Source: a virus. From it: a DNA stretch of 64,000 nt. The translations under genes and the position numbers were made by a program. Where the stretch lies: IMG/VR virus record IMGVR_UViG_3300020109_000011, positions 1 to 64,000 of that record; one strand, given 5' to 3'. Of the stretch, positions 1-64,000 are shown piece by piece (the stretch's first letter is position 1; each line of letters begins with the position of its first letter). The notes under the pieces are model-generated. The model saw only the letters and a list, made by a program, of their open reading frames with translations, made no database searches and was not told where the DNA came from.

Positions 1-206
1 CGGTGATCTTCCAGCCACCGGTCAAGAACTCGAACGACAAGTTCCAGAAGGCCAACACCCGGCCCGGATCCGTGCGCTGGGCGAACAACATGCAGCACGC
101 GCCGGTCGAGGAGAACACCCAGCTGACCTGGCACTACCCGGGCACCGGGTGCCTGCCCAAGGTCGTGCTGGACTTCATGGCCGAGCAGGGGACGCTGCCG
201 CAGTGA
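1..206 (+). CDS. Unknown protein, 3' end only
   Basis: The frame is already open at the left edge (codons in phase with base 3) and stops at 204-206, so the 5' part lies outside the window. The 67 visible residues carry no motif I recognise; there is a short HYPGTGCLP stretch near the end. Its stop overlaps the GTG of the next gene (GTGA), which indicates translational coupling in one rightward operon. Confidence 0.6.
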   Translation, partial: VIFQPPVKNSNDKFQKANTRPGSVRWANNMQHAPVEENTQLTWHYPGTGCLPKVVLDFMAEQGTLPQ

Positions 207-505
207 GCACGCCGGAGCAGCCCACCCTGGACCAGCTGGAGCAGCAGGGACCCATCGCCGGGCCCACCGTGATGACCCGCGCCAACCGCGAGGGCCTGCG
301 CAAGGCCGTGGCCAAGGCGAAGTCCTGGTTCAAGCCCGGCGTCTCGGCCGAGACGGCCATCAAGGCCGCCGTGGTGGTCTACCTCAACGAGTGGGCGAAG
401 ACCTATGGCCAGGGCGTGCAGGCCAGCCACCTCACGAGCACCGAGCGCACGATCCTGTCCATCCGCCAGGACACCGTGCAGCAGATCCTGCGCGAGCTCG
501 CCTAG
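203..505 (+). CDS. Hypothetical protein, 100 aa
   Basis: I chose the GTG at 203 because it overlaps the upstream stop in the GTGA arrangement typical of this phage; an earlier in-frame start would run far into the previous gene. The product is a soluble, mostly helical protein, with an N-terminal Gln/Glu-rich part and then a Lys/Arg-rich AVAKAKSWFKPG stretch. I do not recognise the family. Its C-terminal third (about residues 55-100) is predicted helical with no Cys or membrane segment. A strong hairpin follows directly, so the transcription unit probably ends here. Confidence 0.65.
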   Translation: MSTPEQPTLDQLEQQGPIAGPTVMTRANREGLRKAVAKAKSWFKPGVSAETAIKAAVVVYLNEWAKTYGQGVQASHLTSTERTILSIRQDTVQQILRELA

Positions 506-512
506 CGTGGCG

Positions 513-553
513 GCGCGCTCCCGGTGGCCGCTGGGTCGCCACCGGGAGCGCGC
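513..553 (+). terminator. Strong hairpin terminator
   Basis: Perfect 16-bp inverted repeat (513-528 with 538-553) and a 9-base loop, in the gap just after the 505 stop. It lacks a long T tract, like most hairpin terminators in this genome. Confidence 0.75.
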
Positions 554-570
554 GCTGCCAGCATGACCGC

Positions 571-867
571 ATGGCGCTCGGTCTGCGAGAGGTCGTGCGG
601 CGGCTGGGCTACCACCGCCCCACGGCGCGCACCATCCCGGTCTTCGAGGAGAACCGGCACCTCGCCATCGAGCTCATGCTGCACTGGGACGAGAACCTGC
701 CCGAGGGGTTCGAGAAGGACCAGTGCCTGCTCCGGCTTCAGGAGGCCCTGATGTGGGCCAACGGCGCGGTCGCCTGCAACACCGGCCCGGGCGAGGACCC
801 GTTGCCGCACTCGATGCCGCCGGGTCACGGTGAGAGCGGGCCGCCGCCGGGCGCCAACCTGGGCTGA
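571..867 (+). CDS. Acb2/Tad1-hairpin-type protein, candidate anti-CBASS or anti-Thoeris sponge
   Basis: 98 aa from ATG 571, the first start after the terminator hairpin. The middle of the protein reads LPEGFEKDQ followed by LLRLQEALMWANGAVA. A helical pair with an E-K turn and then an (A/S)L-x-KLEEA-MWANAAIA-like helix is the pattern I associate with the Acb2/Tad1 hairpin family. Members of that family bind cyclic di- and trinucleotides (CBASS) or cyclic ADP-ribose isomers (Thoeris) and so blunt host immune signalling. The family usually has about 90-100 residues, which fits. The C-terminal 25 residues are Pro/Gly-rich and probably disordered. The assignment is from pattern memory, not a search, so the ligand is unknown. 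Confidence 0.6.
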   Translation: MALGLREVVRRLGYHRPTARTIPVFEENRHLAIELMLHWDENLPEGFEKDQCLLRLQEALMWANGAVACNTGPGEDPLPHSMPPGHGESGPPPGANLG

Positions 868-870
868 GAC

Positions 871-879
871 GTGTCAACC
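871..879 (+). promoter_or_regulatory. Stoperator-like site GTGTCAACC
   Basis: Exact copy in the gap between the Acb2-like gene and the gene at 925. Confidence 0.7.
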
Positions 880-924
880 GGTAGCGTGTGAGCGACCACG
901 CCGCGCTACCGCTGGAGGCCCTGA

Positions 925-1854
925 GTGGCAACGACCGACGGCCTGAAGCTGCTGATCCCCGAGCTCACGGACACCGCCGATGGGCCGGACGCGATCAGCG
1001 ACCTGGCCAACGGTGTCGAGGACTACGTCTACGACCGGCAGCTGCCCACCGGAGTCACCCGGTACCCGGTGCACCACTGGGGCTCGGGGACCAGCTTCCC
1101 GACGGTCGGCCAGGGCGTGAAGGTCGGGGACACCTACACGCACACCGGCATCGGCGCGATGTTCCGCTTCACCGGAGTGGGCACCATCCAGTGGGCCCAG
1201 GTGTCGGTTCCCGAGGTCTCCGGCCTCGCGCCGCTGAACGCGATCTCGTCCAACTACGGCTCGCTGCTGCCCTCGGGCTTCCTGGTCCGGCGGACGGACT
1301 GGCAGTTCGAGATGGCCTGGGACCCGCTGGCGGGCACCTCGGGGAAGTGGGTCTTCAAGAAGCACTACGGCGAGAAGAACCCGACCGGGATCACGAACAC
1401 CGGGCCGAGTGCGCACTGGGCGGTCCAGCCGTGCGCCGTGCCCTTCGGATCCGGCCTCCAGCGCTTCCACGGCTTCACCTTCCGGCGGGGCAACAACGGC
1501 CTGGTCAGCTGGGACAACACGAACAAGCAGTTCACGGTCAACGTCGAGGGCATCTACGCGATCACGCTGTTCTCCTTCATCGACCTGCCCGGCTACCGCA
1601 GCCAGTTCCAGCGGCTGGTCACCAGCACGGCCGCCATCACCAGCGCGGGCGATGTCGAGGACCACCGTCTCTACGCTCCGGGCACCTCGTTCCCCGGCTG
1701 CAACACCGCGCGGCACCCGCTGTCCGTCACGACCTACCTGAAGGAGGCGTCCACGGTCTACGGGGACATGGACTGCTACGGGACCGGGGTGGTCGCCAAC
1801 GGGACCAACGTCAACTGGGACGTCTACTTCGGCTTTCAGCTGATCGGGAGTTGA
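925..1854 (+). CDS. Putative receptor-binding or minor tail protein, C1q-like C-terminus
   Basis: 309 aa. GTG 925 is preceded by GGAGG (914-918) at a good distance. The protein is beta-rich with many Gly, Asn, Trp and Tyr residues and no transmembrane segment. The C-terminal half (about residues 185-309) contains WDNTNKQFTVNVEGIYAITL, a pattern typical of C1q/TNF-like jelly rolls at the tips of phage fibres, where the strand before the sandwich ends in G-x-Y-x-x-x-x. The position just upstream of the endolysin supports a host-contact or adsorption role. I have no evidence for the receptor. Confidence in the structural class is moderate. Confidence 0.5.
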   Translation: MATTDGLKLLIPELTDTADGPDAISDLANGVEDYVYDRQLPTGVTRYPVHHWGSGTSFPTVGQGVKVGDTYTHTGIGAMFRFTGVGTIQWAQVSVPEVSGLAPLNAISSNYGSLLPSGFLVRRTDWQFEMAWDPLAGTSGKWVFKKHYGEKNPTGITNTGPSAHWAVQPCAVPFGSGLQRFHGFTFRRGNNGLVSWDNTNKQFTVNVEGIYAITLFSFIDLPGYRSQFQRLVTSTAAITSAGDVEDHRLYAPGTSFPGCNTARHPLSVTTYLKEASTVYGDMDCYGTGVVANGTNVNWDVYFGFQLIGS

Positions 1855-1862
1855 TCAACACC

Positions 1863-2129
1863 ATGCCCCCTGCATCGCGCCAGCCCGAGCCGGACACCGC
1901 TCCCCGGGTCGGGGAGTACGTCCGGTTCCACGGGGACCCGGAGCGCCTGAGCGAGGCCCTGGCCACCTACAACGGCCGAGAGGCCAAGGTCGAGGGCATC
2001 AACGGCCAGAACATCACTCTCCGGCCGCACCGCTACGGGCCCGAGGACCCCAGGCCCCAGCTGGTCGAGGCCACACTGGACCAGGTCTACGTGGAGCAGT
2101 GGCAGCTGGACGCCAGGAACGGAGCCTGA
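1863..2129 (+). CDS. Hypothetical small KOW/SH3-like protein, 88 aa
   Basis: ATG 1863 starts 8 bases after the previous stop. Residues 15-35 read like a small beta-barrel: GEYVRFHGDPE, then REAKVEGINGQNITLRP, with alternating charged and hydrophobic residues as in KOW or SH3-like domains. This is a resemblance only and I do not assign a function. It lies between a tail-tip-like gene and the endolysin gene. Confidence 0.6.
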   Translation: MPPASRQPEPDTAPRVGEYVRFHGDPERLSEALATYNGREAKVEGINGQNITLRPHRYGPEDPRPQLVEATLDQVYVEQWQLDARNGA

Positions 2130-2131
2130 CC

Positions 2132-2140
2132 GTGTCAACC
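2132..2140 (+). promoter_or_regulatory. Stoperator-like site at a start codon
   Basis: Exact GTGTCAACC. Its first three bases are the GTG start of the 66-aa gene. Confidence 0.7.
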
Positions 2141-2332
2141 ACCCCCGGGATGCCGGACGAGCCGGAAGACGCTCTGCACGAGCTCTCCGATGACGACTAC
2201 TTCGACGCCCTGGCCGAGATGCCCGAGGTGCTGGACGCCTCCGGCAAGCCGGTGACCGGGCTGTTCGATGACGTGACCGACGCCCGGGAGTCCAAGGCCC
2301 GGGCGAAGGCCGCCGGGGAGGGCAAGGCGTGA
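2132..2332 (+). CDS. Hypothetical acidic protein, 66 aa
   Basis: The GTG at 2132 is the first codon of an exact GTGTCAACC site, so the protein begins V-S-T-T. GGAG at 2121-2124 provides a ribosome site. It is strongly acidic (EDALHELSDDDYFDALAEM) with a basic Ala-rich tail and no cysteines. It overlaps the endolysin start by GTGA (2329-2332). Function unknown; its place suggests a lysis-cassette accessory. Confidence 0.6.
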   Translation: MSTTPGMPDEPEDALHELSDDDYFDALAEMPEVLDASGKPVTGLFDDVTDARESKARAKAAGEGKA

Positions 2333-3264
2333 GCACGCAGGTCGGGTACTACGAGGCCTTCCGCGACACGATGCGCGGCTGGGGCTTCACCGTGCACGAG
2401 GTGGCCGGGTGGCACACCCGTGACGCCGAGCCGCGCACCCCCTACACCCCCGGGAAGCTCTACGTCGAGCACCACGACGCCTCCACGCTGCTGTCGGGCA
2501 ACTGGGGCGCGCTGGCCTACATCACCCGGAACAACCTGGCGAACATCGTCACCGCGCGGGACGGGCAGATCATGCTCAACGCCGCCGGGGTGCAGTGGCA
2601 CGCCGGGGTCGGTGGACCCTTCGCCGACGTGGCCCGCAACCTCGGGAACCCGGCTTCGCTGGGCAACGAGGTGTGCAACTCCGGCCGCGAGGCCTACTCG
2701 CCGGGGTGCACGGCCGCCGTCATCGCCTCGGAGGCCGCCTGGGCCATCGTGTCCGGCCGCCAGGCCGACCTCGCGCGGATCCGGGGCCACAAGGAGTGGG
2801 CGACCCCGCCCGGCCGCAAGACCGACCCCTCGCTCAACATGGACACCCGGCGCCAGCAGGTCGCCGACTTCATCGCGGGCAAGACCGGCCAGCTGCCGCC
2901 GCTGCCGCGCCCCGTGCCCGCTCCCGCGCCTCCACCGGCCCCGGCCCCGGCCATCCCGCCGATGCCCGCGCCGTTCCGCTGGGCGCTGCCGCGCGGCCAC
3001 TACTACGGCCACAAGGACGGCCCGGCGCAGTCGCACGGCGGGTACTACGCCAGCGAGCGCGACGAGGTGCAGTGGATCCAGCGGAAGTTCATCGCGCTGG
3101 GCTGCGTGGCCGGGATCCGGGACTGGCGCTCGGGCTGGGCCGACGGGCTCTGGGAGGACGCCACCACGGCCGCCTGCCGGGTGTTCTTCAGCCGGTTCCG
3201 CGCCAGCCAGCCGATCCACACCCAGATCTGGTCCGACGACTACGCCGCGATGGTCCGCCTGTAG
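2329..3264 (+). CDS. Endolysin, N-acetylmuramoyl-L-alanine amidase
   Basis: 311 aa. An N-terminal amidase_2/PGRP-type domain (about residues 40-185) shows YVEHHDAS (zinc-type His near 48-49), VQWHAGVGG, LGNEVCNSG and IRGHKEWATPPGRKTDP, the last containing the H and K of the C-terminal active-site segment. A Pro/Ala linker follows (about 186-220), then a C-terminal domain with RDEVQWIQRKFIALG and DGLWEDATTAACRVF, which reads as a peptidoglycan-binding repeat. It should cleave the amide bond between N-acetylmuramate and L-Ala at the end of infection. There is no signal peptide, so export needs a holin; holin candidates are the membrane proteins at 6734, 53354 and 54031. The domain call is secure. 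Confidence 0.85.
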   Translation: MSTQVGYYEAFRDTMRGWGFTVHEVAGWHTRDAEPRTPYTPGKLYVEHHDASTLLSGNWGALAYITRNNLANIVTARDGQIMLNAAGVQWHAGVGGPFADVARNLGNPASLGNEVCNSGREAYSPGCTAAVIASEAAWAIVSGRQADLARIRGHKEWATPPGRKTDPSLNMDTRRQQVADFIAGKTGQLPPLPRPVPAPAPPPAPAPAIPPMPAPFRWALPRGHYYGHKDGPAQSHGGYYASERDEVQWIQRKFIALGCVAGIRDWRSGWADGLWEDATTAACRVFFSRFRASQPIHTQIWSDDYAAMVRL

Positions 3265-3305
3265 CTGTACCCTGGCTGCTGTCGGACGCGGTCGCGCGCA
3301 CCGAA

Positions 3306-3350
3306 CGGCCCCCGCCCCCAGGTCTGCGTCACAGCCCCGGGCGGGGGCCG
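3306..3350. terminator. Convergent hairpin terminator
   Basis: Perfect 12-bp inverted repeat (3306-3317 with 3339-3350) between the rightward endolysin and a leftward 53-aa gene. It can serve both strands. Confidence 0.7.
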
Positions 3351-3364
3351 TCGCGTGTCCGGGG

Positions 3365-3526
3365 TCAGGCCGGGGTCAGCACCGGCCGCAGCCGGGCCAA
3401 GATCCGGGGATCGCGCTCGGTGCGGGTGCGCACCACGTCCTCGCCGGTCAGCCGGTCCTCCATGATCACGCCGTCCGGGATGGTCAGGCAGAGGCCGAAG
3501 TAGCGGGGCCGTGGGGTGCGGCGCAT
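3365..3526 (-). CDS. Hypothetical leftward protein, 53 aa
   Basis: Small gene on the opposite strand to its surroundings. ATG 3526 has a GGAG Shine-Dalgarno element upstream, and the frame ends with TGA at 3367-3365. The product begins MRRTPRPRYFGLCLTIPDG and continues with a charged EDRLTGEDVVRTRTERDPR stretch. It has no known motif. Its 3' end faces a perfect hairpin and its 5' end faces the promoter of the next rightward gene, so it looks like an independent small insert (a moron). Reality supported by start, ribosome site and terminator placement. Confidence 0.55.
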   Translation of the reverse strand: MRRTPRPRYFGLCLTIPDGVIMEDRLTGEDVVRTRTERDPRILARLRPVLTPA

Positions 3527-3546
3527 GGAGGCTCCCGGGGGTTTCG

Positions 3547-3572
3547 TTGACAGTTGTGCGCATACTTACCCC
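3547..3572 (+). promoter_or_regulatory. Leaderless promoter, TTGACA-8-CATACT-6-ATG
   Basis: TTGACA 3547-3552, 8 bases, CATACT 3561-3566, six bases, then ATG 3573. This is the rightward example of the promoter design used mostly on the minus strand. The single TTGACA is in the proximal position and no second box is visible 17 bases upstream of the -10. Confidence 0.65.
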
Positions 3573-3836
3573 ATGACGCAGCCTGGAGCAACGAACCCGA
3601 CGCCCAAGCGCCCCACCAGTCCCCCGCGCCCCACGCCTCGCCCTGGTCCGGGCACGCGGGTCCGCTACGACAGCCTGCCCGAGGTCGGCGTGGTGGTCGA
3701 GAGCGACGACTTCATGGACACCCTCCAGCGCCGGGGGACACCCATCTCCTCGCAGGTGCTCGTGGAGTGGCCGCGCGACGGCTTCCCCGTGCAGGTCTGG
3801 GAGCTCGTGGGCGCGCTGACCATCGTCCGGGACTGA
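3573..3836 (+). CDS. Hypothetical protein, 87 aa, leaderless
   Basis: Begins ATGACGCAG, as do the leaderless leftward genes, 6 bases after a CATACT box, so I chose this ATG over upstream in-frame codons. Residues 1-28 are Pro/Thr-rich and disordered. Residues 28-87 (TRVRYDSLPEVGVVVE, then SSQVLVEWPRDGFPVQVWELVGALTIV) look like a small beta-barrel. There is no recognised family. A hairpin with a short T-rich tail follows at 3855-3882, making this a single-gene unit. Confidence 0.65.
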   Translation: MTQPGATNPTPKRPTSPPRPTPRPGPGTRVRYDSLPEVGVVVESDDFMDTLQRRGTPISSQVLVEWPRDGFPVQVWELVGALTIVRD

Positions 3837-3854
3837 TCACGGCCCTGTGACCTG

Positions 3855-3882
3855 CGGCCGGTACCTTCCGAGGTACCGGCCG
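3855..3882 (+). terminator. Hairpin terminator
   Basis: Perfect 11-bp stem (3855-3865 with 3872-3882), 6-base loop, followed by TTGTCGTC. Confidence 0.8.
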
Positions 3883-3906
3883 TTGTCGTCTGGCGAGGGG
3901 GACGCT

Positions 3907-4281
3907 GTGCGCGACGCGCAGGGGGAGCAGCCCGACCGGCCCGTCTTCTACCGGATCGACGTGGCCAACGTGACCCGGATGACGGCCCCCCGCTACGGGA
4001 CGATCACCTACACCGACCGGAACTCGGTGCACGTGCTGGCCGGGCACGGAGATCTTCTGCTGATCGGCCCGATGGGCGTGAACTACCACGTCGAGGGCTC
4101 GAACAACGACGTGATCTTCCTGCGGCGCTGGGACCAGCCCACCGTGAAAGGTCACGGGCACACAACGATCTTCAGAACGCTGAGGGGTGAGAGCCCCGGC
4201 AACACCTACAAGGGGCCCGAGACCACTCCTGCGCCCGCGCACCGGCCCTTCGTGGCGCCTGGACGGCCCCGGCGCCCGTAG
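3907..4281 (+). CDS. Hypothetical protein upstream of the terminase, 124 aa
   Basis: GTG 3907 follows GAGGGGG at a suitable distance. The in-frame ATG or GTG codons further up fall inside the terminator hairpin, so I rejected them. A central beta-rich part (FYRIDVANVTRM, YGTITYTDRNSVHVLAGHGDLLLIG) is followed by a Pro-rich tail from about residue 100. The position is where many phages encode the small terminase, but I see no helix-turn-helix or coiled coil, so I do not call it that. The stop TAG overlaps a possible -10 for the terminase. Confidence 0.65.
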   Translation: MRDAQGEQPDRPVFYRIDVANVTRMTAPRYGTITYTDRNSVHVLAGHGDLLLIGPMGVNYHVEGSNNDVIFLRRWDQPTVKGHGHTTIFRTLRGESPGNTYKGPETTPAPAHRPFVAPGRPRRP

Positions 4282-4290
4282 CCTGGCAGC
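4279..4290 (+). promoter_or_regulatory. Possible leaderless -10 of the terminase
   Basis: TAGCCT (4279-4284), six bases, then GTG 4291, with no Shine-Dalgarno sequence. The spacing matches the leaderless promoters, but no clear -35 is visible. Confidence 0.3.
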
Positions 4291-4299
4291 GTGTCAACC
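4291..4299 (+). promoter_or_regulatory. Stoperator-like site at the terminase start
   Basis: Exact GTGTCAACC; the first three bases are the terminase start codon. Confidence 0.75.
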
Positions 4300-5904
4300 G
4301 CCGTGGCCGGAGACCTCTCCCTGGAGCAGCAGGTCGCGCTGCTCCCGCTGGAGACCCAGGAGCAGGTGCTGGCGGACCTGGACCTGAACACCCTGCCCTG
4401 GGACTGGAAGTGGACCGCCCGGCCCTCGCAAGTGCTCCCGCTGGAGCCCGTGGGCGAGGGCGCGGACTGGTCGGCGGCTCTGTTCAACGGCGGCCGAGGC
4501 ACCGGGAAGACCCGCTCGGGCAACGAGTTCGTGCGCGAGCTCGATGAGCGCTGGCACACGCTGGGCCGCGACCCCGGACAGCAGCTGCGCATCTGCCTGC
4601 TGGGCCGCACCGCCGGGGACGTGCGGGACACGATCCTCAACGGGCCCTCGGGCCTGCTGAACATCTACCCGCCGAGCCAGCAGGACGAGGTGGAGTGGAT
4701 CTCCAGCCAGCGCCGTGTCAACCTGCCCGGCGGCGGCTTCGCGCTGTGCTTCTCGGCCGAGGAGCCCGACCAGCTGCGTGGCCCGGCCTTCCACTTCGGC
4801 TGGGCCGACGAGCTCGCGGCATACAAGCAGGTCAAGGGCCAGGGCGAGCTCGATGCCTGGACCAACATGCGGATCGCCACCCGTCTCGGGCTGGTCCCGC
4901 AGGTCATCGCCACCACCACGCCGAAGCGCGTGAAGATCCTCCGGGAGTTCATCGCCGAGATCCTGGCGAACCCCGGCAAGATGCTGATGCGCACCGGGAA
5001 GACCACGGACAACGTCCACCTGTCCGAGAACTACCTGGACACCCTCTACGCGCTCTACGGGAACACCACGCTGGGCTCCCAGGAGCTCGATGGCGAGATG
5101 CTGGATGCCGTCCAGGGCGCCACGGCCGACGTGCAGACCATCGAGGACAACCGGGTCACGAAGCTGCCCGTGCTGCCGCCCTCGGTGAAGTGGGCCCGCA
5201 TCGTGGCCGTGGACCCCTCGGTGGCCGAGAAGCCCGGCGACGAGTGCGGCATCGTCGTGATCTACGTGCCGCTGACCCAGCCGATCCTCAACCGGCACGC
5301 CTACATCGTGGACGACCTCTCGCTGCGCGGGTCCCCGACGCTGTGGGGCGACCGGGTGGTCAAGGCGGCGATGAAGCACAAGGCCGTGGTCGTGGTCGAG
5401 AACAACCAGGGCGGGGCCCTGGTCAAGCGGGTGATCAAGGAGCGGGCCGCCGCGCACGACATCGCGCCGCCGAAGATCCGCGAGGTCTGGTCCTCCAAGG
5501 CCAAGGCCGTGCGCGCCGAGCCCATCGGAGCGGCCTACCAGCGCGGCCGGATCCACCACCTGAACACCCTGGCCGAGCTCGAAGACCAGGTGTCCAGCTG
5601 GACCCCGGAGGACAAGGGCTACTCCCCCGACCGCCTGGACGCGCTGGTGCACGGCCTGAGCGCGGTGCTGTTCCCGGAGGGCATGGTCGGCGGCGGCGTG
5701 CCGGGGTCGGCCACCACGCACTCGCCGGTCGGGATCGCGCTGCCACGCACGCGCGCCACCACCGAGCGCCGGGCCCAGGGCCTGCGCATCGACACCTCCG
5801 GCGGCCGGTCCGGTGTCAACCGGCGCGCCTCCGGTCTGGGCGTGCCCGGCGGCTACCGTCCGGGTCTGGTGGTCCCGCGCCGTGTCCTGGGAGGGAAGAA
5901 GTGA
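4291..5904 (+). CDS. terL: Terminase large subunit
   Basis: 537 aa packaging motor. ATPase domain: Walker A GGRGTGKT at about residues 67-74, the loop FSAEEPDQLRGPAF, and a Walker B-like FGWADELAAY near 168-177. RNase H-like nuclease domain: IVAVDPS near 303-309, VVVENNQGG near 370, and a late acidic residue in PDRLDALVHGL. It cuts concatemeric DNA and pumps it into the prohead through the portal encoded downstream. The start GTG forms part of an exact GTGTCAACC site, and two more copies lie inside the gene. The last 50 residues are Arg/Gly-rich and probably disordered. It overlaps the next gene by GTGA. Confidence 0.92.
   Translation: MSTAVAGDLSLEQQVALLPLETQEQVLADLDLNTLPWDWKWTARPSQVLPLEPVGEGADWSAALFNGGRGTGKTRSGNEFVRELDERWHTLGRDPGQQLRICLLGRTAGDVRDTILNGPSGLLNIYPPSQQDEVEWISSQRRVNLPGGGFALCFSAEEPDQLRGPAFHFGWADELAAYKQVKGQGELDAWTNMRIATRLGLVPQVIATTTPKRVKILREFIAEILANPGKMLMRTGKTTDNVHLSENYLDTLYALYGNTTLGSQELDGEMLDAVQGATADVQTIEDNRVTKLPVLPPSVKWARIVAVDPSVAEKPGDECGIVVIYVPLTQPILNRHAYIVDDLSLRGSPTLWGDRVVKAAMKHKAVVVVENNQGGALVKRVIKERAAAHDIAPPKIREVWSSKAKAVRAEPIGAAYQRGRIHHLNTLAELEDQVSSWTPEDKGYSPDRLDALVHGLSAVLFPEGMVGGGVPGSATTHSPVGIALPRTRATTERRAQGLRIDTSGGRSGVNRRASGLGVPGGYRPGLVVPRRVLGGKK
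4715..4723 (+). promoter_or_regulatory. Stoperator-like site in terL
   Basis: Exact GTGTCAACC within the terminase ATPase region. Confidence 0.65.
5813..5821 (+). promoter_or_regulatory. Stoperator-like site in terL 3' end
   Basis: Exact GTGTCAACC followed by GG, in the disordered C-terminal part of terL. Confidence 0.65.
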
Positions 5905-6695
5905 CCTCGCCCGCCTACCGGATCCCGGCCGACTACCCGCCGGACCAGGTGCCGCCCCAGCCCGCTCGCCCAGCGGGTCCGCAGGCCCAGGCGGTGGTCG
6001 AGGCCCAGGAGTTCGAGGTCGGGGCCGTGGAGCCCGCGCTGGCGGCCTTCATCGCGGCCGTGCTGGCCTACTCCCGGGGGTCGGGGCACCTGATGGGCTC
6101 CCCGTTCACCGTGGCCCAGAAGGTCGGCTACTACGCCGCCGTGGCCGGGATCCTGCGGGCCATCGCCGCGCGCTCCCTGGAGCACCAGCGGGCCTGGAAC
6201 GGGCGCCGAGCGGCCGAGGAGTTGTGGACCGGGCAGGACGCCGGGATCGCAGCCGGTGAGGCCGCCGGGCTCCGGACGCTCTCGCAGGCCGCCCGGGTCA
6301 TCGCGCGCAAGGCGCGGCAGGACGAGGCGGCCGGGGGCAGCCCGGGGATCTCGCTGCCGGGGGAGCCCTACGACCCCACCGCGCCGGACACCGCCCAGAC
6401 CTACTCCGACCCCGGACAGATCGCGCTCCCGGTCGTGCAGTCCACCCGGCACGCGGCCCAGCTGGGGGCGGCCAGCGAGGCGGGCTGGACGCGCAAGACC
6501 TGGGTGGACATGCACGACACCCGGGTGCGCGCCAGCCACGCCTTCCTGGGCAGCCCGAAGTACGAGTTCCACACCGTGCCGATCCTGGAGCCCTTCGAGA
6601 CCATCGACGGGAACAAGCTCTGGTACCCCGGCGACACCTCGGCCCCGGTGCACGAGTGGATTCGGTGCCGCTGCTGGCTGAAGCTCTCCCGGTGA
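5901..6695 (+). CDS. MuF-like head morphogenesis protein
   Basis: 264 aa from GTG 5901, overlapping the terminase stop. A helical N-terminal half (about residues 30-150) is followed by the MuF signature: RKTWVDMHDTRVRASH, then the C-terminal IRCRCWLKL at residues 256-264. In Mu gpF and SPP1 gp7 relatives this domain sits at the portal and helps to set the number of portals or load internal proteins. Here the gene is upstream of the portal instead of directly downstream, which is somewhat unusual. No toxin domain is fused to it; effector-like domains are on separate genes downstream. Confidence 0.75.
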   Translation: MTSPAYRIPADYPPDQVPPQPARPAGPQAQAVVEAQEFEVGAVEPALAAFIAAVLAYSRGSGHLMGSPFTVAQKVGYYAAVAGILRAIAARSLEHQRAWNGRRAAEELWTGQDAGIAAGEAAGLRTLSQAARVIARKARQDEAAGGSPGISLPGEPYDPTAPDTAQTYSDPGQIALPVVQSTRHAAQLGAASEAGWTRKTWVDMHDTRVRASHAFLGSPKYEFHTVPILEPFETIDGNKLWYPGDTSAPVHEWIRCRCWLKLSR

Positions 6696-6706
6696 CTCCG
6701 GTCTGG

Positions 6707-6733
6707 TTGACAGAACCTGGCATAGTCCGGGCC
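6707..6733 (+). promoter_or_regulatory. Leaderless promoter, TTGACA-8-CATAGT-7-GTG
   Basis: TTGACA 6707-6712, CATAGT 6721-6726, GTG start at 6734. The 12-mer TTGACAGAACCT recurs at 62246. Confidence 0.6.
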
Positions 6734-6943
6734 GTGCCGCGCCGACCGTTCCCCCGCGTCCGGATGCAGGCCCGCCGGGTCTGGTTCGCGCTCCGGGAGA
6801 TCCGCTGGTGGGCTCTGCTCGCGCTGCTGACCGCGCTGCTCGGCGTGGTGCTCGCAGTGGTGCAGGTCCGGCTGCCGGTGATCCAGGCCGTCGCGGCGCT
6901 GTCCATCACCCTCGCCATCCTGGCGACGAAGGAGGAGCCGTGA
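6734..6943 (+). CDS. Small membrane protein, two TM segments (holin candidate)
   Basis: 69 aa from GTG 6734, seven bases after a CATAGT box and lacking a Shine-Dalgarno sequence. A basic N-terminus (about 20 residues with six Arg) precedes two hydrophobic stretches at about residues 25-46 (WWALLALLTALLGVVLAVV) and 49-65. A positively charged N-tail and two helices fit a class II holin or a general small phage membrane protein. It is not next to the endolysin, so the holin role is only a possibility. Confidence 0.55.
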   Translation: MPRRPFPRVRMQARRVWFALREIRWWALLALLTALLGVVLAVVQVRLPVIQAVAALSITLAILATKEEP

Positions 6944-7245
6944 GCGACAAGATCCCCGAGGGCCTGGAGGTCCAGGACGCCCGGAAGAAGCCGGTCACCG
7001 TGCAGACGGTGCTGGTCACGCCCGACAACCTGGCCAGCATCGTGGAGTGGATCGTGATCAACGGTCACCACGCGGTCCTGGACACCGACCAGCTGACCAT
7101 CCAGACGCTGGAGGGCCCGTTCGTGGCCCGGCCGGGCGACCAGGTCATGCGCGGCATCCAGGGCGAGTTCTACCGCCACGAGGGCGGGGACTTCTTCAAG
7201 GAGGCCTACGACATCATCGGCCCGCACGTCTCGACCGACGCCTGA
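6940..7245 (+). CDS. Conserved phage protein with GDxVMRGIQGEFY motif
   Basis: 101 aa from GTG 6940 (GTGA overlap with the previous gene). The C-terminal part reads GPFVARPGDQVMRGIQGEFYRHEGGDFFKEAYD. Short proteins ending in a G-D-x-(V/I)-x-(R/K)-G-(I/V)-x-GEFY-x-(C/R)-x-x-x-x-F-x-x-x-Y motif are very widespread in tailed phages and prophages, but their function is unknown to me. It is soluble, without Cys or TM segments. Confidence 0.7.
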   Translation: MSDKIPEGLEVQDARKKPVTVQTVLVTPDNLASIVEWIVINGHHAVLDTDQLTIQTLEGPFVARPGDQVMRGIQGEFYRHEGGDFFKEAYDIIGPHVSTDA

Positions 7246-7667
7246 TGTCCAGCGCCTTCGAGCAGTTCGACAAGCTGCTGGCCGAGTCGGTCATCGCCCG
7301 GCTGGGCGAGGAGGGCTCCAAGCGCCTGGCCGCGCTGCACGCCGCGCGCTCGGCGATGCCCGACGCGGACGTGTACGACCGGATCCGGCTGGCCCGGTAC
7401 ATCCTCACCGGCTTCGAGGACGCGCCGGAGATGATGACCGTGCGCACGGCGGACGGCAGCGTGCACGCCGTGTACGCCGAGCCCCAGGATCGCGTGGAGG
7501 GCGTCATGCCGGGCGAGGAGCCCCAGGAGGACCCGCAGCCGCTCACCGGAGTGGTCGGGCCGGACCCGGCCTTCGAGAAGCTGGTGGAGGAGTCCGAGGA
7601 GCAGGTTCCCGAGCGGGAGCCCGCGCCGTCCGAGGGCACCGGCTGGCTGGGGCGCCGAGGACGCTGA
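7245..7667 (+). CDS. Hypothetical protein, 140 aa
   Basis: ATG 7245 overlaps the previous stop (TGATG). A helical N-terminal part (residues 1-65: FEQFDKLLAESVIARLGEEGSKRLAALHAAR) is followed by a short beta part (MTVRTADGSVHAVYAE) and an acidic, Pro/Glu-rich tail. No family recognised. Confidence 0.6.
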   Translation: MSSAFEQFDKLLAESVIARLGEEGSKRLAALHAARSAMPDADVYDRIRLARYILTGFEDAPEMMTVRTADGSVHAVYAEPQDRVEGVMPGEEPQEDPQPLTGVVGPDPAFEKLVEESEEQVPEREPAPSEGTGWLGRRGR

Positions 7668-7858
7668 TGGCCGGGCGCCTGATGAAGTTCCGGTGCAGCG
7701 CGTGCGGGACCGAGCACCACATCCCGCGCGCGCTGGCTGTGGACTGCCCCGTCGTGGGCTGTCAGGCGCCCGTCGGCCAGAAGTGCCTGGACCTGAGATC
7801 GAGCGACGGCAAGACCCGGTTGACACCCCACCCCGAGCGAGAGGCACTGCTGCCGTGA
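7667..7858 (+). CDS. Zinc-ribbon protein, 63 aa
   Basis: ATG 7667 overlaps the previous stop. CSAC at residues 9-12 and two further cysteines (VVGC and QKC) suggest one zinc ribbon. Proteins with FRCSACGTEHHIPRALAVDCPVVGC-type fingers, in which the last part mentions batch-specific CxxC-P-x-G, are common in actinophages and may read small nucleic-acid targets. An inverted GGTTGACAC site lies inside the gene at 7818. Confidence 0.55.
   Translation: MAGRLMKFRCSACGTEHHIPRALAVDCPVVGCQAPVGQKCLDLRSSDGKTRLTPHPEREALLP
7818..7826 (-). promoter_or_regulatory. Stoperator-like site (GGTTGACAC on +)
   Basis: Exact copy inside the zinc-ribbon gene. Confidence 0.65.
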
Positions 7859-8148
7859 AGCCCCTGATCCTGGTCCTGGCCAGTGCCCGGCTGACCCAGC
7901 TGGTCGTGGACGACGCGATCACCGAGCCGGTCCGCCGGGCCGTGGAGAAGAAGGGCAACGAGTCCGAGGGCTGGGGGCTCGTGGACGAGGGCATCAACTG
8001 CCACGCCTGCACCTCGGTCTGGGCGGGTGGCGGCGTGCTCACGGCAGAGCACGCCGGTCCGGTGGGACGCTTCCTGGTGCGCGTGCTCGCGCTGTCGCAG
8101 AGCGCGCTCATCCTGAAGGCCATCGTGGAGAGGATCGACCGAGGATGA
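7855..8148 (+). CDS. DUF1360-like small membrane-associated protein
   Basis: 97 aa from GTG 7855 (GTGA overlap). The order ASARLTQLVVDDAITEPVR, then INCHACTSVWAG, then a hydrophobic C-terminal helix matches the DUF1360 layout (R-L-T-x-L-x-x-x-D, C-x-x-C-x-S-x-W, TM), except that the CPWC usual in the family is CHAC here. The family is found in phages and bacterial spores; function unknown. Confidence 0.6.
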   Translation: MKPLILVLASARLTQLVVDDAITEPVRRAVEKKGNESEGWGLVDEGINCHACTSVWAGGGVLTAEHAGPVGRFLVRVLALSQSALILKAIVERIDRG

Positions 8149-8546
8149 CCGCCACCGCAGAGCCCGTCGTCCTGATCGCCGACCTGTTCCCCGGGGTCGT
8201 GCTGGACCGGGAGACCGGTCAGCGGGTGGACGGCGTGCCGAAGGGCGCGAAGCTGCACGTCATCGTGTCCACCACCGAGATCGCCATCGGCTGGGACGCC
8301 GGGACCATCGACGGGGTGGCCACCGTCGGCACGCTGTTCCTGTCCCTGGAGGGCATGGACATCGACAACCTGAGCCACAACGGCGGACCGGTCGGGCCCT
8401 ACGAGGTGAAGCGCGCGGGCGGCTGCTCGTGCGGCACCACGCTGAAGCGCTGGAACCCCTACGCCGGTCGCCCGATGACCCAGCTGGCGCGCGCACCGCG
8501 CGAGAGCAGCTACGGCCTGCCCCAGCGCTACAGCCGCTCGCGCTGA
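8145..8546 (+). CDS. Hypothetical protein, 133 aa
   Basis: ATG 8145 overlaps the previous stop by ATGA. Beta-rich through residue 90 (LHVIVSTTEIAIGWDAGTIDGV), with CSCGTTLKRWNPYAGRP near residue 95 that could be a lone metal-binding knuckle. The C-terminus is Arg/Ser-rich. Not recognised. Confidence 0.55.
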   Translation: MTATAEPVVLIADLFPGVVLDRETGQRVDGVPKGAKLHVIVSTTEIAIGWDAGTIDGVATVGTLFLSLEGMDIDNLSHNGGPVGPYEVKRAGGCSCGTTLKRWNPYAGRPMTQLARAPRESSYGLPQRYSRSR

Positions 8547-8567
8547 CCTGGCGCGGCCCGCGACGCC

Positions 8568-8594
8568 GTGTCAACCGGCCGCTACTCTGCTGGC
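8568..8594 (+). promoter_or_regulatory. Leaderless promoter of the portal gene with overlapping operator
   Basis: GTGTCAACC 8568-8576, six bases, TACTCT 8583-8588, six bases, ATG 8595. The site occupies the place of the proximal box of the leftward promoters, but in the opposite orientation. Confidence 0.55.
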
Positions 8595-10244
8595 ATGGCG
8601 GGTGGCGGCGTTCTCCGGCGACGGCGTGAAGCGACCCCGGAGGCGATGACCGCGTCCGCTCAGGTGGTCCGGATGCCCGAGCGGAAGGCCCAGGCGGCGC
8701 CGTACCGGCAGCCGCGCGCCATCGTCGCCTCGGCCGAGCGCGTGGACCTGGACACCGCCTGGACCGAGCGCGCGAACGCCTCCTACAAGTCCTCCCAGGA
8801 CGAGGCCTGGATCGGCTACCAGCGGGTCGGCGAGATCCACTACGGCTTCAACCTGGTCGCCAACGTGCTGTCCCGCCTGCGGGTCTACCCGGCGGCCATC
8901 CCGGAGTCCGAGGAGGCGCCTCAGGGCGCGAAGGACGCCGCCGACCGTGGGCGCATCTCCTCCGACCTGGCGCGCGACGCCGAGGAGGTCATGCGGCAGA
9001 TCACCGGGCCGACCTTCTCCCAGCTGGTCCGCAGCTTCGCGCTCAACATCAACGTGCCGGGCGAGTGCTACCTGGTCCGGCTGAAGGAGCGCACGAAGGA
9101 GGGCAACGAGACCGTCCAGTGGAAGGTCGTCTCCACCGACGAGCTCGTGGTGGACGTGAACGGTGCGACCCTCCGGCCGCTGCGCGGGCAGACCGCGAAG
9201 GAGAAGCGGCTGCCGAAGGGCACCTTCGTCGGTCGCATCTGGCGCTCGCACCCGCGCTACTCCGGGGAGCCGGACTCCAGCCTCATGGGCGTCGCGGACG
9301 CCATCGAGGAGTTGCTGATCCTCCAGCGCCTGGTGCGCTCGGCGACCCGCTCGCGGCTGAACAACGGCCTGCTGTTCCTGCCCGAGGGTCTGCTGTCGGC
9401 CCGGATGCAGATGGCCATGCAGGGCCTGGACGAGGCCGGGAACCCCCTCTCCGACGAGGAGAAGGAGGCGATGGCCAACGACCCCGGCAACCAGCTGGTG
9501 GCCGACCTGATGCAGGCCATCGTCACGGCGGTCAGCGACGAGGGCGACGCCTCGGCCGTGGCCCCGCTGATGGTGACCGGTGAGGGCTCGCTGGCCGAGC
9601 AGATCAAGCACATCACCTTCGAGCGCGGCAGCGACGAGTGGCTGGTCAACCGGACCGAGCGCGCGCTGGAGCGGATCCTCCAGGGCATCGACGTGCCGAA
9701 GGAGGTCGTCACCGGGCTGGCCAACGTGAAGTATTCCAACGCGCTGGTCATCGATGAGAACCTCTACAAGGCCAACATCGAGCCCCTGGCGCTGGTCCTG
9801 GTGGACGCGCTCACCGAGGTGTTCCTGCGGCCCCTGCTGCGGGCCCGGGGCTACGACGAGGCCGACCTGGACCGGATCGTCGTCTGGTACGACCCGAGCG
9901 AGATCGTCACCCGGCCCAACCAGGCCGAGGACGCCAGCGACGGCTACGACCGCTACCTGGTCGGCCCGGGCGCCTGGCGGCGCGAGCACGGCTTCGGCGA
10001 CGACGACGCCCCGACCGAAGCCGAGCTCGGGATGATGCTGCTGACCAGCGGCGCGCCCCTGCCACAGGATGTCCAGATGGCCCTGCTCCAGGCGATGCTG
10101 CCGAAGATCCTCGGCCAGCAGCGCGAGGAGAACATGGGCAACCAGCCCGTGCCGTTCCCCCAGAGCGCGCAGGACGTGCTCTCCCCGACCCCCGAGGCCT
10201 CGGCCAACGTCAGCGACGCAGCCACTGGAGAGAACGCCGCGTGA
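8595..10244 (+). CDS. Portal protein
   Basis: 549 aa ring protein through which DNA passes. I chose ATG 8595, six bases after TACTCT; the GTG at 8568 is in frame but is the operator itself. The region DEAWIGYQRVGEIHYGFNLVANVLSRLRVY near residues 55-90, the long helical middle with RLVRSATRSRLNNGLLFLPEG, and VPKEVVTGLANVKYSNALVIDENLYKANIEPLALVLVD near residues 370-405 are typical of actinophage portals. The last 40 residues are Gln/Pro-rich. Its stop overlaps the giant gene by GTGA. Confidence 0.85.
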   Translation: MAGGGVLRRRREATPEAMTASAQVVRMPERKAQAAPYRQPRAIVASAERVDLDTAWTERANASYKSSQDEAWIGYQRVGEIHYGFNLVANVLSRLRVYPAAIPESEEAPQGAKDAADRGRISSDLARDAEEVMRQITGPTFSQLVRSFALNINVPGECYLVRLKERTKEGNETVQWKVVSTDELVVDVNGATLRPLRGQTAKEKRLPKGTFVGRIWRSHPRYSGEPDSSLMGVADAIEELLILQRLVRSATRSRLNNGLLFLPEGLLSARMQMAMQGLDEAGNPLSDEEKEAMANDPGNQLVADLMQAIVTAVSDEGDASAVAPLMVTGEGSLAEQIKHITFERGSDEWLVNRTERALERILQGIDVPKEVVTGLANVKYSNALVIDENLYKANIEPLALVLVDALTEVFLRPLLRARGYDEADLDRIVVWYDPSEIVTRPNQAEDASDGYDRYLVGPGAWRREHGFGDDDAPTEAELGMMLLTSGAPLPQDVQMALLQAMLPKILGQQREENMGNQPVPFPQSAQDVLSPTPEASANVSDAATGENAA

Positions 10245-13200
10245 GCGAGTCCAAGCACTACACGACCGCGATCCTCGCCGCCGTCCCCGCGACGGACGAC
10301 CCGGTCCACGAGGTCGTCGCCGAGGACGCCCACGTCACCCTCCAGTTCCTGGGCGAGGCGGCCGAGCTCTCCGAGGAGCAGGTCGAGGAGATCACCACCG
10401 CGCTGGAGATGCTGGCCAGCGTCGTCTACCCGTTCGAGGCCGACATCTCGGGCACCGCCGAGCTCGGGCCCGACAAGGCGCAGGTGCTGCTGGTCCAGAG
10501 CGCGCTGCTGACCAAGGTCCGCGAGACGCTGGGCATGGTCGAGGCCGTGTCAACCGCCGTGGCGGCCAGCGACCAGTTCCCGAACTGGATCCCGCACCTG
10601 ACGCTGGCCTACGAGGGCGAGATGCCCGACGTGAGCAGCTACAAGACGGTGACCATCGGCTCGCTGGAGCTCTGGCTGGCCGAGAAGAAGACGGTCTTCC
10701 CACTGGCCCAGCCGAAGGACGCGGTCACCGCCGCCGGGCTCAAGGTCTTCGAGGAGCACCTGCACCCGCGCGGTGCGGACGGCCGCTTCATCGAGAAGTT
10801 CGGCGTGATCAAGTTCCTGACCGCCAAGGGCTGGCAGTACGGCAAGGTCGAGGGGATCTACGAGGAGAACGGCCAGGTCAAGCTGACCGTCAGCCCCTCC
10901 AACCTGTCCGGGAAGACCCACGGCGAGTCCGTCGTGCTGACCCCGAAGCAGGTCTACCGGGCGCCGAAGACCAAGGCGCACCTGCTGGTCAACCAGTCCG
11001 GCGTGACCAAGATCGGTGGCCAGGGCGGCTCCAACCCCGGCGGCCTCTACTCGATGCCCGCCCAGGTCCCGCACCCCGACGGCAGCGTGGAGCTCACGGG
11101 CGAGCAGGACCAGTTCTACGTCAAGACGCCGAAGTCCAAGGCCATCGGTCAGAACGAGGCGCTGACCAACGCGCTGTACGAGCACGCCGGGGTGCCGGTC
11201 CCCGAGGTGGACCTGGCCAGCGACGGGAAGCTCTACAGCAAGATCGTCAAGGGCCAGCAGGACATGGCCCAGCAGCTGTCGAACGCGGACTGGAAGGACC
11301 AGGTCCGGCGGAACTTCGTCGTGGACGCCTGGCTGGCCAACCGCGACGTGTTCGGCATGACCTACGACAACATCCTGACCGACGAGCACGGCGTGCCGTG
11401 GCGCATCGACAACGGCGGCGGGCTGCTCTACCGGGCGCAGGGCGCGAAGAAGACCGACTTCGGCTCGCAGGTCACCGAGCTCGACGCCTTCCGGCAGGGC
11501 AAGAAGGCCGCGATCTTCGGCCCCGAGATGTCGAAGGCCCAGGAGATCGACGGGGCCGAGCGCGTGCTGGCCATCTCCCCGGCCGACATCGATGACCTGG
11601 TCAAGGCCCACGGCCTGCCCAAGTCGCTGGCCGACACCCTGAAGGCCCGGCGGCTCTACATCGCCGACTACTACGGCCTGACGCTGCCGGAGTCCAAGGC
11701 CCCGGCCGAGGCCGAGGGCCCGACCAGCGCGCCGCTGGTGGACGCCCCCGACATCGCCGAGAACGAGGGCCACAACCGCAGTTGGTTCAAGGTCAACCTG
11801 TCCCAGCTGGGCTTCGTGGCGAGCACGGGGGACCTGCTGGAGCTTCCGGACGGGAGCACGAAGCTGCTGGGCGTCGGGGACGACGGCCAGGCGCTGTCGA
11901 TGGTGGGCGCCCAGGCCCAGCTGCTGGGGCTCATGCAGACCATCGGGCCCGAGGCCCAGGTCTACCTGAAGAAGCAGATCGACCCCCAGCAGTCCCGCCC
12001 CGACCACGGGTCGAAGCTGAAGGGCAGCGACCTCACCTCGCAGCGCTGGAAGCGCGGTGACCAGGTCATCGACTCCGACGGCGTGCCGTGGAAGGTGCTG
12101 GGCTGGAACGAGGACACGGGCGCGATGCTCGTGCAGTTCGCCAGTAAGGCCCCGGTGCTGCTGGACACCCACGGCAAGGACAAGGGCGAGACCTTCACCG
12201 TCCAGCGCTGGGACCCGCCTGCGGTTGACACGGCCGAGCCGGTGCAGACCGAGCAGCAGGCCATCGACCAGGTCCAGACCGCCGTCTGGATCAACCCGCC
12301 GCCGGTCAAGATCGAGACGCTGACCGAGCCCGACGACGAGCTCACCACCTACACGCAGAGCGAGAGCGGCACCTACGTCCCGAAGGTCGTCCCGGCCGAG
12401 ATCGTGGACGAGTTCCTGGCGCCGCTCCCCGCCGAGAGCACGAAGACCGGCCAGGCCGCGCAGGCCGAGCAGGCCATCAAGGCCGACCTCAACCAGCCGC
12501 TGCCCACCGGAAGCGGCGCTCCGGCGCCCGCGAAGACCAGCGCGCCCGGCGGCGCGAAGGTCATGGTCATCGGCGACGGCACCGAGGCTGCCACCGGGGA
12601 TTCCGTCACGTCCAAGAAGGACGGCAAGACCTACGTCTTCGTGAAGCCGAAGGGGCAGTACGCGGTCGTCACCGACCCCAACGGCGAGGACCCGACCAAG
12701 CAGCTGCTGAAGCTGGCCAGCACGATGACCCAGCCGGGCAAGGCCCCGGCCGCCGACGCCACCGAGGTCGAGGCGCCGAAGACGGCCACGGGCGAGGTCC
12801 CGCAGCTGGGCATGACCGCGCTGGCCAAGGACGGATGGGCGGGCACCATCACGCTCATCTCGCCGGACGGCAAGTTCGTCTTCATCACCGACGCCAACGG
12901 GAAGCGGAAGCGGAAGTCCACCGGCACCGTCTCCATCACCGGGGGCACCCCGGCGGTGGTTGACACCCCGGCCCCGGCCACGGCTCCGGCCGCTCCGGCC
13001 CCGCTGAAGCCCTACGGCCCGGCCCCGGCCAACGTCCCGGCGGCCAAGGCCGCGCTGGGGGACATCTCCTTCGACCTGGACGACCCGGCCGACCTGGACG
13101 CCGGGGACATGGTGGTCGTGGGCTACGCGGACGGCACCATCGGCCTGGAGCCCTACACCGGCCAGCCGCTGGACAGCCTGCTGAAGAACACCACCGGCAA

Positions 13201-16200
13201 GGTGGCCACCCACAACACGATCACGGTCTACCAGGGCCCGGTGTCGGCCGAGCAGTTCGTGGCGGCCACGGCGGCCAAGGCGGGCTCGCACCCGAAGCAC
13301 TACTTCGTCTTCTGGGACAGCAAGGTCTTCCTGACCGACGGCAAGACCGGGCCCAACGGCGGCCTGATCCTGTGGGACTCGGAGAACCCGAGCACCTACG
13401 CCCTGGAGCTCCCGAAGACCGGCCACGTGCTGGTCATCGCCGACAGCACCCCGGCCAACGAGTCCGGCATCGTGCTGCCCGACTTCGAGACCATCGGCTC
13501 CTCCCAGGTGCTCGACAGCGGCTGGACCCCCGCGCTGCCGCTGTACGGCGACGAGGCGAAGACGTTGGCCGACTGGGGCCAGGACATCGGCGTGGGCTCG
13601 GAGATCTCGCTGGACGGCGAGGAGTGGCTGAAGGTCACCGCCGTCACCGCCAACGGCGTGACGGTGCAGGACTCGAACGAGGCCAACACCTACCTGACCA
13701 CGAAGGCCAGCATGGCGAAGTGGGTCATCAAGGCCCCGCCGATGAAGGACGGTGACGCCCCCAACCCGGCCTTCCAGCCGGGTGCGAAGGACCCGGACCT
13801 GGACGAGCTCCCGGTGCAGTCCGGGAAGAAGAAGATCGCGGACCTGGCCTCGGGTGACGTGGTCATCGACGCCCACGGCGGCACCACGATCATCGACTCG
13901 GTCCTGGTGGACCCCGACGCCCCGGGGATCCACAAGGCCGAGATCACGGCGATGGGGGAGCAGGACACCTTCCCGGCCGATCCCAACCAGGTGCTGGACC
14001 ACCTCGGCAACATCACCGAGGACTTCGTGACGGTCCCGCTGGAGACGGTGCTGGACCACCTCTACCCGGGCGCGCAGTTCCAGATGGCTGGGCAGACCAT
14101 GCAGCTGGTCAGCTACCCGCAGAAGCTGGACAACGGCAACTACCGCTTCGCGGTCATCCCCGAGGGCGAGCCCGGCAGCCCGCTGCTGTACGAGGTCGGT
14201 CAGTACGACCTGGGCGCCGACATCTCCAGCGAGTTCGTCGTCCCGGTCAAGCTGGGCAGCTTCTCCTCCGCGCAGGACGCCGGGGCCGACCTGATCCAGC
14301 TGAACGCGCTGTTCGACGCGGCGGCCACGCAGAAGCAGGACACCCCGGACTACTCGGCGGCGATGACCGACGCGGGGATCCCGTTCGGCACGGCGCAGTA
14401 CCCGATCTACTACGGCGCGCAGTCCGAGACCTTCTTCCGTGCCGCGCACTCCGGCATGGAGGAGTGGGACCCCGAGGGCGGGGTCTGGAACAAGGTCGGC
14501 GGCTCGGTGGCCGAGAAGACCAAGGTCTGGGACGGCGTGCCCTTCACCGGCACGCTGAAGGCGCCCGAGGGCTTCCAGGACAGCACCATCGGGATCACGG
14601 CGGGCCTGACCTGGGCGCTGGAGAACTACAAGCCGAAGCCGGGCGAGACCATCCAGGTGGTCAAGATGCCCCAGCTGTCGGGGAAGTCGCTGCTCATCAG
14701 CTACCCCTACGGTCTGGACGGCCCGGCGCACACGATCCTGGACGACCAGGCGGGTGGCCTGCACGCCTCCACCGACCCCTTCGCCGGGGACTGGAAGGAG
14801 TCCGGCGGCTTCAGCGACTACACGGTCATCCACGACCCGTTCGCCGCTCCCACGCCCGGTCCGCAGCTGACCCACCAGGCCGCACCGCAGCCTCCGGCCG
14901 TGCTGGGCGCCCACCTCCAGACGGCGGGCTACGAGCCGACCCCCGGCGAGCAGTTCATGGTGGTCAACCAGGGCACGGCCACGCGCGTGTGGACCAAGCA
15001 GCCCGACGGGACCTACGTCCGGATCTTCGGCTCCGGCGCGGTCGGCAACACCCCGTGGGACCTGGACGACATCAAGCACACCTTCGAGGGCTGGGACCAG
15101 TTCACCTTCACCTGGCTGCCCGAGGGCGCCGACGCCCCGGCGGCGGTGGCCGGGATGCCCGAGGGCTACGCGCCGTTCGTGCCGGGCGAGGGCCAGTCCC
15201 TGATCAAGGTGACCCTGGGCAACGGCAAGCAGAACGTCTACCTCCAGAAGCAGCCCGAGGCGGGCTGGTACGAGCTCGGCCCCGATGGCGTGGTCAGCGA
15301 GGCCAGCGACGCCGTCAAGAGCAACTTCGTCGTCCAGCAGAAGCTGGCAGGCCAGGGCCTGGGCACCGGCACGGTGAAGTACGAGCTCCTGCACCCGAAG
15401 CCGGAGGGCCAGAAGCAGGCCGACAAGCCGGTGCCGGAGTTCAGCAACTCCACCGGCACGTGGACCCCGGAGGCGGGCCAGAAGGTCGTCGCGCTCACCA
15501 GCTACCCGGGCGACTCGGACCCCTGGTTCTACGTCCAGAGCGAGCCGGGCGGGGACTGGGTGCCGAGCCCGAACACCCCGGACACCACGGCCCAGAACGA
15601 CAGCGCCGTGCAGAACGGGATCTCGGCGGGCCAGAAGGCCTCGGGGTCCAGCTGGACGCTGGTCTACGACGGCGACAGCGGTCAGGCGGCGGTTGACACG
15701 CCGGAGAAGGCGCTCGCGTCCTTCCACCACCACGTCCCGCTGCCCGACACCGAGGTCTACCAGGACGCGCAGGGCGACTACTGGGCCCAGCAGGCACCGG
15801 GCGGGAAGTTCTACTACGTCAACCCCGAGACCGGGACCTACTCCCTCGGTGGGCTGACCGAGCAGGACATCACCGACTCGGCCGAGGACATGACCAAGGT
15901 CTGGCCGACCGAAGACGGTCCGGCCATCGAGACCCTGACCGAGGCCTTCAGCGGGTACACCCCGAAGCCGGGCGACACGGTCATCAAGTGGACTCCGGCC
16001 AGCGGGAACGCGGTGTGGCTGGTCCTGGCCGAGGGCGAGACGGTCTACCACCCGATCTCCAGCGAGGGCGAGATCGTCCAGAGCGGCGGGATCGCGCAGT
16101 ACCAGCTGGACCAGCTGAACGCCCCGGGGTCCAACCAGACCGTCGAGACGGTCTGGCCGCCGAGCGCGCAGGGCAAGGGCATCGAGGTCGGGGGCTACCA

Positions 16201-19200
16201 GACCCAGCCCACCGACAACGTGGTCCAGTTCGTCGCGCAGAGCGGCACCACGGTCACCGCCGTGCAGCAGCCCGACGGCAGCTGGGCGCCCATCATGGGC
16301 GGCCAGCTGGAGCCCGACGACGGCTACTCGCAGAGCACCATCGAGTGGGCGGCCAACCCCGACAGTGGGCTGGAGCTCACCGTGCTCCAGGGCACGCTGA
16401 AGGGCGCCCCGCCTGCCGAGCCCGAGGCCCTGCCGACCACTGTCACGCCCTACGCGGGTGTCAACCAGACCACCGTGCTGGCGCAGACCAACTGGGCGCT
16501 GGAGGACCCGGCTGCGCCCCTGACCGAGTACGGCAAGACCAAGGTCCAGGGCCTGACGCTCCAGCCGGGCGAGTCCGCCTACGTCGCCAGCGGCAACGGC
16601 AGCTACGTCTACGTCCGGGACAGCGCCGGGAACTGGAACTACGTCTACGGCGACAGCGGCGAGCAGAACCTGGAGTTCTCCTCCGACGAGGAGATGGAGC
16701 AGCACCTGGCGAACACCAGCCAGACGCTGAACAAGGTCAAGTTCGCCACGCCGCAGGCTGCCCCGGTCAGCGCGCCGACCACCTACGCCGGTCCGTCCAT
16801 CTCCGGCTGGGCGGCCCAGGGCCTGCCCGACCCGGCCACGATGGGCTTCCTGGGCGGTCCCGAGGGCGCGGCCGGGATGCAGAAGGGCATGTGGCTGTTC
16901 ACCCAGGCCGACAGCAGCCTGGCCCAGGGGAACGGCACCGGCCTCTACGTCCAGCTGGCCGAGGACGTGAAGCCCGGGCAGACCGGCACGGTCAAGGTCC
17001 AGGCCTACGCACCGGTCCAGAGCGGCGACGTGAAGGACATCAAGCACCCCTCCAACGGGGGCACGATCAACTTCAACCTGGGCCAGGTCAAGCACATCTA
17101 CGGGCAGAACGCCTCGGGCATCCCCTCGCCCGACGGTCAGCAGGCCCCGGTGGCCGCCCCGAGCGCCCCGCAGAGCGCCCCGGAGGCCCCGAAGGCTGCC
17201 CCGGCCTACCCCGGCGCCCAGAAGCCCAGCCAGGAGGACATCAACGCCTGGGGCGGCGCGCTCACGAAGGACGGCCACATCCCCACCGCCGGGATGTTCG
17301 TCACCGGCAAGGGCCCGATGTCCGGGAAGATCATCTCGGTCTCGAAGGACAAGACCAAGGCCACCGTGCTCACGGCGGACGGCTCGAAGTCCACGCGGCT
17401 GATCTCGGCGCTGAAGACCGACCCCTCGGCCAACTACTCGGCCTACGCCGCGCCGGTCACGCTGAAGGACATCCCGGGTGGGATGCCGCTGGCGGTTGAC
17501 ACGGTCGCCGAGGCCCTGGAGAAGACCGCGAAGGACGGCAAGTTCCGCGCCATCCTCAACGGCCACCCCGGGGTCAGCCAGGGCCAGATGGTCGTCACGA
17601 AGACCACCGCGCCGTCGGGCAAGGTCTTCAACCGGGTGCACCTGACCCTGACCCCGGCCCAGCGCGCCGAGCTCCTGGCCACCCTGGCCGGGACCGGCGA
17701 GAAGGGCGACTGGGTCAAGTCCTCGAAGATGTCCGACCAGGTGGCGGTCGGCGACCAGCTGCCGATGCGGAAGTCCTCCACGGACAACCCCGACGGGACG
17801 CCGCGCTGGAAGGTGGACCCGGAGACCAAGCCGCCCACGCACACCGTGACGAAGGTCGAGGACGACCCCTCGGGCTCCGGCGTCAAGGTCGTGACGCTGA
17901 AGAACACCGTCACGGGCGAGGAGATCACCAGCCGGTTCCACGCGGGCAAGTCGCTGTCCGTCTACGCCTGGGACCCGAACAAGCCGAAGCCGGTCACGGC
18001 GGGCGCCTTCAGCGTCTCGGAGACGGCCAAGGCGATGGGCTGGCAGTTCGTCACCGACGGCGGCATCTCGGCCATCAAGGGCGGGGCCGACAAGGGCACC
18101 CTCTACAACGAGCCCGGGTCGGCCGTCACGAAGTCCGCGCTGGGGCAGGTCAGCCACAGCTGGAAGACCCTGCGCAACGTCTCCCAGGACGGCGTGGTCA
18201 TCGAGATCGCCGACCCCAAGGGTGCGGACACGCACTCCACCACCGGGGTCACGGTCATCTCGCTGCCCGAGGGCGCCGACGAGAAGGCCCTGGGCGCGGC
18301 GCTGTCGAAGATGGGCATCGACTACCGGCCGATGAACCAGGACGACGCCAAGGTGGCCGTGCGCGGCGTGCTGCGCACGCTGCTGTCGCTGGACACCTCG
18401 GACGTGGACACCCCGAAGCACTACACCGACGAGCAGCTGTTCAAGCAGGCCGGTCAGACGATGGGGATCAGCGACCTCGGCTGGCAGGACGTGCTGGTGG
18501 GCGTGGACGAGAGCACGGGCAAGACCAGCTTCTTCTGGTCCGACCGGGCGCGCGCCGCGCTGGCCGGGAAGGTCAGCTACAACCTGGTCTACCGGGCCGC
18601 GAGCACCGGCACCGCCGCGCAGATCGTGTCAACCGTGAAGTACGGCTCGGCGAGCTCGATCCTGAAGAAGACCACCGGGATGCTCGATGGCTCCGGCTCG
18701 GTGGGCAACGGCGCCAGCGCGAGCTCGGACAACTCCAACCACGCCGGGCACGGCTCCTACGCCTCGGCCAGCAAGGAGTTCAAGCTGCCCAGCACGAACG
18801 CCCAGGCGGGCTACAAGGGCTCGGTCGGGATCATGGTCTACCACCGGCCCGAGGCCGTGCTGGGCCGGATCATGGACTACCGGGTGTCCGCCTCGGACGC
18901 CTTCGGGATGGGCCACGGCTCGGGCTCGGACCACCTGAAGTACGCCACCTCGATGGGCAAGGTGAAGGACTACTTCCTGGGCGGCGGCCTGCCGACCGAG
19001 GCCGTGGGCTTCATCGCCGTCCAGGACTCCGGCGAGCGGGCCAAGGCCATCGAGCAGCTGAAGGCCGAGGGCTTCGGCGTGATCAACGGCCGCCCGGTCG
19101 AGGACATCGTGATCACGAAGCAGAAGGCCGCCACGCTCACCCCGGACGACCTGCCGCCCGTGACCATCCCCGCGAACGCCCGGCCGATCCTGGATCTGCC

Positions 19201-19270
19201 GGTCTCCTACGACGCCCCTGCTGCCCCGGCTGGCGCCGAGGGCCCGACTGGTGGAGAGGCTGCCGCCTGA
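10241..19270 (+). CDS. Giant multidomain head-operon protein: 2H phosphoesterase, kinase-like domain, beta repeats
   Basis: 3009 aa (about 315 kDa), from GTG 10241. Residues 1-150: a 2H phosphoesterase (LigT/CPDase-like) with HVT at 30-32 and HLT at 119-121. Residues 172-190: the HPRGADGRFIEKF peptide shared with the genes at 20211 and 24404. Residues about 245-490: a HipA/PI-kinase-like fold, with FYVKTPKSK (Lys near 293), DAWLANRDVFGMTYDN (catalytic-loop D and N, about 359-374) and RIDNGGGL (389). From about 500 to 2400 there are Ala/Pro linkers and at least seven Y-x-P-x-PGE/D repeats of about 80-110 residues. Residues about 2800-2970: an unrecognised Gly/Ser/His-rich C-terminal domain. 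Probably a polyvalent protein loaded into the head and injected with the DNA; that is inference. Seven operator-like sites lie inside. Confidence 0.8.
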   Translation: MSESKHYTTAILAAVPATDDPVHEVVAEDAHVTLQFLGEAAELSEEQVEEITTALEMLASVVYPFEADISGTAELGPDKAQVLLVQSALLTKVRETLGMVEAVSTAVAASDQFPNWIPHLTLAYEGEMPDVSSYKTVTIGSLELWLAEKKTVFPLAQPKDAVTAAGLKVFEEHLHPRGADGRFIEKFGVIKFLTAKGWQYGKVEGIYEENGQVKLTVSPSNLSGKTHGESVVLTPKQVYRAPKTKAHLLVNQSGVTKIGGQGGSNPGGLYSMPAQVPHPDGSVELTGEQDQFYVKTPKSKAIGQNEALTNALYEHAGVPVPEVDLASDGKLYSKIVKGQQDMAQQLSNADWKDQVRRNFVVDAWLANRDVFGMTYDNILTDEHGVPWRIDNGGGLLYRAQGAKKTDFGSQVTELDAFRQGKKAAIFGPEMSKAQEIDGAERVLAISPADIDDLVKAHGLPKSLADTLKARRLYIADYYGLTLPESKAPAEAEGPTSAPLVDAPDIAENEGHNRSWFKVNLSQLGFVASTGDLLELPDGSTKLLGVGDDGQALSMVGAQAQLLGLMQTIGPEAQVYLKKQIDPQQSRPDHGSKLKGSDLTSQRWKRGDQVIDSDGVPWKVLGWNEDTGAMLVQFASKAPVLLDTHGKDKGETFTVQRWDPPAVDTAEPVQTEQQAIDQVQTAVWINPPPVKIETLTEPDDELTTYTQSESGTYVPKVVPAEIVDEFLAPLPAESTKTGQAAQAEQAIKADLNQPLPTGSGAPAPAKTSAPGGAKVMVIGDGTEAATGDSVTSKKDGKTYVFVKPKGQYAVVTDPNGEDPTKQLLKLASTMTQPGKAPAADATEVEAPKTATGEVPQLGMTALAKDGWAGTITLISPDGKFVFITDANGKRKRKSTGTVSITGGTPAVVDTPAPATAPAAPAPLKPYGPAPANVPAAKAALGDISFDLDDPADLDAGDMVVVGYADGTIGLEPYTGQPLDSLLKNTTGKVATHNTITVYQGPVSAEQFVAATAAKAGSHPKHYFVFWDSKVFLTDGKTGPNGGLILWDSENPSTYALELPKTGHVLVIADSTPANESGIVLPDFETIGSSQVLDSGWTPALPLYGDEAKTLADWGQDIGVGSEISLDGEEWLKVTAVTANGVTVQDSNEANTYLTTKASMAKWVIKAPPMKDGDAPNPAFQPGAKDPDLDELPVQSGKKKIADLASGDVVIDAHGGTTIIDSVLVDPDAPGIHKAEITAMGEQDTFPADPNQVLDHLGNITEDFVTVPLETVLDHLYPGAQFQMAGQTMQLVSYPQKLDNGNYRFAVIPEGEPGSPLLYEVGQYDLGADISSEFVVPVKLGSFSSAQDAGADLIQLNALFDAAATQKQDTPDYSAAMTDAGIPFGTAQYPIYYGAQSETFFRAAHSGMEEWDPEGGVWNKVGGSVAEKTKVWDGVPFTGTLKAPEGFQDSTIGITAGLTWALENYKPKPGETIQVVKMPQLSGKSLLISYPYGLDGPAHTILDDQAGGLHASTDPFAGDWKESGGFSDYTVIHDPFAAPTPGPQLTHQAAPQPPAVLGAHLQTAGYEPTPGEQFMVVNQGTATRVWTKQPDGTYVRIFGSGAVGNTPWDLDDIKHTFEGWDQFTFTWLPEGADAPAAVAGMPEGYAPFVPGEGQSLIKVTLGNGKQNVYLQKQPEAGWYELGPDGVVSEASDAVKSNFVVQQKLAGQGLGTGTVKYELLHPKPEGQKQADKPVPEFSNSTGTWTPEAGQKVVALTSYPGDSDPWFYVQSEPGGDWVPSPNTPDTTAQNDSAVQNGISAGQKASGSSWTLVYDGDSGQAAVDTPEKALASFHHHVPLPDTEVYQDAQGDYWAQQAPGGKFYYVNPETGTYSLGGLTEQDITDSAEDMTKVWPTEDGPAIETLTEAFSGYTPKPGDTVIKWTPASGNAVWLVLAEGETVYHPISSEGEIVQSGGIAQYQLDQLNAPGSNQTVETVWPPSAQGKGIEVGGYQTQPTDNVVQFVAQSGTTVTAVQQPDGSWAPIMGGQLEPDDGYSQSTIEWAANPDSGLELTVLQGTLKGAPPAEPEALPTTVTPYAGVNQTTVLAQTNWALEDPAAPLTEYGKTKVQGLTLQPGESAYVASGNGSYVYVRDSAGNWNYVYGDSGEQNLEFSSDEEMEQHLANTSQTLNKVKFATPQAAPVSAPTTYAGPSISGWAAQGLPDPATMGFLGGPEGAAGMQKGMWLFTQADSSLAQGNGTGLYVQLAEDVKPGQTGTVKVQAYAPVQSGDVKDIKHPSNGGTINFNLGQVKHIYGQNASGIPSPDGQQAPVAAPSAPQSAPEAPKAAPAYPGAQKPSQEDINAWGGALTKDGHIPTAGMFVTGKGPMSGKIISVSKDKTKATVLTADGSKSTRLISALKTDPSANYSAYAAPVTLKDIPGGMPLAVDTVAEALEKTAKDGKFRAILNGHPGVSQGQMVVTKTTAPSGKVFNRVHLTLTPAQRAELLATLAGTGEKGDWVKSSKMSDQVAVGDQLPMRKSSTDNPDGTPRWKVDPETKPPTHTVTKVEDDPSGSGVKVVTLKNTVTGEEITSRFHAGKSLSVYAWDPNKPKPVTAGAFSVSETAKAMGWQFVTDGGISAIKGGADKGTLYNEPGSAVTKSALGQVSHSWKTLRNVSQDGVVIEIADPKGADTHSTTGVTVISLPEGADEKALGAALSKMGIDYRPMNQDDAKVAVRGVLRTLLSLDTSDVDTPKHYTDEQLFKQAGQTMGISDLGWQDVLVGVDESTGKTSFFWSDRARAALAGKVSYNLVYRAASTGTAAQIVSTVKYGSASSILKKTTGMLDGSGSVGNGASASSDNSNHAGHGSYASASKEFKLPSTNAQAGYKGSVGIMVYHRPEAVLGRIMDYRVSASDAFGMGHGSGSDHLKYATSMGKVKDYFLGGGLPTEAVGFIAVQDSGERAKAIEQLKAEGFGVINGRPVEDIVITKQKAATLTPDDLPPVTIPANARPILDLPVSYDAPAAPAGAEGPTGGEAAA
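10547..10555 (+). promoter_or_regulatory. Stoperator-like site in the giant gene
   Basis: Exact GTGTCAACC inside the 2H domain region. Confidence 0.65.
12223..12231 (-). promoter_or_regulatory. Stoperator-like site in the giant gene
   Basis: Exact GGTTGACAC on the + strand. Confidence 0.65.
12958..12966 (-). promoter_or_regulatory. Stoperator-like site in the giant gene
   Basis: Exact GGTTGACAC, at a V-D-T-P inside an Ala/Pro linker. Confidence 0.65.
15691..15699 (-). promoter_or_regulatory. Stoperator-like site in the giant gene
   Basis: Exact GGTTGACAC, again encoding V-D-T-P. Confidence 0.65.
16458..16466 (+). promoter_or_regulatory. Stoperator-like site in the giant gene
   Basis: Exact GTGTCAACC. 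Confidence 0.65.
17494..17502 (-). promoter_or_regulatory. Stoperator-like site in the giant gene
   Basis: Exact GGTTGACAC. Confidence 0.65.
18626..18634 (+). promoter_or_regulatory. Stoperator-like site in the giant gene
   Basis: Exact GTGTCAACC near the 3' end. Confidence 0.65.
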
Positions 19271-20139
19271 TGACCGCCCCCGTGCAGTTCCCGAGCCTGG
19301 CGATGGTCGAGGTGTCGGGCATGGTGCTCACCGACGCCGTGACCGACACCCAGGAGCGGCTGACCAAGCTCCACCCCGTCCCGGGCCTGGTGGCGGGTGC
19401 CGACCAGGGCGGCTGGGCCGTCGGGTGGGACGAGGACGGCCGGGTCAACGGGGTCATCCTGACTTCCGTCACGGACGAGGGTGACTGGATCGTCGGGTCC
19501 GACACGGCAGGGGTCCAGTACCGCTTCCGCGACCTGGACACCTACGACGCTGTGATGATGTCGCCAGCAGGAGTGCCGCAGCCGCTGATCGCGGTGCAGG
19601 CACACGTACTTCGAGGGGGAGCCTTGGCCGACAGCCTGGACGCGGTGGTCGCGGCCGACAACACGGTGGCGACGCTGATGCTGGAGACCGGGGTGGGCAC
19701 CTTCGTGCGCTACTCCGGGGACTGGCAGCAGCTGCGCGACGACAGCGGCGCCCTGGAGGACATGGCGCTGGTCTCCGTCGCGCCCGGCGCGCTGGACGTG
19801 TGGGACGCCGCCGACTCGGCCGGTCAGACCATCTCGGTCTTCGACCTGCCGCTGAAGGGCGACGGCGGGGAGACGATCAACCCCGAGCCTCAGGTGGACC
19901 TGGAGACTGCTGCCGCCATCGCGGCCAGCGGGGTCTCCATCCCCCAGATCGACACGGTCGAGGATCTGGACCTGGGCATCCGGTACGGCAACGGCCACCC
20001 CGAGGCCCGCTGGTACGTCACGAAGCGGGCGCGGGCCCTGGCGGCCAGCGCGCGGATCCCGGCGCACTGGAACGTGGCCCCGGCGGCCGTGGCGCCCCCT
20101 TTCGCGGCCCTGGCGGCCGAGGGGCTGGCCGAGATGTAG
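19270..20139 (+). CDS. Hypothetical protein, 289 aa, head operon
   Basis: ATG 19270 overlaps the stop of the giant gene (TGATG). The first 90 residues (GGWAVGWDEDGRVNGVILTSVTDEGDWIVG, then VQYRFRDLDTYDAVM) look like two small beta-barrel units related in style to the giant protein's repeats. The C-terminal part is Ala-rich and helical, ending in AHWNVAPAAVAPPFAALAAEG. No catalytic motif seen. Its place between the giant protein and the zeta-type kinase suggests a structural or accessory role for that group. Confidence 0.6.
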   Translation: MTAPVQFPSLAMVEVSGMVLTDAVTDTQERLTKLHPVPGLVAGADQGGWAVGWDEDGRVNGVILTSVTDEGDWIVGSDTAGVQYRFRDLDTYDAVMMSPAGVPQPLIAVQAHVLRGGALADSLDAVVAADNTVATLMLETGVGTFVRYSGDWQQLRDDSGALEDMALVSVAPGALDVWDAADSAGQTISVFDLPLKGDGGETINPEPQVDLETAAAIAASGVSIPQIDTVEDLDLGIRYGNGHPEARWYVTKRARALAASARIPAHWNVAPAAVAPPFAALAAEGLAEM

Positions 20140-20210
20140 CTGACCAGGTCCGCGCGACGGCCGGGCTGTTCTCGGACATCTGCGCGAGTGGGAGAACCCC
20201 ACCCGAAGGG

Positions 20211-21656
20211 ATGTTCCGTGCGCTCATCGCTGCCGCGCGTGTCACTGGCCTGTTGCAGGATCCTGCTGTGCTGACGGCGGCCAAGTGGCAGGACTGGCTG
20301 CACCCGCGCGGCAAGGACGGGCGCTTCATCGAGAAGGGCTCGTTCGTCAACATCTTCGCCGACCCCAACGCCTGGACCGGCGACCGCACGGCTGTCCGGC
20401 GGCGGGCGAAGATCGTGGAGCTCCGGCCCGAGGGCGCCTACGTCGCCTACCAGGACACCGAGGGCAAGCCGCTGGACCCCGACCCGAGCTCGGGCTTCCC
20501 CGACCTCATCCCGGTGGACCAGCTGGGCCAGAAGGTCTCCACGGCGCCGCAGGCCATCGCGCACCTCCAGCCCGGCGAGTCCGCCGCCAAGGAGGTCAAG
20601 GACGCGCTGGTCCCCGCGCTGGGCCTGGACGAGTGGAAGGCCGAGATCCAGACCCTGTCCGACGGGCTGGCCGAGACCTTCCCCGAGCAGGCCGACATCG
20701 TGTCAACCGGCCAGGACAAGATCACCGACGAGGCCTTCCTGGAGCACCAGCGCTACGTCACGCTGGCCACGAAGATGGGCCTGCACGGGCCCGGCCGGTC
20801 GATGTCCATCGACGGCTCGATGAAGGACTCCTTCGGCCTGTGGTCGGAGGAGATGCGCGAGGTCTTCGAGGGCATGGTCAACGCCGCCTACGACGAGCTC
20901 ACCGCCGGGCAGACCAAGCCCCGGGACTCCCGGGCCATCGTGCTGGGCGGTCTGCCGGGCGCCGGGAAGTCCTCCACGCTGGACGCGATGGCCGAGTCCA
21001 AGGTCTTCAACAAGGACGAGTGGATCATCGCCAACCCCGACTGGTTCAAGGACCGGATCATCGCCCAGGGGCTGGCCCCGCAGATCCACGGCCTGGCCCC
21101 GGCCGAGACGGCCAGCTTCATCCACGAGGCCTCGTCCGAGATGAACCACATGCTGGAGCAGCTGCTGACCGTCGAGGGCTACAACGTCATCTTCGACATC
21201 ACGCTGGGCTCCAGCTTCTGGACCGGCGAGACGATCAACCGGCTGGAGAGCCTGGACTACTCCATCGACGGGATCTTCGTGGACGTGCCGCCGACCACCG
21301 CGCGTACCCGCTCCCAGTCCCGGCACCGCTCCGGCCTGGACGCGCTGCGCACCGGCCAGTCCCGGCGGACCGACGACCCCGAGCTCTCCAACGGCGGCCG
21401 GGTGGTCCCCGAGGCCGTGCTGGCCGCCGCCGAGATCGACAAGAAGGACCCCGACGCCGAGACCTACAACTCGGCGAACGCCCGGAACTTCGACCAGATC
21501 AAGGGCCAGTTCGCCCGCTGGGCGGTCTGGGACAACTCGGGCGATTCCCCGGAGTTCATCGACGGCTCCGGCATCGGCCCGGACGACCCCCAGTCGATGC
21601 CCGGCTACTACCCGTCCGGCCCGACCGTCGCTGCTGTCCTGGAGGCCTCTGCATGA
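20211..21656 (+). CDS. Zeta-toxin-type kinase with HPRG tag
   Basis: 481 aa from ATG 20211. GAAGGG directly abuts the start, so the ribosome site is poor, but upstream in-frame codons would overlap the previous gene. Residues 31-41 are HPRGKDGRFIE, matching residues 175-185 of the giant protein. The kinase starts near 243: Walker A GGLPGAGKSS (about 245-254), NPDWFKDRI, EMNHMLEQLLTVEGYNVIFDITLG and the arginine-rich TTARTRSQSRHRSG followed by GGRVVPEAVL. That order is characteristic of zeta/UDP-GlcNAc kinases, which phosphorylate a nucleotide sugar and block cell-wall synthesis. No epsilon antitoxin is visible nearby. The N-terminal 200 residues are not recognised. Confidence 0.75.
   Translation: MFRALIAAARVTGLLQDPAVLTAAKWQDWLHPRGKDGRFIEKGSFVNIFADPNAWTGDRTAVRRRAKIVELRPEGAYVAYQDTEGKPLDPDPSSGFPDLIPVDQLGQKVSTAPQAIAHLQPGESAAKEVKDALVPALGLDEWKAEIQTLSDGLAETFPEQADIVSTGQDKITDEAFLEHQRYVTLATKMGLHGPGRSMSIDGSMKDSFGLWSEEMREVFEGMVNAAYDELTAGQTKPRDSRAIVLGGLPGAGKSSTLDAMAESKVFNKDEWIIANPDWFKDRIIAQGLAPQIHGLAPAETASFIHEASSEMNHMLEQLLTVEGYNVIFDITLGSSFWTGETINRLESLDYSIDGIFVDVPPTTARTRSQSRHRSGLDALRTGQSRRTDDPELSNGGRVVPEAVLAAAEIDKKDPDAETYNSANARNFDQIKGQFARWAVWDNSGDSPEFIDGSGIGPDDPQSMPGYYPSGPTVAAVLEASA
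20700..20708 (+). promoter_or_regulatory. Stoperator-like site in the zeta-type kinase gene
   Basis: Exact GTGTCAACC followed by GG. Confidence 0.65.
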
Positions 21657-21991
21657 CCACCCCCGAGCGCTCCGAAGTGCCTCAGGGCGAGAACGTCCAG
21701 GCGGTGCGGGACGCCATCGAGGCCATGCGGACCGGCTCCGGCGACTTCGAGGGGCTGCGCGCGGCCGTCTCCGGCGCCCGCTTCGCGGTGCGCCCGACGG
21801 CCCGCAGCGAGGAGGACGTGGCCGCCGCCTGGGACTACGTCCCGCTGCCGGACTCCTTCACCGATACCGTGGAGGCGGCGAGATGGCAGAAGATCATCAC
21901 GCCTGAGCAGGTGGGGGAGCTCCGGAGCATGGCCCAGTTCGTCGCAGAGGCGCCCAGCCGGATGCCGCAGGAAGACCGGGGGGCAGCCTGA
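21653..21991 (+). CDS. Hypothetical protein, 112 aa
   Basis: ATG 21653 overlaps the previous stop by ATGA, and its own stop overlaps the next ATG (TGATG). Mostly helical and acidic, with DAIEAMRTGSGDFEGLRAAVSG and a C-terminal TPEQVGELRSMAQFVAEAP. Not recognised. It may be a small partner of the protease fusion that follows. Confidence 0.6.
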   Translation: MTTPERSEVPQGENVQAVRDAIEAMRTGSGDFEGLRAAVSGARFAVRPTARSEEDVAAAWDYVPLPDSFTDTVEAARWQKIITPEQVGELRSMAQFVAEAPSRMPQEDRGAA

Positions 21992-24366
21992 TGACCAGCC
22001 TGATGATGTCGGGGTACGGCCTGAAGAAGCTGCCGACCCGTTCGGTGCGCGAGGCGGCCAGGGAGTCCTCCGACCCCTACGCCAGCCTGGTGTCAACCGG
22101 CAACGTCCGGCCCTGGGACCTGTTCAGCATCCAGGCCAGCTGCGGGATCCCCGGCGCGCGTGAGTGGGCCGACCGCACGCTGGACGCCGTGCTCGCCGCC
22201 GCGCTGGAGCCGGTGAAGCCCGCGCTGGACTGCGAGGACTGCATCGACCTCGGCTTCTACGGCCGGGTGGACCGCTCCGACCCCGACACCCTCACCGCGC
22301 TGCTGCGCCGGGTGGGTGACGGCGGGTACGAGCAGCTGACCGTCAGCGGCACCTGGCAGGCCTACGAGATCGTGGCCGACCAGCAGCTGGAGATCCTGAC
22401 CCGCGAGCTCGCCGGGGACCTGGCCGAGGCCATCACGGCCGGGGCCAGCGGGCTCACGCGCCGGTACTTCTGGCCCGCCGCGTTCCTGCCGCCGAGCGCG
22501 ATGATCGCGGCCGTCCCGGCCGACCAGGTCACCGCCGCGCTGCCCGAGACGGTGGCCGTGGACAGCCAGGACGCGCTGGACCCCGAGCTCGCATCCGAGC
22601 AGGGCTGGGTGGCCTACGCGGTCGTGGACGACCTGGACCCCGGTGCCGTGCTCGACCTCATCCGGCTGCGCCGGGGAGCGACCGGGCCCGAGCTCGTGGC
22701 CTACCGCAACGGCGCCTGGAGCGAGGCGCCGGAGATCCTGGCCGACCTCCAGGGCGTGCAGCCCCCGCCGCTGGTGGAGCTCGACCAGGCCCAGCAGGCC
22801 AGCGTGCTGGAGCAGATCGGCGGCGTGCCCGAGGGCAGCGAGGACTCCGGCGACCCGGGCGAGGGCCTGGACGAGGCCGACAAGGTTCCGCCGCTGGCCG
22901 CTGCCGCCTTCGGCCGGAAGACCCCGGACCGCCTGGGCGCCCTGCTGGCCGACGCGCCCCTGACCGTGAGCCCGGACCCGCGCGCCGAGAAGCTGCGCCG
23001 GTACTGGACCACCGGGAAGGGCGCGGCGAAGATCCGCTGGGGCACCCCCGGCGACTGGACCCGGTGCTACCGCCAGCTGCGCAAGCACATGGGGCTGCGG
23101 GCCAAGGGCTACTGCCAGAACCTGCACAAGCGCGCCACCGGCATGTGGGCCGGTGACCGAGGCAACCGGGGCGGCGGACGTGCTGCCGCCCTGGCGGCGG
23201 CTGGAACCCCAGCTGCCCAGTCGATGGAGGTCGCGCTGGTCGCGGCCGTGTCAACCGGGCGCTGGTTCTGCCCGGAGGGAGGCACCACCATGCTGAAGGA
23301 CGGCATCTACGTGGAGGGCGGCGAGAACGTCGCGCTGCTGCGGACGCTCACCGCCGGGGGCTTCCCGGTCGCGCCGCCGGACGAGTGGTTCGAGAACCCC
23401 CAGCTGGACGGCCCGACGCCGCTCACGGTAGACGACGACGGCCGGGTCTACGGCCACATCGCCACCCGCGACGTGTCGCACATCGGCCTGCCGGGCCGGG
23501 TCAAGGCGCCGATCTCGAAGACGGACTACGCCTACTTCAAGACCGGCCAGCTGGTGACCGCCAGCGGTCGGAAGGTCAACGTCGGGCAGCTGACCCTGGC
23601 CGGGGGCCACGCGCCCCTCCAGGCCGACGCAGCGGCGGCCGTGGCCCACTACGACAACACCGCCAGCGCGGTGGCCGACCTCAACGCCGGGGACGACCAG
23701 TGGGGCATCTGGGTGGCCGGGGCCGTGCGCCCGGAGGTCACCCCCTCCCAGCTGCGCACGCTGCGCGCCAGCGCGCCGTCGGGCGACTGGCGGCCGATCA
23801 ACGGTCGGCTGGAGCTCGTGGCCTGCTGCCAGGTCAACGTGCCCGGCTTCCCGGTCGTGCGCGCCCGGGTGGCCAGCGGCGCCATCACCAGCCTGGTGGC
23901 GGCCGGTGCGGGGCCGCTCTACGCCCGGCGCCTGGCGCTGATGGCCGACGCGGCCACGGCCGAGCGCATCACCGCGCTGGAGAACGCCGTCTTCGCCCAG
24001 CTGACCGCCGGGCTGGAGGACCCCAGCGAGGTCATCGTGGCCGACGGGGAGGGCGAGGGCCTGGATGGCGGGGAGCCGATCTCCGAGGAGCAGGCAGCGG
24101 CCGAGGGCCTGGAGGACGAGGACCCGGCGGCCGAGCCGGAGATCAGCGACGCCGTGAAGCGCGCACGGGAGGCCGTGGCCGCGCGGAAGGCGGCCCAGCC
24201 TGCTGAGGCGGCCGTGGAGGCCACGGAGGAGCCTCCGGCACCCGAGGAGACCAGCACCGACCCCGCCAAGGCCACGGACGAGGACAAGGAGCGCGCCGAC
24301 CGGCTGGCCGCGCTGCGCGCGCGGGTGCACGGCAACCGCGAGCCGGTCGCCGCCTCCGGCTCCTGA
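21991..24366 (+). CDS. Head maturation protease fused to an N-terminal domain
   Basis: 791 aa from ATG 21991. The N-terminal half (1-430) contains LDCEDCIDLGFYGRVDR, an Asp/Gly-rich region and the block KLRRYWTTGKGAAKIRWGTP with GYCQNLHKRATGMW, which I recognise from actinophage head proteins without known function. The C-terminal half has YGHIATRDVSHIG, GHAPLQADAAAAVAHYDNTASA, WGIWVAGAVRPEVT and LELVACCQVNVPGFPV, the usual pattern of the actinophage capsid maturation protease. It should cleave scaffold parts and, probably, tagged internal proteins. A strong GGAGGGAGG plus in-frame ATG at 23290 may give the protease alone (358 aa). The tail is acidic and helical. Confidence 0.75.
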   Translation: MTSLMMSGYGLKKLPTRSVREAARESSDPYASLVSTGNVRPWDLFSIQASCGIPGAREWADRTLDAVLAAALEPVKPALDCEDCIDLGFYGRVDRSDPDTLTALLRRVGDGGYEQLTVSGTWQAYEIVADQQLEILTRELAGDLAEAITAGASGLTRRYFWPAAFLPPSAMIAAVPADQVTAALPETVAVDSQDALDPELASEQGWVAYAVVDDLDPGAVLDLIRLRRGATGPELVAYRNGAWSEAPEILADLQGVQPPPLVELDQAQQASVLEQIGGVPEGSEDSGDPGEGLDEADKVPPLAAAAFGRKTPDRLGALLADAPLTVSPDPRAEKLRRYWTTGKGAAKIRWGTPGDWTRCYRQLRKHMGLRAKGYCQNLHKRATGMWAGDRGNRGGGRAAALAAAGTPAAQSMEVALVAAVSTGRWFCPEGGTTMLKDGIYVEGGENVALLRTLTAGGFPVAPPDEWFENPQLDGPTPLTVDDDGRVYGHIATRDVSHIGLPGRVKAPISKTDYAYFKTGQLVTASGRKVNVGQLTLAGGHAPLQADAAAAVAHYDNTASAVADLNAGDDQWGIWVAGAVRPEVTPSQLRTLRASAPSGDWRPINGRLELVACCQVNVPGFPVVRARVASGAITSLVAAGAGPLYARRLALMADAATAERITALENAVFAQLTAGLEDPSEVIVADGEGEGLDGGEPISEEQAAAEGLEDEDPAAEPEISDAVKRAREAVAARKAAQPAEAAVEATEEPPAPEETSTDPAKATDEDKERADRLAALRARVHGNREPVAASGS
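22090..22098 (+). promoter_or_regulatory. Stoperator-like site in the protease gene
   Basis: Exact GTGTCAACC. Confidence 0.65.
23248..23256 (+). promoter_or_regulatory. Stoperator-like site upstream of the internal protease start
   Basis: Exact GTGTCAACC, 34 bases upstream of the internal ATG 23290. Confidence 0.65.
23275..23292 (+). promoter_or_regulatory. Internal ribosome site and in-frame ATG
   Basis: GGAGGGAGG (from 23276) followed by ATG 23290 in the frame of the protease fusion. It would yield residues 434-791, which is just the protease domain and acidic tail. Confidence 0.5.
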
Positions 24367-24403
24367 CCTCCGACCCGGCCTGCCCACCCCCGAGAGGACC
24401 CGC

Positions 24404-26440
24404 GTGCTGACGACCGCCGAGCGCCTGGATGTGCTGGAGCGCGCGGTGACCGCCGCCTTCGACCCCAGCCAGCCGCGCGACAAGAACGGCCGCTGGATCG
24501 ACACGTTCTCCTCGGTGCACTTCTCCACCGGCCTCATGGGGAAGAAGCGGGCAGGCCGGGTCGCCGGTCCCACCGCCGGGAAGCCCGGCTACTTCGACGT
24601 GGTGGAGAGCGGCAGCGGCAAGCGCACCAGCATCCGCTCGGACAAGCTGGAGGTCATCGACGCCCGGGCCCGGCTGGACACCGGCCTGGACGAGGCGACT
24701 CGGGGGCTGATCGACCGGACCAGCCAGCGTCTGGGCCCTGGGGCACCGTCGGCGCCCGCGCCCGCGCCTGCACCGGCTCCCGTGCCGGAGGCGCCCCGGC
24801 CGGTTGACACGCCCGCCCCGGTCATCGACATGGCCCAGCGGGCCCCGAGCCTGCCCGGTCGCAAGACCGCCGAGGAGGCTCCGGCCGGGGAGCGGTTCCA
24901 CGCGAAGGGACCCGACGGGCAGGGCCTCCAGCTGCTGCTGGCGGGCAAGGCCCGTCGGTCCGACGGCGGCTGGACGATCATCGGCCACGACCAGGAGGGC
25001 AACTCCCACCGCGTCGTGGTCCCGCCCGGCGGCACGCTGCGGACGATCCAGCCCGACGCACCCTGGCCGGACACCCGCAACGTGCCCGAGCCCCCGAAGG
25101 ACCCCCAGAAGCCGGGCACGCCGCGCGGCAACGCCACGCTGGAGGATCTGGAGGCCGAGGCCGCCGCCAACGGCGAGATCGTGCTGTACCACGGCGGCCT
25201 GCCCGAGGGCACCGGGATGGACGACATCGACCTGGGCCGCGCCGGGAGCCAGCAGAACAAGAAGGGGAAGTCCTACGGCGGCTTCTACCTGACCGACCCC
25301 GGCTCGAAGGACTGGTCCACCGACTACGCGCGGGGCCGCAACGGGGTCATGCACGGCTTCCGGGTCAGCAAGGACGCGAAGGTCGGCGACCTGGGCAGCA
25401 AGAACATCGACCGCCTGTCGGCGAACGAGCGCGCGTCCCTGGCCGAGCAGTTCGACGTGGTCAAGGGCAAGGACACGATGGGCCGCGACCAGTACGTCCT
25501 GCTCAACAAGGACGCCATCTCGGGCGTGGGCGAGACCAACGTGGGGCTGGGCCGCACGGGCAACGTCGGGACCCGGCCGGTGGCCGCCGCACTGCTGGCT
25601 GCGCCGCCCCCGGCTGGGGGCCCGGCGCACCGGATCGCGGCCGACTACGGCGCCAAGAGCAAGAAGAAGGGCCGGAAGGTCGCCACGAAGGCCGGGGAGA
25701 AGCGCTACGGCCTGCCCATCGGCACCCCGCTGGGCCAGGGCAAGGCGAAGAACGAGCAGGACGCCTACAAGCGCTTCACCGACCAGAAGACCCCGGCCGA
25801 CCTCGCGCGAACCGCCTCGTACATGAGCAACGGCGACCTGGCCCTGACGGCCAAGGCCGTGTTCGGCGTGAAGGGCCAGAACGAGTGGGACAAGGCCGCG
25901 CAGATCGCGCTGGTGAAGGAGCTCGCCCAGCGGGGGATCGACCCGCACGGGCTGGGCTACGAGGGCGGCTTCGTCGCGCTGAACCCGAACCCGAAGAAGG
26001 ACCCGACGATCAAGGCGGCGAAGAAGCCGAAGGCCTCCGAGCTCCCTGACAGCGTGGACGCCGAGAAGCTGTCCGACGCGGACCTGAGCGTGCTGGCCGA
26101 AGCTGGCTGGAAGGGCCGGGCCGACGACCAGCGCGAAGCTCTCTACGCCCCGGAGAATCCCGGACCGCTGCCGTCCGGCCGCCTGAGCCAGCCCGCCAAG
26201 GAGATGCTGCTGGCCCAGGGCTGGCGGACACAGGGCGACCAGCTGGTGCCGCCGAAGACGCAGGTCGAGAAGGAGAACGAGCGCCTGGCCCGGGAGGCCG
26301 AGAGCACGGCCAAGAAGGCCGAGACCGAGCGGAAGAAGGCCGAGGCCGAGGCCGAGAAGGCGCGCAAGGCGGCCGAGCGCCAGGCCGAGCGCGAGCGGCT
26401 GGCGGCCGAGGAGTTGGCGACCATCCCCCGGCGCCGCTGA
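24404..26440 (+). CDS. ADP-ribosyltransferase-like protein with HPR-type tag
   Basis: 678 aa from GTG 24404, with GAGAGGA upstream. Residues about 21-30 read SQPRDKNGRW, the divergent form of the tag in the giant and zeta-type proteins. After an Ala/Pro linker, residues about 263-370 show IVLYHGG, GGFYLTDPG with STDYARGRNG, and RDQYVLLNKDAI. That is the order expected of an ART fold (R/H strand, aromatic strand, Q/E-x-(E/Y) loop), as in phage-borne ADP-ribosyltransferases. A helical region with NGDLALTAKAVFG follows, then a highly charged coiled coil (about 600-670). NAD+ would be the substrate; the target is unknown. The usual ARTT Glu is not certain, so activity needs testing. Confidence 0.55.
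   Translation: MLTTAERLDVLERAVTAAFDPSQPRDKNGRWIDTFSSVHFSTGLMGKKRAGRVAGPTAGKPGYFDVVESGSGKRTSIRSDKLEVIDARARLDTGLDEATRGLIDRTSQRLGPGAPSAPAPAPAPAPVPEAPRPVDTPAPVIDMAQRAPSLPGRKTAEEAPAGERFHAKGPDGQGLQLLLAGKARRSDGGWTIIGHDQEGNSHRVVVPPGGTLRTIQPDAPWPDTRNVPEPPKDPQKPGTPRGNATLEDLEAEAAANGEIVLYHGGLPEGTGMDDIDLGRAGSQQNKKGKSYGGFYLTDPGSKDWSTDYARGRNGVMHGFRVSKDAKVGDLGSKNIDRLSANERASLAEQFDVVKGKDTMGRDQYVLLNKDAISGVGETNVGLGRTGNVGTRPVAAALLAAPPPAGGPAHRIAADYGAKSKKKGRKVATKAGEKRYGLPIGTPLGQGKAKNEQDAYKRFTDQKTPADLARTASYMSNGDLALTAKAVFGVKGQNEWDKAAQIALVKELAQRGIDPHGLGYEGGFVALNPNPKKDPTIKAAKKPKASELPDSVDAEKLSDADLSVLAEAGWKGRADDQREALYAPENPGPLPSGRLSQPAKEMLLAQGWRTQGDQLVPPKTQVEKENERLAREAESTAKKAETERKKAEAEAEKARKAAERQAERERLAAEELATIPRRR
24802..24810 (-). 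promoter_or_regulatory. Stoperator-like site in the ART-like gene
   Basis: Exact GGTTGACAC, encoding V-D-T-P in the Pro-rich linker. Confidence 0.65.
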
Positions 26441-26442
26441 CC

Positions 26443-26451
26443 GGTTGACAC
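26443..26451 (-). promoter_or_regulatory. Stoperator-like site after the ART-like gene
   Basis: Exact GGTTGACAC in the convergent gap, just before the terminator. Confidence 0.7.
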
Positions 26452-26452
26452 G

Positions 26453-26489
26453 ACAGAGGCCCCCCGCCCGATGGGCGAGGGGCCTCTGT
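26453..26489. terminator. Bidirectional hairpin terminator
   Basis: Stem of 11 bp (26453-26463 with 26479-26489), extended by an inner GCCC/GGGC pairing, between the rightward ART-like gene and two leftward genes. Confidence 0.75.
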
Positions 26490-26506
26490 GCTGAGAAGGG
26501 GGCTTA

Positions 26507-26926
26507 TCAGCCCTCGTCGGCCTGGTTGGCCTCGTCCAGCTTGGCCATCGCGGCCTCGTCGTCCTCGTTGACCTCCTCGGCGGTGAACTCGTACTCCCCC
26601 GCCTCGCCGGTCAGACCGGCCACGAGCGCGTCGAACGACGCCTGCTCGGCGGCGGTCAGCTTGCCCTCGGCGACGGCCTTCTTCGCCTCCAGGTAGGCCT
26701 CGTAGTCGCGGTTCTCCGCGAGCTCCAGCGCCTTCTGCGCGCCGGAGGCCATCTTGCGGAGCTCGCCGACCACGGCCTTCAGCACGCGGACCTGCTTCTC
26801 CTGGGTCATGTTCGGCTTGCCGGAGACGGCCGCCGCGATGGCCAGCGCGGACTTCCGCAGCTTGTGCCGGTACGGGGTGAGGGTCTTCGGCTCGACCTTC
26901 GGCGTCTCGTTCGTGGGCTCGGTCAT
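26507..26926 (-). CDS. Hypothetical acidic protein of a reverse-strand island, 139 aa
   Basis: ATG 26926 overlaps the end of the upstream leftward gene (ATGA type). The N-terminus is basic and helical (YRHKLRKSALAIAAAVSGK), then a charged helical middle (KAVVGELRKMASGAQKALELAENRDYEAYLEAKKAV) and a very acidic tail (EEVNEDDEAAMAKLDEANQADEG). It resembles no family I know. Together with the membrane protein upstream it forms a two-gene leftward unit inside the rightward head operon. Confidence 0.65.
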   Translation of the reverse strand: MTEPTNETPKVEPKTLTPYRHKLRKSALAIAAAVSGKPNMTQEKQVRVLKAVVGELRKMASGAQKALELAENRDYEAYLEAKKAVAEGKLTAAEQASFDALVAGLTGEAGEYEFTAEEVNEDDEAAMAKLDEANQADEG

Positions 26927-27180
26927 CGGGCGGTCCTCTCGTCGGTGGTGCGGTCGCTGGTGGTCCCGGACTTCGGGGCGTAGTGCCCCGCCGCCCAGAC
27001 GGCGGTCCCCAGGATCAGGACCACGCCCGCGAGGGGCGAGGCCTGGGCGAGCAGGAAGACCGTGATCGCCCAGAGGACCCACTTCGTCCTCGGGCTCTCG
27101 TCCTGTGCGGGCTTCCGCTCCCGGGTGCTGGCCACGAAGACGGGGCCGACCTGGACGCCCACGGTGCTGTGCTCGCTCAT
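26923..27180 (-). CDS. Membrane protein of the reverse-strand island, 85 aa
   Basis: ATG 27180 has GGGAGGA upstream. Residues 1-32 are polar, 33-66 are hydrophobic (KWVLWAITVFLLAQ, then SPLAGVVLILGTAVWAAGHYA, likely two short TM helices), and the tail is Thr/Arg-rich. Membrane proteins in a reverse-strand island are often superinfection-exclusion or prophage-expressed factors; here that is only a guess. Confidence 0.65.
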   Translation of the reverse strand: MSEHSTVGVQVGPVFVASTRERKPAQDESPRTKWVLWAITVFLLAQASPLAGVVLILGTAVWAAGHYAPKSGTTSDRTTDERTAR

Positions 27181-27219
27181 GCCGGTCCTCCCTCGGGGCT
27201 CTGCTTACCGTGCCTGCCA

Positions 27220-27247
27220 AGAATAGCAGGTCTCTCAACACTGTCAA
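27220..27247 (-). promoter_or_regulatory. Leftward promoter of the reverse-strand island
   Basis: On the minus strand: TTGACA (27247-27242), 16 bases, TATTCT (27225-27220). The spacer contains a degenerate GTTGAG copy of the proximal box. Unlike the CATACT promoters it has a 40-base leader with a ribosome site. Confidence 0.65.
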
Positions 27248-27380
27248 CTAGATCTTGCGGCGTGCCCTCACCCGGACGAGTGCTGTACCGTCTGCCAACG
27301 AGAAACGACGGTCGGTGACCACTCCCGATGCGCTCGGACCCTCCGGTGATGTAGCTGACCCTCTACCGGAGGACCCTTTC

Positions 27381-29096
27381 ATGGACCCCCTCGCCGACTT
27401 CCAGGGCGACCTGGACCGTCTGGCCGATCTCAGCGACGACGAGCTCCGCGACCTGGAGACCCGTCTGGTGGACGCCTTCGACGCGGCCGACCAGGGCGGG
27501 GACGACACCGCCGCCGGTCAGCTGGCCGACGCGCTGGACACCGTCCGCAACGAGATCAGCCAGCGTTCCGAGGCGCCCCCGGCCGAGCCGGTGGCCGCGT
27601 CCGTCCAGGCCCCCGACGGCCCGACGGAGCCCACCGAGCTCCCCTCCCCGGAGAGCCCCAACGCGGGCTCCCCCGACGGTCCGGCTCCCGAGACGCCGGT
27701 CGCCACCCCGCCCGCCACCCCCGCCCCCAACACCGAGCAGGAGAGCACCCCCGTGACCGCTTCCGTCGAGGTCATCGAGCCGCAGGTCCCCGAGGGCCGC
27801 GCGCCCGTCGCCGTCAGCACGGGCTTCACCAACACCATCGTCGCGGGCGCGGGTGTCCCCAACATGGAGACCGGCCAGGTCTTCAGCGACCTGCGCGACG
27901 TGGCCCTGAAGATGGGCCGCAAGATCGAGCAGCTGGCCGGTCTCGGCGGCAACGGCGAGAAGGTGCTGGTCGCCTCCATCCGCAACGACATCCCGCAGGA
28001 CCGCTGGCTGTCCTTCGGCGACCCCATCGGCAACCGCGAGAAGATCGACGCGGCCATCAACCTGGACACCCTCCGGGCCAACGCCGAGCAGATGGGCATG
28101 ACGGCGGCCGGTGGCTGCTGCGCGCCGCTGGAGACCCGCTACGACCTGTTCGGCATCGGCGACACCGACCGGCCGGTCAAGGCCTCCCTCACCGGCTTCG
28201 GCGCCGACCGGGGCGGCATCCGCTTCTTCGAGGGCCCGACGCTGGACCAGGTGGCCGCCGCCACCGGCTTCTGGACCTGCGCCGACGACGCCGCCGTGGA
28301 CGCGGCCGACCCCGACACCTGGAAGGTCTGCGCCCGCGTGGACTGCCCGGACGAGGCCGAGGCGCTGGTCCAGGCCGTCACCTTCTGCCTCACCTTCGGC
28401 GTGATGCAGAGCCGGGTCTTCCCGGAGATGGTCACGGCCAACACGAACCTGGCGATGGTCTCCCAGGCCCGTCTGGCCGAGTCGGCCCTGCTGGCCCAGA
28501 TCAAGGCCCAGTCCAAGGCCGTCAACGGCGGCACGGTGATCGCGGGGCTCTCCTTCCTGCGCTCGCTCCTGGTCACGGTGGACCGCGCGGCGGCCTACTA
28601 CCGCGACCGGCACCGCCTGGCCCCGGAGACCCCGCTGCGGGCCCGGTTCCCCGTCTGGATGCTGTCGGCCATCGACGCCGACCTGGTCCTCCAGCCGCCG
28701 TCCACGGCGCAGATGGCCGACAACTTCGGCATGAGCCGTGACGAGGTGCTGTCCTTCTTCGCGGACCGCAACATCAACGTCACCTGGACCCTGGACACCC
28801 CGAACCCCGCCACGAACGGTGGCGGCCAGTACGGGGCGCTCGCGGCGGCCGGGACCATCCCGGACTTCCCGTCCACGATGGAGTGGTCGCTGTCCATCGA
28901 GGGCTCGTTCCTCTACCTGGACGGCGGCCAGCTGGACCTCGGCATCGTCCGGGACTCCACGCTGGTCCGGACCAACGACTACCAGACCTTCTCGGAGACC
29001 TTCGAGTCGGTCGCGCGCGTCGGCGGCGAGGCCCTGTGGGTCACCTCGCCGGTCCAGGTCACCGGCCGGTACGCCGGTCCGCTGGTCTACGCCTGA
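27381..29096 (+). CDS. Major capsid protein with N-terminal delta/scaffold region
   Basis: 571 aa from ATG 27381, after GGAGGA. Residues 1-60 are acidic and helical (LADFQGDLDRLADLSDDELRDLETRLVDAFDAA) and residues 70-120 are Pro/Thr-rich, like a fused scaffold or delta domain removed by the head protease. The shell part begins near residue 125: VAVSTGFTNTIVAGAGVPNMETGQ, SIRNDIPQDRWL, CCAPLETRYDLFGIGDTDRPVKASL and VRTNDYQTFSETFESVARVG are typical of actinophage HK97-fold capsids. An in-frame GTG at 27753 with AGGAG upstream may give the shell part alone. I could not identify a rightward promoter in the 200-base gap before it. Confidence 0.85.
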   Translation: MDPLADFQGDLDRLADLSDDELRDLETRLVDAFDAADQGGDDTAAGQLADALDTVRNEISQRSEAPPAEPVAASVQAPDGPTEPTELPSPESPNAGSPDGPAPETPVATPPATPAPNTEQESTPVTASVEVIEPQVPEGRAPVAVSTGFTNTIVAGAGVPNMETGQVFSDLRDVALKMGRKIEQLAGLGGNGEKVLVASIRNDIPQDRWLSFGDPIGNREKIDAAINLDTLRANAEQMGMTAAGGCCAPLETRYDLFGIGDTDRPVKASLTGFGADRGGIRFFEGPTLDQVAAATGFWTCADDAAVDAADPDTWKVCARVDCPDEAEALVQAVTFCLTFGVMQSRVFPEMVTANTNLAMVSQARLAESALLAQIKAQSKAVNGGTVIAGLSFLRSLLVTVDRAAAYYRDRHRLAPETPLRARFPVWMLSAIDADLVLQPPSTAQMADNFGMSRDEVLSFFADRNINVTWTLDTPNPATNGGGQYGALAAAGTIPDFPSTMEWSLSIEGSFLYLDGGQLDLGIVRDSTLVRTNDYQTFSETFESVARVGGEALWVTSPVQVTGRYAGPLVYA

Positions 29097-29116
29097 TCCG
29101 CCTCTCTGACCGGAGT

Positions 29117-29125
29117 GGTTGACAC
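29117..29125 (-). promoter_or_regulatory. Stoperator-like site between capsid and tail-tube genes
   Basis: Exact GGTTGACAC in a 47-base gap. Confidence 0.75.
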
Positions 29126-29143
29126 AGAGAGGAGAGGATCAGC

Positions 29144-30304
29144 GTGACGAGTCCGAACTACGTCCAGGACAACGCCGCGTCGGTCCGGGGTCGCGCGCTG
29201 CGCGTGACGGCCCTGGCCGACGACGGTGCCCCGGCCGTGGGCACCGAGTGCGACGTGTACCTGACCGGCGGCTTCATCTCGTTCCAGTTCACCCCGGAGT
29301 ATTCGGACGGGGACGAGATCGAGGTCAAGAACGCGGCCGGTGAGACCTGCGTCTACTACAAGCTGCCCGACACCCTGAAGAACGTCGGTCTCCAGCTGTC
29401 CATCTGCGACCCGGACCCCGTCCTGACGCAGATGCTGGTGGGTGGCACGGTGCTCACGGCGGCCGGGAACTCGGCCTACGCCCCGGCGGGGACCGACCCG
29501 GCCAGCGCGGTCGCGGTCGGCTACGCCTCCGGGCTGGCCGGTCAGGCGGCCACGCCCAACGGCGTGGCGGTCGAGGTCTGGGCCGACGCCATCGTCAACT
29601 CGCGCTCGGCCAGCCGGGCGCCGTTCTGGCACTACCTGTTCCCGTCGGCCCAGTTCAAGCTGGACGGCGACCGGGTGATCGAGAACGGCAACCTGGCCAC
29701 GGCCTTCGCGGGCACGGGCGTCGGCAACGAGGCCTTCGGCACGGGTCCGAACATGGACCTGACCGGGGTCACCCCGACCCCGGCCGAGGGCATCTGGGAC
29801 TGGCACTTCCCCGAGCACACGCAGAGCCCGTTCCTGTACGCCAGGACGTTCTCGGCGCCCATCGGGCTGAAGGGTCAGTTCGACAACCTCGGCGTGCCCA
29901 TCGTGGCGATCATCGCGGGCGACCCCGCGACGTTCAACCCGGTGAACGCCACCCGCCCGGCCGACATCGATGAGCTCGCCGACCTCGGCGCGCTCGGCAA
30001 CGTCGGTGCCTGGCAGTCCGGGCAGTACGTCACCCTGCGAGACGGGACCCAGGCCTACTGGGACGGCGACAGCTGGGAGGTCGGGGCTGCCCCGGCACCG
30101 GTCATCACCGCCACCGGGGCCAACGCGGGCTCGCCGGGTGCCTACACCCCCTCGGGTGCCACGCCCCCGGCCAACCTCGCGGCGCTGGACAGCGTCACGG
30201 CGAACCCGACCACGGCCTGGACCGCTGGTCAGTACGTCGTGCTCGCCAACAGCACGCTGGCGCACTGGGACGGCACCGACTGGGTGGCGGGCGCCGCCAC
30301 CTGA
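29144..30304 (+). CDS. Major tail (tube) protein with two C-terminal repeats
   Basis: 386 aa from GTG 29144, with GAGAGGAGAGG upstream. The first 280 residues, with RALRVTALADDGAPAVGTEC, GFISFQFTPEYSDGDEIEVKN and KNVGLQLSICDPDPVLTQM, follow the pattern of phiC31-type major tail proteins. The C-terminus carries two copies of a module of about 48 residues (WQSGQYVTLRDGTQAYWDGDSW and WTAGQYVVLANSTLAHWDG), a carbohydrate-binding-like decoration common on actinophage tail tubes. It lies directly after the capsid gene and before the connectors, which is an unusual order. The copies differ by many substitutions. Confidence 0.75.
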   Translation: MTSPNYVQDNAASVRGRALRVTALADDGAPAVGTECDVYLTGGFISFQFTPEYSDGDEIEVKNAAGETCVYYKLPDTLKNVGLQLSICDPDPVLTQMLVGGTVLTAAGNSAYAPAGTDPASAVAVGYASGLAGQAATPNGVAVEVWADAIVNSRSASRAPFWHYLFPSAQFKLDGDRVIENGNLATAFAGTGVGNEAFGTGPNMDLTGVTPTPAEGIWDWHFPEHTQSPFLYARTFSAPIGLKGQFDNLGVPIVAIIAGDPATFNPVNATRPADIDELADLGALGNVGAWQSGQYVTLRDGTQAYWDGDSWEVGAAPAPVITATGANAGSPGAYTPSGATPPANLAALDSVTANPTTAWTAGQYVVLANSTLAHWDGTDWVAGAAT

Positions 30305-30315
30305 CCGCTCTGAGC

Positions 30316-30324
30316 GGTTGACAC
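30316..30324 (-). promoter_or_regulatory. Stoperator-like site after the tail-tube gene
   Basis: Exact GGTTGACAC in a 51-base gap. Confidence 0.75.
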
Positions 30325-30355
30325 ACCACGACGGCGGCGAGGACTGGAGGATCGG

Positions 30356-31063
30356 ATGCTCTGGGTGGACCCCACCGATCCCGAGGTCTTCGCCGCCGTC
30401 TCTGGTGTCGAGCTCGGCGAGGAGCCTGCGGACCCCGACCTCCAGCTGGAGGTCAACCGGGCCGTGGCCATCGCCAGCGAGCTCCTGACACTGGCCACCG
30501 GCCAGCTGATCCACCCCGCCGGGACCCGCACCGAGGAGTTCATCGGCCGGGGGACCAAGCGCTTCGCGCCCGTCTTCGGGCCCGTCATCGAGGTCGTGAG
30601 CCTGGTCCGTGTCGCGGCGGACGACACCGAGCGGCCCATGACTCACCGCCTGGTGGGCAACACCGTCTACCTGACCGGCGCGGCCGGAGGAGACACCGGC
30701 AGCGTGCCGCTGTGGCGGACCAACTGGGCGCCCAGCGGGAGCACCCAGGTGCACCGGCTGACCTACCGCTACGCCAGCACGCTCACCGCGACCGCGCGCG
30801 CGATGGCGCTGCACTACGCAGCCCAGTTCTTCGCCTGGCTGACCGGCGCCGACGACTGCGAGCTCCCCGACAACGTCACGAGCATCGACCGTGAGGGCCT
30901 GGGGATCCAGCTGGCCACCCCGCAGGACTTCCTGGACCGGGGCCGCACCGGCATCGCCAAGATCGACACCTGGCTGGCCCAGGTCAACGCCAAGCGCGCG
31001 CTGCGCCCGTCGGCCGTCTACACGCCCGACAGCCCGCCCGGGGTGGCGGTGAGGCGCCAGTGA
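30356..31063 (+). CDS. Head-to-tail adaptor
   Basis: 235 aa from ATG 30356, with GGAGGA upstream. The helical N-terminus (LQLEVNRAVAIASELLTLATGQ) and the later AMALHYAAQFFAWLTGADDCELPDNVTSIDREGLGIQLATP are usual for the adaptor (gp6/gp15-like) of siphoviruses, which binds beneath the portal. The following genes continue the connector series. The stop overlaps the next gene by GTGA. Confidence 0.65.
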   Translation: MLWVDPTDPEVFAAVSGVELGEEPADPDLQLEVNRAVAIASELLTLATGQLIHPAGTRTEEFIGRGTKRFAPVFGPVIEVVSLVRVAADDTERPMTHRLVGNTVYLTGAAGGDTGSVPLWRTNWAPSGSTQVHRLTYRYASTLTATARAMALHYAAQFFAWLTGADDCELPDNVTSIDREGLGIQLATPQDFLDRGRTGIAKIDTWLAQVNAKRALRPSAVYTPDSPPGVAVRRQ

Positions 31064-31632
31064 GCGGCCCCATCTCCTACGCCCGCATGGACCCCTACTA
31101 CGAGGCCCTGGCGGCCGAGCAGCAGGCCCAGGAGAACGAGGCGACCGGCACCAGCCAGAGCACTGGGGCGCCCGAGACGCTGGACGCGATGGGTCACGCG
31201 CTGCTGGAGATCGTGGAGCAGGCGGCCGTCGCGCGCGGTGTGCAGCTGCCCGCCCGCCGCGTGGTCTACCCGGCGCCGATCCCGGCCGACTGCGAGCAGG
31301 TCGCGGTCCTGTTCACCGAGTGGTCCCCGACCCCCGGGCAGGACGGTCCGACCATCTGCCAGCCCTGGCGCTGGATCGCGCCGTTCTCCGTGGCCATCAC
31401 CCGGTGCACCCCGGCCGCGCCGAAGATGAACAAGCCCCTGAGCTCGGTCACGGTCGAGGCGATGATGGCCGCCGCCAAGCTGGCCAGCGACGACGCCGAG
31501 GTCTTCCTGGAGGCCATGACCCGGCTGTCCGAGGTCGGCTCGGACGTGTCCATCGTGACCAACGCGCCCCAGGGCGGGATGCAGACGGTGGAGTGGAACG
31601 TGCCGCTGATCAGCGGCGGGAGCTTCCTCTGA
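31060..31632 (+). CDS. Head-tail connector, stopper or tail-terminator type
   Basis: 190 aa from GTG 31060. It follows the adaptor and precedes the gp10-like protein. It has a beta-rich C-terminal half (PFSVAITRCTPAAP, then DVSIVTNAPQGGMQTVEWNVPLISGGSFL), as in tail terminators, and a disordered Gln/Glu-rich N-terminus. Position is the main evidence; whether it is the stopper or the terminator is open. Confidence 0.5.
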   Translation: MSGPISYARMDPYYEALAAEQQAQENEATGTSQSTGAPETLDAMGHALLEIVEQAAVARGVQLPARRVVYPAPIPADCEQVAVLFTEWSPTPGQDGPTICQPWRWIAPFSVAITRCTPAAPKMNKPLSSVTVEAMMAAAKLASDDAEVFLEAMTRLSEVGSDVSIVTNAPQGGMQTVEWNVPLISGGSFL

Positions 31633-32048
31633 TGGCCGTGGACGTGGTGGTCGAGATCGATGAGGCCGCCCTGGCCAAGTTCCAGGGGTGGGAGGGTCCG
31701 GTCGGCAAGTCGGTCGAGCGGCTGGCCAAGGAGACGGTCTTCCGGCAGAAGGCCCTCCAGAAGAAGAAGTCCGGCGCGATGACCCTGGGCACCCACTACA
31801 TCAAGCGGACCTGGAAGCGGAACATCGGCTTCGACGCGGGCTCGGACGTGCCCTACGCGGCGGCCAACGACCAGGGCGCGAAGCCCCACAAGATCAAGGC
31901 GAAGAACGCCCCCGCGCTGGTCTTCTTCTGGCCCAAGGTCGGCCGCGTCGTGGCCTTCAAGTCGGTCAACCACCCCGGCAACAAGCCCTACAACTGGGCC
32001 ATGCGGGGGCTGGAGCGCGCGCTCCGGATGTGGGAGCGGGGCGGTTGA
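31632..32048 (+). CDS. HK97 gp10-like tail completion protein
   Basis: 138 aa from ATG 31632 (TGATG overlap). A basic, compact protein with FRQKALQKKKSGAMTLGTHYIKRTWKRNIGFDAG and a late KSVNHPGNKPYNWAMRGLERAL, the latter like the H-P-G-x-K-x-x-x-(F/W) segment common in HK97 gp10-type connectors. Its TGA stop overlaps the operator-like site at 32043. Confidence 0.6.
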   Translation: MAVDVVVEIDEAALAKFQGWEGPVGKSVERLAKETVFRQKALQKKKSGAMTLGTHYIKRTWKRNIGFDAGSDVPYAAANDQGAKPHKIKAKNAPALVFFWPKVGRVVAFKSVNHPGNKPYNWAMRGLERALRMWERGG

Positions 32049-32051
32049 CAC
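32043..32051 (-). promoter_or_regulatory. Stoperator-like site over a stop codon
   Basis: Exact GGTTGACAC containing the TGA stop of the gp10-like gene (32046-32048). Confidence 0.75.
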
Positions 32052-32099
32052 ACTGAGCTCGTCCGCACGACCAGCACCACGCGATGAGATGGAGATGAG

Positions 32100-32573
32100 A
32101 TGCCCCGCAAGAGCTTCCGGGTGGCCATCGCGGCCGAGCCGATCAGCTTCGACCTCCAGGGTGCCCTGAGCACCCAGAACTTCCACTGCCGGGACCGGAT
32201 GTCGGCCGGGACCCTGATGAAGTTCGCCGAGACCTTCGCCAACCTGGAGGACGGGGACGAGAACCCCTCCTCGGCCAAGCAGGGCGCCGCCGCCATCCCG
32301 GCGCTGCGGGACTTCTTCAACTCGGCCCTGATGCCCGAGGGCAGGCCCCGCTTCTGGGCCATGATCAACTCCGACGACGAGGGCATCCCGATGGACACCC
32401 TCGTGGAGATCGCGGGCTGGCTCGCGGAGGTGTACGCCGGGGACCGCCCTACTGGGCCGACCTCGTCCGGTACGTCGGGGGCGACATCCACTGGCGACGC
32501 TTCTCTGGGTTCGCAGGAGCAGCCGGACACGCAGACGTACTCGCGGCCGGAGCTGACTTCGTCTTCGACCTGA
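32100..32573 (+). CDS. Tail assembly chaperone G
   Basis: 157 aa from ATG 32100. Order and size fit the upstream half of the lambda G/GT system, and it sits directly before the tape measure. Residues 1-117 are folded (LMKFAETFANLEDGDENP, then PMDTLVEIAGWLAEVYAGDRP). From residue 117 the in-frame end becomes Ser/Thr/Gly-rich low complexity, while the -1 frame encodes a conserved-looking continuation. It coats the tape measure during tail assembly and is absent from virions. Confidence 0.7.
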   Translation: MPRKSFRVAIAAEPISFDLQGALSTQNFHCRDRMSAGTLMKFAETFANLEDGDENPSSAKQGAAAIPALRDFFNSALMPEGRPRFWAMINSDDEGIPMDTLVEIAGWLAEVYAGDRPTGPTSSGTSGATSTGDASLGSQEQPDTQTYSRPELTSSST

Positions 32574-32731
32574 TCGAGCACTGGATGGAGGAGCGCGCCA
32601 TCGAGGAGAAGGCCATCGGGGAGGCCCGGGACCGGGTCCGCTCCCAGCTGCACCGGGCCGAGAAGGTCCACCAGCAGCTGCACAGCGACGAGGACATCAG
32701 CGACATCCCGCCCCACATGCTCGGCAGGTAA
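32100..32731 (+). CDS. Tail assembly chaperone GT, -1 frameshift product
   Basis: About 210 aa. Shifting by -1 near 32446-32451 (the CGC CCT ACT region of gene G) leads into a frame from 32450 that is open to TAA at 32729-32731. This adds YWADLVRYVGGDIHWRRF, then a helical, Glu/Arg-rich T region ending in DIPPHMLGR. RPYW-x-L-x-R-like joins are usual at T domains. I see no textbook slippery heptamer; CCT can re-pair as CCC, so the exact slip codon is uncertain. No independent start with a ribosome site precedes the T region. Confidence 0.6.
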
Positions 32732-32746
32732 CCGCAGGTCAGGGCC

Positions 32747-32755
32747 GGTTGACAC
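32747..32755 (-). promoter_or_regulatory. Stoperator-like site before the tape measure
   Basis: Exact GGTTGACAC between the chaperone and tape-measure genes. Confidence 0.75.
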
Positions 32756-32803
32756 GGACCGCCCGGACAGGAATGGACGTTCAGGAGAGGAGGCAAGTCG
32801 CCG

Positions 32804-35800
32804 ATGGCCATCGTGGGCACTGCGTTCGTCCGGCTGCGGGTCATCGGCGACAAGCTGAAGAACGACATCTCCCAGGCGACCAAGGACGCCATCCAGGACG
32901 CCTCGCCCGACCTCAACGAGGCCGGGCGGGACGCCGGGCGTGATGTCGGCGATGGGATGGGCGATGGTGTCGAGGAGAGCACCGACCGCGACATGCCCCG
33001 CCGGGGCCAGCGCATCGCCCAGCGGATCAGCGAGGCGATGGCCAAGGCGCTGGCCCCGCTCATCCGGACCAAGGTGGGCGGGGCCTTCGCCCGGGGCTTC
33101 GACCGGATCAGCGACAGCCTGGGCGACCTCGGCAGCCGGGTCTCACCGGTCTTCGAGGGCTTCGGTGACCGGTGGGCCAAGGCCAGCGCGTTCAAGTTCA
33201 AGGGGATCTTCGGGAAGCTGCTGTCCAGCGCCGTAGGCCTGGCCGTGCTCGCGCTCCCGTCCATCCTGTCCTTCATCGGCGTGGCCATCGGCTCGGTCGT
33301 GGCCACGTCGATCACGGCCATCGCAGCGCTGGGCCCGGCCTTCGCCGGGGCCGGGATCGCGGGCGTCGCCGCCTTCTCGGCCGTGATGATCTCCACCAAG
33401 CTGCTGGGCCTGGCCATGAAGTACCCGTCAGACCAACTGACGGACTTCCAGGAGCGCGCGGAACGCTTCCGGGGCACCATCGCCCGGCCGATCCAGGCGG
33501 GGCTGCTGTCGGGCCTCAACGCGGCCATGCGCATCGCCCAGCCCGTGGTGAACGCCCTCCAGCCGCAGCTGACCCGGCTGGGCATGGCGGCCGGGGACGT
33601 GGCCATCGGCTTCGCCGACGCCATGCGTCAGGGCGCCAACATGGAGCGCCTGGGCCGGATCCTGGACACGAACAACCAGTTCATCACCGACGCAGGCGGT
33701 GGCATCAGCAAGCTGGGCCAGGCCTTCGTCATCGTGCTGGACGCCCTGCGGCCGATCACCACCGAGATCGGGCAGATGATCGGCCAGCTGGGGGACTTCG
33801 CCCTGCGCTCGGCCGAGGCCGGGTCGGCCAGCGGCGGGTTGGCAGCCGGGGTCGAGCGCTACTGGCGGGCCTTCACCTACTTCGTCGGCATCCTGGTGGA
33901 CTACGCCAAGGGCATCGGCAACATCTTCAGCGCGGCCAGCCAGGCCAGCGGCGGGATGCTCCAGAACCTCCAGGCCAACGCGGACGCCTTCAACCGCTGG
34001 ACCGGGGACCCGGCCAACCAGGAGCGGATGGTCGGCTTCTTCGAGCGGATGCGCACCGCCGCAGGTCAGGTCTTCGACCTGCTCCAGCGCATCGGCGGGG
34101 CCTCCATCCGGGGCCTGGAGGGCACGAACATCGAGCGCTTCACGGGCGCCATCGAGGGCCTGATTGCGATGGGCGCGCCCATCGCCACGATGTTCTCGCA
34201 GATCAAGGAGGCGGCCGGGCCGTCCCTCCAGAACGCGCTCAACAACTTCACCACGATGATGGTCCACCTGGCCGAGTCCGGCGTGCTCACCGTCGTGGCC
34301 GACGCCCTGAGCATGGTCTTCGAGGCCATCTCGATGCTGCTGGCCATCCCGGGCATCGGTCAGCTGCTGGCGCTGGCCGCCGGGGCGCTGGCCATCTTCA
34401 AGGCCCTGAGCCTGCTGTGGACCCTGCTCGGGCCCGTCGTGCGGATCCTGATCCTGCTGGTGCAGGTCGTCGGTGGCGCGCTGGTCGCGGCCTTCGGCTG
34501 GATCCCGGTGATTATCGGCCTGGTCGTCGCGGCGCTGATCTGGTTCTTCACCCAGACCGAGATCGGCCGACAGATCATCGAGGCGGTCTGGAACGCCATC
34601 GTGGCGGCCTTCAACTGGGCCAAGGACGCGATCATGACCGCGCTGGAGGCGGTCTGGGGCTTCCTCCAGGAGACCTGGGACGTGATCTCCACGGTGGCGC
34701 AGGCCATCTGGGGGGTCGTGTCAACCGTCTTCGGCGCGATCCGGGACTTCTTCGTCACGGTCTTCACGGCCATCTGGAACGTGGTCTCGACCTACTTCAA
34801 CATCGTCTGGACCGTCGTCAGCACGGTGATGAACGCGATCTGGACCGTGATCAGCACGATCCTGAACGTGATCTGGGTGATCTACCGGACGATCATCATG
34901 ACCATCGTCGCCTTCGTGGTGGCCTACTTCCAGCTGATGTGGGGCGTGATCTCCACGGTCATGCAGGCCATCTGGCTGGTCATCAGCACCATCTGGGAGG
35001 CCATCTGGGGCTTCCTGGAGCCGATCATCTCGGCCATCTGGGAGTTCATCGTCGGGGCCTGGGAGGCCATCTCCGGAGCCATCAGCACGGCGATGGAGTT
35101 CGTGTGGGGCGTCATCTCCGGGGTCTGGAACCGGATCTGGGGCTTCATCAGCGGGATCCTCGGAGCCATCGGCGGCTTCATCTCCAGCGTGTGGAGCAGC
35201 GTCGCGGACTCGGTCGGCGGCTTCGTCTCCCGGATCTGGGAGCGGGTGCGCGACGGCTTCAACACCGTGGTGGACTTCATCCGGGGCATCCCGGGCCGGG
35301 TGATCGGGCTGGCCGGGGACTTCCTGTCGGCCGGTGGCCGGATCATCTCCGGGCTCATGGACGGCATCGCCGAGGGGATCAACGCCGCCGGGGACTTCGC
35401 GCGGTCGGTGGTCAACCGCATCATCGACTTCCTGAACTCGGCCTTCATCGACGGTCTGAACGACCTACTGGAGTTCACCATCCCGGTGCCCGGCCTCCCG
35501 GACATCAACATCAACCCACCGGACATCCCACGCATCCCCCGCCTGGCCAAGGGCGGCACCATCTCCCCGACGACGGGCGGCACGCTGGCGCTCATCGCCG
35601 AGGCCGGGCGCTCCGAGCGTGTCGAGCCGCTGGACCCCCAGGGCCTGTCCCGGCGCGACCGCGCGATGATCGACCTGCTGGCGGGCAGCGCTGGCGCGGG
35701 TGCGAACGTGCAGGTCTACATCGGCACGCGCGAGCTCACCGAGCTCGTGGACTTCGTGGTCGAGGACCGCGAGGAGCGGCTGGCCGACCGCATCCTGACC

Positions 35801-35815
35801 GGGACGAAGGGGTAG
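32804..35815 (+). CDS. Tape measure protein
   Basis: 1003 aa from ATG 32804, with GGAGAGGAGG upstream. A helical N-terminal third contains DMPRRGQRIAQRISEAM. Hydrophobic stretches near 145-205 and 490-590 and a Trp-rich heptad-like zone (about 590-800, repeats of IW-x-x-(V/I)-ST) are typical. The C-terminus has IPRLAKGGTISPTTGGTLALIAEAGRSE, the usual tail-tip-proximal segment. At about 0.15 nm per residue the tail would be near 150 nm. No lytic transglycosylase or peptidase domain is evident. A site lies inside at 34718. Confidence 0.85.
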   Translation: MAIVGTAFVRLRVIGDKLKNDISQATKDAIQDASPDLNEAGRDAGRDVGDGMGDGVEESTDRDMPRRGQRIAQRISEAMAKALAPLIRTKVGGAFARGFDRISDSLGDLGSRVSPVFEGFGDRWAKASAFKFKGIFGKLLSSAVGLAVLALPSILSFIGVAIGSVVATSITAIAALGPAFAGAGIAGVAAFSAVMISTKLLGLAMKYPSDQLTDFQERAERFRGTIARPIQAGLLSGLNAAMRIAQPVVNALQPQLTRLGMAAGDVAIGFADAMRQGANMERLGRILDTNNQFITDAGGGISKLGQAFVIVLDALRPITTEIGQMIGQLGDFALRSAEAGSASGGLAAGVERYWRAFTYFVGILVDYAKGIGNIFSAASQASGGMLQNLQANADAFNRWTGDPANQERMVGFFERMRTAAGQVFDLLQRIGGASIRGLEGTNIERFTGAIEGLIAMGAPIATMFSQIKEAAGPSLQNALNNFTTMMVHLAESGVLTVVADALSMVFEAISMLLAIPGIGQLLALAAGALAIFKALSLLWTLLGPVVRILILLVQVVGGALVAAFGWIPVIIGLVVAALIWFFTQTEIGRQIIEAVWNAIVAAFNWAKDAIMTALEAVWGFLQETWDVISTVAQAIWGVVSTVFGAIRDFFVTVFTAIWNVVSTYFNIVWTVVSTVMNAIWTVISTILNVIWVIYRTIIMTIVAFVVAYFQLMWGVISTVMQAIWLVISTIWEAIWGFLEPIISAIWEFIVGAWEAISGAISTAMEFVWGVISGVWNRIWGFISGILGAIGGFISSVWSSVADSVGGFVSRIWERVRDGFNTVVDFIRGIPGRVIGLAGDFLSAGGRIISGLMDGIAEGINAAGDFARSVVNRIIDFLNSAFIDGLNDLLEFTIPVPGLPDININPPDIPRIPRLAKGGTISPTTGGTLALIAEAGRSERVEPLDPQGLSRRDRAMIDLLAGSAGAGANVQVYIGTRELTELVDFVVEDREERLADRILTGTKG
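34718..34726 (+). promoter_or_regulatory. Stoperator-like site in the tape measure gene
   Basis: Exact GTGTCAACC. Confidence 0.65.
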
Positions 35816-35818
35816 CGC

Positions 35819-38038
35819 GTGGCCAAGGCCCTGACCGCCCAGCCGGACGTGATGCGCGGCCTGGTCCGCCTCGCGGCCCAGGGGGCGCCTCCGGGTGCGG
35901 GCATCATCACCCGTCGCACCGGGCGCCAGGTGGACACCATCCGGGGCGGCGTCTTCCCCATCACCGGGACCGGCGGCACGATCATCACCGACGCCGAGGC
36001 CCACTTCGGCAACGAGCTCGTGTACCGCCTGGTTGACACGCCGACCGACCGGTACATCGGCAGCAACCGGGTCCTGAACCCGAAGGCCGCCACCGGGGTG
36101 GCCAACGTGACCAGCGGCCCCAGCCGCACGGTGACCCGCGAGACGGATCCGCTGCTGGCGCCCCCGCGCGACGCGGTCACGTCCTTCAAGGTCGGCCCGC
36201 ACCCGACCGCGCCCACCTGGTGGACCGTCGAGGACCGGCTGCTGCTCTCGATGCTGCCCAGCGGCTTCGGTCCCGGCCGCTGGTACGTCTCCGGCCAGCT
36301 GCGCTACGACAGCCCCGACATCTGGCTGTGGGACGACGCCAAGGCCGCAGGGTCCTGGCAGACGGTGAAGGACAAGGGCACCTGGCAGCAGGTCAAGGCG
36401 TCGAACTCGCCGCTGGCCGGGCAGCCCTTCGCCAGCCTGTTCGCCACCGTGCTGGGCCCGGCCAAGACCACCCAGGAGCGGCGCCGCAACCTGGCCACCG
36501 ACCCGCGCGTGGTCAGCGCCAGCCTGTGGATGAACTACGCCGGGGTCGGCGGCGCGGTCACCGCCTCCAAGCCCACCAGTGGTGGCCCGACGGCCGGGCT
36601 GCCCAACTACCGGCGGCTCCAGTGGACGACGGCGCCGACCAGCCAGGGCGGGCTGGTCCTGCACAACGCCACGGGTGCTCGGTTCGTCACCGAGCCTGGC
36701 GGGAAGCTGACCATCGGCTGCTGGGTGCGCTCCAGCGTGGCCAAGAACCTGACCATCCGGGCGGACTACCGCAACGCGGCAGACAGCGCCGGGGTCGGCT
36801 CGGCCGAGTCCGCTCCCATCGCGGTCGCCGCGAACACCTGGACCTGGATCAAGGCCACCCTGACCACCCCCGCCGGGGGCTACCGGGCGGTCCCCACCGT
36901 CTACGACGCGCCTACCGCTGCACGCTGGGCGGTCGGGAACACCCTGGACGGTGCCGGGCTGTTGGTCGAGTCCGGCGAGACCAGCGGCGACTACTTCGAC
37001 GCCACGGCGGCGGCAACGGGCCCGGTGACCTACGCCTGGGCGGGAACGGTGGACGCGAGCGCCAGCATCCAGAACGTCCTGGACTACCCGACCCACGTGG
37101 TGCCCTTCCAGATCCTCGGCGTGCAGGCCGGGGACAACGGCGGCTGGGCGACCTTCCAGGGCGTCGTGGAGGTCCCTGCGGGTACCCCGGCCAACTCCCG
37201 GCTGGCCTTCCTGTCCGGGAAGGTCACGCGCGAGGCCACGGTCACCTGGTGGCTGTCCACGTTCATGGCCTGCCCCGAGGCCGAGGCCCTGCACGGCGGC
37301 GCGATCCTGCCCTACTTCGACGGGGACACGCCGATCAACTCCATCGGCCGCGACCCCGGGGACCGGCTGGCGCCCGGGTACGACTGGCGAGCCCTGAGCG
37401 GCGACGCCGCGATCACCTGGCAGGGCACCCCGAACGCCAGCTGGAGCCAGTTCATCGGCCCCTCGCAGATCTTCGCCGAGGACACCACCTACATCGGGCG
37501 GCCCGACCGGCATCTGCTCCCCCGGGTCCGGATGCCGGTCTACCTGTCCGACCCGGTGGCTCCGCAGCTGGGGCAGTGGTTCGAGCTCATCGAGATGGGC
37601 GACCTGTCCTTCGCCGCACGCCAGCAGCTGTTCGACGTGCTCGGCCGGGGTGCGGCCATCGCTGTCAACCAGAAGCGCGGCTGGGCGACCGGCGAGCTCC
37701 AGCTGATGACCTACACCCTCTCCGAGGCCGAGATCGCGGAGCGGATGTTCGAGAGCGGCCGGATCCTCTACTGGCGCAACCCGGACCCGCGCTTCACCGA
37801 GAACGGCTGGTGGGTCGCCATCGGGAACATCACGCAGGGCCGCGTGGGCCCGCGTGCGGCCTTCCGGCCCGAGCGGCTGTGGCGGGTGCCCTTCGTGCGC
37901 GTCGAGCGTCCTGAGGGCCTGATCAACGCCTCCACCAGCATCGACTGGAACCTGGTGAAGAACAACTACACCTGGCAGCAGCTGCGCGACATGAAGAACG
38001 ACTGGCTGGACGCGGCGCTCACGGGGCCCGGCGCATGA
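35819..38038 (+). CDS. Minor tail protein with CBM-like domain
   Basis: 739 aa from GTG 35819, three bases after the tape-measure stop. The N-terminal part (RQVDTIRGGVFPITGTGG) and the C-terminal part (SQIFAEDTTYIGRPDRHLL, LPRVRMPVYLSDPV) flank a central jelly-roll-like module at about residues 220-400 with RNLATDPRVVSASLW, RRLQWTTAPTSQGGLVLHN and TIGCWVRSSVAKNLTIRADY, a pattern of carbohydrate-binding modules inserted in actinophage minor tail proteins. It is likely a distal-tail or baseplate component in contact with cell-wall sugars. Confidence 0.65.
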   Translation: MAKALTAQPDVMRGLVRLAAQGAPPGAGIITRRTGRQVDTIRGGVFPITGTGGTIITDAEAHFGNELVYRLVDTPTDRYIGSNRVLNPKAATGVANVTSGPSRTVTRETDPLLAPPRDAVTSFKVGPHPTAPTWWTVEDRLLLSMLPSGFGPGRWYVSGQLRYDSPDIWLWDDAKAAGSWQTVKDKGTWQQVKASNSPLAGQPFASLFATVLGPAKTTQERRRNLATDPRVVSASLWMNYAGVGGAVTASKPTSGGPTAGLPNYRRLQWTTAPTSQGGLVLHNATGARFVTEPGGKLTIGCWVRSSVAKNLTIRADYRNAADSAGVGSAESAPIAVAANTWTWIKATLTTPAGGYRAVPTVYDAPTAARWAVGNTLDGAGLLVESGETSGDYFDATAAATGPVTYAWAGTVDASASIQNVLDYPTHVVPFQILGVQAGDNGGWATFQGVVEVPAGTPANSRLAFLSGKVTREATVTWWLSTFMACPEAEALHGGAILPYFDGDTPINSIGRDPGDRLAPGYDWRALSGDAAITWQGTPNASWSQFIGPSQIFAEDTTYIGRPDRHLLPRVRMPVYLSDPVAPQLGQWFELIEMGDLSFAARQQLFDVLGRGAAIAVNQKRGWATGELQLMTYTLSEAEIAERMFESGRILYWRNPDPRFTENGWWVAIGNITQGRVGPRAAFRPERLWRVPFVRVERPEGLINASTSIDWNLVKNNYTWQQLRDMKNDWLDAALTGPGA
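36031..36039 (-). promoter_or_regulatory. Stoperator-like site in a minor tail gene
   Basis: Exact GGTTGACAC, encoding V-D-T-P. Confidence 0.65.
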
Positions 38039-39129
38039 TCCCGCACAGCCAGCTGTTCGGGTCCGCCATGTCCTACTCGCGGACGGTGTTCGCCGAGATG
38101 GACATCCTGAAGGGCGGCGTGGTCCTGGAGAACAACGTGCCGCTGACCGGCGGCTCGGTGTCAACCGACCGGACCCGCAACACTCGGTACGAGGCCAGCG
38201 TCGAGATCGGCATGTACGACTGGGACAGCCTGCCGATCTCCTCGAAGGGCCACCGCATCCGGCTGTGGCACGGCGTGGAGAGCATCGGCGTGCGCGAGCG
38301 CGTGCAGGTCGGCGAGTACCAGGTCTTCAGCTACCGCCGGAACGGCCGTGGGTCGGTGTCAACCACCCTGAAGGGCCTGGAGAACTTCCTGATCGAGTCA
38401 GGCTTCATCCGGCCGCGCACCCCGCCCTACGGGCAGCCGATCATCACCGCGATCAGCGACCTGATCCACGAGGTGCTGCCCGACGCCGAGGTGGTCAACC
38501 TGGCCTCCCAGAACGCCCTGGTGCGCTCCACCGGGGCCTGGGAGAAGGAGCGCTGGGACGAGGCCATCACCGCGATGGCGAAGGGCATCGACGCGGAGGT
38601 CTTCTGCGGGCACGACGGGCGCTTCTACATCGTGGACGCGCCCAACCTGGAGAACCTGGTCGGCCAGTACCAGATCGCGGGCGGCCAGGGCGGCGTGATG
38701 GTCACCGAGGACCGCTCGGACACCCGGGACCAGGTCTACAACGCCGTCAGCGTCTCGGCGAACTCCTCCGACCAGACGGTGCCCCCGCTGTGGGCCTGGG
38801 CCCGGGACAACGACCCGACCAGCCCGACGTACTTCTACGGCGACTACGGCCAGCGCGTCCGGTACTACTCCAGCCAGTTCTTCACCACGACCTCCCAGTG
38901 CCAGGCCTACGCCGACCGGCTGCTGATCGAGTCCCTGGCGCCCAACCAGACCCTGTCCATCGGCTCGGCGCCGATCCCCTTCCTGGAGGCCGGTGACCCC
39001 ATCCGGGTCATCTCCCAGCAGGGCGCGCCGGACGGCACCTTCCTGATCAACAAGACCGCGCTGCCGCTGGGCAACGCCGAGTGGTCCGCCGAGATGCTGA
39101 CCGCTGGCGAGACGGTGGAGGCAGCCTGA
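38035..39129 (+). CDS. Minor tail protein, baseplate hub-like
   Basis: 364 aa from ATG 38035 (ATGA overlap). The sequence SRTVFAEMDILKGGVVLENNVPLTGGSVSTDRTRNTRYEASVEIG, then GHRIRLWHGVESIGVRERVQVGEYQV, is the pattern of the DUF5047-type minor tail proteins of actinophages, with a hub-like part QVYNAVSVSANSSDQT and FLEAGDPIRVISQQG. Position two genes after the tape measure supports a tail-tip hub. Two operator-like sites lie in the first 110 codons. Confidence 0.65.
   Translation: MIPHSQLFGSAMSYSRTVFAEMDILKGGVVLENNVPLTGGSVSTDRTRNTRYEASVEIGMYDWDSLPISSKGHRIRLWHGVESIGVRERVQVGEYQVFSYRRNGRGSVSTTLKGLENFLIESGFIRPRTPPYGQPIITAISDLIHEVLPDAEVVNLASQNALVRSTGAWEKERWDEAITAMAKGIDAEVFCGHDGRFYIVDAPNLENLVGQYQIAGGQGGVMVTEDRSDTRDQVYNAVSVSANSSDQTVPPLWAWARDNDPTSPTYFYGDYGQRVRYYSSQFFTTTSQCQAYADRLLIESLAPNQTLSIGSAPIPFLEAGDPIRVISQQGAPDGTFLINKTALPLGNAEWSAEMLTAGETVEAA
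38158..38166 (+). promoter_or_regulatory. Stoperator-like site in the hub-like gene
   Basis: Exact GTGTCAACC, encoding V-S-T. Confidence 0.65.
38356..38364 (+). promoter_or_regulatory. Second stoperator-like site in the hub-like gene
   Basis: Exact GTGTCAACC, again V-S-T, 198 bp from the previous copy, the closest pair of dispersed sites in the window. Confidence 0.65.
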
Positions 39130-39881
39130 TGCCCGACCTCGGCAACGCCCTGGAGGCACTGTTCTCCGGCGGCGACACGACCATCTTCAAGGCCACCGTG
39201 GACGCATTCGACAGCTTCCAGGGCACCGTGGAGATCCACGTCAACGGGGGCAGCTTCACCGACGTGCCGGTGCTGGCCTCGGCCAACTACTGGGGCATCG
39301 ACATCGGGGACCTGGTCTACGTGATCGGCAAGCAGGGCTGGGGGATGCTCTGCCTGGGCGAGGCCCTGCCCTCGGACCGGCCGCCCGTCGGGGACTCCAG
39401 CGTCTTCACCTGGGACCCCGCTGCGCTCGCGCGCTGGAACGCCAGCCCGGCCACCTGGACCGTGCCCGCCACTGACGAGGTGGTCCTGTCGGCCGCCGTC
39501 CCCGACCGCGCGGCGGTCTACTTCTTCAGCCCCAGCGACCTGACGGCGGCGGGCTGGCCCAACGACGCCGAGCTCGGCTCGTTGAGCTTCAAGCTGGGCG
39601 TCAAGAACCTGGTGCAGAACCCCGAGATGGCCGTGGACTACAGCTACGTGACCATCGGCCTGCACTCCTCGGCCAGCCCGGCGGGGACCTTCGCGCCGAT
39701 GGCCAACCTGTCGGCCGAGTTCCGGGTCTGGATGAGCGGCAACAACGGCTACGTGACGGTCCCGCTGGACTGGTTCGCCCGGCTGATGAACGGCACGGCC
39801 AAGGGCATCTACGTGCGGCCCTCGGGCGGGCACGACCTCACCGTCTACGGCGATGGCGACCTGCGGGTCACCGCGCTGTGA
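39129..39881 (+). CDS. Tail-tip-associated protein, 250 aa
   Basis: ATG 39129 overlaps the previous stop (TGATG). The first 85 residues look like an OB-fold (FKATVDAFDSFQGTVEIHVNGGSFTDVPVLASANYWGIDIGDLVYVIGKQGWGMLCLGE) as in baseplate or puncturing-hub proteins. The remainder is a beta-sandwich with YVTIGLHSSASPAGTF and KGIYVRPSGGHDLTVYGDG. Likely a component of the tail tip. Confidence 0.5.
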   Translation: MPDLGNALEALFSGGDTTIFKATVDAFDSFQGTVEIHVNGGSFTDVPVLASANYWGIDIGDLVYVIGKQGWGMLCLGEALPSDRPPVGDSSVFTWDPAALARWNASPATWTVPATDEVVLSAAVPDRAAVYFFSPSDLTAAGWPNDAELGSLSFKLGVKNLVQNPEMAVDYSYVTIGLHSSASPAGTFAPMANLSAEFRVWMSGNNGYVTVPLDWFARLMNGTAKGIYVRPSGGHDLTVYGDGDLRVTAL

Positions 39882-39916
39882 CACCCTGAACGCACCGTGA
39901 CACGAAGGAGACCGTG

Positions 39917-40699
39917 GTGAAGCTGCTGGACGCCGCCGAGGTGGAGTGGGCCGCCCGAGGCAACTGGGAGCGCGGCTGGGACGGGGACACCCGGTCGTGC
40001 AGTGGGATCCACGTCTACCTGTCCGAGTGCGACCCGGATGTGACCGCCGACGTGATCAACACCGAGGGGACCGACTGCGGCTACCGCGTCATCCCCTTCG
40101 GCATCGTGGCCACGATGGAGCGGACCGTCCGTGCGTCCAAGGACGACGACGACGAGTGGCTGGCCCGCACGCTGAAGGAGGCCGCCGAGATCCCGGTCTC
40201 GCGCGGCCTGCTGGTGCGCCAGGGCATGGGCAACGCGGTGGGGGAGACCTGGATCGGCAGCCCCGCCGGGCACGAGGTCCCCGCGCCCGTGCTCACCGAC
40301 AACGCGGCCGTGGCCACGGCGGTCAGCGACGGCCGCCGGGAGTTCTTCCAGCGGACCCTGGGCCTCCAGCCGATCCTGCACGTCAACCCGGGCAACGCCC
40401 TGACGCTGAAGAACGCCGGGGTGCTCCAGCTGGACCCGACGACCGGCGACGACCGCACGGTCTGGGGCGACCCGGTGGTCATCTCCGAGGGCTACTACGA
40501 CATCCCCGACCTGTCGGCGGTGCCGCTGGCCTTCTGGACCGGGCCGATCAAGATCAAGCTGTCCGATGTCAACCGCGAGGAGGTCGCGCGGGCCATCCGG
40601 CAGAACAAGGCCATGCACCAGGCCACGATGCTCGCGGCCATCGACTTCCTGCCCTGCTCCATCGTGCGCATCGGCCCCGCGCCTGCCCCGGAGGGGTGA
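39917..40699 (+). CDS. Hypothetical protein, 260 aa, end of the tail operon
   Basis: GTG 39917 is preferred over GTG 39914 because AAGGAG (39905-39910) then has a 6-base spacer. The C-terminal part is orderly (DPTTGDDRTVWGDPVVISEGYYDIPDLSAVPLAFWTGPIKIKL, then EVARAIRQNKAMHQATMLAAIDF), and looks like a conserved domain I cannot name. The N-terminal part, with WERGWDGDTRSCSGIHVYLSECDPD, also looks structured. There is no signal or TM segment. Confidence 0.6.
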   Translation: MKLLDAAEVEWAARGNWERGWDGDTRSCSGIHVYLSECDPDVTADVINTEGTDCGYRVIPFGIVATMERTVRASKDDDDEWLARTLKEAAEIPVSRGLLVRQGMGNAVGETWIGSPAGHEVPAPVLTDNAAVATAVSDGRREFFQRTLGLQPILHVNPGNALTLKNAGVLQLDPTTGDDRTVWGDPVVISEGYYDIPDLSAVPLAFWTGPIKIKLSDVNREEVARAIRQNKAMHQATMLAAIDFLPCSIVRIGPAPAPEG

Positions 40700-40713
40700 A
40701 CGGCCCCGGGCTG

Positions 40714-40739
40714 TTGAGTCCGACGGCTATTCTCAGACC
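40714..40739 (+). promoter_or_regulatory. Leaderless promoter, TTGAGT-8-TATTCT-6-ATG
   Basis: TTGAGT 40714-40719, TATTCT 40728-40733, six bases, ATG 40740. Proximal box only and degenerate; same spacing as at 3547. Confidence 0.6.
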
Positions 40740-41039
40740 ATGACCGGCAAGATCGAGCTCCGTGAGCCCCCGCCCCGGGTCGCCACCGGGCGGCGGCCGA
40801 TCATGCAGCTGGACGCCGCCATCCTGCGGGTCGCCACCGAGCACGCGCGGCGACCGGTGGAGATCGCGTCCTTCCTGCGGGACAACGGCCACGCCGGGCT
40901 GACCACGCAGCGCGTCGCCAGCCGCCTGAAGGCCCTGGTGGCCCGTGGGCTGGCCGAGCGCATCAAGCCGGTCGGTGGGCCCGCCAACGGGCCAGGGACG
41001 AGCCTCTACAAGGCGGTGAAGCAGGACGGCGGTGGGTGA
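40740..41039 (+). CDS. Winged-helix DNA-binding protein, regulator candidate
   Basis: 99 aa, leaderless ATG 40740. Residues 25-90 form a clear winged helix: LDAAILRVATEHARRPVEIASFLRDNG (helices 1-2), TTQRVASRLKALVARGLAERI (recognition helix 3 and the start of the wing) and SLYKAV. It sits at the junction of the rightward late arm and the leftward arm and has its own promoter of the class carrying the operator-like box. That makes it a candidate to bind GTGTCAACC, but no binding evidence is visible and many phages carry unrelated winged-helix proteins. Confidence 0.65.
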   Translation: MTGKIELREPPPRVATGRRPIMQLDAAILRVATEHARRPVEIASFLRDNGHAGLTTQRVASRLKALVARGLAERIKPVGGPANGPGTSLYKAVKQDGGG

Positions 41040-41556
41040 GGTCGGCCTGCGCCAGGTCCGGGACGGTGCGCGCGTGCTGCGCTTCCACGCCCGGGTCCTC
41101 GGTGCAGGCACCTCCCAGCGCGGGTCGGTGCCCCGCTGGTCGGAGCTCGTGGTCTACCAGCTGACCGACGGGACCTACCTGATCTCGAAGATCGGGCGCT
41201 CCACCGTGGCCCACCGGCCGGACTGCCTGCGTGTCAACCACCGGATGGTCACCTGGGGGTCGGCCCAGTCCTCGGACGAGTTCATCGGCCCCCGGAGCCC
41301 CTGCCCTGACTGCTGCCCCGACGTGGAGCACATGGCGGTCAGCACGCGGCTGGAGATCGACCGCTACCGGGCCATCGCCGCCCCGACAGCAGAGAGGGTC
41401 GCCCAGTCCCTCACCGGGGACCGGGCGACCCTCCTGATGCCTCAGCTGGTCAGCACCGTGCTCGCGCAGTGCGCTCAGGCGGACCCGTGCTTCGCCAGGT
41501 ACGCGGACGCGGCCATCGAGCCGAACCCCTTGGAGAAGACCACCCGCACCGGGTAG
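41032..41556 (+). CDS. Hypothetical protein with zinc-ligand-like cysteines, 174 aa
   Basis: GTG 41032 overlaps the end of the winged-helix gene. A beta-rich part (SELVVYQLTDGTYLISKIGRSTVAHRPDC) and PCPDCCPD suggest a small metal-binding domain, possibly with the C and H of AHRPDC. The last 50 residues cover a hairpin (41394-41433) and then overlap the convergent leftward gene, so the true 3' end is less certain. Confidence 0.5.
   Translation: MGEVGLRQVRDGARVLRFHARVLGAGTSQRGSVPRWSELVVYQLTDGTYLISKIGRSTVAHRPDCLRVNHRMVTWGSAQSSDEFIGPRSPCPDCCPDVEHMAVSTRLEIDRYRAIAAPTAERVAQSLTGDRATLLMPQLVSTVLAQCAQADPCFARYADAAIEPNPLEKTTRTG
41231..41239 (+). promoter_or_regulatory. Stoperator-like site in the 41032 gene
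   Basis: Exact GTGTCAACC. Confidence 0.65.
41394..41433 (-). terminator. Leftward terminator inside a rightward gene
   Basis: Perfect 11-bp stem (41394-41404 with 41423-41433), 41 bases past the stop of the leftward gene at 41475, but within the coding frame of the rightward 41032 gene. Confidence 0.6.
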
Positions 41557-41858
41557 CCCGACCGGCCCGCGTGGTTGAAGACCTCGCGCACGGCCTCGGG
41601 CATGAGGTGCCCGGCCCGCTGGACGACCGTCCGCACCTCGGTGGGCTGGAGCAGGCCGCCCTGGTCCAGGACCGTGCACGCGGCGTCGCTGCTGGAGCTC
41701 CCAGGGGCCGCGCAGACGGCCTGGACCATGCTGGCCATGTCCGAGACGCTGACGCCGGTCCAGGGGGCGTTCTCCGGCGCCCACAGCGTCCAGGCCGAGA
41801 AGTCGGCCGCCTTGCGCGTCTGGCTCTCCGGGTGGTCGGAGTAGATCTCGTAGCCCAT
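41475..41858 (-). CDS. Hypothetical protein, 127 aa, last gene of the leftward arm
   Basis: ATG 41858 with GAGAGGAGG upstream. Begins MGYEIYSDHPESQTRK. It has a Trp-rich segment (FSAWTLWAPENAPWTGVSV) and a helical C-terminus (VREVFNHAGRSGYPVRVVFSKGFGSMAASAYLAKH). Not recognised. It overlaps the convergent rightward gene by 82 bp, which is unusual for this compact but orderly genome. Confidence 0.65.
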   Translation of the reverse strand: MGYEIYSDHPESQTRKAADFSAWTLWAPENAPWTGVSVSDMASMVQAVCAAPGSSSSDAACTVLDQGGLLQPTEVRTVVQRAGHLMPEAVREVFNHAGRSGYPVRVVFSKGFGSMAASAYLAKHGSA

Positions 41859-41899
41859 GACGGCCTCCTCTCTGTGTGGTGACACAGTTGATAACGGCA

Positions 41900-41905
41900 A
41901 GAATA
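41900..41905 (-). promoter_or_regulatory. Possible -10 TATTCT
   Basis: TATTCT on the minus strand, 42 bases upstream of ATG 41858. No convincing TTGACA 17 bases further up. Confidence 0.35.
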
Positions 41906-41934
41906 GTCCTCGACCTTAGCCGAGGGTTGGGAGT

Positions 41935-42249
41935 TCACCCCTCCAGGTGAGGCCTCAACCTCTGGTAGAGCCCGTCGGTCGCGGCTACGAGCAGCAGCCC
42001 GATGCGGTCCATCGTGCGCTGGCCCAGGCTGCCGTGGTTCCCGGCCGCGCGCTCGGCCTCGATGTCGCGCCGGATCTTGCGGCCCCAGTAGTGCCAGGAC
42101 CACAGCATCAGCCGGATCTCCTCGCGCCGGTCCCGGCGGCAGGGCCCGTCGCTGGACCGGTAGACGGTCCCGTAGTCGTGGTACCCGCCGACGACCGGCG
42201 GCGGTGCCTCCAGCCCCATCAGCTGCCAGGCCGGGGTCTTCTTCGCCAT
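41935..42249 (-). CDS. Hypothetical protein, 104 aa
   Basis: ATG 42249 with AAGGAG upstream. Contains a basic, Trp-rich helix region (CRRDRREEIRLMLWSWHYWGRKIRRDIEAERAAG) that could bind nucleic acid, and a helical tail. No family recognised. It follows the 42318 gene behind a hairpin. Confidence 0.6.
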   Translation of the reverse strand: MAKKTPAWQLMGLEAPPPVVGGYHDYGTVYRSSDGPCRRDRREEIRLMLWSWHYWGRKIRRDIEAERAAGNHGSLGQRTMDRIGLLLVAATDGLYQRLRPHLEG

Positions 42250-42280
42250 GCGGGGAGTCTCCTTCGTGGGCGTGACGAAA

Positions 42281-42304
42281 GGGCCCCCGGTGTCCCGGGG
42301 GCCC
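42281..42304 (-). terminator. Hairpin terminator
   Basis: 10-bp GC-rich stem (42281-42290 with 42295-42304), 4-base loop, downstream of the 42318 gene. Confidence 0.75.
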
Positions 42305-42317
42305 CTCCGCGAGTGGA

Positions 42318-43004
42318 TCAGGACCAGTAGGTCTTGCAGACCGGCCCGATGCCGTCCGCGACGCTCTGCGGGTCGGTCAGCGTGGCGCCGCACCGGATGC
42401 AGAAGCCCATCACGTGACCCTGGGTCGCGGCCTGGGTCATGCTCATCGGCTTCGCGCCCGCCTGGACGGCCTCGGCCAGCACCTTGGGGACCGTGACGGT
42501 CTTGGTCACCGGGGCGGTGATGTAGCTCTTGCCCGCGTAGGGGGTCCAGGTGCCGGTGACCTTCGGGGCGGTCTTGAACTCGGCGTAGGGGGCGCTGTGC
42601 TTCTTCCAGCTGCCCTTGACGGCCCCGGTGTAGCTGGTGACCTTGGTCAGCTGGCGCAGGACCGGGAAGGCGTCCTTGCCGGTCACGTCCCAGTAGAAGA
42701 CCTTTCCGTCGATCAGGTAGTAGCCGAACTCGGGGAGCTCGGTCAGGGCCATGACCTCGGCGGCCGAGGGCAGGACCGGCGAGGCCGGGGCCGCGAAGGT
42801 CTGGTGCTTCTTCTTCGGGGCCTTCAGCGCCTCATCGATCAGGCCGCTGGCGGCGCCCTTGGCCAGGAAGCCGATCTTGGTCGAGAAGCGGAACTTCTCG
42901 GCTACGGCCGGGCACTCGCGGTCCTTGACCAGGCTGGTCAGGAAGGCGATCTGCTTGTCGGTGGCCGGGGCGGCCGGGTCCTTGATGGTGATCGTCTGCG
43001 TCAT
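42318..43004 (-). CDS. Leaderless gene, DUF6011-like zinc-finger protein, 228 aa
   Basis: Starts MTQT at ATG 43004, six bases after CATACT. Residues 15-50 (ATDKQIAFLTSLVKDREC) resemble the short helical motif found before DUF6011 domains. The centre is beta-rich (GYYLIDGKVFYWDVTG). The C-terminus GFCIRCGATLTDPQSVADGIGPVCKTYW is a clear DUF6011-type CxxC...C knuckle. Such modules are common in actinophage early genes; function unknown. Confidence 0.75.
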   Translation of the reverse strand: MTQTITIKDPAAPATDKQIAFLTSLVKDRECPAVAEKFRFSTKIGFLAKGAASGLIDEALKAPKKKHQTFAAPASPVLPSAAEVMALTELPEFGYYLIDGKVFYWDVTGKDAFPVLRQLTKVTSYTGAVKGSWKKHSAPYAEFKTAPKVTGTWTPYAGKSYITAPVTKTVTVPKVLAEAVQAGAKPMSMTQAATQGHVMGFCIRCGATLTDPQSVADGIGPVCKTYWS

Positions 43005-43040
43005 GGGAGAAGTATGCGCCTCGGGTGTCAACATTGTCAA
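43005..43040 (-). promoter_or_regulatory. Leaderless promoter with tandem boxes
   Basis: Minus strand: distal TTGACA (43040-43035), 18-base spacer, CATACT (43016-43011), six bases, ATG 43004. The proximal TGTTGACAC copy (43033-43025) lies in the spacer. Confidence 0.8.
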
Positions 43041-43071
43041 CACACTTTCTCGGCGTGTCCCCGGAACGGGT

Positions 43072-43107
43072 GAGGCCCCGTCCCCGGGGAAGCGGGAACG
43101 GGGCCTC
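43072..43107 (-). terminator. Hairpin terminator
   Basis: 10-bp stem (43072-43081 with 43098-43107), after the stop of the 43126 gene. Confidence 0.7.
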
Positions 43108-43125
43108 GGTGGGCGGTTACCCAGG

Positions 43126-43461
43126 TCAGTCGGTGCACTCGCGGCAGCCGCAGGGGTGCTCGCAGTCCCGGCAGCGCGTCTCGTCGTCGTGCCAGTCCTT
43201 CGTCATCGTGCAGTAGCAGCCGCGCTCGCCGCAGTCGCGGCACTCGACCTCGCCGTTCTCGGCGCCGCACTCGGTGCAGCAGACTCCGAGCACGAAGTTC
43301 CGGGCGGCCTCCCAGCCGTCGCCGAACTCCTCGCGGGCGGCCTCGACGCTGGTCATGGCCACGAAGTGGAGCTTCACGAAGCGGTAGCCGGAGACGTTCC
43401 GGACGACGGTCATGGCGACCGTGGGGACGATGTCTGCGGGGGTGGAGAAGGTCTGCGTCAT
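43126..43461 (-). CDS. Leaderless gene, Cys-rich zinc protein, 111 aa
   Basis: Starts MTQT at ATG 43461, six bases after CATACT. The first 50 residues are beta-rich (AMTVVRNVSGYRFVKLHFVAM). The C-terminus has 14 Cys in CCTECGAENGEVECRDCGERGCYC and CRDCEHPCGCRECTD, which would bind two or more Zn. A treble-clef or RING-like fold is possible, but I cannot name the family. Confidence 0.7.
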   Translation of the reverse strand: MTQTFSTPADIVPTVAMTVVRNVSGYRFVKLHFVAMTSVEAAREEFGDGWEAARNFVLGVCCTECGAENGEVECRDCGERGCYCTMTKDWHDDETRCRDCEHPCGCRECTD

Positions 43462-43496
43462 GGCACCAGTATGGGCACCGGTGTCAACAATGTCAA
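43462..43496 (-). promoter_or_regulatory. Leaderless promoter with tandem boxes
   Basis: Minus strand: TTGACA 43496-43491, 17 bases, CATACT 43473-43468, six bases, ATG 43461. Proximal box 43487-43482, 8 bases from the -10. Confidence 0.8.
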
Positions 43497-43735
43497 CTAG
43501 CGATGCACTCCAGCGTGCCGCAGACCGGGCAGGGATCCCCCGAGCACCACATCTCGATGCCCAGCACGCAGACCCGGCAGAAGTCCTCCAGCGGCGGGGG
43601 CGGGTCGGGAAGCTGGAGGAGGTCGCGGGCGTCCTGGCCGCACCAGGTCCGGTCCAGGGTGTCGCACGCGACGTGGTGGAGCTCGTCGTCATCGGCGCCC
43701 GTGTCAACCGGGCTGGGCAGCACCTCGGTGGCCAT
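43493..43735 (-). CDS. Zinc-binding small protein, 80 aa
   Basis: ATG 43735 is preferred over 43750 because GAGGA (43746-43742) lies 6 bases upstream. The C-terminal half has CRVCVLGIEMWCSGDPCPVCGTLEC, with six Cys as one or two zinc knuckles. The middle is acidic (LLQLPDPPPPLED). The stop lies inside the promoter of the next gene (43496-43491). Confidence 0.65.
   Translation of the reverse strand: MATEVLPSPVDTGADDDELHHVACDTLDRTWCGQDARDLLQLPDPPPPLEDFCRVCVLGIEMWCSGDPCPVCGTLECIAS
43701..43709 (+). promoter_or_regulatory. Stoperator-like site in the 43493 gene
   Basis: Exact GTGTCAACC on +, near the 5' end of the leftward gene. Confidence 0.65.
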
Positions 43736-43756
43736 GACCGATCCTCGCACCAGACG

Positions 43757-43793
43757 CCGCGAGCCCGCTCCGAGGGCTGGAGCGGGCTCGCGG
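43757..43793 (-). terminator. Strong hairpin terminator
   Basis: Perfect 15-bp stem (43757-43771 with 43779-43793), 7-base loop, between the 43803 and 43493 genes. Confidence 0.8.
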
Positions 43794-43802
43794 GTCGTGC
43801 TC

Positions 43803-43916
43803 TCAGCGGGCGAAGTAGACCATCACGGCCACCATCGCGCCGACGACGATGACGGCCTCCGCGACCATCGCCACCGCGATCCGCCACGTCGGCCGGAACC
43901 GGATCTTCAGGGGCAT
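43803..43916 (-). CDS. Small membrane protein, 37 aa
   Basis: ATG 43916 with GGGGAGGA upstream, followed by a hairpin. A basic N-terminus of about 12 residues (MPLKIRFRPTWR) and one TM helix (IAVAMVAEAVIVVGAMVAVMVYF). Below the usual size cut-off but well supported by ribosome site, terminator and composition. Confidence 0.6.
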   Translation of the reverse strand: MPLKIRFRPTWRIAVAMVAEAVIVVGAMVAVMVYFAR

Positions 43917-43974
43917 GACTCCGTCCTCCCCGTGGTGCCTCGGGGCTGACAGCCCCCTCACAGGTGGGAACGGT

Positions 43975-44013
43975 ACGGACCGGGACCGACGTTCCACGCC
44001 GATCCCGGTCCGT
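43975..44013 (-). terminator. Hairpin terminator
   Basis: 11-bp stem (43975-43985 with 44003-44013) in the 170-base gap after the 44087 gene. Confidence 0.65.
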
Positions 44014-44086
44014 TGGAGAGGGATGTCGCAGGCCCCGATCCCGGGTGCCCCGTGCGCCCCTCCTGACGCAGCGAGTTGCCAGCCGG

Positions 44087-44470
44087 TCAGGCCCTGGCGG
44101 GCTCACCACTGGCAGGACTCGACAGCCGGGCCCGCATCTCCTCGGTCCACCTCCACGACGGCAGCAGGCCCATGACGGCGTGCACGTCGCCCTCCACGAC
44201 CTTGGCCGCCGCCTCCAGCGCGCAGGCCTCGGACTCCAGGGCGGCGCGCTGGGCGCGCAGGGCGTGGTTGGTCTCCTGGAGCGAGTAGCCCCCGGCGTAC
44301 TCGGTCCGCCCGGCCGCGCAGGTGCGCAGCAGCGCGGCGAGCTCGGCCCGCTGGGTGGCCAGCGCCTGGGCGATCAGGTCCCGCTGGCGGGTCGGTGAGA
44401 GGTCCCCGCTGGACCACTCGATCACGACGGCCTCGGCGGCCTTCAGGTCAGCGGCGGTGGGCTCGGGCAT
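44087..44470 (-). CDS. Hypothetical helical protein, 127 aa
   Basis: ATG 44470 overlaps the stop of the His-repeat gene (ATGA), so the two are coupled. Highly helical, Ala/Glu/Arg-rich throughout (DLIAQALATQRAELAALLRT, ALRAQRAALESEACALEAAAKVV), probably coiled coil. It may partner the long coiled coil upstream. Confidence 0.65.
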   Translation of the reverse strand: MPEPTAADLKAAEAVVIEWSSGDLSPTRQRDLIAQALATQRAELAALLRTCAAGRTEYAGGYSLQETNHALRAQRAALESEACALEAAAKVVEGDVHAVMGLLPSWRWTEEMRARLSSPASGEPARA

Positions 44471-46068
44471 CACTTCTCCAGGTCGTCGGCGAGGCGGTCC
44501 AGCATGTTGGCCACGGCGTCCCGGGTGAACAGCATGACGCTGTCGGCCCGGAAGGCCTTGGCCGAGCGGCGGATCTCGACGGCCGCGCGCGCCCGGCCGA
44601 CGGTGTCCACCGTGATGTGGCGGATGTCGGAGATCTCGGCCTCCCCGAGGAAGACCCGCACCGGGCCGGTTGACACCAGGCCGCCGTCCTCCGGCACCGG
44701 GGTCTCCTCCAGGATGTGCACGAGCTCCTGGTAGACCGAGCTCTCTTCCCAGCCCGAGTCCCGCAGGCGGGTGACCAGGTCGCGCAGCTTGGTCCGGCCC
44801 TCCCGGAGCGTCCGGGTGCGGTCGGCGAGCACCTGCTGGAGGCGCTGGCACTGCTCGCGCTCGCGGTCCCGCTGGCGGCGCAGCACCTCCTCGCTGGCCT
44901 CGGCCTGGGTGTTCAGCCGGGCCAGCTGGGCGTTCTTCTCGTGGATCATGCGGGCCTGCTCGGAGTTGGCCGACTGGAAGGTGTCCCGCTGCTCCCGGAG
45001 CTCCCCGGCCTCGGTCAACTTCGCCATCAGCGCCTGCTGGGCACGATCACGCTCGTCCCGAGCATCGGCCAGGTCGGAGCGCAGCTGGTTGTTGATCTCC
45101 TCCAGGTCGTGCACCAGCGACTCGGCCTCCCCGACCGCCTGGGCCTGCTCCTGCATCGCGCGCTGGGCCTCGCGGGCCTGCGTCACGAGCTCGCGCACCT
45201 TGTCCTCGGACGCGCGCCCGGCCGCCAGGGCCGCGTCGCGCTCCTCCACGGCCTCCTGGTTGAGCAGGTCCAGGTAGCCCGGGATGGCCGCCAGACCGCC
45301 GCGCCGCAGCCACTCCAGCAGCCGCTCGGCGGGGGCCTGGTAGGGCGCGCGCAGCGCGTACCGACCGGCCCGGCCCAAGCCGTCGTCGGCCGCCCAGTCG
45401 CGGTCGAAGTCCACCCCGGCCATCGCCGCGATGATCCGGTCCACCAGGATCCGGCGCTGGCCGTCGGCCTGGACCTCCTCCTCGGCCGCGTCCTCGGGGT
45501 CAGTGCTCGGGGCGGCGCTGTGCAGCGCGATGTGCTGGGCGTAGACCTCGCGCACGTCGATGTCGCTGGTGGCCAGCCCGTGGGCCTCGTTCAGGTGGTA
45601 GGCCAGCGTCCGGCGGTCGGCGTTGCTGTGCCAGTCGGCGACGCTGCCGTGGTTGTGGCGGACGGTCCGGGCCTGGGGCTCGGCCTCCTCCTGGGCCAGC
45701 TGTCGGGCGGCGGCGTCCCCGTGCGCGTGGGCGCGAGCGTGCAGGCCGTGCCAGCTGGAGGTCGTTCCGGTGTCGATCCCGTGGTCCTGACGCAGGTGCC
45801 CGGCGAGGACCGCGTCCGGCGTCGTGTCGTGCCAGCGGGCCAGGTCGCCGTGGCTGTGGTCGGGCAGGTCGGGCACGGAGGTCTCCTCGATCTCGGGAGC
45901 CTGGTGGCTCTCCAGGTGAGCCTGGTGAAGGCGGCCGAGGTCCCAGGACATCGGGATGGTCATCTCGTGGACATCGCGCAGGTGCCGCCGCATCCGGTCG
46001 GCGCCCCAGCGGTAGAGGTGGTCCCCGCCGCTGGCGCTCTCGCTCTCATCGTGGACGTGCTGGCGCAT
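44470..46068 (-). CDS. Three His-rich repeats plus long coiled coil, 532 aa
   Basis: From ATG 46068 (overlapping the previous stop). Residues 17-185 hold three copies of a unit of about 45 residues: HLRDVHEM then LHQAHLESH (29-55); HSHGDLARWH, HLRQDHGI and LHARAHAH (71-116); HNHGSVADWH, HLNEAHGL and QHIALH (138-183). The spaced H-x4-H pairs look metal-binding, perhaps zinc. Residues 270-430 are a coiled coil with VHDLEEINNQLRSDLADARDERDRAQQAL. The C-terminal 90 residues are a small alpha/beta domain with VRVFLGEAEISDI. I know no protein with this architecture. Confidence 0.7.
   Translation of the reverse strand: MRQHVHDESESASGGDHLYRWGADRMRRHLRDVHEMTIPMSWDLGRLHQAHLESHQAPEIEETSVPDLPDHSHGDLARWHDTTPDAVLAGHLRQDHGIDTGTTSSWHGLHARAHAHGDAAARQLAQEEAEPQARTVRHNHGSVADWHSNADRRTLAYHLNEAHGLATSDIDVREVYAQHIALHSAAPSTDPEDAAEEEVQADGQRRILVDRIIAAMAGVDFDRDWAADDGLGRAGRYALRAPYQAPAERLLEWLRRGGLAAIPGYLDLLNQEAVEERDAALAAGRASEDKVRELVTQAREAQRAMQEQAQAVGEAESLVHDLEEINNQLRSDLADARDERDRAQQALMAKLTEAGELREQRDTFQSANSEQARMIHEKNAQLARLNTQAEASEEVLRRQRDREREQCQRLQQVLADRTRTLREGRTKLRDLVTRLRDSGWEESSVYQELVHILEETPVPEDGGLVSTGPVRVFLGEAEISDIRHITVDTVGRARAAVEIRRSAKAFRADSVMLFTRDAVANMLDRLADDLEK
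44668..44676 (-). promoter_or_regulatory. Stoperator-like site in the His-repeat gene
   Basis: Exact GGTTGACAC on +. Confidence 0.65.
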
Positions 46069-46361
46069 CAGGCGCTCACCCGGGTGTCAACCGCGAGGTC
46101 CAGCGCTGCCCCGTGGGCCGCCATGACCTTGGCCAGCCAGCCGCGCCGGTCGCAGGGGTCCTCGGGCAGCCGGAGCTCGGCGATCCAGGGGTGCTGGCGG
46201 ACGATCTCGGCGCGCAGCTGGGACTGGACCACGGGCAGATTCTCGGGGGTCGCCGGGGACCCCAGGAGGTCGTGCATCAGCTGGAAGGCGCTGGTCAGCC
46301 CGGACAGCGGGATCCCGGTGGCCACGGTGAGCACCGTGGGCGTGTAGTAGGTCTGCGTCAT
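46068..46361 (-). CDS. Leaderless gene, hypothetical 97 aa
   Basis: Starts MTQT at ATG 46361, seven bases after CATACT. Helical middle (SGLTSAFQLMHDLLGS, VVQSQLRAEIVRQHPWIAEL), then CDRRGWLAKVMAAHG. Not recognised. It is the first gene of the unit with the His-repeat and coiled-coil proteins. Confidence 0.7.
   Translation of the reverse strand: MTQTYYTPTVLTVATGIPLSGLTSAFQLMHDLLGSPATPENLPVVQSQLRAEIVRQHPWIAELRLPEDPCDRRGWLAKVMAAHGAALDLAVDTRVSA
46084..46092 (+). promoter_or_regulatory. Stoperator-like site in the 46068 gene
   Basis: Exact GTGTCAACC. Confidence 0.65.
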
Positions 46362-46387
46362 GGCGCCGAGTATGGCACCTTTGTCAA
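46362..46387 (-). promoter_or_regulatory. Leaderless promoter, single TTGACA box
   Basis: Minus strand: TTGACA 46387-46382, 7 bases, CATACT 46374-46369, 7 bases, ATG 46361. The distal box is missing, as if 9 bases had been removed relative to the tandem promoters. Confidence 0.65.
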
Positions 46388-46558
46388 CTAGACACCGGGA
46401 GGCCTGCCCTGTGGCCAGGGGCGCGCCGGGGCGCCCTGGAGGTCGCAGTCCGGGCAGACCCAGACGGCCGCAGTGCCGGGCAGGCTCAGGCCGCCCAGGC
46501 CGCCCTTCGGGACCCTGACCTTCGTCCGGTTGCAGCAGGTGCAGTCCGCGAGAGCCAC
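46388..46558 (-). CDS. Zinc-ribbon protein, 56 aa
   Basis: GTG 46558, 4 bases after the stop of the 46563 gene; TAG at 46390-46388 abuts the next promoter. The N-terminal CTCC (residues 6-9) and CPDC (about 35-38) make a standard zinc ribbon with VRVPKGGLGG between. No Shine-Dalgarno is visible, so the start is less sure. Confidence 0.55.
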   Translation of the reverse strand: MALADCTCCNRTKVRVPKGGLGGLSLPGTAAVWVCPDCDLQGAPARPWPQGRPPGV

Positions 46559-46562
46559 ATGA

Positions 46563-47567
46563 TCAGGATTGCAGCAGGGCCCGCTTGTGCTCGGCCGAGG
46601 TGGCCGGACGCAGCCAGCCGCCGGACTCGCAGCCCACCGGGTCGGCGGTGTGCCGCTCCCAGTGCACCTCGCAGCACGAGCACCACCAGCCGTAGAGCGC
46701 CCGGTGCGCGGCGGACTCCGGGCCCACCGTGATGACCCAGCCGCCCTTCAGCGCGAACTCCCAGACCGCGCCGTCCGGCCCGACGTGCTGGGTCCCGTCG
46801 GCTGGCCAGTGGCTGGTTGACACCGGCTTCGGCATGACCACGACCGGCTGGGCCTTCCCGAGCACGTCGAAGACCAGGGGCTTGTAAGAGGCCGAGACGT
46901 GCGGGAACAGGTCCCCGTCCCCCTCCAGGTGCTCGGGCTCGGGCTCGAAGCCGGTCACGGTCCCCAGCGGGGCCCAGTAGCCGGAGTCCTCCAGGTGGTC
47001 CAGCGGCGCGATGAAGCCCCCGCTGGCCACGATGGGCGCCTTCTTCGGCGAGGTGGTCACGGAGACCTCCGTCGGGCTCAGGTGCTGGATGGTGCCGTCG
47101 CTCATCTTCGCCACGAAGGTGGTCCCGTAGACCGCCAGATCGACCCCCACGGCCTCGATCACGGGCTGGTCCACCACCGGGTCGGCCACGAGCGACAGCG
47201 GGATGTCGAAGGCCTTGGCCACCTGCTCGGCGGTGATCTGCTGGCCGTGCTTGTGCTGGACCAGCAGCTTCCCGGGCTGGTTGGCCAGGTACTTGGCCTG
47301 CGCCTGGGCCACGGCCGCCGAGAAGCAGGCGTCGCCGGACCCGGGGTCCACCTTGCCGACGGGCTTCTGCCATTCGTGGTGCCAGGCGGGCTGGAGCGTG
47401 AAGTCGGCCTGCTCCAGGGCCTTCTTGAAGCCCTCGAAGGCTGGGGTGACCGCTTCGGCGAAGCCCCGGGCGATCTGGTCCACCGTCTTGCCGATGACCG
47501 TGAACACCTCGGTGATCTGGGCCGTGTCGGCCTTCACGTAGGCCTGGAGCTCGGCGTTCTCAGGCAT
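46563..47567 (-). CDS. Hypothetical protein, 334 aa, C-terminal Cys/His region
   Basis: ATG 47567 with GAGGA upstream. N-terminal helices (ITEVFTVIGKTVDQIARGFAEAV), a central alpha/beta domain (VAKAFDIPLSLVADPVV), then WEFALKGGWVITVGPESAAHRALYGWWCSCCEVHWERHT, a likely metal-binding finger. Size and composition set it apart from its tiny neighbours. I do not recognise a function. Confidence 0.65.
   Translation of the reverse strand: MPENAELQAYVKADTAQITEVFTVIGKTVDQIARGFAEAVTPAFEGFKKALEQADFTLQPAWHHEWQKPVGKVDPGSGDACFSAAVAQAQAKYLANQPGKLLVQHKHGQQITAEQVAKAFDIPLSLVADPVVDQPVIEAVGVDLAVYGTTFVAKMSDGTIQHLSPTEVSVTTSPKKAPIVASGGFIAPLDHLEDSGYWAPLGTVTGFEPEPEHLEGDGDLFPHVSASYKPLVFDVLGKAQPVVVMPKPVSTSHWPADGTQHVGPDGAVWEFALKGGWVITVGPESAAHRALYGWWCSCCEVHWERHTADPVGCESGGWLRPATSAEHKRALLQS
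46815..46823 (-). promoter_or_regulatory. Stoperator-like site in the 46563 gene
   Basis: Exact GGTTGACAC on +. Confidence 0.65.
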
Positions 47568-47739
47568 CGGGGCACATCCTCGGCGGCTCGGCGGGCATCA
47601 GGGTCTGGAAGTCCTGGCAGACCGTGCAGCTGGTCAGCCGGTAGCTGGAGCTCTCGCCGCAGCTGCCGCAGGCCCGGGTCACGATCACCCCGGGGTCCAG
47701 CCGGTGCATCCGGCAGCGCGTGTCAACCGCGTCGGGCAT
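47560..47739 (-). CDS. Zinc-ribbon protein, 59 aa
   Basis: ATG 47739 overlaps the end of the upstream gene by 17 bp, and its own end overlaps the next start by 8 bp. VTRACGSCGESS and LTSCTVCQDF form a CxxC-x12-CxxC ribbon. Likely a nucleic-acid or protein adaptor; function unknown. Confidence 0.6.
   Translation of the reverse strand: MPDAVDTRCRMHRLDPGVIVTRACGSCGESSSYRLTSCTVCQDFQTLMPAEPPRMCPDA
47720..47728 (+). promoter_or_regulatory. Stoperator-like site at a gene overlap
   Basis: Exact GTGTCAACC near the overlap of the 47560 and 47723 genes. Confidence 0.65.
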
Positions 47740-47959
47740 CGGCCGCCTCCCGCTCGTCCTGGTGGGCACGGTAGGCCTCCTGGTAGTCGCGCTCGAAGTC
47801 GTCGCGGGGCTCGGCGCCTGCGCGCAGCGCAGCACGGCGCTCGGGCAGCAGCCAGCGGGCCTGGGCGTGCACGCACGCGCACCAGGCGCGCGAGAAGCAA
47901 TCGGCGTGCGCCCCGGCGGTGCAGAAGTCGCAGATCCAGGGGTCAGTCAGTCTGGGCAC
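47723..47959 (-). CDS. Cys-rich protein, 78 aa
   Basis: GTG 47959 overlaps the end of the leaderless 47943 gene. WICDFCTAGAHADC and WCACVHAQ give six Cys and His ligands in the first 35 residues, followed by a charged helix (FERDYQEAYRAHQDEREAADARR). Family unknown. Confidence 0.6.
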   Translation of the reverse strand: MPRLTDPWICDFCTAGAHADCFSRAWCACVHAQARWLLPERRAALRAGAEPRDDFERDYQEAYRAHQDEREAADARRG

Positions 47960-48203
47960 GCACGTAGTCCAGGTAGTCCTCGCGGTGCTCGGGCTCGATG
48001 ACCAGCCAGACCGCGATGCAGGGCGCCGTGGGGTGGCCGTAGCCCTCGCAGAGCATCGGGGCCCCGCCGTCCAGCGTGCCGCGCCGGGTGTCGGCCTGGC
48101 ACTCCGGGACGCAGCAGGGGTCCCCGGGAGCGGGCGGGCGGCGCGGCTCGGGCGCGGGACCCTCGGCGAGGATCTGCGAGATGCGCTCGGTGGGGCCGAT
48201 CAT
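47943..48203 (-). CDS. Leaderless gene, Cys-containing protein, 86 aa
   Basis: ATG 48203 is six bases after CATACT. The first helix MIGPTERISQILAEG is followed by a Pro-rich linker, CCVPECQADT and LCEGYGHPTAPC, likely one zinc site, and a C-terminal helix EPEHREDYLDYVRAQTD. This leaderless gene does not begin with MTQT. Confidence 0.65.
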   Translation of the reverse strand: MIGPTERISQILAEGPAPEPRRPPAPGDPCCVPECQADTRRGTLDGGAPMLCEGYGHPTAPCIAVWLVIEPEHREDYLDYVRAQTD

Positions 48204-48230
48204 GCAGCGAGTATGCATGGTCGGACTCAA
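48204..48230 (-). promoter_or_regulatory. Leaderless promoter, degenerate TTGAGT box
   Basis: Minus strand: TTGAGT 48230-48225, 9 bases, CATACT 48215-48210, six bases, ATG 48203. Confidence 0.6.
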
Positions 48231-48244
48231 CAGAGCGAGCAGGT

Positions 48245-48514
48245 TCAGGCGGCGAGGTCCGCGAGCTCGCGCTGGGCGCGCTTGTGGCGGCGCCAGGCCC
48301 GTCGGCGCGCGGCGCCGGTCAGCAGGTGTTCGGAGGTCCAGCCGCACTCACAGAGCGCGTGGCCGTGGCCGCCGACGCCCTGGTCCCGGACGGTACCGAA
48401 CTTGTCCACCCGGCGGACGCCCGCGTGCAGGTCGCAGGGCCACTTCTGGCACGTCTGGCCGGTGTGGGGCGCGCCTCGGCCCTGGAGCCGGTGGCCGGGG
48501 ACGCGCAGGCGCAT
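48245..48514 (-). CDS. Hypothetical basic protein, 89 aa
   Basis: ATG 48514 overlaps the previous stop by ATGA. CQKWPC, then HALCECGWTSEHL, supply Cys and His ligands, and the C-terminus is a basic helix (RRRAWRRHKRAQRELADLA), suggesting nucleic-acid contact. Confidence 0.6.
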   Translation of the reverse strand: MRLRVPGHRLQGRGAPHTGQTCQKWPCDLHAGVRRVDKFGTVRDQGVGGHGHALCECGWTSEHLLTGAARRRAWRRHKRAQRELADLAA

Positions 48515-48636
48515 CAGAGCAGCGGCTGACCGCTGGTGGGCTCCTGGGAGCGCGTGAAGACGACGGTGATCCCGCCGAGCAGACCGAGCATCAGGAGCAG
48601 CATGGCGACAGTCCTACCCCACTGGCGCGGTTCCAT
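48514..48636 (-). CDS. Small membrane protein, 40 aa
   Basis: ATG 48636 with GAGGAG upstream. One TM helix (VAMLLLMLGLLGGITVVF) and a short polar tail. It overlaps the upstream membrane-protein gene by 23 bp. Confidence 0.55.
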   Translation of the reverse strand: MEPRQWGRTVAMLLLMLGLLGGITVVFTRSQEPTSGQPLL

Positions 48637-48802
48637 GCTCCTCGGGCTGGGCACTACGCGGGGCTGGGATGACGGTCTGATCGGCGGCGAGGGACCGGGC
48701 ATCGTCCGGAGTCCGGGGCACCTGACGCACGGCTGACCTGGACAGAAGCCCGAAGACGGCCATGAACAGCAGGCCCTGGACGGACTCCCAGAGGCTGATC
48801 AC
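48614..48802 (-). CDS. Small membrane protein, 62 aa, leaderless
   Basis: I chose GTG 48802 because TACAAT lies six bases upstream, the geometry of the leaderless genes, and no ribosome site is visible. One hydrophobic helix (SVQGLLFMAVFGLLSR), then a polar C-terminus. A longer frame with a TTG start exists but would cross the promoter. Confidence 0.5.
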   Translation of the reverse strand: MISLWESVQGLLFMAVFGLLSRSAVRQVPRTPDDARSLAADQTVIPAPRSAQPEEHGTAPVG

Positions 48803-48826
48803 CCTCGGATTGTAGGCGCTGACAGG
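48803..48826 (-). promoter_or_regulatory. Leaderless-type promoter
   Basis: Minus strand: TACAAT 48814-48809, six bases, GTG 48802. A CTGTCAGC element (48826-48819) replaces the TTGACA box in inverse orientation. Confidence 0.45.
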
Positions 48827-48869
48827 CTGTAGTACCCCTACCTCTGGGCGCGTCAAACCCCACAACGCA

Positions 48870-48906
48870 CCGAGCCCCCGACCCTGGGCGGGGGTCGGGG
48901 GCTCGG
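48870..48906 (-). terminator. Strong hairpin terminator
   Basis: Perfect 15-bp stem (48870-48884 with 48892-48906) after the 48940 gene. Confidence 0.8.
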
Positions 48907-48939
48907 CGGAAGGGCAGGGGGGACGCTGCCGGGGTCAGC

Positions 48940-49200
48940 CTATCGGGTGGTCGTGATCTGGAAGGCCTTGCGGTGCTTCTGGTAGCCCTCCATGCGGGCC
49001 TTGCGGGCGGCGGCCTTGGTCCGGAAGGTCCGCACCGGCTCGTTCACGCGCGGGTGGCCGACGTGGTAGCGGACCTTGCTGCGGCGCCAGGCGGCCATCG
49101 CGCCGAGGACTCCCAGCGCGGGCAGGCCGTAGGTGAGGGCGATGACCCCGAGGCCCTGGAGGACGATCAGGATGTTGTCGAGGGTGATGGTCTGCGTCAT
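48940..49200 (-). CDS. Leaderless gene, membrane protein, 86 aa
   Basis: Starts MTQT at ATG 49200. One or two TM helices over about residues 10-36 (ILIVLQGLGVIALTYGLPALGVLGAMAA), then a basic tail (RRSKVRYHVGHP, FRTKAAARKARMEGYQKHRKAF). Flanked by its own promoter and terminator. Unknown function. Confidence 0.7.
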   Translation of the reverse strand: MTQTITLDNILIVLQGLGVIALTYGLPALGVLGAMAAWRRSKVRYHVGHPRVNEPVRTFRTKAAARKARMEGYQKHRKAFQITTTR

Positions 49201-49235
49201 GGGAGAAGTATGCAGGGCAGTGTCAACATTGTCAA
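49201..49235 (-). promoter_or_regulatory. Leaderless promoter with tandem boxes
   Basis: Minus strand: TTGACA 49235-49230, 17 bases, CATACT 49212-49207, six bases, ATG 49200. Proximal box 49226-49221. Confidence 0.8.
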
Positions 49236-49274
49236 CACGCGACACGCAGGCAACTTCTGACCCAGTGCGGGGCG

Positions 49275-49302
49275 CCGGAGAGCCACGGGGGGGAGCTCTC
49301 CG
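49275..49302 (-). terminator. Hairpin terminator
   Basis: 8-bp stem (49275-49282 with 49295-49302) after the 49317 gene. Confidence 0.55.
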
Positions 49303-49316
49303 ACGCGCGGGCGAGG

Positions 49317-49523
49317 CTACTCGTCCCGGGGCGGGCCCAGAGCGTGCTGGGCCGTGCAGAGCACCACGACCGCACCGAGGCTGCCGAGCACGAGCATCGC
49401 CCACCAGTAGGGCACCCCGAGCACCGGCACCAGCAGCACGAAGCCCGTGAGCATGGCGGGAAGGCCGTGCTCACGGGCGTCGCGGGTCCAGAGGGCTACC
49501 TGCTCCTCGTCCACGGTTGACAC
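49317..49523 (-). CDS. Small membrane protein, 68 aa, starting in an operator
   Basis: GTG 49523 is the first codon of a GTGTCAACC site, so the protein begins V-S-T, as at 2132 and 4291. Two hydrophobic stretches (LPAMLTGFVLLVPVLGVPYW and AMLVLGSLGAVVVLCTA) give two TM helices. Acidic N-terminus. A holin-like size but no other evidence. Confidence 0.6.
   Translation of the reverse strand: MSTVDEEQVALWTRDAREHGLPAMLTGFVLLVPVLGVPYWWAMLVLGSLGAVVVLCTAQHALGPPRDE
49515..49523 (-). promoter_or_regulatory. Stoperator-like site at a start codon
   Basis: Exact copy whose first three bases on the minus strand are the GTG start of the 68-aa membrane protein. Confidence 0.7.
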
Positions 49524-49524
49524 G

Positions 49525-49821
49525 CTACGGCGCGGGCCGCATCCGGTCGGGCCGCGCGAAGATGCCGGGCAGGAGCTCGAAGCCCGGCCCGATCAGGGCC
49601 TCCAGCTGGGTCCGATGCTGCTCGGCCCAGTGCGCGGCCAGGGCCACCCCGGCGACGTGCGGGCCGTCGATGGTGTCGCTCAGGTGCACCGTGGCGGGCA
49701 TCGTGCCCGTCCAGCCGACCGGCAGGGGCTCCCCGGGCAGGTAGACCGCCCAGGGGGTCCCCGACCAGTCCAACGTCCAGTCGCACAGGACGCACTCGGT
49801 GGGCACCCACTCGCGGGCCAT
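49525..49821 (-). CDS. Hypothetical protein, 98 aa
   Basis: ATG 49821 overlaps the stop of the upstream gene (ATGA). Begins MAREWVPTECVLCDWTLDW, with a CxxC knuckle, then beta and helical parts (GVALAAHWAEQHRTQLEALIG). No known family; the ECVLCDWTLDW start resembles the CPNWTLDWYEA of the 62814 protein. Confidence 0.6.
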   Translation of the reverse strand: MAREWVPTECVLCDWTLDWSGTPWAVYLPGEPLPVGWTGTMPATVHLSDTIDGPHVAGVALAAHWAEQHRTQLEALIGPGFELLPGIFARPDRMRPAP

Positions 49822-50117
49822 CAGTCCGCGAAGGGGTCGTCCAGGCCCGAGGCCTCGCGGTCGGACCCAGCGTTGCGCCAGGGCCACCACTTCGCCCGGG
49901 AGTACCGGGGCGGGTCCGCGATGGAGTAGCCGTTCTGCGAGGACTCCTCCAACTCGGTGGCGTGCTCGATACACAGGCACGTCTCCCAGCCGGTGTCGCC
50001 CCGGGCCAGCAGGAAGCCCACCCGCTCGCAGTCCAGCCAGCAGATGTCGTAGGGCTCGGGGTCCCAGCCCAGCTTCTCCAGGAAGGCCGGGAGCGTCGGC
50101 GTGACGACGGTGACCAT
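49821..50117 (-). CDS. Hypothetical protein, 98 aa
   Basis: ATG 50117 overlaps the 50117 gene's stop. DICWLDCERVGFLLARGDTG and CLCIEHATELEES provide four Cys. The C-terminus is Trp/Arg-rich then acidic. Not recognised; part of a run of coupled small genes from 50825 to 49525. Confidence 0.6.
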   Translation of the reverse strand: MVTVVTPTLPAFLEKLGWDPEPYDICWLDCERVGFLLARGDTGWETCLCIEHATELEESSQNGYSIADPPRYSRAKWWPWRNAGSDREASGLDDPFAD

Positions 50118-50317
50118 CAGAGCACCGCCAGGGGGCCGCGCGAGTCCCACATGGCCTCCCAGCGGCCGAACGCGGGGCCGTCGGGCTGGCGGGCCCAGCC
50201 CGCCTCCGTGCGGACGTGCTGGGCGCCGAGGCGGTCGGTCACCCTGGTGCCCACCGGGGGCTCCTCGGGCGCTGGAGTCGGCTCGACGTGGACGGTGCAG
50301 TCGGGGCGGCAGGCCAT
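50117..50317 (-). CDS. Hypothetical protein, 66 aa
   Basis: ATG 50317 overlaps the previous stop (TGATG). MACRPDCTVHVEPTP at the N-terminus, then GTRVTDRLGAQHVRTEAGWARQP, a beta-like segment often seen in small actinophage proteins of unknown role. Confidence 0.6.
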   Translation of the reverse strand: MACRPDCTVHVEPTPAPEEPPVGTRVTDRLGAQHVRTEAGWARQPDGPAFGRWEAMWDSRGPLAVL

Positions 50318-50514
50318 CACGCGCTCACCAGCGTGGCGATCAGGCCGTCCACCAGGTCACGGCCGTGCTGGCGGCAGAGCCGGTCGGCCTTGGCCGGGAC
50401 CGGATCGTCCAGGTCGTAGTAGAGCGTCGTGCGGATCCCGCGCGTCCGGGTCCGGGCGCTGGCCACGGCCATAACGGCCTCGGCCGTGCAGACCTCGTTG
50501 GAGCAGGTGGTCAT
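50317..50514 (-). CDS. Small protein with zinc-ligand-like residues, 65 aa
   Basis: ATG 50514 with GAGGAGG upstream. TTCSNEVCTAEAV and RLCRQHGRDLVDGL give three Cys and one His, the layout of a one-Zn finger (C-x4-C, C-x2-H). Beta strands between them (GIRTTLYYDLDD). Confidence 0.6.
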   Translation of the reverse strand: MTTCSNEVCTAEAVMAVASARTRTRGIRTTLYYDLDDPVPAKADRLCRQHGRDLVDGLIATLVSA

Positions 50515-50533
50515 GGGGGCCTCCTCAGGCAGC

Positions 50534-50542
50534 GGTTGACAC
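50534..50542 (-). promoter_or_regulatory. Stoperator-like site in a short gap
   Basis: Exact GGTTGACAC between the 50544 gene and the 50317 gene. Confidence 0.75.
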
Positions 50543-50543
50543 A

Positions 50544-50825
50544 TCAGACGGGGAGGTCGGTGGGGATCTCGGTGGGCTCGATGCCGAGGACGCGGGTCAC
50601 GCGCACCTGCACCGAACCCGTGCCACCCTCGGCCTTGCGCTTCTTCTCGTCGCGGCGGAACTCGGCGGCCACCGACCGGGCACGCGCCCGGCCGATGAAC
50701 GCCTCGACCTTGGTCCCCTCGGGGTCGTGCACGGGGCCCTCGCCCCAGGCGTGCACGACCCCGTTGTCGGCGATGGTCACCACCACGTACAGGCCGTTGA
50801 GCTCGGCCTTCTCGCTGCCGGGCAT
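50544..50825 (-). CDS. Hypothetical protein, 93 aa
   Basis: ATG 50825 overlaps the stop of the 306-aa gene. Beta-rich (NGLYVVVTIADNGVVHAWGEGP, SVQVRVTRVLGIEPT), with a central basic helix (RARARSVAAEFRRDEKKRK). Not recognised. Confidence 0.6.
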   Translation of the reverse strand: MPGSEKAELNGLYVVVTIADNGVVHAWGEGPVHDPEGTKVEAFIGRARARSVAAEFRRDEKKRKAEGGTGSVQVRVTRVLGIEPTEIPTDLPV

Positions 50826-51745
50826 CAGGCCAGCCCGTTCCGGCGCCGCTCGGCCGTCTGCTTGTCCAGGTAGGCCTGCCGGTTGCGGGCCTCGCTGCCG
50901 TGCTTGCCGTCGCGGCGCTCCTGCTCGTAGCGCGCCTGGTCGGACGCGGCGCGCTCCTGGTTGTGCCGGTTCTTCCGGCCCTTGCGGGCCTTCCGGCGCT
51001 CGCGGCGGCTGCCCGGCCGGTTCATCGGCGCCGGGGAGACCACCAGGGCCCGCTGGGCGGCCTCGAACTCCTCCTCCATCTCCCGGCGGCGCAGGTCGGC
51101 CTCCTCGGCGTCCAGGTACTCGTCGCGCTCGTCGTCGGTCAGGGCGCTCCACCAGGCCTCGAACTCCTCGTCCGTGGCCCACGGGTCGGCGGCCTCGGGA
51201 CGGGTGGTGGGCGAGACCGGGTCCGGGTGGCTGACCCCGCTGCCGCTGCCCCAGGCGTTGGCGTCCCAGTCGAACTCCGACGCCCGGCGGCTGCCCCCGG
51301 TGCCGAAGCCGATGGCCTGCTGGCCGGGACCCGGCTGGCGGCTGCCGCCGAGCACGCCGCCGCTGGCGTAGGTCTTCTTGACCGGCTCGGGGCGCGGGGT
51401 CTTCGAGTAGGGCGCGTAGGGCTGCATCTTGGCCAGCGAGCCCCACAGGGCGTAGTAGGCGTCCCGGCGGCTGCCGTGCTTGGGGACGGCGGACCGGCGG
51501 ATGGCCTCGTCCTTGAAGTGGCTGGTGATCGTGGCGGCCATGATCAGCTTGGTCATCTGCTCGGCGAACTCGGCCTTGGAGACCTTCGCCCGGAACAGGT
51601 AGTCCGCGCCCGGCTTCTCGTAGACGGCGACGCCGGGGAAGTTGCGCTCCAGGTCTTCGCGCAGGCGTGCCCGCAGGTGCAGGACGTTGGAGTCCTTGCG
51701 GTCCACGACGAAGGAGATGAAGCCGTGCTCGGTGATGATCCACAT
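50825..51745 (-). CDS. Conserved actinobacterial/phage domain protein, 306 aa
   Basis: ATG 51745. The N-terminal 115 residues (MWIITEHGFISFVVDRKDSN, VLHLRARLREDLERNF, ADYLFRAKVSKAEFAEQM, RDAYYALWGSLAKMQPY) follow a pattern I recall as a widespread small actinobacterial and phage domain of unknown function. The rest is disordered and then highly charged helix (about 195-300, rich in Glu, Arg and Gln). No Shine-Dalgarno is visible before the ATG although it has a leader of about 40 bases. Confidence 0.65.
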   Translation of the reverse strand: MWIITEHGFISFVVDRKDSNVLHLRARLREDLERNFPGVAVYEKPGADYLFRAKVSKAEFAEQMTKLIMAATITSHFKDEAIRRSAVPKHGSRRDAYYALWGSLAKMQPYAPYSKTPRPEPVKKTYASGGVLGGSRQPGPGQQAIGFGTGGSRRASEFDWDANAWGSGSGVSHPDPVSPTTRPEAADPWATDEEFEAWWSALTDDERDEYLDAEEADLRRREMEEEFEAAQRALVVSPAPMNRPGSRRERRKARKGRKNRHNQERAASDQARYEQERRDGKHGSEARNRQAYLDKQTAERRRNGLA

Positions 51746-51793
51746 GGTGGCGGGGGTGTCCGATCTGTCGGGGTGCGGTGGTCGCGTGAATGA

Positions 51794-51822
51794 AGAATAG
51801 CTGGCTTTGTCAACAACGTCAA
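51794..51822 (-). promoter_or_regulatory. Leftward promoter with tandem boxes and leader
   Basis: Minus strand: TTGACG 51822-51817, 17 bases, TATTCT 51799-51794; proximal TTGACA box 51813-51808. The gene begins about 48 bases downstream, so this member is not leaderless. Confidence 0.7.
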
Positions 51823-51852
51823 CACGGGGACCCCCGGAGGGGCCCCCGTGTT
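51821..51852 (-). terminator. Hairpin terminator overlapping a promoter
   Basis: 14-bp stem with one mismatch (51821-51834 with 51839-51852). It follows the stop of the C2H2 gene and touches the -35 of the next promoter. Confidence 0.65.
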
Positions 51853-51856
51853 GCGG

Positions 51857-52489
51857 TCAGCGGGTGGAGCGGTTGCCGGTGCCCAGGAGGTTGACCAGGT
51901 TCTCCTCGGTCTCCTCGGCCAACCCCTGCCAGACGGTGAGCTCGTCCCGGAGCCGAGCGACCTCCTGCCGGGCCAGGTACAGCGCGCGCCGCGCCTCGTC
52001 CTCGGGCAGCGTGGCCTCGTCGTGGGTCAGCTGGTGCCGGGGCAGGTTGCCCGGGCTGAACGCCCCCGCGCAGATCGGGCAGTTGACACGGACGTGGGCC
52101 CGTACCCGGTGCACCGACATCGCCTGGAGCGTCCGGAACGGCTTGCCGCACTCCGTGCAGTCCACCGTCGGCTCGGGCTCGGCTGCCAGCGGCCGGGGCG
52201 GCATCACGGGCCAGGGCAGCCACTCGACCGGCCGGGGCGCCTCAGGCGCCTCCTGGGAGGCTGCGGCGGCCTCCTGCTCGCGCTGCCAGCGGCGGAACTC
52301 CATGCCGAGGTTCGCGGCGCGGAACGCGGCGCCGACCTTCGGGGACACCGAGCAGGTGGTCTGACCGTCGGGGGCCCGCATGATCGCGTGGCCCTTGCGG
52401 GAGACCTTGCCCGTCCAGCCTGCCGCCTCCATCTCGCGGATCAGCTTGGTCGGGATCTCCTCGAAGGTGTTGGACAGCTTCAGCGCCAT
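51857..52489 (-). CDS. HicA-like N-terminus plus two C2H2 zinc fingers, 210 aa
   Basis: ATG 52489 overlaps the previous stop. Residues 12-50 (IPTKLIREMEAAGWTGKVSRKGHAIMRAPDG) resemble the dsRBD-like HicA fold, with GHxIxxxPDG. Residues 111-132 and 137-156 are two classic C2H2 fingers: C111-x2-C114-x12-H127-x4-H132 and C137-x2-C140-x11-H152-x3-H156. The C-terminus is helical. Two eukaryote-like fingers side by side are uncommon in phages; nucleic-acid recognition is the likely role. No HicB-like partner is visible. Confidence 0.65.
   Translation of the reverse strand: MALKLSNTFEEIPTKLIREMEAAGWTGKVSRKGHAIMRAPDGQTTCSVSPKVGAAFRAANLGMEFRRWQREQEAAAASQEAPEAPRPVEWLPWPVMPPRPLAAEPEPTVDCTECGKPFRTLQAMSVHRVRAHVRVNCPICAGAFSPGNLPRHQLTHDEATLPEDEARRALYLARQEVARLRDELTVWQGLAEETEENLVNLLGTGNRSTR
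52081..52089 (-). promoter_or_regulatory. Near-match operator-like site (AGTTGACAC)
   Basis: 8 of 9 bases match GGTTGACAC, inside the C2H2 gene between the two fingers. Confidence 0.3.
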
Positions 52490-52812
52490 CAGGCTGCCAC
52501 CGCCGCGACCTCGCGCCGGATCTGCTCGGCGGCCTGGTCCTTGACCTCGGCCTCGACCCGGTCCAGCCAGCCGTAGCCGCCCTCGAACTCGTGGGCCTCG
52601 GCGGCGTTGCGGGCCTTCTGGGCCTGGGCGGCCAGGTCGGCGGCTGCGGCCTCGGTGATGCCCTGGGCCCGCACGACCTTGGCGGCTGTGCTCCAGGCGA
52701 AGTAGCGGGTGGTGGCGGCGCGGTCGCTGCCATCGTTGCCGTAGTCGGCCCAGCGGGCCGACTCCATGAACCGGGTGGCTACCTGCTCTGCGGTGGTGCT
52801 GGTCTGCGTCAT
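52489..52812 (-). CDS. Leaderless gene, hypothetical 107 aa
   Basis: Starts MTQT at ATG 52812. Helical and Ala-rich (AATTRYFAWSTAAKVV, AAAADLAAQAQKARNAAEAHEFEGGYGWLDRVEAEVKDQAAEQI). It is coupled to the downstream C2H2 gene by an overlapping stop and start. Unknown function. Confidence 0.7.
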   Translation of the reverse strand: MTQTSTTAEQVATRFMESARWADYGNDGSDRAATTRYFAWSTAAKVVRAQGITEAAAADLAAQAQKARNAAEAHEFEGGYGWLDRVEAEVKDQAAEQIRREVAAVAA

Positions 52813-52847
52813 GGGACCAGTATCGCAGACCTTGTCAACACTGTCAA
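52813..52847 (-). promoter_or_regulatory. Leaderless promoter with tandem boxes
   Basis: Minus strand: TTGACA 52847-52842, 17 bases, GATACT 52824-52819, six bases, ATG 52812. Proximal box 52838-52833. The stop of the upstream gene lies in the distal box. Confidence 0.8.
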
Positions 52848-53350
52848 CTAATGGCTGGCTCGGGTTCCTCGTCCGGATCGCGCGGTGAGCCGTTGACCTG
52901 CGGCATTGCCTGGGTGTCGGTGCGCGGTGCGCGCCACGGGATGCGCAGCGGCGGGGGTGTCGGGATGTCCCCCGGACGCACGCCGCGCTGGATCAGGGTC
53001 TGGACGACATCGTGGTCCCAGCCCATGTGCTCGCGGATCACGCGCTGGAGGGCGTCCCGGTCGTCCAGGGTCTCGTCCAGCTGGCGCCGCAGGCTCTCGA
53101 TCTCCTGGTCGGCGAAGGCCCGGCCCTCGGTGGCCTGGGCGATCATCTGCTCGCGGCGCTTCCGCCGCTCCTCGACCTCGCGGTTGACACGCCGCTCGCC
53201 GAGGGACTGGAACCACCGCGCCACCTTGCCGAAGGGGCCCTTCAGGTTCGTGGCCGCGTTCGTGCCCACGGTCAGGATCACGACGACGACCAGGAACCAC
53301 TGGACGACGACGTTGTCCTTGACCAGGTCTAGCAGCGCGGTGGGGTCCAT
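52844..53350 (-). CDS. Membrane-anchored coiled-coil protein, 168 aa
   Basis: ATG 53350. One TM helix at about residues 14-33 (VVVQWFLVVVVILTVGTNAA), followed by a coiled coil (RRVNREVEERRKRREQMIAQATEGRAFADQEIESLRRQLDETLDDRD) and a Pro-rich tail. The layout (N-terminal TM, cytoplasmic coiled coil) is common for phage lysis-cassette or Rz-like accessory proteins. It lies next to two holin-like genes. Confidence 0.6.
   Translation of the reverse strand: MDPTALLDLVKDNVVVQWFLVVVVILTVGTNAATNLKGPFGKVARWFQSLGERRVNREVEERRKRREQMIAQATEGRAFADQEIESLRRQLDETLDDRDALQRVIREHMGWDHDVVQTLIQRGVRPGDIPTPPPLRIPWRAPRTDTQAMPQVNGSPRDPDEEPEPAIS
53182..53190 (-). promoter_or_regulatory. Stoperator-like site in the 52844 gene
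   Basis: Exact GGTTGACAC on +. Confidence 0.65.
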
Positions 53351-53353
53351 GCG

Positions 53354-54034
53354 TCAACGGAGGGCAGCGACCCGTGCCAGGGCCTTGAAGTCCTCGTCCT
53401 CCTCTCGCTTCAGGCGCTCGGAACGGCGGGCCAGCACCTGCGTGCCGAATCCGAAGATGAAGTGCAGCGCCGCGCCGCCCAGGAAGCCGTTACCGGTCCG
53501 GTAGCCGTAGCCGAGGCCGTGACTGGCCAGGTAGCCCCCGGCGACCATCGCGGCCACCCCGAGCACGAGCGCGAGGATGTCGGGCACGAAGCGGGAGTCG
53601 CTGGCCAGCAGGACGGCGGCGAACAGCAGCAGGGAGCACCCCGCACCGGCCAGCCACCAGCTGTCCAACGGCGCATCCCGCAGGAAGGTGATGCCCAGGA
53701 TCAGATAGCTCGCGCCGACGAACAGGTGGCCCATGCTCAGGGCCCGCATCCAGCCCATCGCCAGCCCGACGAAGCCGACCCCGGCCGGGATCAGGAAGGC
53801 CAGGCCGAGCACCCGCAGCGGCACGTCGGCCTCGATGCCCGACAGCACGGGGTTGAGCTCGGGCCCGTCGTTCACCACGTCCGGCAGGTTGAAGTAGTCC
53901 ATGCCGCGCTGGGCGGCGGTCCACAGCACGACGATCTGGGCCATCAGCAGCACCACGTTGGCCGCGCCGGGCTTCCAGTTGCCTCGGAGGCGGACGGCGG
54001 CCAGGCGGCGCAGGGCGTGCACGGGGGAGGTCAT
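53354..54034 (-). CDS. Multi-pass membrane protein, 226 aa
   Basis: ATG 54034. At least six hydrophobic helices (ANVVLLMAQIVVLW, VPLRVLGLAFLIPAGVGFVGLAMG, LFVGASYLILGITFL, WLAGAGCSLLLFAAVLLA, LALVLGVAAMVAGGYLA, GAALHFIFGFGTQVL) and a basic tail. Perhaps a phage membrane modifier or a four-plus-TM lysis factor; no family motif. Confidence 0.65.
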   Translation of the reverse strand: MTSPVHALRRLAAVRLRGNWKPGAANVVLLMAQIVVLWTAAQRGMDYFNLPDVVNDGPELNPVLSGIEADVPLRVLGLAFLIPAGVGFVGLAMGWMRALSMGHLFVGASYLILGITFLRDAPLDSWWLAGAGCSLLLFAAVLLASDSRFVPDILALVLGVAAMVAGGYLASHGLGYGYRTGNGFLGGAALHFIFGFGTQVLARRSERLKREEDEDFKALARVAALR

Positions 54035-54483
54035 GGCTCCTCGATGGGGGTCAGCTTGCGGCCGAGGGTGTCCCGGGGGTCGGACAGCGGCGTGACCTTG
54101 TCCCGGGCGCGCAGGCGGGCCATCAGCCAGGGGCCGACCAGGCTCCAGGCACCGGCCAGGGCCAGCACCACGTTGCCCGCCTGGTCCGCGATGGCGTCCA
54201 GGTCATAGTCCTCGGGGAGCGTGACTCCGACCAGCTTCAGCAGGCCGCCGATGGCCAGGATCACCGCGCTGACCACACCAGCCACACGCGCCGCACTCAG
54301 GACGGGCTCGGGGCGGGGCGCCAGCACCTCGCCCGACAGCGCGGTGTCGCTCAGGTCGTTGGGGACCTCGATGACCAGGCGGCCGTCCCGGGATAGCTCG
54401 TCCGTCTGGGTAGCAGGGGTCTCGGGCTCGGGCGCCGCGTGCTGCGGGATGCCGTCGTTGCCGGAGTGCAGGGGTTCGCTCAT
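54031..54483 (-). CDS. Holin-like membrane protein, 150 aa
   Basis: ATG 54483; its stop overlaps the next gene's start. After a disordered Pro/Thr-rich N-terminus (1-60), two TM helices: VAGVVSAVILAIGGLLKLVGVTL and AGNVVLALAGAWSLVGPWLMARL, followed by RARDKVTPLSDPRDTLG. This order matches small actinophage proteins annotated as holins, but a function test is lacking and the endolysin is 50 kb away in this window. Confidence 0.55.
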   Translation of the reverse strand: MSEPLHSGNDGIPQHAAPEPETPATQTDELSRDGRLVIEVPNDLSDTALSGEVLAPRPEPVLSAARVAGVVSAVILAIGGLLKLVGVTLPEDYDLDAIADQAGNVVLALAGAWSLVGPWLMARLRARDKVTPLSDPRDTLGRKLTPIEEP

Positions 54484-54484
54484 C

Positions 54485-54493
54485 GTGTCAACC
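54485..54493 (+). promoter_or_regulatory. Stoperator-like site upstream of the holin-like gene
   Basis: Exact GTGTCAACC, immediately upstream of ATG 54483 on the minus strand. A partial inverse GGTTGACCC follows at 54512. Confidence 0.75.
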
Positions 54494-54539
54494 GGTCAGG
54501 CCCGGGGCGCCGGTTGACCCAGCGCCCCGAGCTCGGACC

Positions 54540-55109
54540 TCAGGCCTCGTCGGCCCCGGAGCGGGCCTCGGCCTGCTCGCGCGCAGCGGCCAGCTGCTGC
54601 TGCTTGCGCTGCTGGGACAGGCCCTGGAGCACCTCGGCGTGGTGGGTGCCCCGGCTGGTGCGCTGGATGCCCCCGTTCTCGACCGTGCTGGGGTCCACCG
54701 AGGCGGTGGGCACCTGGGAGGCGTCCCCGCCAGCGGCCTGCTGGGCGTCGTTCTCGCGCAGGCGCGCGATGAGCTCGTCCCGCTCCCCGCCGCCGTTGAG
54801 GCCGCGCTGCTTGGCCTCCTGCTGGAGCGCCCGGTAGCGCCAGGCGTTCTCGTCGTCGTAGTTGTCGGTGGGGCCGTCGGTGTCGTTGCTGGCGACCCCT
54901 CCGGTGCCCGGGTCGGCGTTCTCGTCGCCGGTCCCGATGGTGGGGTCCTGGTTGATCGTCACGTCGGCCTGCTGGGTCTGGCCCTCGCTGGCACGGCTGA
55001 CGTTGGACTCCACGGACTCCTGCGTCGGCGCAGGGGCCGCGTCGGCCGGGGTGGCGCTCGGGGTCGCGGTGGTGGGGCTGGTCTGCTGGTCCAGGGACTG
55101 GTCGGGCAC
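54540..55109 (-). CDS. SAP-motif-like protein, 189 aa
   Basis: GTG 55109 is preferred over GTG 55151 because GAGGAG lies 6 bases upstream. Residues 1-95 are disordered (Thr, Gln, Pro, Asp). NAWRYRALQQEAKQRGLNGGGERDELIARLRE near 100-132 has the two-helix L-x-x-x-A-(K/R)-x-x-G-L-x-x-x-G-x-(K/R)-x-x-L-x-x-R-L pattern of a SAP domain, which binds AT-rich DNA or joins structural phage proteins. The C-terminus is a Gln-rich helix. Confidence 0.6.
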   Translation of the reverse strand: MPDQSLDQQTSPTTATPSATPADAAPAPTQESVESNVSRASEGQTQQADVTINQDPTIGTGDENADPGTGGVASNDTDGPTDNYDDENAWRYRALQQEAKQRGLNGGGERDELIARLRENDAQQAAGGDASQVPTASVDPSTVENGGIQRTSRGTHHAEVLQGLSQQRKQQQLAAAREQAEARSGADEA

Positions 55110-55167
55110 GGGGTGCTCCTCGCTGCGGACGGTGGTGATGGGCGTGCTCACGGTACCGACGAGTCTG

Positions 55168-55569
55168 CTATGCAGAGAGGTAGGCGATGGCCTTCTGGAA
55201 CAGCGTCGGGTCGTCGCGGAACAGCCCCAGACCGTTGTTGCAGCTGGTACAGAGCCAGCCTCGGACATCTCCTGAGCGGTGGCAGTGGTCCAGGACCAGC
55301 TTGTCGCCCTTGCCGCAGATGGCACATCCATCGCCGTAGCGGGCCTGGATCTCATCCATCTGCTCAGTGGTCAGCCCGTGCTTCGCCTTCCTGACCCGCC
55401 TGGCCTTGTTCTCCTTCGACTCGCGCGGCTCGCCCGGTCGGCGGCAGACCCAGGTCGTGCTTCCGGTCTTGGTCTTGCGCGGACGGATAGGCGTGTCTGG
55501 CCCGCACTCGGCGCAGGTGCCTCGGCGGGTCTCGGTGTTCTTCTCGGTCAGCACATGACAACGCCCCAT
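55168..55569 (-). CDS. HNH endonuclease VII-like
   Basis: 133 aa with ATG 55569 as longest start; in-frame GTG 55554 is also possible. Zinc ligands and active site: CAECG near residue 19-23 and CAICGKGDKLVLDHCHRSGDVRGWLCTSCNNGLGLF near 80-116, the recombination endonuclease VII (T4 gp49) type HNH fold with a catalytic DH-C-H. The nick or cut target is unknown. It is probably a homing-type or junction-resolving nuclease. The start region lies in a hairpin (55561-55596). Basic middle (NKARRVRKAKHG). Confidence 0.8.
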   Translation of the reverse strand: MGRCHVLTEKNTETRRGTCAECGPDTPIRPRKTKTGSTTWVCRRPGEPRESKENKARRVRKAKHGLTTEQMDEIQARYGDGCAICGKGDKLVLDHCHRSGDVRGWLCTSCNNGLGLFRDDPTLFQKAIAYLSA

Positions 55570-55596
55570 CCTCCAACCGTAGCTGGAGGATGGGGC
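55561..55596 (-). terminator. Strong hairpin terminator covering the HNH start
   Basis: Perfect 14-bp stem (55561-55574 with 55583-55596), 8-base loop. It ends the 55616 gene, and the ATG and GGAGG of the HNH gene lie in the stem. Confidence 0.75.
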
Positions 55597-55615
55597 GTTA
55601 TCGGGGACGGGCTGG

Positions 55616-55933
55616 TCAGGCCTTGGCGGGCGGCACGGGCACGAAGCGCAGGTAGACCTCCACCTCGTGCTGGCGGCCCTCCACCCGCTGGTCGGTGGAC
55701 ACCTGGATCTCCCAGCGCCCGCCCTCCGGCTCGGCGAAGGCCTTGATCTGGCCCCGGCGGATCCGGTGGGCGGTCTGCGAGAAGACGCCGTAGCGGGCCT
55801 TCTCGCCGCCGCCGACCAGATGCCAGGCGCCAGGGTTCTCGCGGACGGTCTGGGCGGTCGTCTCGAAGTCCTCGAACAGCACCCGGGACCGGGTGCGCCG
55901 GGGCTCCTTCACGGTCAGCGTGGGCGCAGTCAT
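55616..55933 (-). CDS. Leaderless gene, hypothetical 105 aa
   Basis: ATG 55933, six bases after CATACT; begins MTAPTLTV (a relaxed form of the MTQT start). An alpha/beta protein (RVLFEDFETTAQTVRENPGAWHLV, RRGQIKAFAEPEGGRWEIQVS, EVYLRFVPVP). Not recognised. It is a single-gene unit ending in a strong hairpin. Confidence 0.7.
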   Translation of the reverse strand: MTAPTLTVKEPRRTRSRVLFEDFETTAQTVRENPGAWHLVGGGEKARYGVFSQTAHRIRRGQIKAFAEPEGGRWEIQVSTDQRVEGRQHEVEVYLRFVPVPPAKA

Positions 55934-55968
55934 GCAGCCAGTATGGGCATCGTGGTCAACAATGTCAA
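55934..55968 (-). promoter_or_regulatory. Leaderless promoter with tandem boxes
   Basis: Minus strand: TTGACA 55968-55963, 17 bases, CATACT 55945-55940, six bases, ATG 55933. The proximal box is TTGACC (55959-55954). Confidence 0.75.
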
Positions 55969-55991
55969 CTCTGTGACACCCCGGACAGCGC

Positions 55992-56032
55992 GAGGGGCGG
56001 GCCCCGGTGTCCACCGGGAACTCCCGCCCCTC
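55992..56032 (-). terminator. Hairpin terminator
   Basis: 10-bp stem (55992-56001 with 56023-56032) after the helicase gene. Confidence 0.6.
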
Positions 56033-56074
56033 ACTTCCACCCGCGTCCGCAGACCGGAGGCCTCACCGCCGAAA

Positions 56075-58030
56075 CTACTCCCCGCCGAACAGCGCGGCCA
56101 GCTTCTCCCCGTCGTTGACCAGGGACTCCAGCACCTCGGCGTTCTCGCCCTGGCGGGTCAGCTGGCGCTCCTCGATGGTCCCGGCCGTCACGTAGTCGAT
56201 GACCTTGACGTGCTGGTGACGCTCCGAGCCGATCCGGTGCACTCGGTCCAGGCCCTGCTTCCACAGGATCGGGCTCCACGGCCGCTGGACGCGCATCAGC
56301 GTGCTGGCAGCCGTCAGCGTGGTCCCGGTGCCCCCGGCGGCGTAGGTGTAGGCGATCAGCCGCTTCTTCCCGGCCTGGAAGTCCTGAATGGCGATGTCGC
56401 ACAGCTGGTGCGTGCGGTCGCCCGCGATCACGTCCAGCTGCTCGTGGAGCTCGGGGTGGCGCTTCAGCAACTCGGCCTCCCACAGCCGCAGCAGCCGCCG
56501 GGACTCGAAGGCCAGCGCGATCTGCTCGCCGTCGAACTCGCCCGAGACCAAGTCCTCGATGACCTGGTCGATCTTCCCGCTGGGCATCCGCAGCAGCATC
56601 TTCACGGGCACGTCGTCCTCGGTGCTCGCGCTGACCGCGTCGGGGTCCTCGGGGTAGCCGGTGGCGCTGGCCAGCATGGTGAGGCGCCCGGCCGCGATCA
56701 TGGCGTTCTGGGCCACGATCACGCCCTCGGCGACCTTCAGGACCATCTCGTCGCGCATCTGGAGGTAGGCGGTCGCCTGCTCCTTCGGCATGAAGCACTC
56801 GCGCCGGAGCTCGCCGCCCATCAGCAGCGGCGGCAGGTCCAGCACCTCGGCCTTCAGGCGGCGCCGGGTGATCCCGCTGAAGACCTGCTGGAACTCCTCG
56901 ACCCGGTCGGCCCGGAAGCCGTTGGTCTCGAAGAAGCCCGCCATGTTGTAGCCGGACTCGGCGTAGTAGCCGATCCAGGTGGTCTTCACCGGCCAGGCCT
57001 CGGCGTCCGCGTAGTGCAGGATCGTCCAGGCCTGCTCGACCTTCCGGCTGACCGGCGTGCCGGTCAGGCCCCAGCGCAGGGCGTTCGGCGCCGACCGGAC
57101 CAGGCCCCACAGCGCCAGGGTGTTCTGGCTGGTGTTGTTCATCGCCCGGTGGACCTCGTCGGCGACGATGAGGCCCCAGTCGATGGCGTTGAGCTCCTTC
57201 TCGTGGGCCTGGCACTTGGCCTCGGTGACCGTGTTCTCCTCGGACTGGTTCGGGCCGCCGCAGGCCTCGCACTTCTTCAGCGCGTGCCCGGGCTGGGCCT
57301 TGAACCGGGTGTGGGTCTTCAGCGACTCCCAGCCGATGATGCCGATCTGCGTCTCACCAGCGGCGATGCGCTCGATGACCTTGCGGCGCTGGGTCGGGGT
57401 GCCACGGATGAGCTCGGCGGTGGCCTCGGGCATGAAGTCGGCGAGGTCGTCCAGCCAGGCGGTCTTCAGGGTCTTCTGCGGCGCCACGATCAGCACCGGC
57501 TTGCCGGTTGACACGGGGATCCCGAGCTCGCGCATCCCGGCGATGATCGAGATGGTCTTGCCGGTGCCGGTCTCGTTCAGCAGCAGCCGGGCGGGCACCG
57601 GAGCGGTCCCACCGCCGTAGGCCAGCCACGCGGCGTCGTCCACCTGGTGCGGGTAGAGCTCGGCGTCGGGCTCCTTGCGCGCGGCGGGGTCCACCTTGGC
57701 CGAGAGCTCGCGCATGGCCTTCCAGTGCGCGGTCTGCTCGTTCACCCAGGCCATGAGCTCGGGGTGCGGCAGGATCCGCAGCCCGGTCTCCTTGGCCATC
57801 ACCCCGAGGCTCAGGACGGCCGGGTAGGCCTTCGGCAGCGTCCAGACCTCGTCGGCCTTCGAGTAGAGCGCGCCGGGGATGAGCTCCAGCCGCTTCATGT
57901 ACGTCGGGGGCACGTAGACCCCCATCCGGCCCGCGTAGCGGCCGTCAGCGATCTCCCAGGGGTAGATGCCCGGGGAGGCCCCGGCCAGCTTCGCGGCCAT
58001 CTTCAGCGGGGCGGTCAGGGTCGCGGTCAT
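56075..58030 (-). CDS. SNF2-type DEAD/DEAH helicase
   Basis: 651 aa from ATG 58030. RecA-like domain 1: Q-type ELYPHQVDDAAWLAY (about 124), Walker A NETGTGKT (152-159), motif II DEVHRAMNN near 291 and LTGTPVSR (motif III). Domain 2: LIAYTYAAGGTGTTLTAAS and QGLDRVHRIGSERHQHVKVIDYVTAGTIEERQ, the motif V-VI signature of SNF2/HepA-like translocases. In many actinophages such a protein accompanies DNA polymerase I and a Cas4/RecB nuclease in replication or recombination. A CEACGG-type zinc insert lies near 265. It overlaps the next gene by ATGA. Confidence 0.85.
   Translation of the reverse strand: MTATLTAPLKMAAKLAGASPGIYPWEIADGRYAGRMGVYVPPTYMKRLELIPGALYSKADEVWTLPKAYPAVLSLGVMAKETGLRILPHPELMAWVNEQTAHWKAMRELSAKVDPAARKEPDAELYPHQVDDAAWLAYGGGTAPVPARLLLNETGTGKTISIIAGMRELGIPVSTGKPVLIVAPQKTLKTAWLDDLADFMPEATAELIRGTPTQRRKVIERIAAGETQIGIIGWESLKTHTRFKAQPGHALKKCEACGGPNQSEENTVTEAKCQAHEKELNAIDWGLIVADEVHRAMNNTSQNTLALWGLVRSAPNALRWGLTGTPVSRKVEQAWTILHYADAEAWPVKTTWIGYYAESGYNMAGFFETNGFRADRVEEFQQVFSGITRRRLKAEVLDLPPLLMGGELRRECFMPKEQATAYLQMRDEMVLKVAEGVIVAQNAMIAAGRLTMLASATGYPEDPDAVSASTEDDVPVKMLLRMPSGKIDQVIEDLVSGEFDGEQIALAFESRRLLRLWEAELLKRHPELHEQLDVIAGDRTHQLCDIAIQDFQAGKKRLIAYTYAAGGTGTTLTAASTLMRVQRPWSPILWKQGLDRVHRIGSERHQHVKVIDYVTAGTIEERQLTRQGENAEVLESLVNDGEKLAALFGGE
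57506..57514 (-). promoter_or_regulatory. Stoperator-like site in the helicase gene
   Basis: Exact GGTTGACAC on +, near the Walker A coding region. Confidence 0.65.
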
Positions 58031-58308
58031 CGGATCTCCTCCATCACGCGGGCCAGCACATCCGCGACGTGCGCGGGGCCGGACAGGGCGAGTTCAACGG
58101 GGTCCAGGCGCGCCATCAGCTGCTCCTGGGCGGTGTCCTTCACGCGCTCGCGCTCGGCGCGGCGCAGGCGGGCAGCGCGGTCCACGGTCCGCAGCAGCCG
58201 GTCGTTCAGGGTGTGGATCTTGACCCCGGCAGCGTCCAGGCCGGGGCACATGGCCTCGAAGGCGGCCTGGTAGTCCAGACCGGTCGGGGTGGGCTCCGTC
58301 GTGGTCAC
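58027..58308 (-). CDS. Hypothetical helical protein, 93 aa
   Basis: GTG 58308 overlaps the stop of the RuvC-like gene. Helical throughout (YQAAFEAMCPGLDAAGVKIHTLNDRLLRTVDRAARLRRAERERVKDTAQEQLMARL). It could be a helicase accessory protein, but no motif supports this. Confidence 0.6.
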   Translation of the reverse strand: MTTTEPTPTGLDYQAAFEAMCPGLDAAGVKIHTLNDRLLRTVDRAARLRRAERERVKDTAQEQLMARLDPVELALSGPAHVADVLARVMEEIR

Positions 58309-58793
58309 TCGGGCCTCCAGCGGGTGCTCGCCCACAGCAGGGCGTGCCTCAGGGCCTGGACGGCATGGCCCTCGCCGCCCTTGCCCACGTTGTTGGGCCG
58401 GTCCCGGTTCTCCCGGTACCGGCGGATCTTCTCGGGGGTGGACCACTCGCGCTCCGACGGCTTCTGGACGTAGAACCGGCCGGGCTCGCCGTCCATCAGC
58501 CACCGGCAGAAGCCGATGACCTCGACGGCCTCGGGCTGCCAGGTGCGCACGCCCTCGCGCGGCCACCAGCCCTCGATGACGATGCCGCTGATCCGCTCCG
58601 AGGGGAGCCGAGCGTTCGTGCACTGCATGGCGAAGTCCATGAAGCGCAGGTGGTTGGGCTGCTCGCCCCAGTCGGCGATCTCCAGCCCGACGTTGGCCAG
58701 CTGGGTCGTGTCAACCACCGGCCGGAACAGCACCCAGCCGGTCACACCGCCTGGGTCCACGGCCAGCCACAGCCCGGGCCCGCGCGCGATCAC
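58305..58793 (-). CDS. RuvC-like (RNase H fold) Holliday-junction nuclease candidate
   Basis: 162 aa from GTG 58793, which overlaps the stop of the polymerase by 4 bases (GTGA). LWLAVDPGGVTGWVLF (Asp 13) is the first acidic strand of the RNase H/RuvC fold, GIVIEGWWP near 79 gives the second acidic residue, and EGHAVQALRHALLW near 145 resembles the C-terminal D/H-A-x-x-A-L-x-x-(A/G) helix. It probably resolves or cuts branched DNA in replication. The third acidic position (H in place of D) is unusual and activity is uncertain. Confidence 0.65.
   Translation of the reverse strand: MIARGPGLWLAVDPGGVTGWVLFRPVVDTTQLANVGLEIADWGEQPNHLRFMDFAMQCTNARLPSERISGIVIEGWWPREGVRTWQPEAVEVIGFCRWLMDGEPGRFYVQKPSEREWSTPEKIRRYRENRDRPNNVGKGGEGHAVQALRHALLWASTRWRPE
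58708..58716 (+). promoter_or_regulatory. Stoperator-like site in the RuvC-like gene
   Basis: Exact GTGTCAACC. Confidence 0.65.
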
Positions 58794-60598
58794 TTCGCCT
58801 CGGCCCAGTTCGCGCCCATGCCGGGCTCGGCCTGCACGTCCACCAGCCAGCCGGTCTGCTCGTTGACCACCTGGTCCATGACCTCCTTGATCTCCTGCAT
58901 GGCGTCCTCGGCCTCGGCCTTCGGGCAGCTGAACAGCACCTCGTCGTGCACCGGCAGCAGCATGTGCGGGCTGAAGCCCGCCGCGTCCAGCCCGACCAGG
59001 GCCTTCTTCAGCGCGATGGCGGCGCTGCCCTGGGTCACGTAGTTGGGCAGCACGCGGCGCTGGGATGGGTCGGCGACCTGGAACCGACGGCCGAAGGGGC
59101 TGTCCAGGTAGTGCACGAGGCCCCGGGGCGTCTGCTCGGTCTGCACCAGGTCCATCCCGACCTCGCGCAGGCTCGGGTAGGACTGCTCCAGCTTCTTCCA
59201 GGTCGGGACCAGCTGGTAGACACCGACCCCGGCGGTGGCCGCCGCCGTCTCGATCCCGCCGCCGAACAGCTTGGCGTAGACGGTGGACTTCAGCAGGGTC
59301 CGGCGGGCGTCCTTCTTCACGAAGTCCGGCTCGCCGTAGACCACCTTGCCGAGCTCCACGAAGAAGTCGCCGCCCGTGGCGTCGGCCTGCTTCAGGGCCG
59401 CGATCATCGCGGTGTCCTTGTTCCAGCTGGCCCACATCCGGAGCTCGATCTGGCCGTAGTCGGCCGAGATGATGACCTCGTCGGGGTTGCGCGGGATGAC
59501 GGCCGTGCGCACGGTCGGGTCGTTGCTGGGCAGCTGCTGGAGCGGCGGGTTCTCCACCGACATGCGGCCGGTGCGCGCCTCGAAGGGCTTGATCCCGGGG
59601 TGCAGCACGGCGCCCTCCTCGGGCACCACGCCGTTCTCGAAGTCGCCCCCGGCGCCCCGCAGCATGGCCTCCAGGTAGCTGGTCCGGGTCTTGTAGAGCC
59701 CCCGGAACTCCAGCACGTCCTGGGCGGCCGGGTGCTCGATGTGCTCCAGCACCTCGGCGTCCAGCTTGACCTTGCCCTTCTCGGTCTTGGCCGGGAGCGG
59801 GATGCCCGCCTCGTGCAGCACGAGCTCCAGCTGGCCGTTCTGGTGCGGGTTGGTCACGCCGATGCTGGCCAGCCGCGCGCGGACCTCGTTCTCCTGCTCC
59901 AGGTGCTCGTGGATCTTGTCCATCAGGTAGGGGCCGTCCACCGGCAGGCCGCGCCAGGACATCTCCCCGGTGATCCGGAGGCTGGCGATCTCCAGGGCGT
60001 GGTCGGCCGCCCACTTCTTCCGGCGATCGGCCCACTGCTCCCACAGGGCTGCGGTGACGCAGGTGTCCACCACGCCGTAGAGGGGGTAGGGCTTCCAGCC
60101 CAGCGGCACGTCCGCCCAGGTCCAGCCCGCGTTCTTCATGCCCTCGTGCAGCACGCGCTCGCCCGCGCCCGCCCACGGGCCGAACTCGCGCATGGCCAGC
60201 GTCTTCAGGCCTCGGGGCTGCTCGGCGAAGCCGCCCAGCGCCGCCCAGGTGAAGGTGTCCTCGACCACCGACCAGTCCACGGTGATGCCCTTGGACCGCA
60301 GCGAGAGGATGTCGTACCCGGCGTTGTGGAAGACGATCTTCACGCGCGCCCGGGAGCACCAGTCCAGCGCGCCCTGGACCATCGCGGGCCAGCCCTCGAA
60401 GGGGATGGCCCAGCCGCCTGCCACGTCGCCGAACTGGATCAGCCGGACCTTGAAGGCCGGGGAGTACCAGTCCAGGCCGGTGTTCTCCGTGTCAACCGCG
60501 ACCATCCGGCGCCCGGGCAGGGTCAGCCACTCCCAGAAGGCGGCCATCTGGTCGGGGGAGGTGAGCACCCGGATCTTCAGGTTGGGCACGGCGGACAT
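58790..60598 (-). CDS. polA: Family A DNA polymerase with 3'-5' exonuclease
   Basis: 602 aa from ATG 60598. N-terminal exonuclease: VAVDTENTG (Asp 36, Glu 38), IVFHNAGYD (Asp 96) and YGVVDTCVTAALW. Polymerase domain: ISADYGQIELRMWAS (motif A), ARRTLLKSTVYAKLFGG (motif B, with K and Y in the finger helix) and LLPVHDEVLFSC (motif C, HDE). No 5'-3' exonuclease domain, so it is the compact phage type. It is the central replication enzyme of the leftward arm. A 14-bp hairpin upstream (60634-60670) ends the previous unit, so its own promoter must lie in 60599-60633, but I see none. Confidence 0.92.
   Translation of the reverse strand: MSAVPNLKIRVLTSPDQMAAFWEWLTLPGRRMVAVDTENTGLDWYSPAFKVRLIQFGDVAGGWAIPFEGWPAMVQGALDWCSRARVKIVFHNAGYDILSLRSKGITVDWSVVEDTFTWAALGGFAEQPRGLKTLAMREFGPWAGAGERVLHEGMKNAGWTWADVPLGWKPYPLYGVVDTCVTAALWEQWADRRKKWAADHALEIASLRITGEMSWRGLPVDGPYLMDKIHEHLEQENEVRARLASIGVTNPHQNGQLELVLHEAGIPLPAKTEKGKVKLDAEVLEHIEHPAAQDVLEFRGLYKTRTSYLEAMLRGAGGDFENGVVPEEGAVLHPGIKPFEARTGRMSVENPPLQQLPSNDPTVRTAVIPRNPDEVIISADYGQIELRMWASWNKDTAMIAALKQADATGGDFFVELGKVVYGEPDFVKKDARRTLLKSTVYAKLFGGGIETAAATAGVGVYQLVPTWKKLEQSYPSLREVGMDLVQTEQTPRGLVHYLDSPFGRRFQVADPSQRRVLPNYVTQGSAAIALKKALVGLDAAGFSPHMLLPVHDEVLFSCPKAEAEDAMQEIKEVMDQVVNEQTGWLVDVQAEPGMGANWAEAK
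60489..60497 (+). promoter_or_regulatory. Stoperator-like site in polA
   Basis: Exact GTGTCAACC near the 5' end of the polymerase gene. Confidence 0.65.
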
Positions 60599-60633
60599 CG
60601 GCGCTCCTGGGGGACGGAAGGTCTGGAGATGGT

Positions 60634-60670
60634 GCAGGGCGGGCCCCGGGGGAGGTGGGGCCCGCCCTGC
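60634..60670 (-). terminator. Strong hairpin terminator
   Basis: Perfect 14-bp stem (60634-60647 with 60657-60670), 9-base loop, between the ssDNA-binding-like gene and polA. Confidence 0.8.
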
Positions 60671-60684
60671 GGATCAGGTGGGGA

Positions 60685-61254
60685 TCAGCCCCACGGGTTG
60701 TTGCTGCTGGCGCTCGCACCGGCCGTCGCGGGCTCGGTGTCGGGGTCACCGGCAGCGGCGCTGGCCGCGTCGGCCTCGTCGTCCAGCGAGACGGCCTGGG
60801 AGGCCGACTTGCCGCCGCCCGGGGTGGCCGTGGCCGCCTTGGACGAGACGGTGGACCGGTAGGTCACCCGGGTCTGCGGCTGGCCGTTGAACTCGTCGGC
60901 CTTCAGCCGGGCCTCGAAGACCGTGCCGGTGATCTGCTCGGCGATCTGGTCCGGGGTCGGGCGGGCCGACATGATCCACTCCTGGCTGGCCCCGAGGGTG
61001 CGCAGCGTCTGGGCGAAGATCCGGGCGGCCGTGTCGGACTCCGGGGACCAGTAGAGCCGGTCCTGGATCTCCTTGTTCTTCGCGGCGTGCGGGCCGGACT
61101 TGAAGCCGAGGGTCAGCGTGAACATCCGCTTGCCCTTCGGGCTGGTCCCGGCCACGGCCTTCTTCACGAACATGGTGTGGTCGCCCTCGTAGGCGACGCC
61201 CTTCAGGTCGTCACCGAAGGCCGCGAACTCCGCGCCGAAGTCGAACTCGCTCAT
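60685..61254 (-). CDS. Putative ssDNA-binding protein
   Basis: 189 aa from ATG 61254. It begins with FDFGAEFAAFGDD and has a beta-rich core (YEGDHTMFVKKAVAGTSPKGKRMFTLTLGFKSGPHAAKNKEI, then DEFNGQPQTRVTYRSTVS) and an acidic, disordered tail ending in NNPWG. That is the form of OB-fold ssDNA-binding proteins of the DUF669/DUF2815 kind, found next to Sak4-like ATPases. The tail may recruit replication partners. No zinc finger. Confidence 0.6.
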   Translation of the reverse strand: MSEFDFGAEFAAFGDDLKGVAYEGDHTMFVKKAVAGTSPKGKRMFTLTLGFKSGPHAAKNKEIQDRLYWSPESDTAARIFAQTLRTLGASQEWIMSARPTPDQIAEQITGTVFEARLKADEFNGQPQTRVTYRSTVSSKAATATPGGGKSASQAVSLDDEADAASAAAGDPDTEPATAGASASSNNPWG

Positions 61255-61257
61255 GGG

Positions 61258-62142
61258 TCAGTTCTCCTGCTTCTCGGGGGTGGGGGTGGGCTGCTCGCCC
61301 TGGTTGACAGGCGCGCTGGCCTGGTCCTGCTGCTGGGAGTGCGGCACGCCCGTCTGCGCGGGCTGGGAGATGCCACGGCCCTTGAACACCATCTTGATCA
61401 ACTTCTCGAAGGTGGTGTTCTTCGCGCGGATCTCGTCCTCCGTCTGACCCACGACCTGGGGCAGCTGGATGATCGGCGGGATCCGGCCGCCGACCCGCTC
61501 CTTGGCCTCCTTGCCGTTCATGCGGCGGGTCTGGAGGTAGCGGGTCTCGGTGCCGTCCGCGTCGGGCTCGACGTACAGCCAGGCGCACACGTCGAACAGG
61601 TACGGGATCACGTCCCGCAGCTGACCCTGGAGGTAGGGCCGCATGATGCCCTGGTTGTCCTCCTTGGTCATCGACGTGAAGACGACGGCCTCCAGGGGCT
61701 TGGTCGGGTGCTCGGTGAGGTCCCGGAGGTCCCGGCAGAAGCCGCCGACCTCCCGGAGCGCGGCGCCCCAGTCCTGGATCTTCATCTGGTCGCGCCCGGC
61801 GACCTTCTCGACGTACCGGTACTGGAGCTCGGAGATCGAGTCCACCGTGGCCGAGCGGAAGGGGTGCTCGCCCTGCTTCAGCCAGTCCAGGCCGTTCAGG
61901 GCGTCCTGCCAGGTCCGGACGATGATGACGGCGGTGTCCCACTCGGGCTCGCCGTTCTTGTCGATCTTCGGGGGCTCGGGGGGCGGGTTCGCGGGGTCCC
62001 AGATCTTCACCTTCACCGGCAGGAACCGGTGGGCGGCCTCGCAGTCGAACAGGACCCTGGGCCACGGGGTGGAGGACCCCAGCAGCGACTTCCCCGCGCC
62101 CGACGGCCCATGCACCAGCATGGACAGTGCAGGCACCTTCAT
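61258..62142 (-). CDS. RecA/Sak4-like recombination ATPase
   Basis: 294 aa from ATG 62142, which has GGGAGGG upstream. Walker A HGPSGAGKSLL (residues 11-21), a strand FDCEAAHRF, TVDSISELQYRYVEK (Walker B-like, Asp then Ser), VVFTSMTKEDNQG and a C-terminal KMVFKGRG. Size and motifs match the phage Sak4/AAA_24 RecA-like proteins, which anneal or exchange single strands with the neighbouring SSB. The acidic insert with IDKNGEPEWDTAVIIV is less usual. Confidence 0.75.
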   Translation of the reverse strand: MKVPALSMLVHGPSGAGKSLLGSSTPWPRVLFDCEAAHRFLPVKVKIWDPANPPPEPPKIDKNGEPEWDTAVIIVRTWQDALNGLDWLKQGEHPFRSATVDSISELQYRYVEKVAGRDQMKIQDWGAALREVGGFCRDLRDLTEHPTKPLEAVVFTSMTKEDNQGIMRPYLQGQLRDVIPYLFDVCAWLYVEPDADGTETRYLQTRRMNGKEAKERVGGRIPPIIQLPQVVGQTEDEIRAKNTTFEKLIKMVFKGRGISQPAQTGVPHSQQQDQASAPVNQGEQPTPTPEKQEN

Positions 62143-62198
62143 GTGACTCCCTCCCAAGCCGCTGACCAGCCGCTTCGCACAGAGGGATCCACCGGAAT

Positions 62199-62233
62199 CT
62201 CAGATGCTCAGGGTCGCTCAGATGGCTTAGATG
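62199..62233. repeat. Three CTCAGATG-type octamers
   Basis: CTCAGATG at 62199-62206 and 62217-62224, and CTTAGATG at 62226-62233, in the gap upstream of the recombination ATPase. Spacing of 18 and 9 bases (multiples of 9). Could be a regulator or iteron-like site. Confidence 0.5.
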
Positions 62234-62245
62234 TTGTTGTGGGTG

Positions 62246-62265
62246 TTGACAGAACCTACCACTCT
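62246..62265 (+). promoter_or_regulatory. Promoter-like element, TTGACA-8-CACTCT, rightward
   Basis: TTGACA 62246-62251, 8 bases, CACTCT 62260-62265. It shares TTGACAGAACCT with the promoter at 6707. On this strand it would transcribe away from the ATPase gene; no plus-strand gene follows that I can support. Confidence 0.4.
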
Positions 62266-62284
62266 CGGGTGACAGGCACCAGCC

Positions 62285-62470
62285 TCAGGACCGGTGTCGC
62301 CAGCCCGGGAGCAGCAGCCACCAGAGGGTGCGCCCCTCCAGCTTCCGCATCCGGCGCTCGCGCCTGCGGAGGATCCGGTTGTCGTTGCCGTGCAGGCCGA
62401 TGGCGAAGGCGATGTTGGACAGCACGGTGCCGATGGCGACCCCGGACAGCAGCCAGGCGTACCAGGTCAT
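62285..62470 (-). CDS. Small membrane protein, 61 aa
   Basis: ATG 62470 overlaps the previous stop (TGATG). A TM helix at the N-terminus (AWLLSGVAIGTVLSNIAFAIGL), then a basic tail (RILRRRERRMRKLEGRTLWWLLLPGWRHR). Confidence 0.6.
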   Translation of the reverse strand: MTWYAWLLSGVAIGTVLSNIAFAIGLHGNDNRILRRRERRMRKLEGRTLWWLLLPGWRHRS

Positions 62471-62814
62471 CACGGGCCCCAGACCGAGAAGGGCTGGTTG
62501 GGCGGGTAGACGGCCACGCCCGAGGTGGTGGCGACGTGGACGTTGCCCTTCGCGGTGAGCTCGGTGCTGCGCAGGTAGCCCCGGTGCCCGGGGGTCTGCA
62601 CGATCCGGCCGTGCTCGGCGGTTGACAGGGCGTCGGCCGCCACCGTCAGCACCTGCTCGCCGGAGCGCCGGGCGCGCGGGAAGGCGTAGACCCTGCCCTC
62701 GATGAGGTAGCTGGCGGCCATCCGGCAGCCGTAGCAGCTGACGCCGGGGTCGTCCGGGTGGTGAGCGGCGTGGAGCTCGCGGGCCTTGCGCCCGACCGGG
62801 CCGATGGCGGCCAT
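62470..62814 (-). CDS. Hypothetical protein, 114 aa
   Basis: ATG 62814 overlaps the previous stop (ATGA). HHPDDPGVSCYGCRMAASYLIEGRVYAFP carries CxxC with preceding His pair, likely one zinc site. The rest is beta-rich (HVATTSGVAVYPPNQPFSVWGP). Not recognised. Confidence 0.6.
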   Translation of the reverse strand: MAAIGPVGRKARELHAAHHPDDPGVSCYGCRMAASYLIEGRVYAFPRARRSGEQVLTVAADALSTAEHGRIVQTPGHRGYLRSTELTAKGNVHVATTSGVAVYPPNQPFSVWGP

Positions 62815-63002
62815 CAGCCCTCCTCGGCCGGGTTGGCGTGGTTCGGGCACAGGATCGGCACGTCCGGACGGTGCGGGTTGTACCGCCAGCCGTCCTCCAT
62901 CAGCTGGGCCCAGTTGCTGGCCAGCGCCTCGTACCAGTCCAGGGTCCAGTTGGGGCACCCGGACTCGTCGTCGCAGGTGATGATCGGGAAGGTGGCCTTC
63001 AT
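62814..63002 (-). CDS. Small Cys-containing protein, 62 aa
   Basis: ATG 63002 overlaps the stop of the nuclease gene. TCDDESGCPNWTLDWYEALASNW and ILCPNHANP contain three Cys and a His, a probable zinc site. It resembles the ECVLCDWTLDW part of the 49525 protein, so the two may be related. Confidence 0.6.
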   Translation of the reverse strand: MKATFPIITCDDESGCPNWTLDWYEALASNWAQLMEDGWRYNPHRPDVPILCPNHANPAEEG

Positions 63003-63970
63003 CAGGCGGGCCCGCCCGAGATCTCCGAGTCGGCGCCCTGGTCGGCCATGTACCGGGCCCACGGGTCGCCCTCGGTGTAGAGGTCGTCCAGCATCGCCTC
63101 GGCGGACTGGGGGGTGTGCTGCATCAGCCCGCACGGCAGCTTGAACGGGCAGGTGGCGCAGTGCCAGCCCGGGGTGAAGTAGGCGACCCGCCGGGGGTCA
63201 GCGCCAGCGTCCAGCGCGAACTTGGTCCGGGCCAGGTCGGTGACCGCGCCCTCCAGGCGGACGTTGTAGGCCTCCTGCTCGGCGTCGTTGATCTCGATGG
63301 TCACCCGCTTGTAGAACGGCGGCTTCGCGGTCGGCGTGCGCAGCACCTTGCGCAGCAGCGTGAAGCTGACCCCGGCGGTCCACTGGTCGGCGGGGGCCTG
63401 CTGCTGCTCCAGCATCCGGTAGAGCCGGGGCTGCGGGCTCATCTCCAGCGACAGCATCGCGGGCTCGCCGAAGTTGCCCATCGTCTTGAAGTCGTCCACG
63501 TAGACGGCGCCGTCGGACTTCCGGCGGCGGCGGCGGTCCAGCTTGCCCCGGACCAGCACGGTGACCTCGGCGTCCCCGTCGGGCGTGTCAACCACCAGGG
63601 TCAGGAAGTGGGACAGCTTGGTCTCGACCCCGACGATGTCCCAGTAGGCGTCCTCGCCCTCGGCCTCCAGCCACTCCATGTAGCCCTCCAGCATCCGGAA
63701 GCCCAGCTTCGACTCCTTGTCCAGGTCCAGGACGAAGGGGGAGTTGCTGGCCTCGGCCACGGCGAACTCGTGGGCCATCAGCTGCTTCCAGGCGATGGCG
63801 GGGTCGGGGACGGTGCCGTCGTAGAAGGCCTCCAGCGCGCTGTGGATCCGGGAGCCGAACGGCAGCGCGCCCGTCGGGGGCTCCTCGATCTTGCGCAGGC
63901 GCCGGTAGTCCCCGAGCCACCAGCGGCGGCGGCACTGGTGGAACTGGCCGAGGGAGGAGAAGGACGCCAC
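63002..63970 (-). CDS. Cas4/RecB-like PD-(D/E)XK nuclease, possibly cut by the edge
   Basis: 322 aa from GTG 63970; the frame stays open to base 64000, so the true start may lie outside. The N-terminal SLGQFHQCRRRWWLGDYRRL (Cys near residue 13) and the C-terminal CATCPFKLPCG (about residues 268-278) supply the four Cys of a Cas4/AddB-type iron-sulfur cluster. Between them are GSRIHSALEAFYDG, VDDFKTMGN (D-x-K nuclease motif in a beta strand) and QPRLYRMLEQQQ (the QhxxY motif). It is a 5'-3' exonuclease candidate working with the Sak4-like ATPase and SSB in phage recombination. Confidence 0.8.
   Translation of the reverse strand: MASFSSLGQFHQCRRRWWLGDYRRLRKIEEPPTGALPFGSRIHSALEAFYDGTVPDPAIAWKQLMAHEFAVAEASNSPFVLDLDKESKLGFRMLEGYMEWLEAEGEDAYWDIVGVETKLSHFLTLVVDTPDGDAEVTVLVRGKLDRRRRRKSDGAVYVDDFKTMGNFGEPAMLSLEMSPQPRLYRMLEQQQAPADQWTAGVSFTLLRKVLRTPTAKPPFYKRVTIEINDAEQEAYNVRLEGAVTDLARTKFALDAGADPRRVAYFTPGWHCATCPFKLPCGLMQHTPQSAEAMLDDLYTEGDPWARYMADQGADSEISGGPA
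63585..63593 (+). promoter_or_regulatory. Stoperator-like site in the nuclease gene
   Basis: Exact GTGTCAACC. Confidence 0.65.
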
Positions 63971-64000
63971 CGTGTTGTCAGGAACGTGGGCGGTGGTCGC

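What the first reader, a model, noticed from the sequence alone, without database searches (positions are those of the whole stretch)
10241..26440. A shared HPRGxDGRFI-type tag on three effector-like head-operon proteins
HPRGADGRFIEKF (giant protein, residues 175-187), HPRGKDGRFIEKG (zeta-type kinase, residues 31-43) and SQPRDKNGRWIDTF (ART-like protein, about residues 21-34) are clearly the same peptide near the N-terminus of three otherwise unrelated enzymes in one operon with the protease. T4 uses short cleaved signals to load internal proteins such as Alt (an ART) into the prohead. I infer that this peptide marks proteins for capsid entry, protease processing or both, so that 2H, kinase, zeta and ART activities enter the cell with the DNA.
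Basis: partly seen in the sequence, partly recalled or inferred. Interest (0 to 1): 0.88.

Follow-up and report, generated by a model that had tools for sequence, protein, structure and literature searches.

The report
Cargo-start motif on phage head proteins
A short peptide motif (W/F-D-P-x-x-HPRG-x-DGRFI) recurs on otherwise unrelated enzymes made next to the capsid genes of many viruses of bacteria, and at least one of archaea, and in this phage family it sits just after a sequence that looks like the capsid protease's cutting site, which suggests it marks effector proteins that are trimmed and carried in the virus head.

Summary
The shared peptide is real and far from chance. In viral contigs HPRGxDGRF occurs in 82 loci, the reversed peptide in 2. 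58 of 68 distinct copies carry W or F exactly five residues upstream, although the search did not ask for it. In 26 records with a detectable portal gene the motif lies a median 1.95 kb from it (random placement 11 kb; none of 5000 draws was as close). In 257 Gb of cellular genomes the same DNA pattern gave 112 hits, of which I judge only 2 genuine. It also occurs on an archaeal virus protein (HHTV-1 gp13) and inside portal and MuF fusion proteins.

I do not think the tag is itself a T4-style removed targeting signal. In this phage family a second element, [VLIM][TVA]A[AS], lies just upstream of the tag. The same string recurs at the portal N-terminus, in the capsid protein's N-terminal linker and at protease domain junctions. 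Best reading: leader, prohead-protease site, then a tag that stays on the mature head-borne effector as a 'cargo-start' motif. Location and sequence statistics are shown. Cleavage, packaging and injection are inferred; no virion data were available. The tag's own role (docking or hinge) remains open.

The parts
4695..6695 (+). MuF-like minor head protein ORF (MuF domain about 6444-6674)
   Evidence: clade MuF profile E=5.5e-16; PF04233 E=0.0088 at 6444-6674
8568..10244 (+). portal protein; N-terminal putative protease sites EAMTAS|AQVV (8646-8657) and AIVAS|AERV (8721-8732)
   Evidence: phrog_776 E=1.4e-99; sites conserved in relatives
10241..19270 (+). giant tagged protein, 3009 aa: 2H phosphoesterase, site, tag, SH3-like barrel, HipA/HipT-like kinase fold, long C-terminal part
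   Evidence: PF13563 E=3.9e-8; AF2 model pLDDT 78; Foldseek best kinase TM with HipT
10724..10735 (+). putative prohead-protease site VTAA (residues 162-165), one of only two such strings in 3009 aa
   Evidence: conserved in homologs
10748..10801 (+). extended tag FEEHLHPRGADGRFIEKF (core HPRG at residues 175-178)
10805..10960 (+). SH3-like beta barrel directly after the tag
   Evidence: AF2 strands 30-35, 38-50, 53-61, 72-74, 79-81 of the modelled piece
20211..21656 (+). zeta-type kinase (P-loop domain about 20913-21416); an in-frame GTG at 20136 could extend it
   Evidence: PF06414 E=6.8e-16
20211..20282 (+). predicted helical leader MFRALIAAARVTGLLQDPAVLTAA ending in putative site LTAA (20271-20282)
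   Evidence: low model confidence
20301..20339 (+). tag HPRGKDGRFIEKG; W at -5
21991..24366 (+). head maturation protease polyprotein (protease domain about 23347-23991), no HPRG tag; [VL][TVA]A[AS] strings at its domain junctions
   Evidence: phrog_18402 E=2.9e-53
24404..26440 (+). ART-like tagged protein; ART-like region about 25169-25543
   Evidence: 65% identity to Atuin gp71, 31-36% to PLxRFG/DarB-like proteins; no Pfam hit
24404..24457 (+). leader VLTTAERLDVLERAVTAA ending in putative site VTAA (24446-24457)
24467..24508 (+). divergent tag SQPRDKNGRWIDTF
27255..29096 (+). major capsid protein with N-terminal helical domain and acidic linker; putative sites VAAS (27591-27602) and VTAS (27753-27764) before the mature core
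   Evidence: homologous to annotated MCPs of Atuin, GMA2, Phendrix; linker statistics

Best explanation
The peptide is a viral 'cargo-start' motif, consensus [WF]-[DN]-[PE]-x-x-[HQ]-P-R-[GD]-x-x-G-[RKQ]-[FW]. It stands where an effector module begins in proteins made beside the portal gene. In this actinophage-type clade the order is: leader or upstream domain, prohead-protease site [VLIM][TVA]A[AS], tag, small SH3-like barrel, enzyme. The leader (a ~20-aa predicted helix in zeta, ART and Sixama gp73; the 2H domain in the giant) or the gene's link to portal/MuF brings the protein into the prohead. The maturation protease that trims portal and MCP cuts upstream of the tag, leaving the tag near the new N-terminus of mature head-borne effectors (kinase fold, zeta kinase, ART-like). 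Shown: motif conservation, virus specificity, portal proximity, fusion to portal and MuF, and recurrence of the same upstream string in portal, MCP and protease. Inferred: cleavage, packaging, ejection with DNA, and that the retained tag docks or orients cargo at the portal vertex, where MuF sits.
For: 82 loci against 2 for the reversed peptide. W/F at -5 in 58/68 copies. Median 1.95 kb from a portal, 20/26 within 5 kb, 0/5000 random draws as close. 112 pattern hits in cellular genomes, 2 judged genuine, one of them in a MuF-like prophage protein. Tag C-terminal to MuF or portal domains in single chains. Isolates Sixama, Forza and Phendrix have leader-LTAA-tag-barrel on the first large gene after the portal. 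Upstream string at 16/27 clade tags against a 1.3% background, 11/11 MCP linkers (15 sites, 1.9 expected), 14/25 portal N-termini (1.7 expected). Only two such strings in the 3009-aa giant, one just before the tag. Tag nearly invariant in zeta and giant homologs that are otherwise 28-73% identical.
Against: No virion proteomics or N-terminal sequencing was available. The putative cleavage string is short, alanine-rich, and also occurs in folded parts of MCP and tail proteins. 11 of 27 clade tags lack it in strict form within 16 aa; several of these have it farther upstream or in relaxed form (VIAA, VVAG). In other clades the upstream residues differ (for example xxK[WF]D), and their MCPs were not examined. 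Tags at the extreme C-terminus (L020, L038) do not fit a start-of-cargo role. Tagged chains that contain portal or MuF need no separate packaging signal. Homologous sequences are not independent, so the binomial P value is only indicative.
Confidence: 0.55

Rival explanations
1. The tag itself is the capsid-entry signal: a docking peptide bound by a conserved head component (portal, MuF or inner capsid wall), comparable in logic to encapsulin cargo peptides, with the upstream protease site incidental or clade-specific.
For: Strong conservation of a short linear motif in many unrelated chains and at N-terminal, internal and C-terminal positions. MuF is detectable in 37 of 50 tagged records. Tag modules are fused to MuF or portal in some phages and separate in others, which suggests they act together.
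Against: Several chains carry three or four tags, which docking would not need. Portal-MuF-tag fusions are head proteins anyway. The motif is paired with very different portal families, and no binding partner was identified.
Confidence: 0.25
2. The tag is a structural N-cap or hinge of the modules that follow it (a hairpin packed on the SH3-like barrel), spread by recombination between head-operon proteins, with no targeting role.
For: In both AlphaFold models the tag shows a hairpin-like pattern just before the barrel. The tag and barrel together are shared by many clade proteins. Tags sit at domain junctions.
Against: In other clades the same tag is followed directly by an ART-like region, by low-complexity sequence or by the end of the protein. 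Pure linkers are rarely this conserved or this confined to head regions.
Confidence: 0.15
3. The tag is the recognition element of the prohead protease (exosite or prime-side specificity).
For: Close spacing to the putative cleavage string in this clade.
Against: Portal, MCP and protease carry the string but no tag in this clade.
Confidence: 0.05

Closest known systems
T4 capsid-targeting sequence (IPI-III, Alt)
   Same: Short sequence feature that recurs on unrelated internal proteins; protease cleavage between signal and cargo; cargo includes an ART (PMC9026906, PMC7411985).
   Different: The T4 CTS is an N-terminal ~10-20 aa propeptide that is removed and cut at gp21's own motif. Here the conserved tag lies downstream of the putative cut and stays with the cargo, and the upstream string ends in A/S.
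Phage P1 Dar system (DarB N-terminal capsid targeting)
   Same: Large multidomain polyvalent proteins near the portal, delivered from the capsid; the start of DarB suffices to localise a reporter (PMC9024508).
   Different: No HPRG-type tag in P1 DarB, DarA, DdrA, DdrB, Hdf, Ulx, portal or Pro.
SPN3US and phiKZ ejection proteins with propeptides cleaved by the prohead protease
   Same: MCP, portal and injected proteins cut by one protease at a common short motif (PMC7411985, PMC9026906).
   Different: Cut after AxE there; [VLIM][TVA]A[AS] proposed here; no shared retained tag is described in the passages read.
MuF polymorphic toxins and phage polyvalent proteins
   Same: 2H, ART, zeta and RNase-type domains fused to MuF or portal, or encoded beside virion genes (PMC5512222, PMC5576092).
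   Different: Neither paper was found to mention a shared HPRG-type junction motif in the passages read; searches for the motif strings found no paper.

Membership tests
T4-type capsid-targeting sequence | Extreme N-terminal position on the cargo | tested here: not met
   Tag at residues 175, 31 and 22 in the window, and from residue 7 to beyond 1000 elsewhere
T4-type capsid-targeting sequence | The signal lies upstream of the protease cut and is removed | tested here: inconclusive
   Putative cut lies upstream of the tag; the ~20-aa leader could be the CTS analogue
T4-type capsid-targeting sequence | Sufficient to package a foreign protein | not testable with these tools
   needs a fusion experiment
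Prohead-protease substrates | Site motif shared with MCP and other head proteins of the same phage | tested here: met
   [VLIM][TVA]A[AS] in MCP linker, portal N-terminus, protease junctions and tagged proteins
Prohead-protease substrates | Observed cleavage at that site | not testable with these tools
   needs N-terminal sequencing or MS
Phage polyvalent / MuF effector proteins | Effector-type domains (2H, zeta, ART) in proteins encoded with head genes | tested here: met
   PF13563, PF06414 and ART-like similarity beside portal, MuF, protease and MCP
Phage polyvalent / MuF effector proteins | Present in the virion and injected | not testable with these tools
   no proteomics available
Zeta toxin family | Zeta P-loop kinase domain | tested here: met
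   PF06414 E=6.8e-16, 58.7 bits against cut-off 22.3
ADP-ribosyltransferase | Recognisable ART domain | tested here: inconclusive
   Similarity only to DarB-like/PLxRFG proteins; no Pfam hit; ART call rests on motif reading

The most novel reading that the evidence does not exclude
W/F-D-P-x-x-HPR-x-x-x-GRF is a general cargo code of tailed viruses of bacteria and archaea: a retained peptide recognised at the portal vertex (portal-MuF complex) that lets interchangeable effector modules ride in the head and be injected, and by which injected effectors could be read from genomes.
Probability: 0.25. Interest if true: 0.9.

Novelty: new variant of a known kind. Interest (0 to 1): 0.7.

Why it matters
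Few signals are known that decide which phage proteins travel in the capsid. A short motif that is virus-specific, portal-linked and shared from actinophages to an archaeal virus would let one list candidate injected effectors from genomes. The accompanying [VLIM][TVA]A[AS] string gives a concrete, testable maturation site for a large group of actinobacteriophages.

Tried and rejected
Literature search for the motif strings found nothing. PDB sequence search with the consensus gave no meaningful match. Pfam scans of the window's head proteins and of eight tagged proteins reported no family covering the tag. PF05133 portal search of the remaining records gave no hits. A stricter pattern in cellular genomes gave 0 hits. 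P1 and T4 head proteins tested for the tag: negative. Considered and rejected: chance similarity (reversed-peptide control); tag as the start of one homologous domain only (it also occurs without the barrel); tag as protease exosite (absent from portal and MCP); Asp-Pro self-cleavage (DP is not conserved at those positions). The zeta model was low-confidence (mean pLDDT 63), so the barrel claim rests mainly on the giant model.

Full report
What is there. The window is the first 64 kb of an 86,483-bp virus record. Its portal is most similar to those of phages of Gordonia, Microbacterium, Arthrobacter and other actinobacteria. In order on the + strand: MuF-like protein (4695-6695), portal (8568-10244), a 3009-aa protein (10241-19270), an untagged 289-aa protein, a zeta-type kinase (20211-21656), the head maturation protease (21991-24366), an ART-like protein (24404-26440) and the major capsid protein (27255-29096).

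More than chance. A degenerate DNA pattern for HPRGxDGRF gave 82 stretches in viral contigs, the same peptide reversed gave 2. Of 68 distinct copies nearly all lie in long open frames, and 58 have W or F exactly five residues upstream, a position not used in the search. The extended consensus is [WF][DN][PE]xxHPRGxDGRF[IV][ES][KR]. The same DNA pattern in 257 Gb of bacterial and archaeal genomes gave 112 stretches. On reading them I found two genuine tags: one in a planctomycete MAG contig and one directly behind the CRC end of a MuF-like protein. The rest are chance translations.

Linked to head genes. In 26 viral records with a detectable portal (PF04860 or phrog_776) the tag lies a median 1.95 kb away, against 11.0 kb for random positions, and none of 5000 random draws had a median below 4.3 kb. 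MuF is detectable in 37 of 50 records. In several records the tag is in the same chain as MuF or portal and C-terminal to it: portal-MuF-tag in L128, Portal_Mu-tag in L121, MuF-tag in L014, L016 and L072. Among isolates, it is on the first large gene after the portal in Gordonia phages Phendrix, Sixama and Forza, on gp48 behind a portal-MuF fusion in Streptomyces phage Gilgamesh, and on gp13 of the archaeal virus HHTV-1, just upstream of its gpF-like gene. In one other viral clade single chains carry up to four tags, several directly in front of a YHGT (ART-like) segment.

A second element. In the window's clade a string [VLIM][TVA]A[AS] lies just upstream of the tag: DAVTAA|GLKVFEEHLHPRG, AVLTAA|KWQDWLHPRG, RAVTAA|FDPSQPRD. 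It is found at 16 of 27 clade tags within 16 residues against a 1.3% background; the spacing varies. It recurs in the acidic linker before the mature core of all 11 major capsid proteins that could be scored (15 sites, 1.9 expected from shuffles), at the portal N-terminus (14 of 25 against 1.7 expected; near misses such as LTGA and ATAS in others), and at junctions of the protease polyprotein. The 3009-aa giant contains only two such strings, one of them immediately before the tag. All prohead proteases studied so far cut an N-terminal propeptide from the MCP (PMC7411985). The simplest reading is that this string is the clade's maturation site. It is short and alanine-rich, so single occurrences prove nothing; the case rests on its recurrence at equivalent places.

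Anatomy. In the giant, an AlphaFold2 model (pLDDT 78) shows the tag followed by a five-stranded SH3-like barrel and then a kinase fold nearest to HipT/HipA and other kinases. The zeta model is weaker (pLDDT 63) but shows the same order: two leader helices, tag, barrel, kinase. The tag is the best-conserved stretch in both families. In Sixama gp73 the 2H domain is missing and the order is a ~20-aa leader, LTAA, tag, barrel, kinase, so the giant looks like the same protein with a 2H domain in front.

How it most likely works. Shown: virus-specific, portal-linked, repeatedly fused to head proteins, preceded in this clade by the same string as portal and MCP. Inferred: a leader or a head-protein fusion brings the chain into the prohead; the protease cuts upstream of the tag; the tag stays near the N-terminus of the mature effector and helps hold or orient it, most plausibly near the portal-MuF complex; the effectors enter the cell with DNA. 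A T4 capsid-targeting sequence is N-terminal and removed (PMC7411985, PMC9026906); this tag is neither. Its closest functional relatives are the T4, P1 and SPN3US systems for carrying proteins in the head, but by the features tested it is not a member of any of them.

Limits. No proteomics, no virion data, no biochemical cleavage data. Related sequences are not independent. MCP linkers of the other tagged clades were not examined, so whether their own protease site also precedes the tag is unknown. The ART call rests on similarity to DarB-like proteins, not on a profile hit.

Noticed in passing
window 23000-23250 (protease residues about 330-395): A second small conserved module (phrog_6439...YWTTGKGAAKIRWGTPGDWTRCYRQL...GYCQNLHKRATG) precedes the protease domain, follows an LAAA string, and recurs on head-operon proteins of relatives (L037, L050, L073, L084, L101, L102, Forza).
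   Followed up: partly
window about 25650-25740; L137 gp75; L138 gp80: A different junction peptide, roughly K-V-x-[TS]-x-x-GEK[KR]Y-x-x-PIG, follows LVAS/LVAA in the ART genes of Sixama and Forza and occurs C-terminal to the ART-like region in the window and in L050.
   Followed up: partly
L115-L117, L134 (clade of G003, G024, G037, G047): Unusually many tagged effector-like proteins, with up to four tags per chain and variant tags of the form QPRGPKGSPxGGQW, including a HNHPSG (JAB-like) protein and kinase-like proteins.
   Followed up: partly
L135 8614-11916 (HHTV-1 gp13): The tag SWNPALHPRGPDGKFVERPYDIP occurs in an archaeal tailed virus and resembles L008, L047 and L075 beyond the core (ERP[WFY]xxP).
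   Followed up: partly
L085 21569-30910 (Arthrobacter phage Atuin gp71): Annotated as DNA helicase, but residues encoded at record positions 34048-34422 are 65% identical to the window's ART-like region; Atuin gp71 has no HPRG tag in the region scanned.
   Followed up: partly
L111 788-1393 and L112 1561-2139: A QPRDKxGRFASKHRK peptide at the C-terminus of a ~200-aa protein on the opposite strand from the head genes, without the upstream aromatic pattern; probably unrelated.
   Followed up: no
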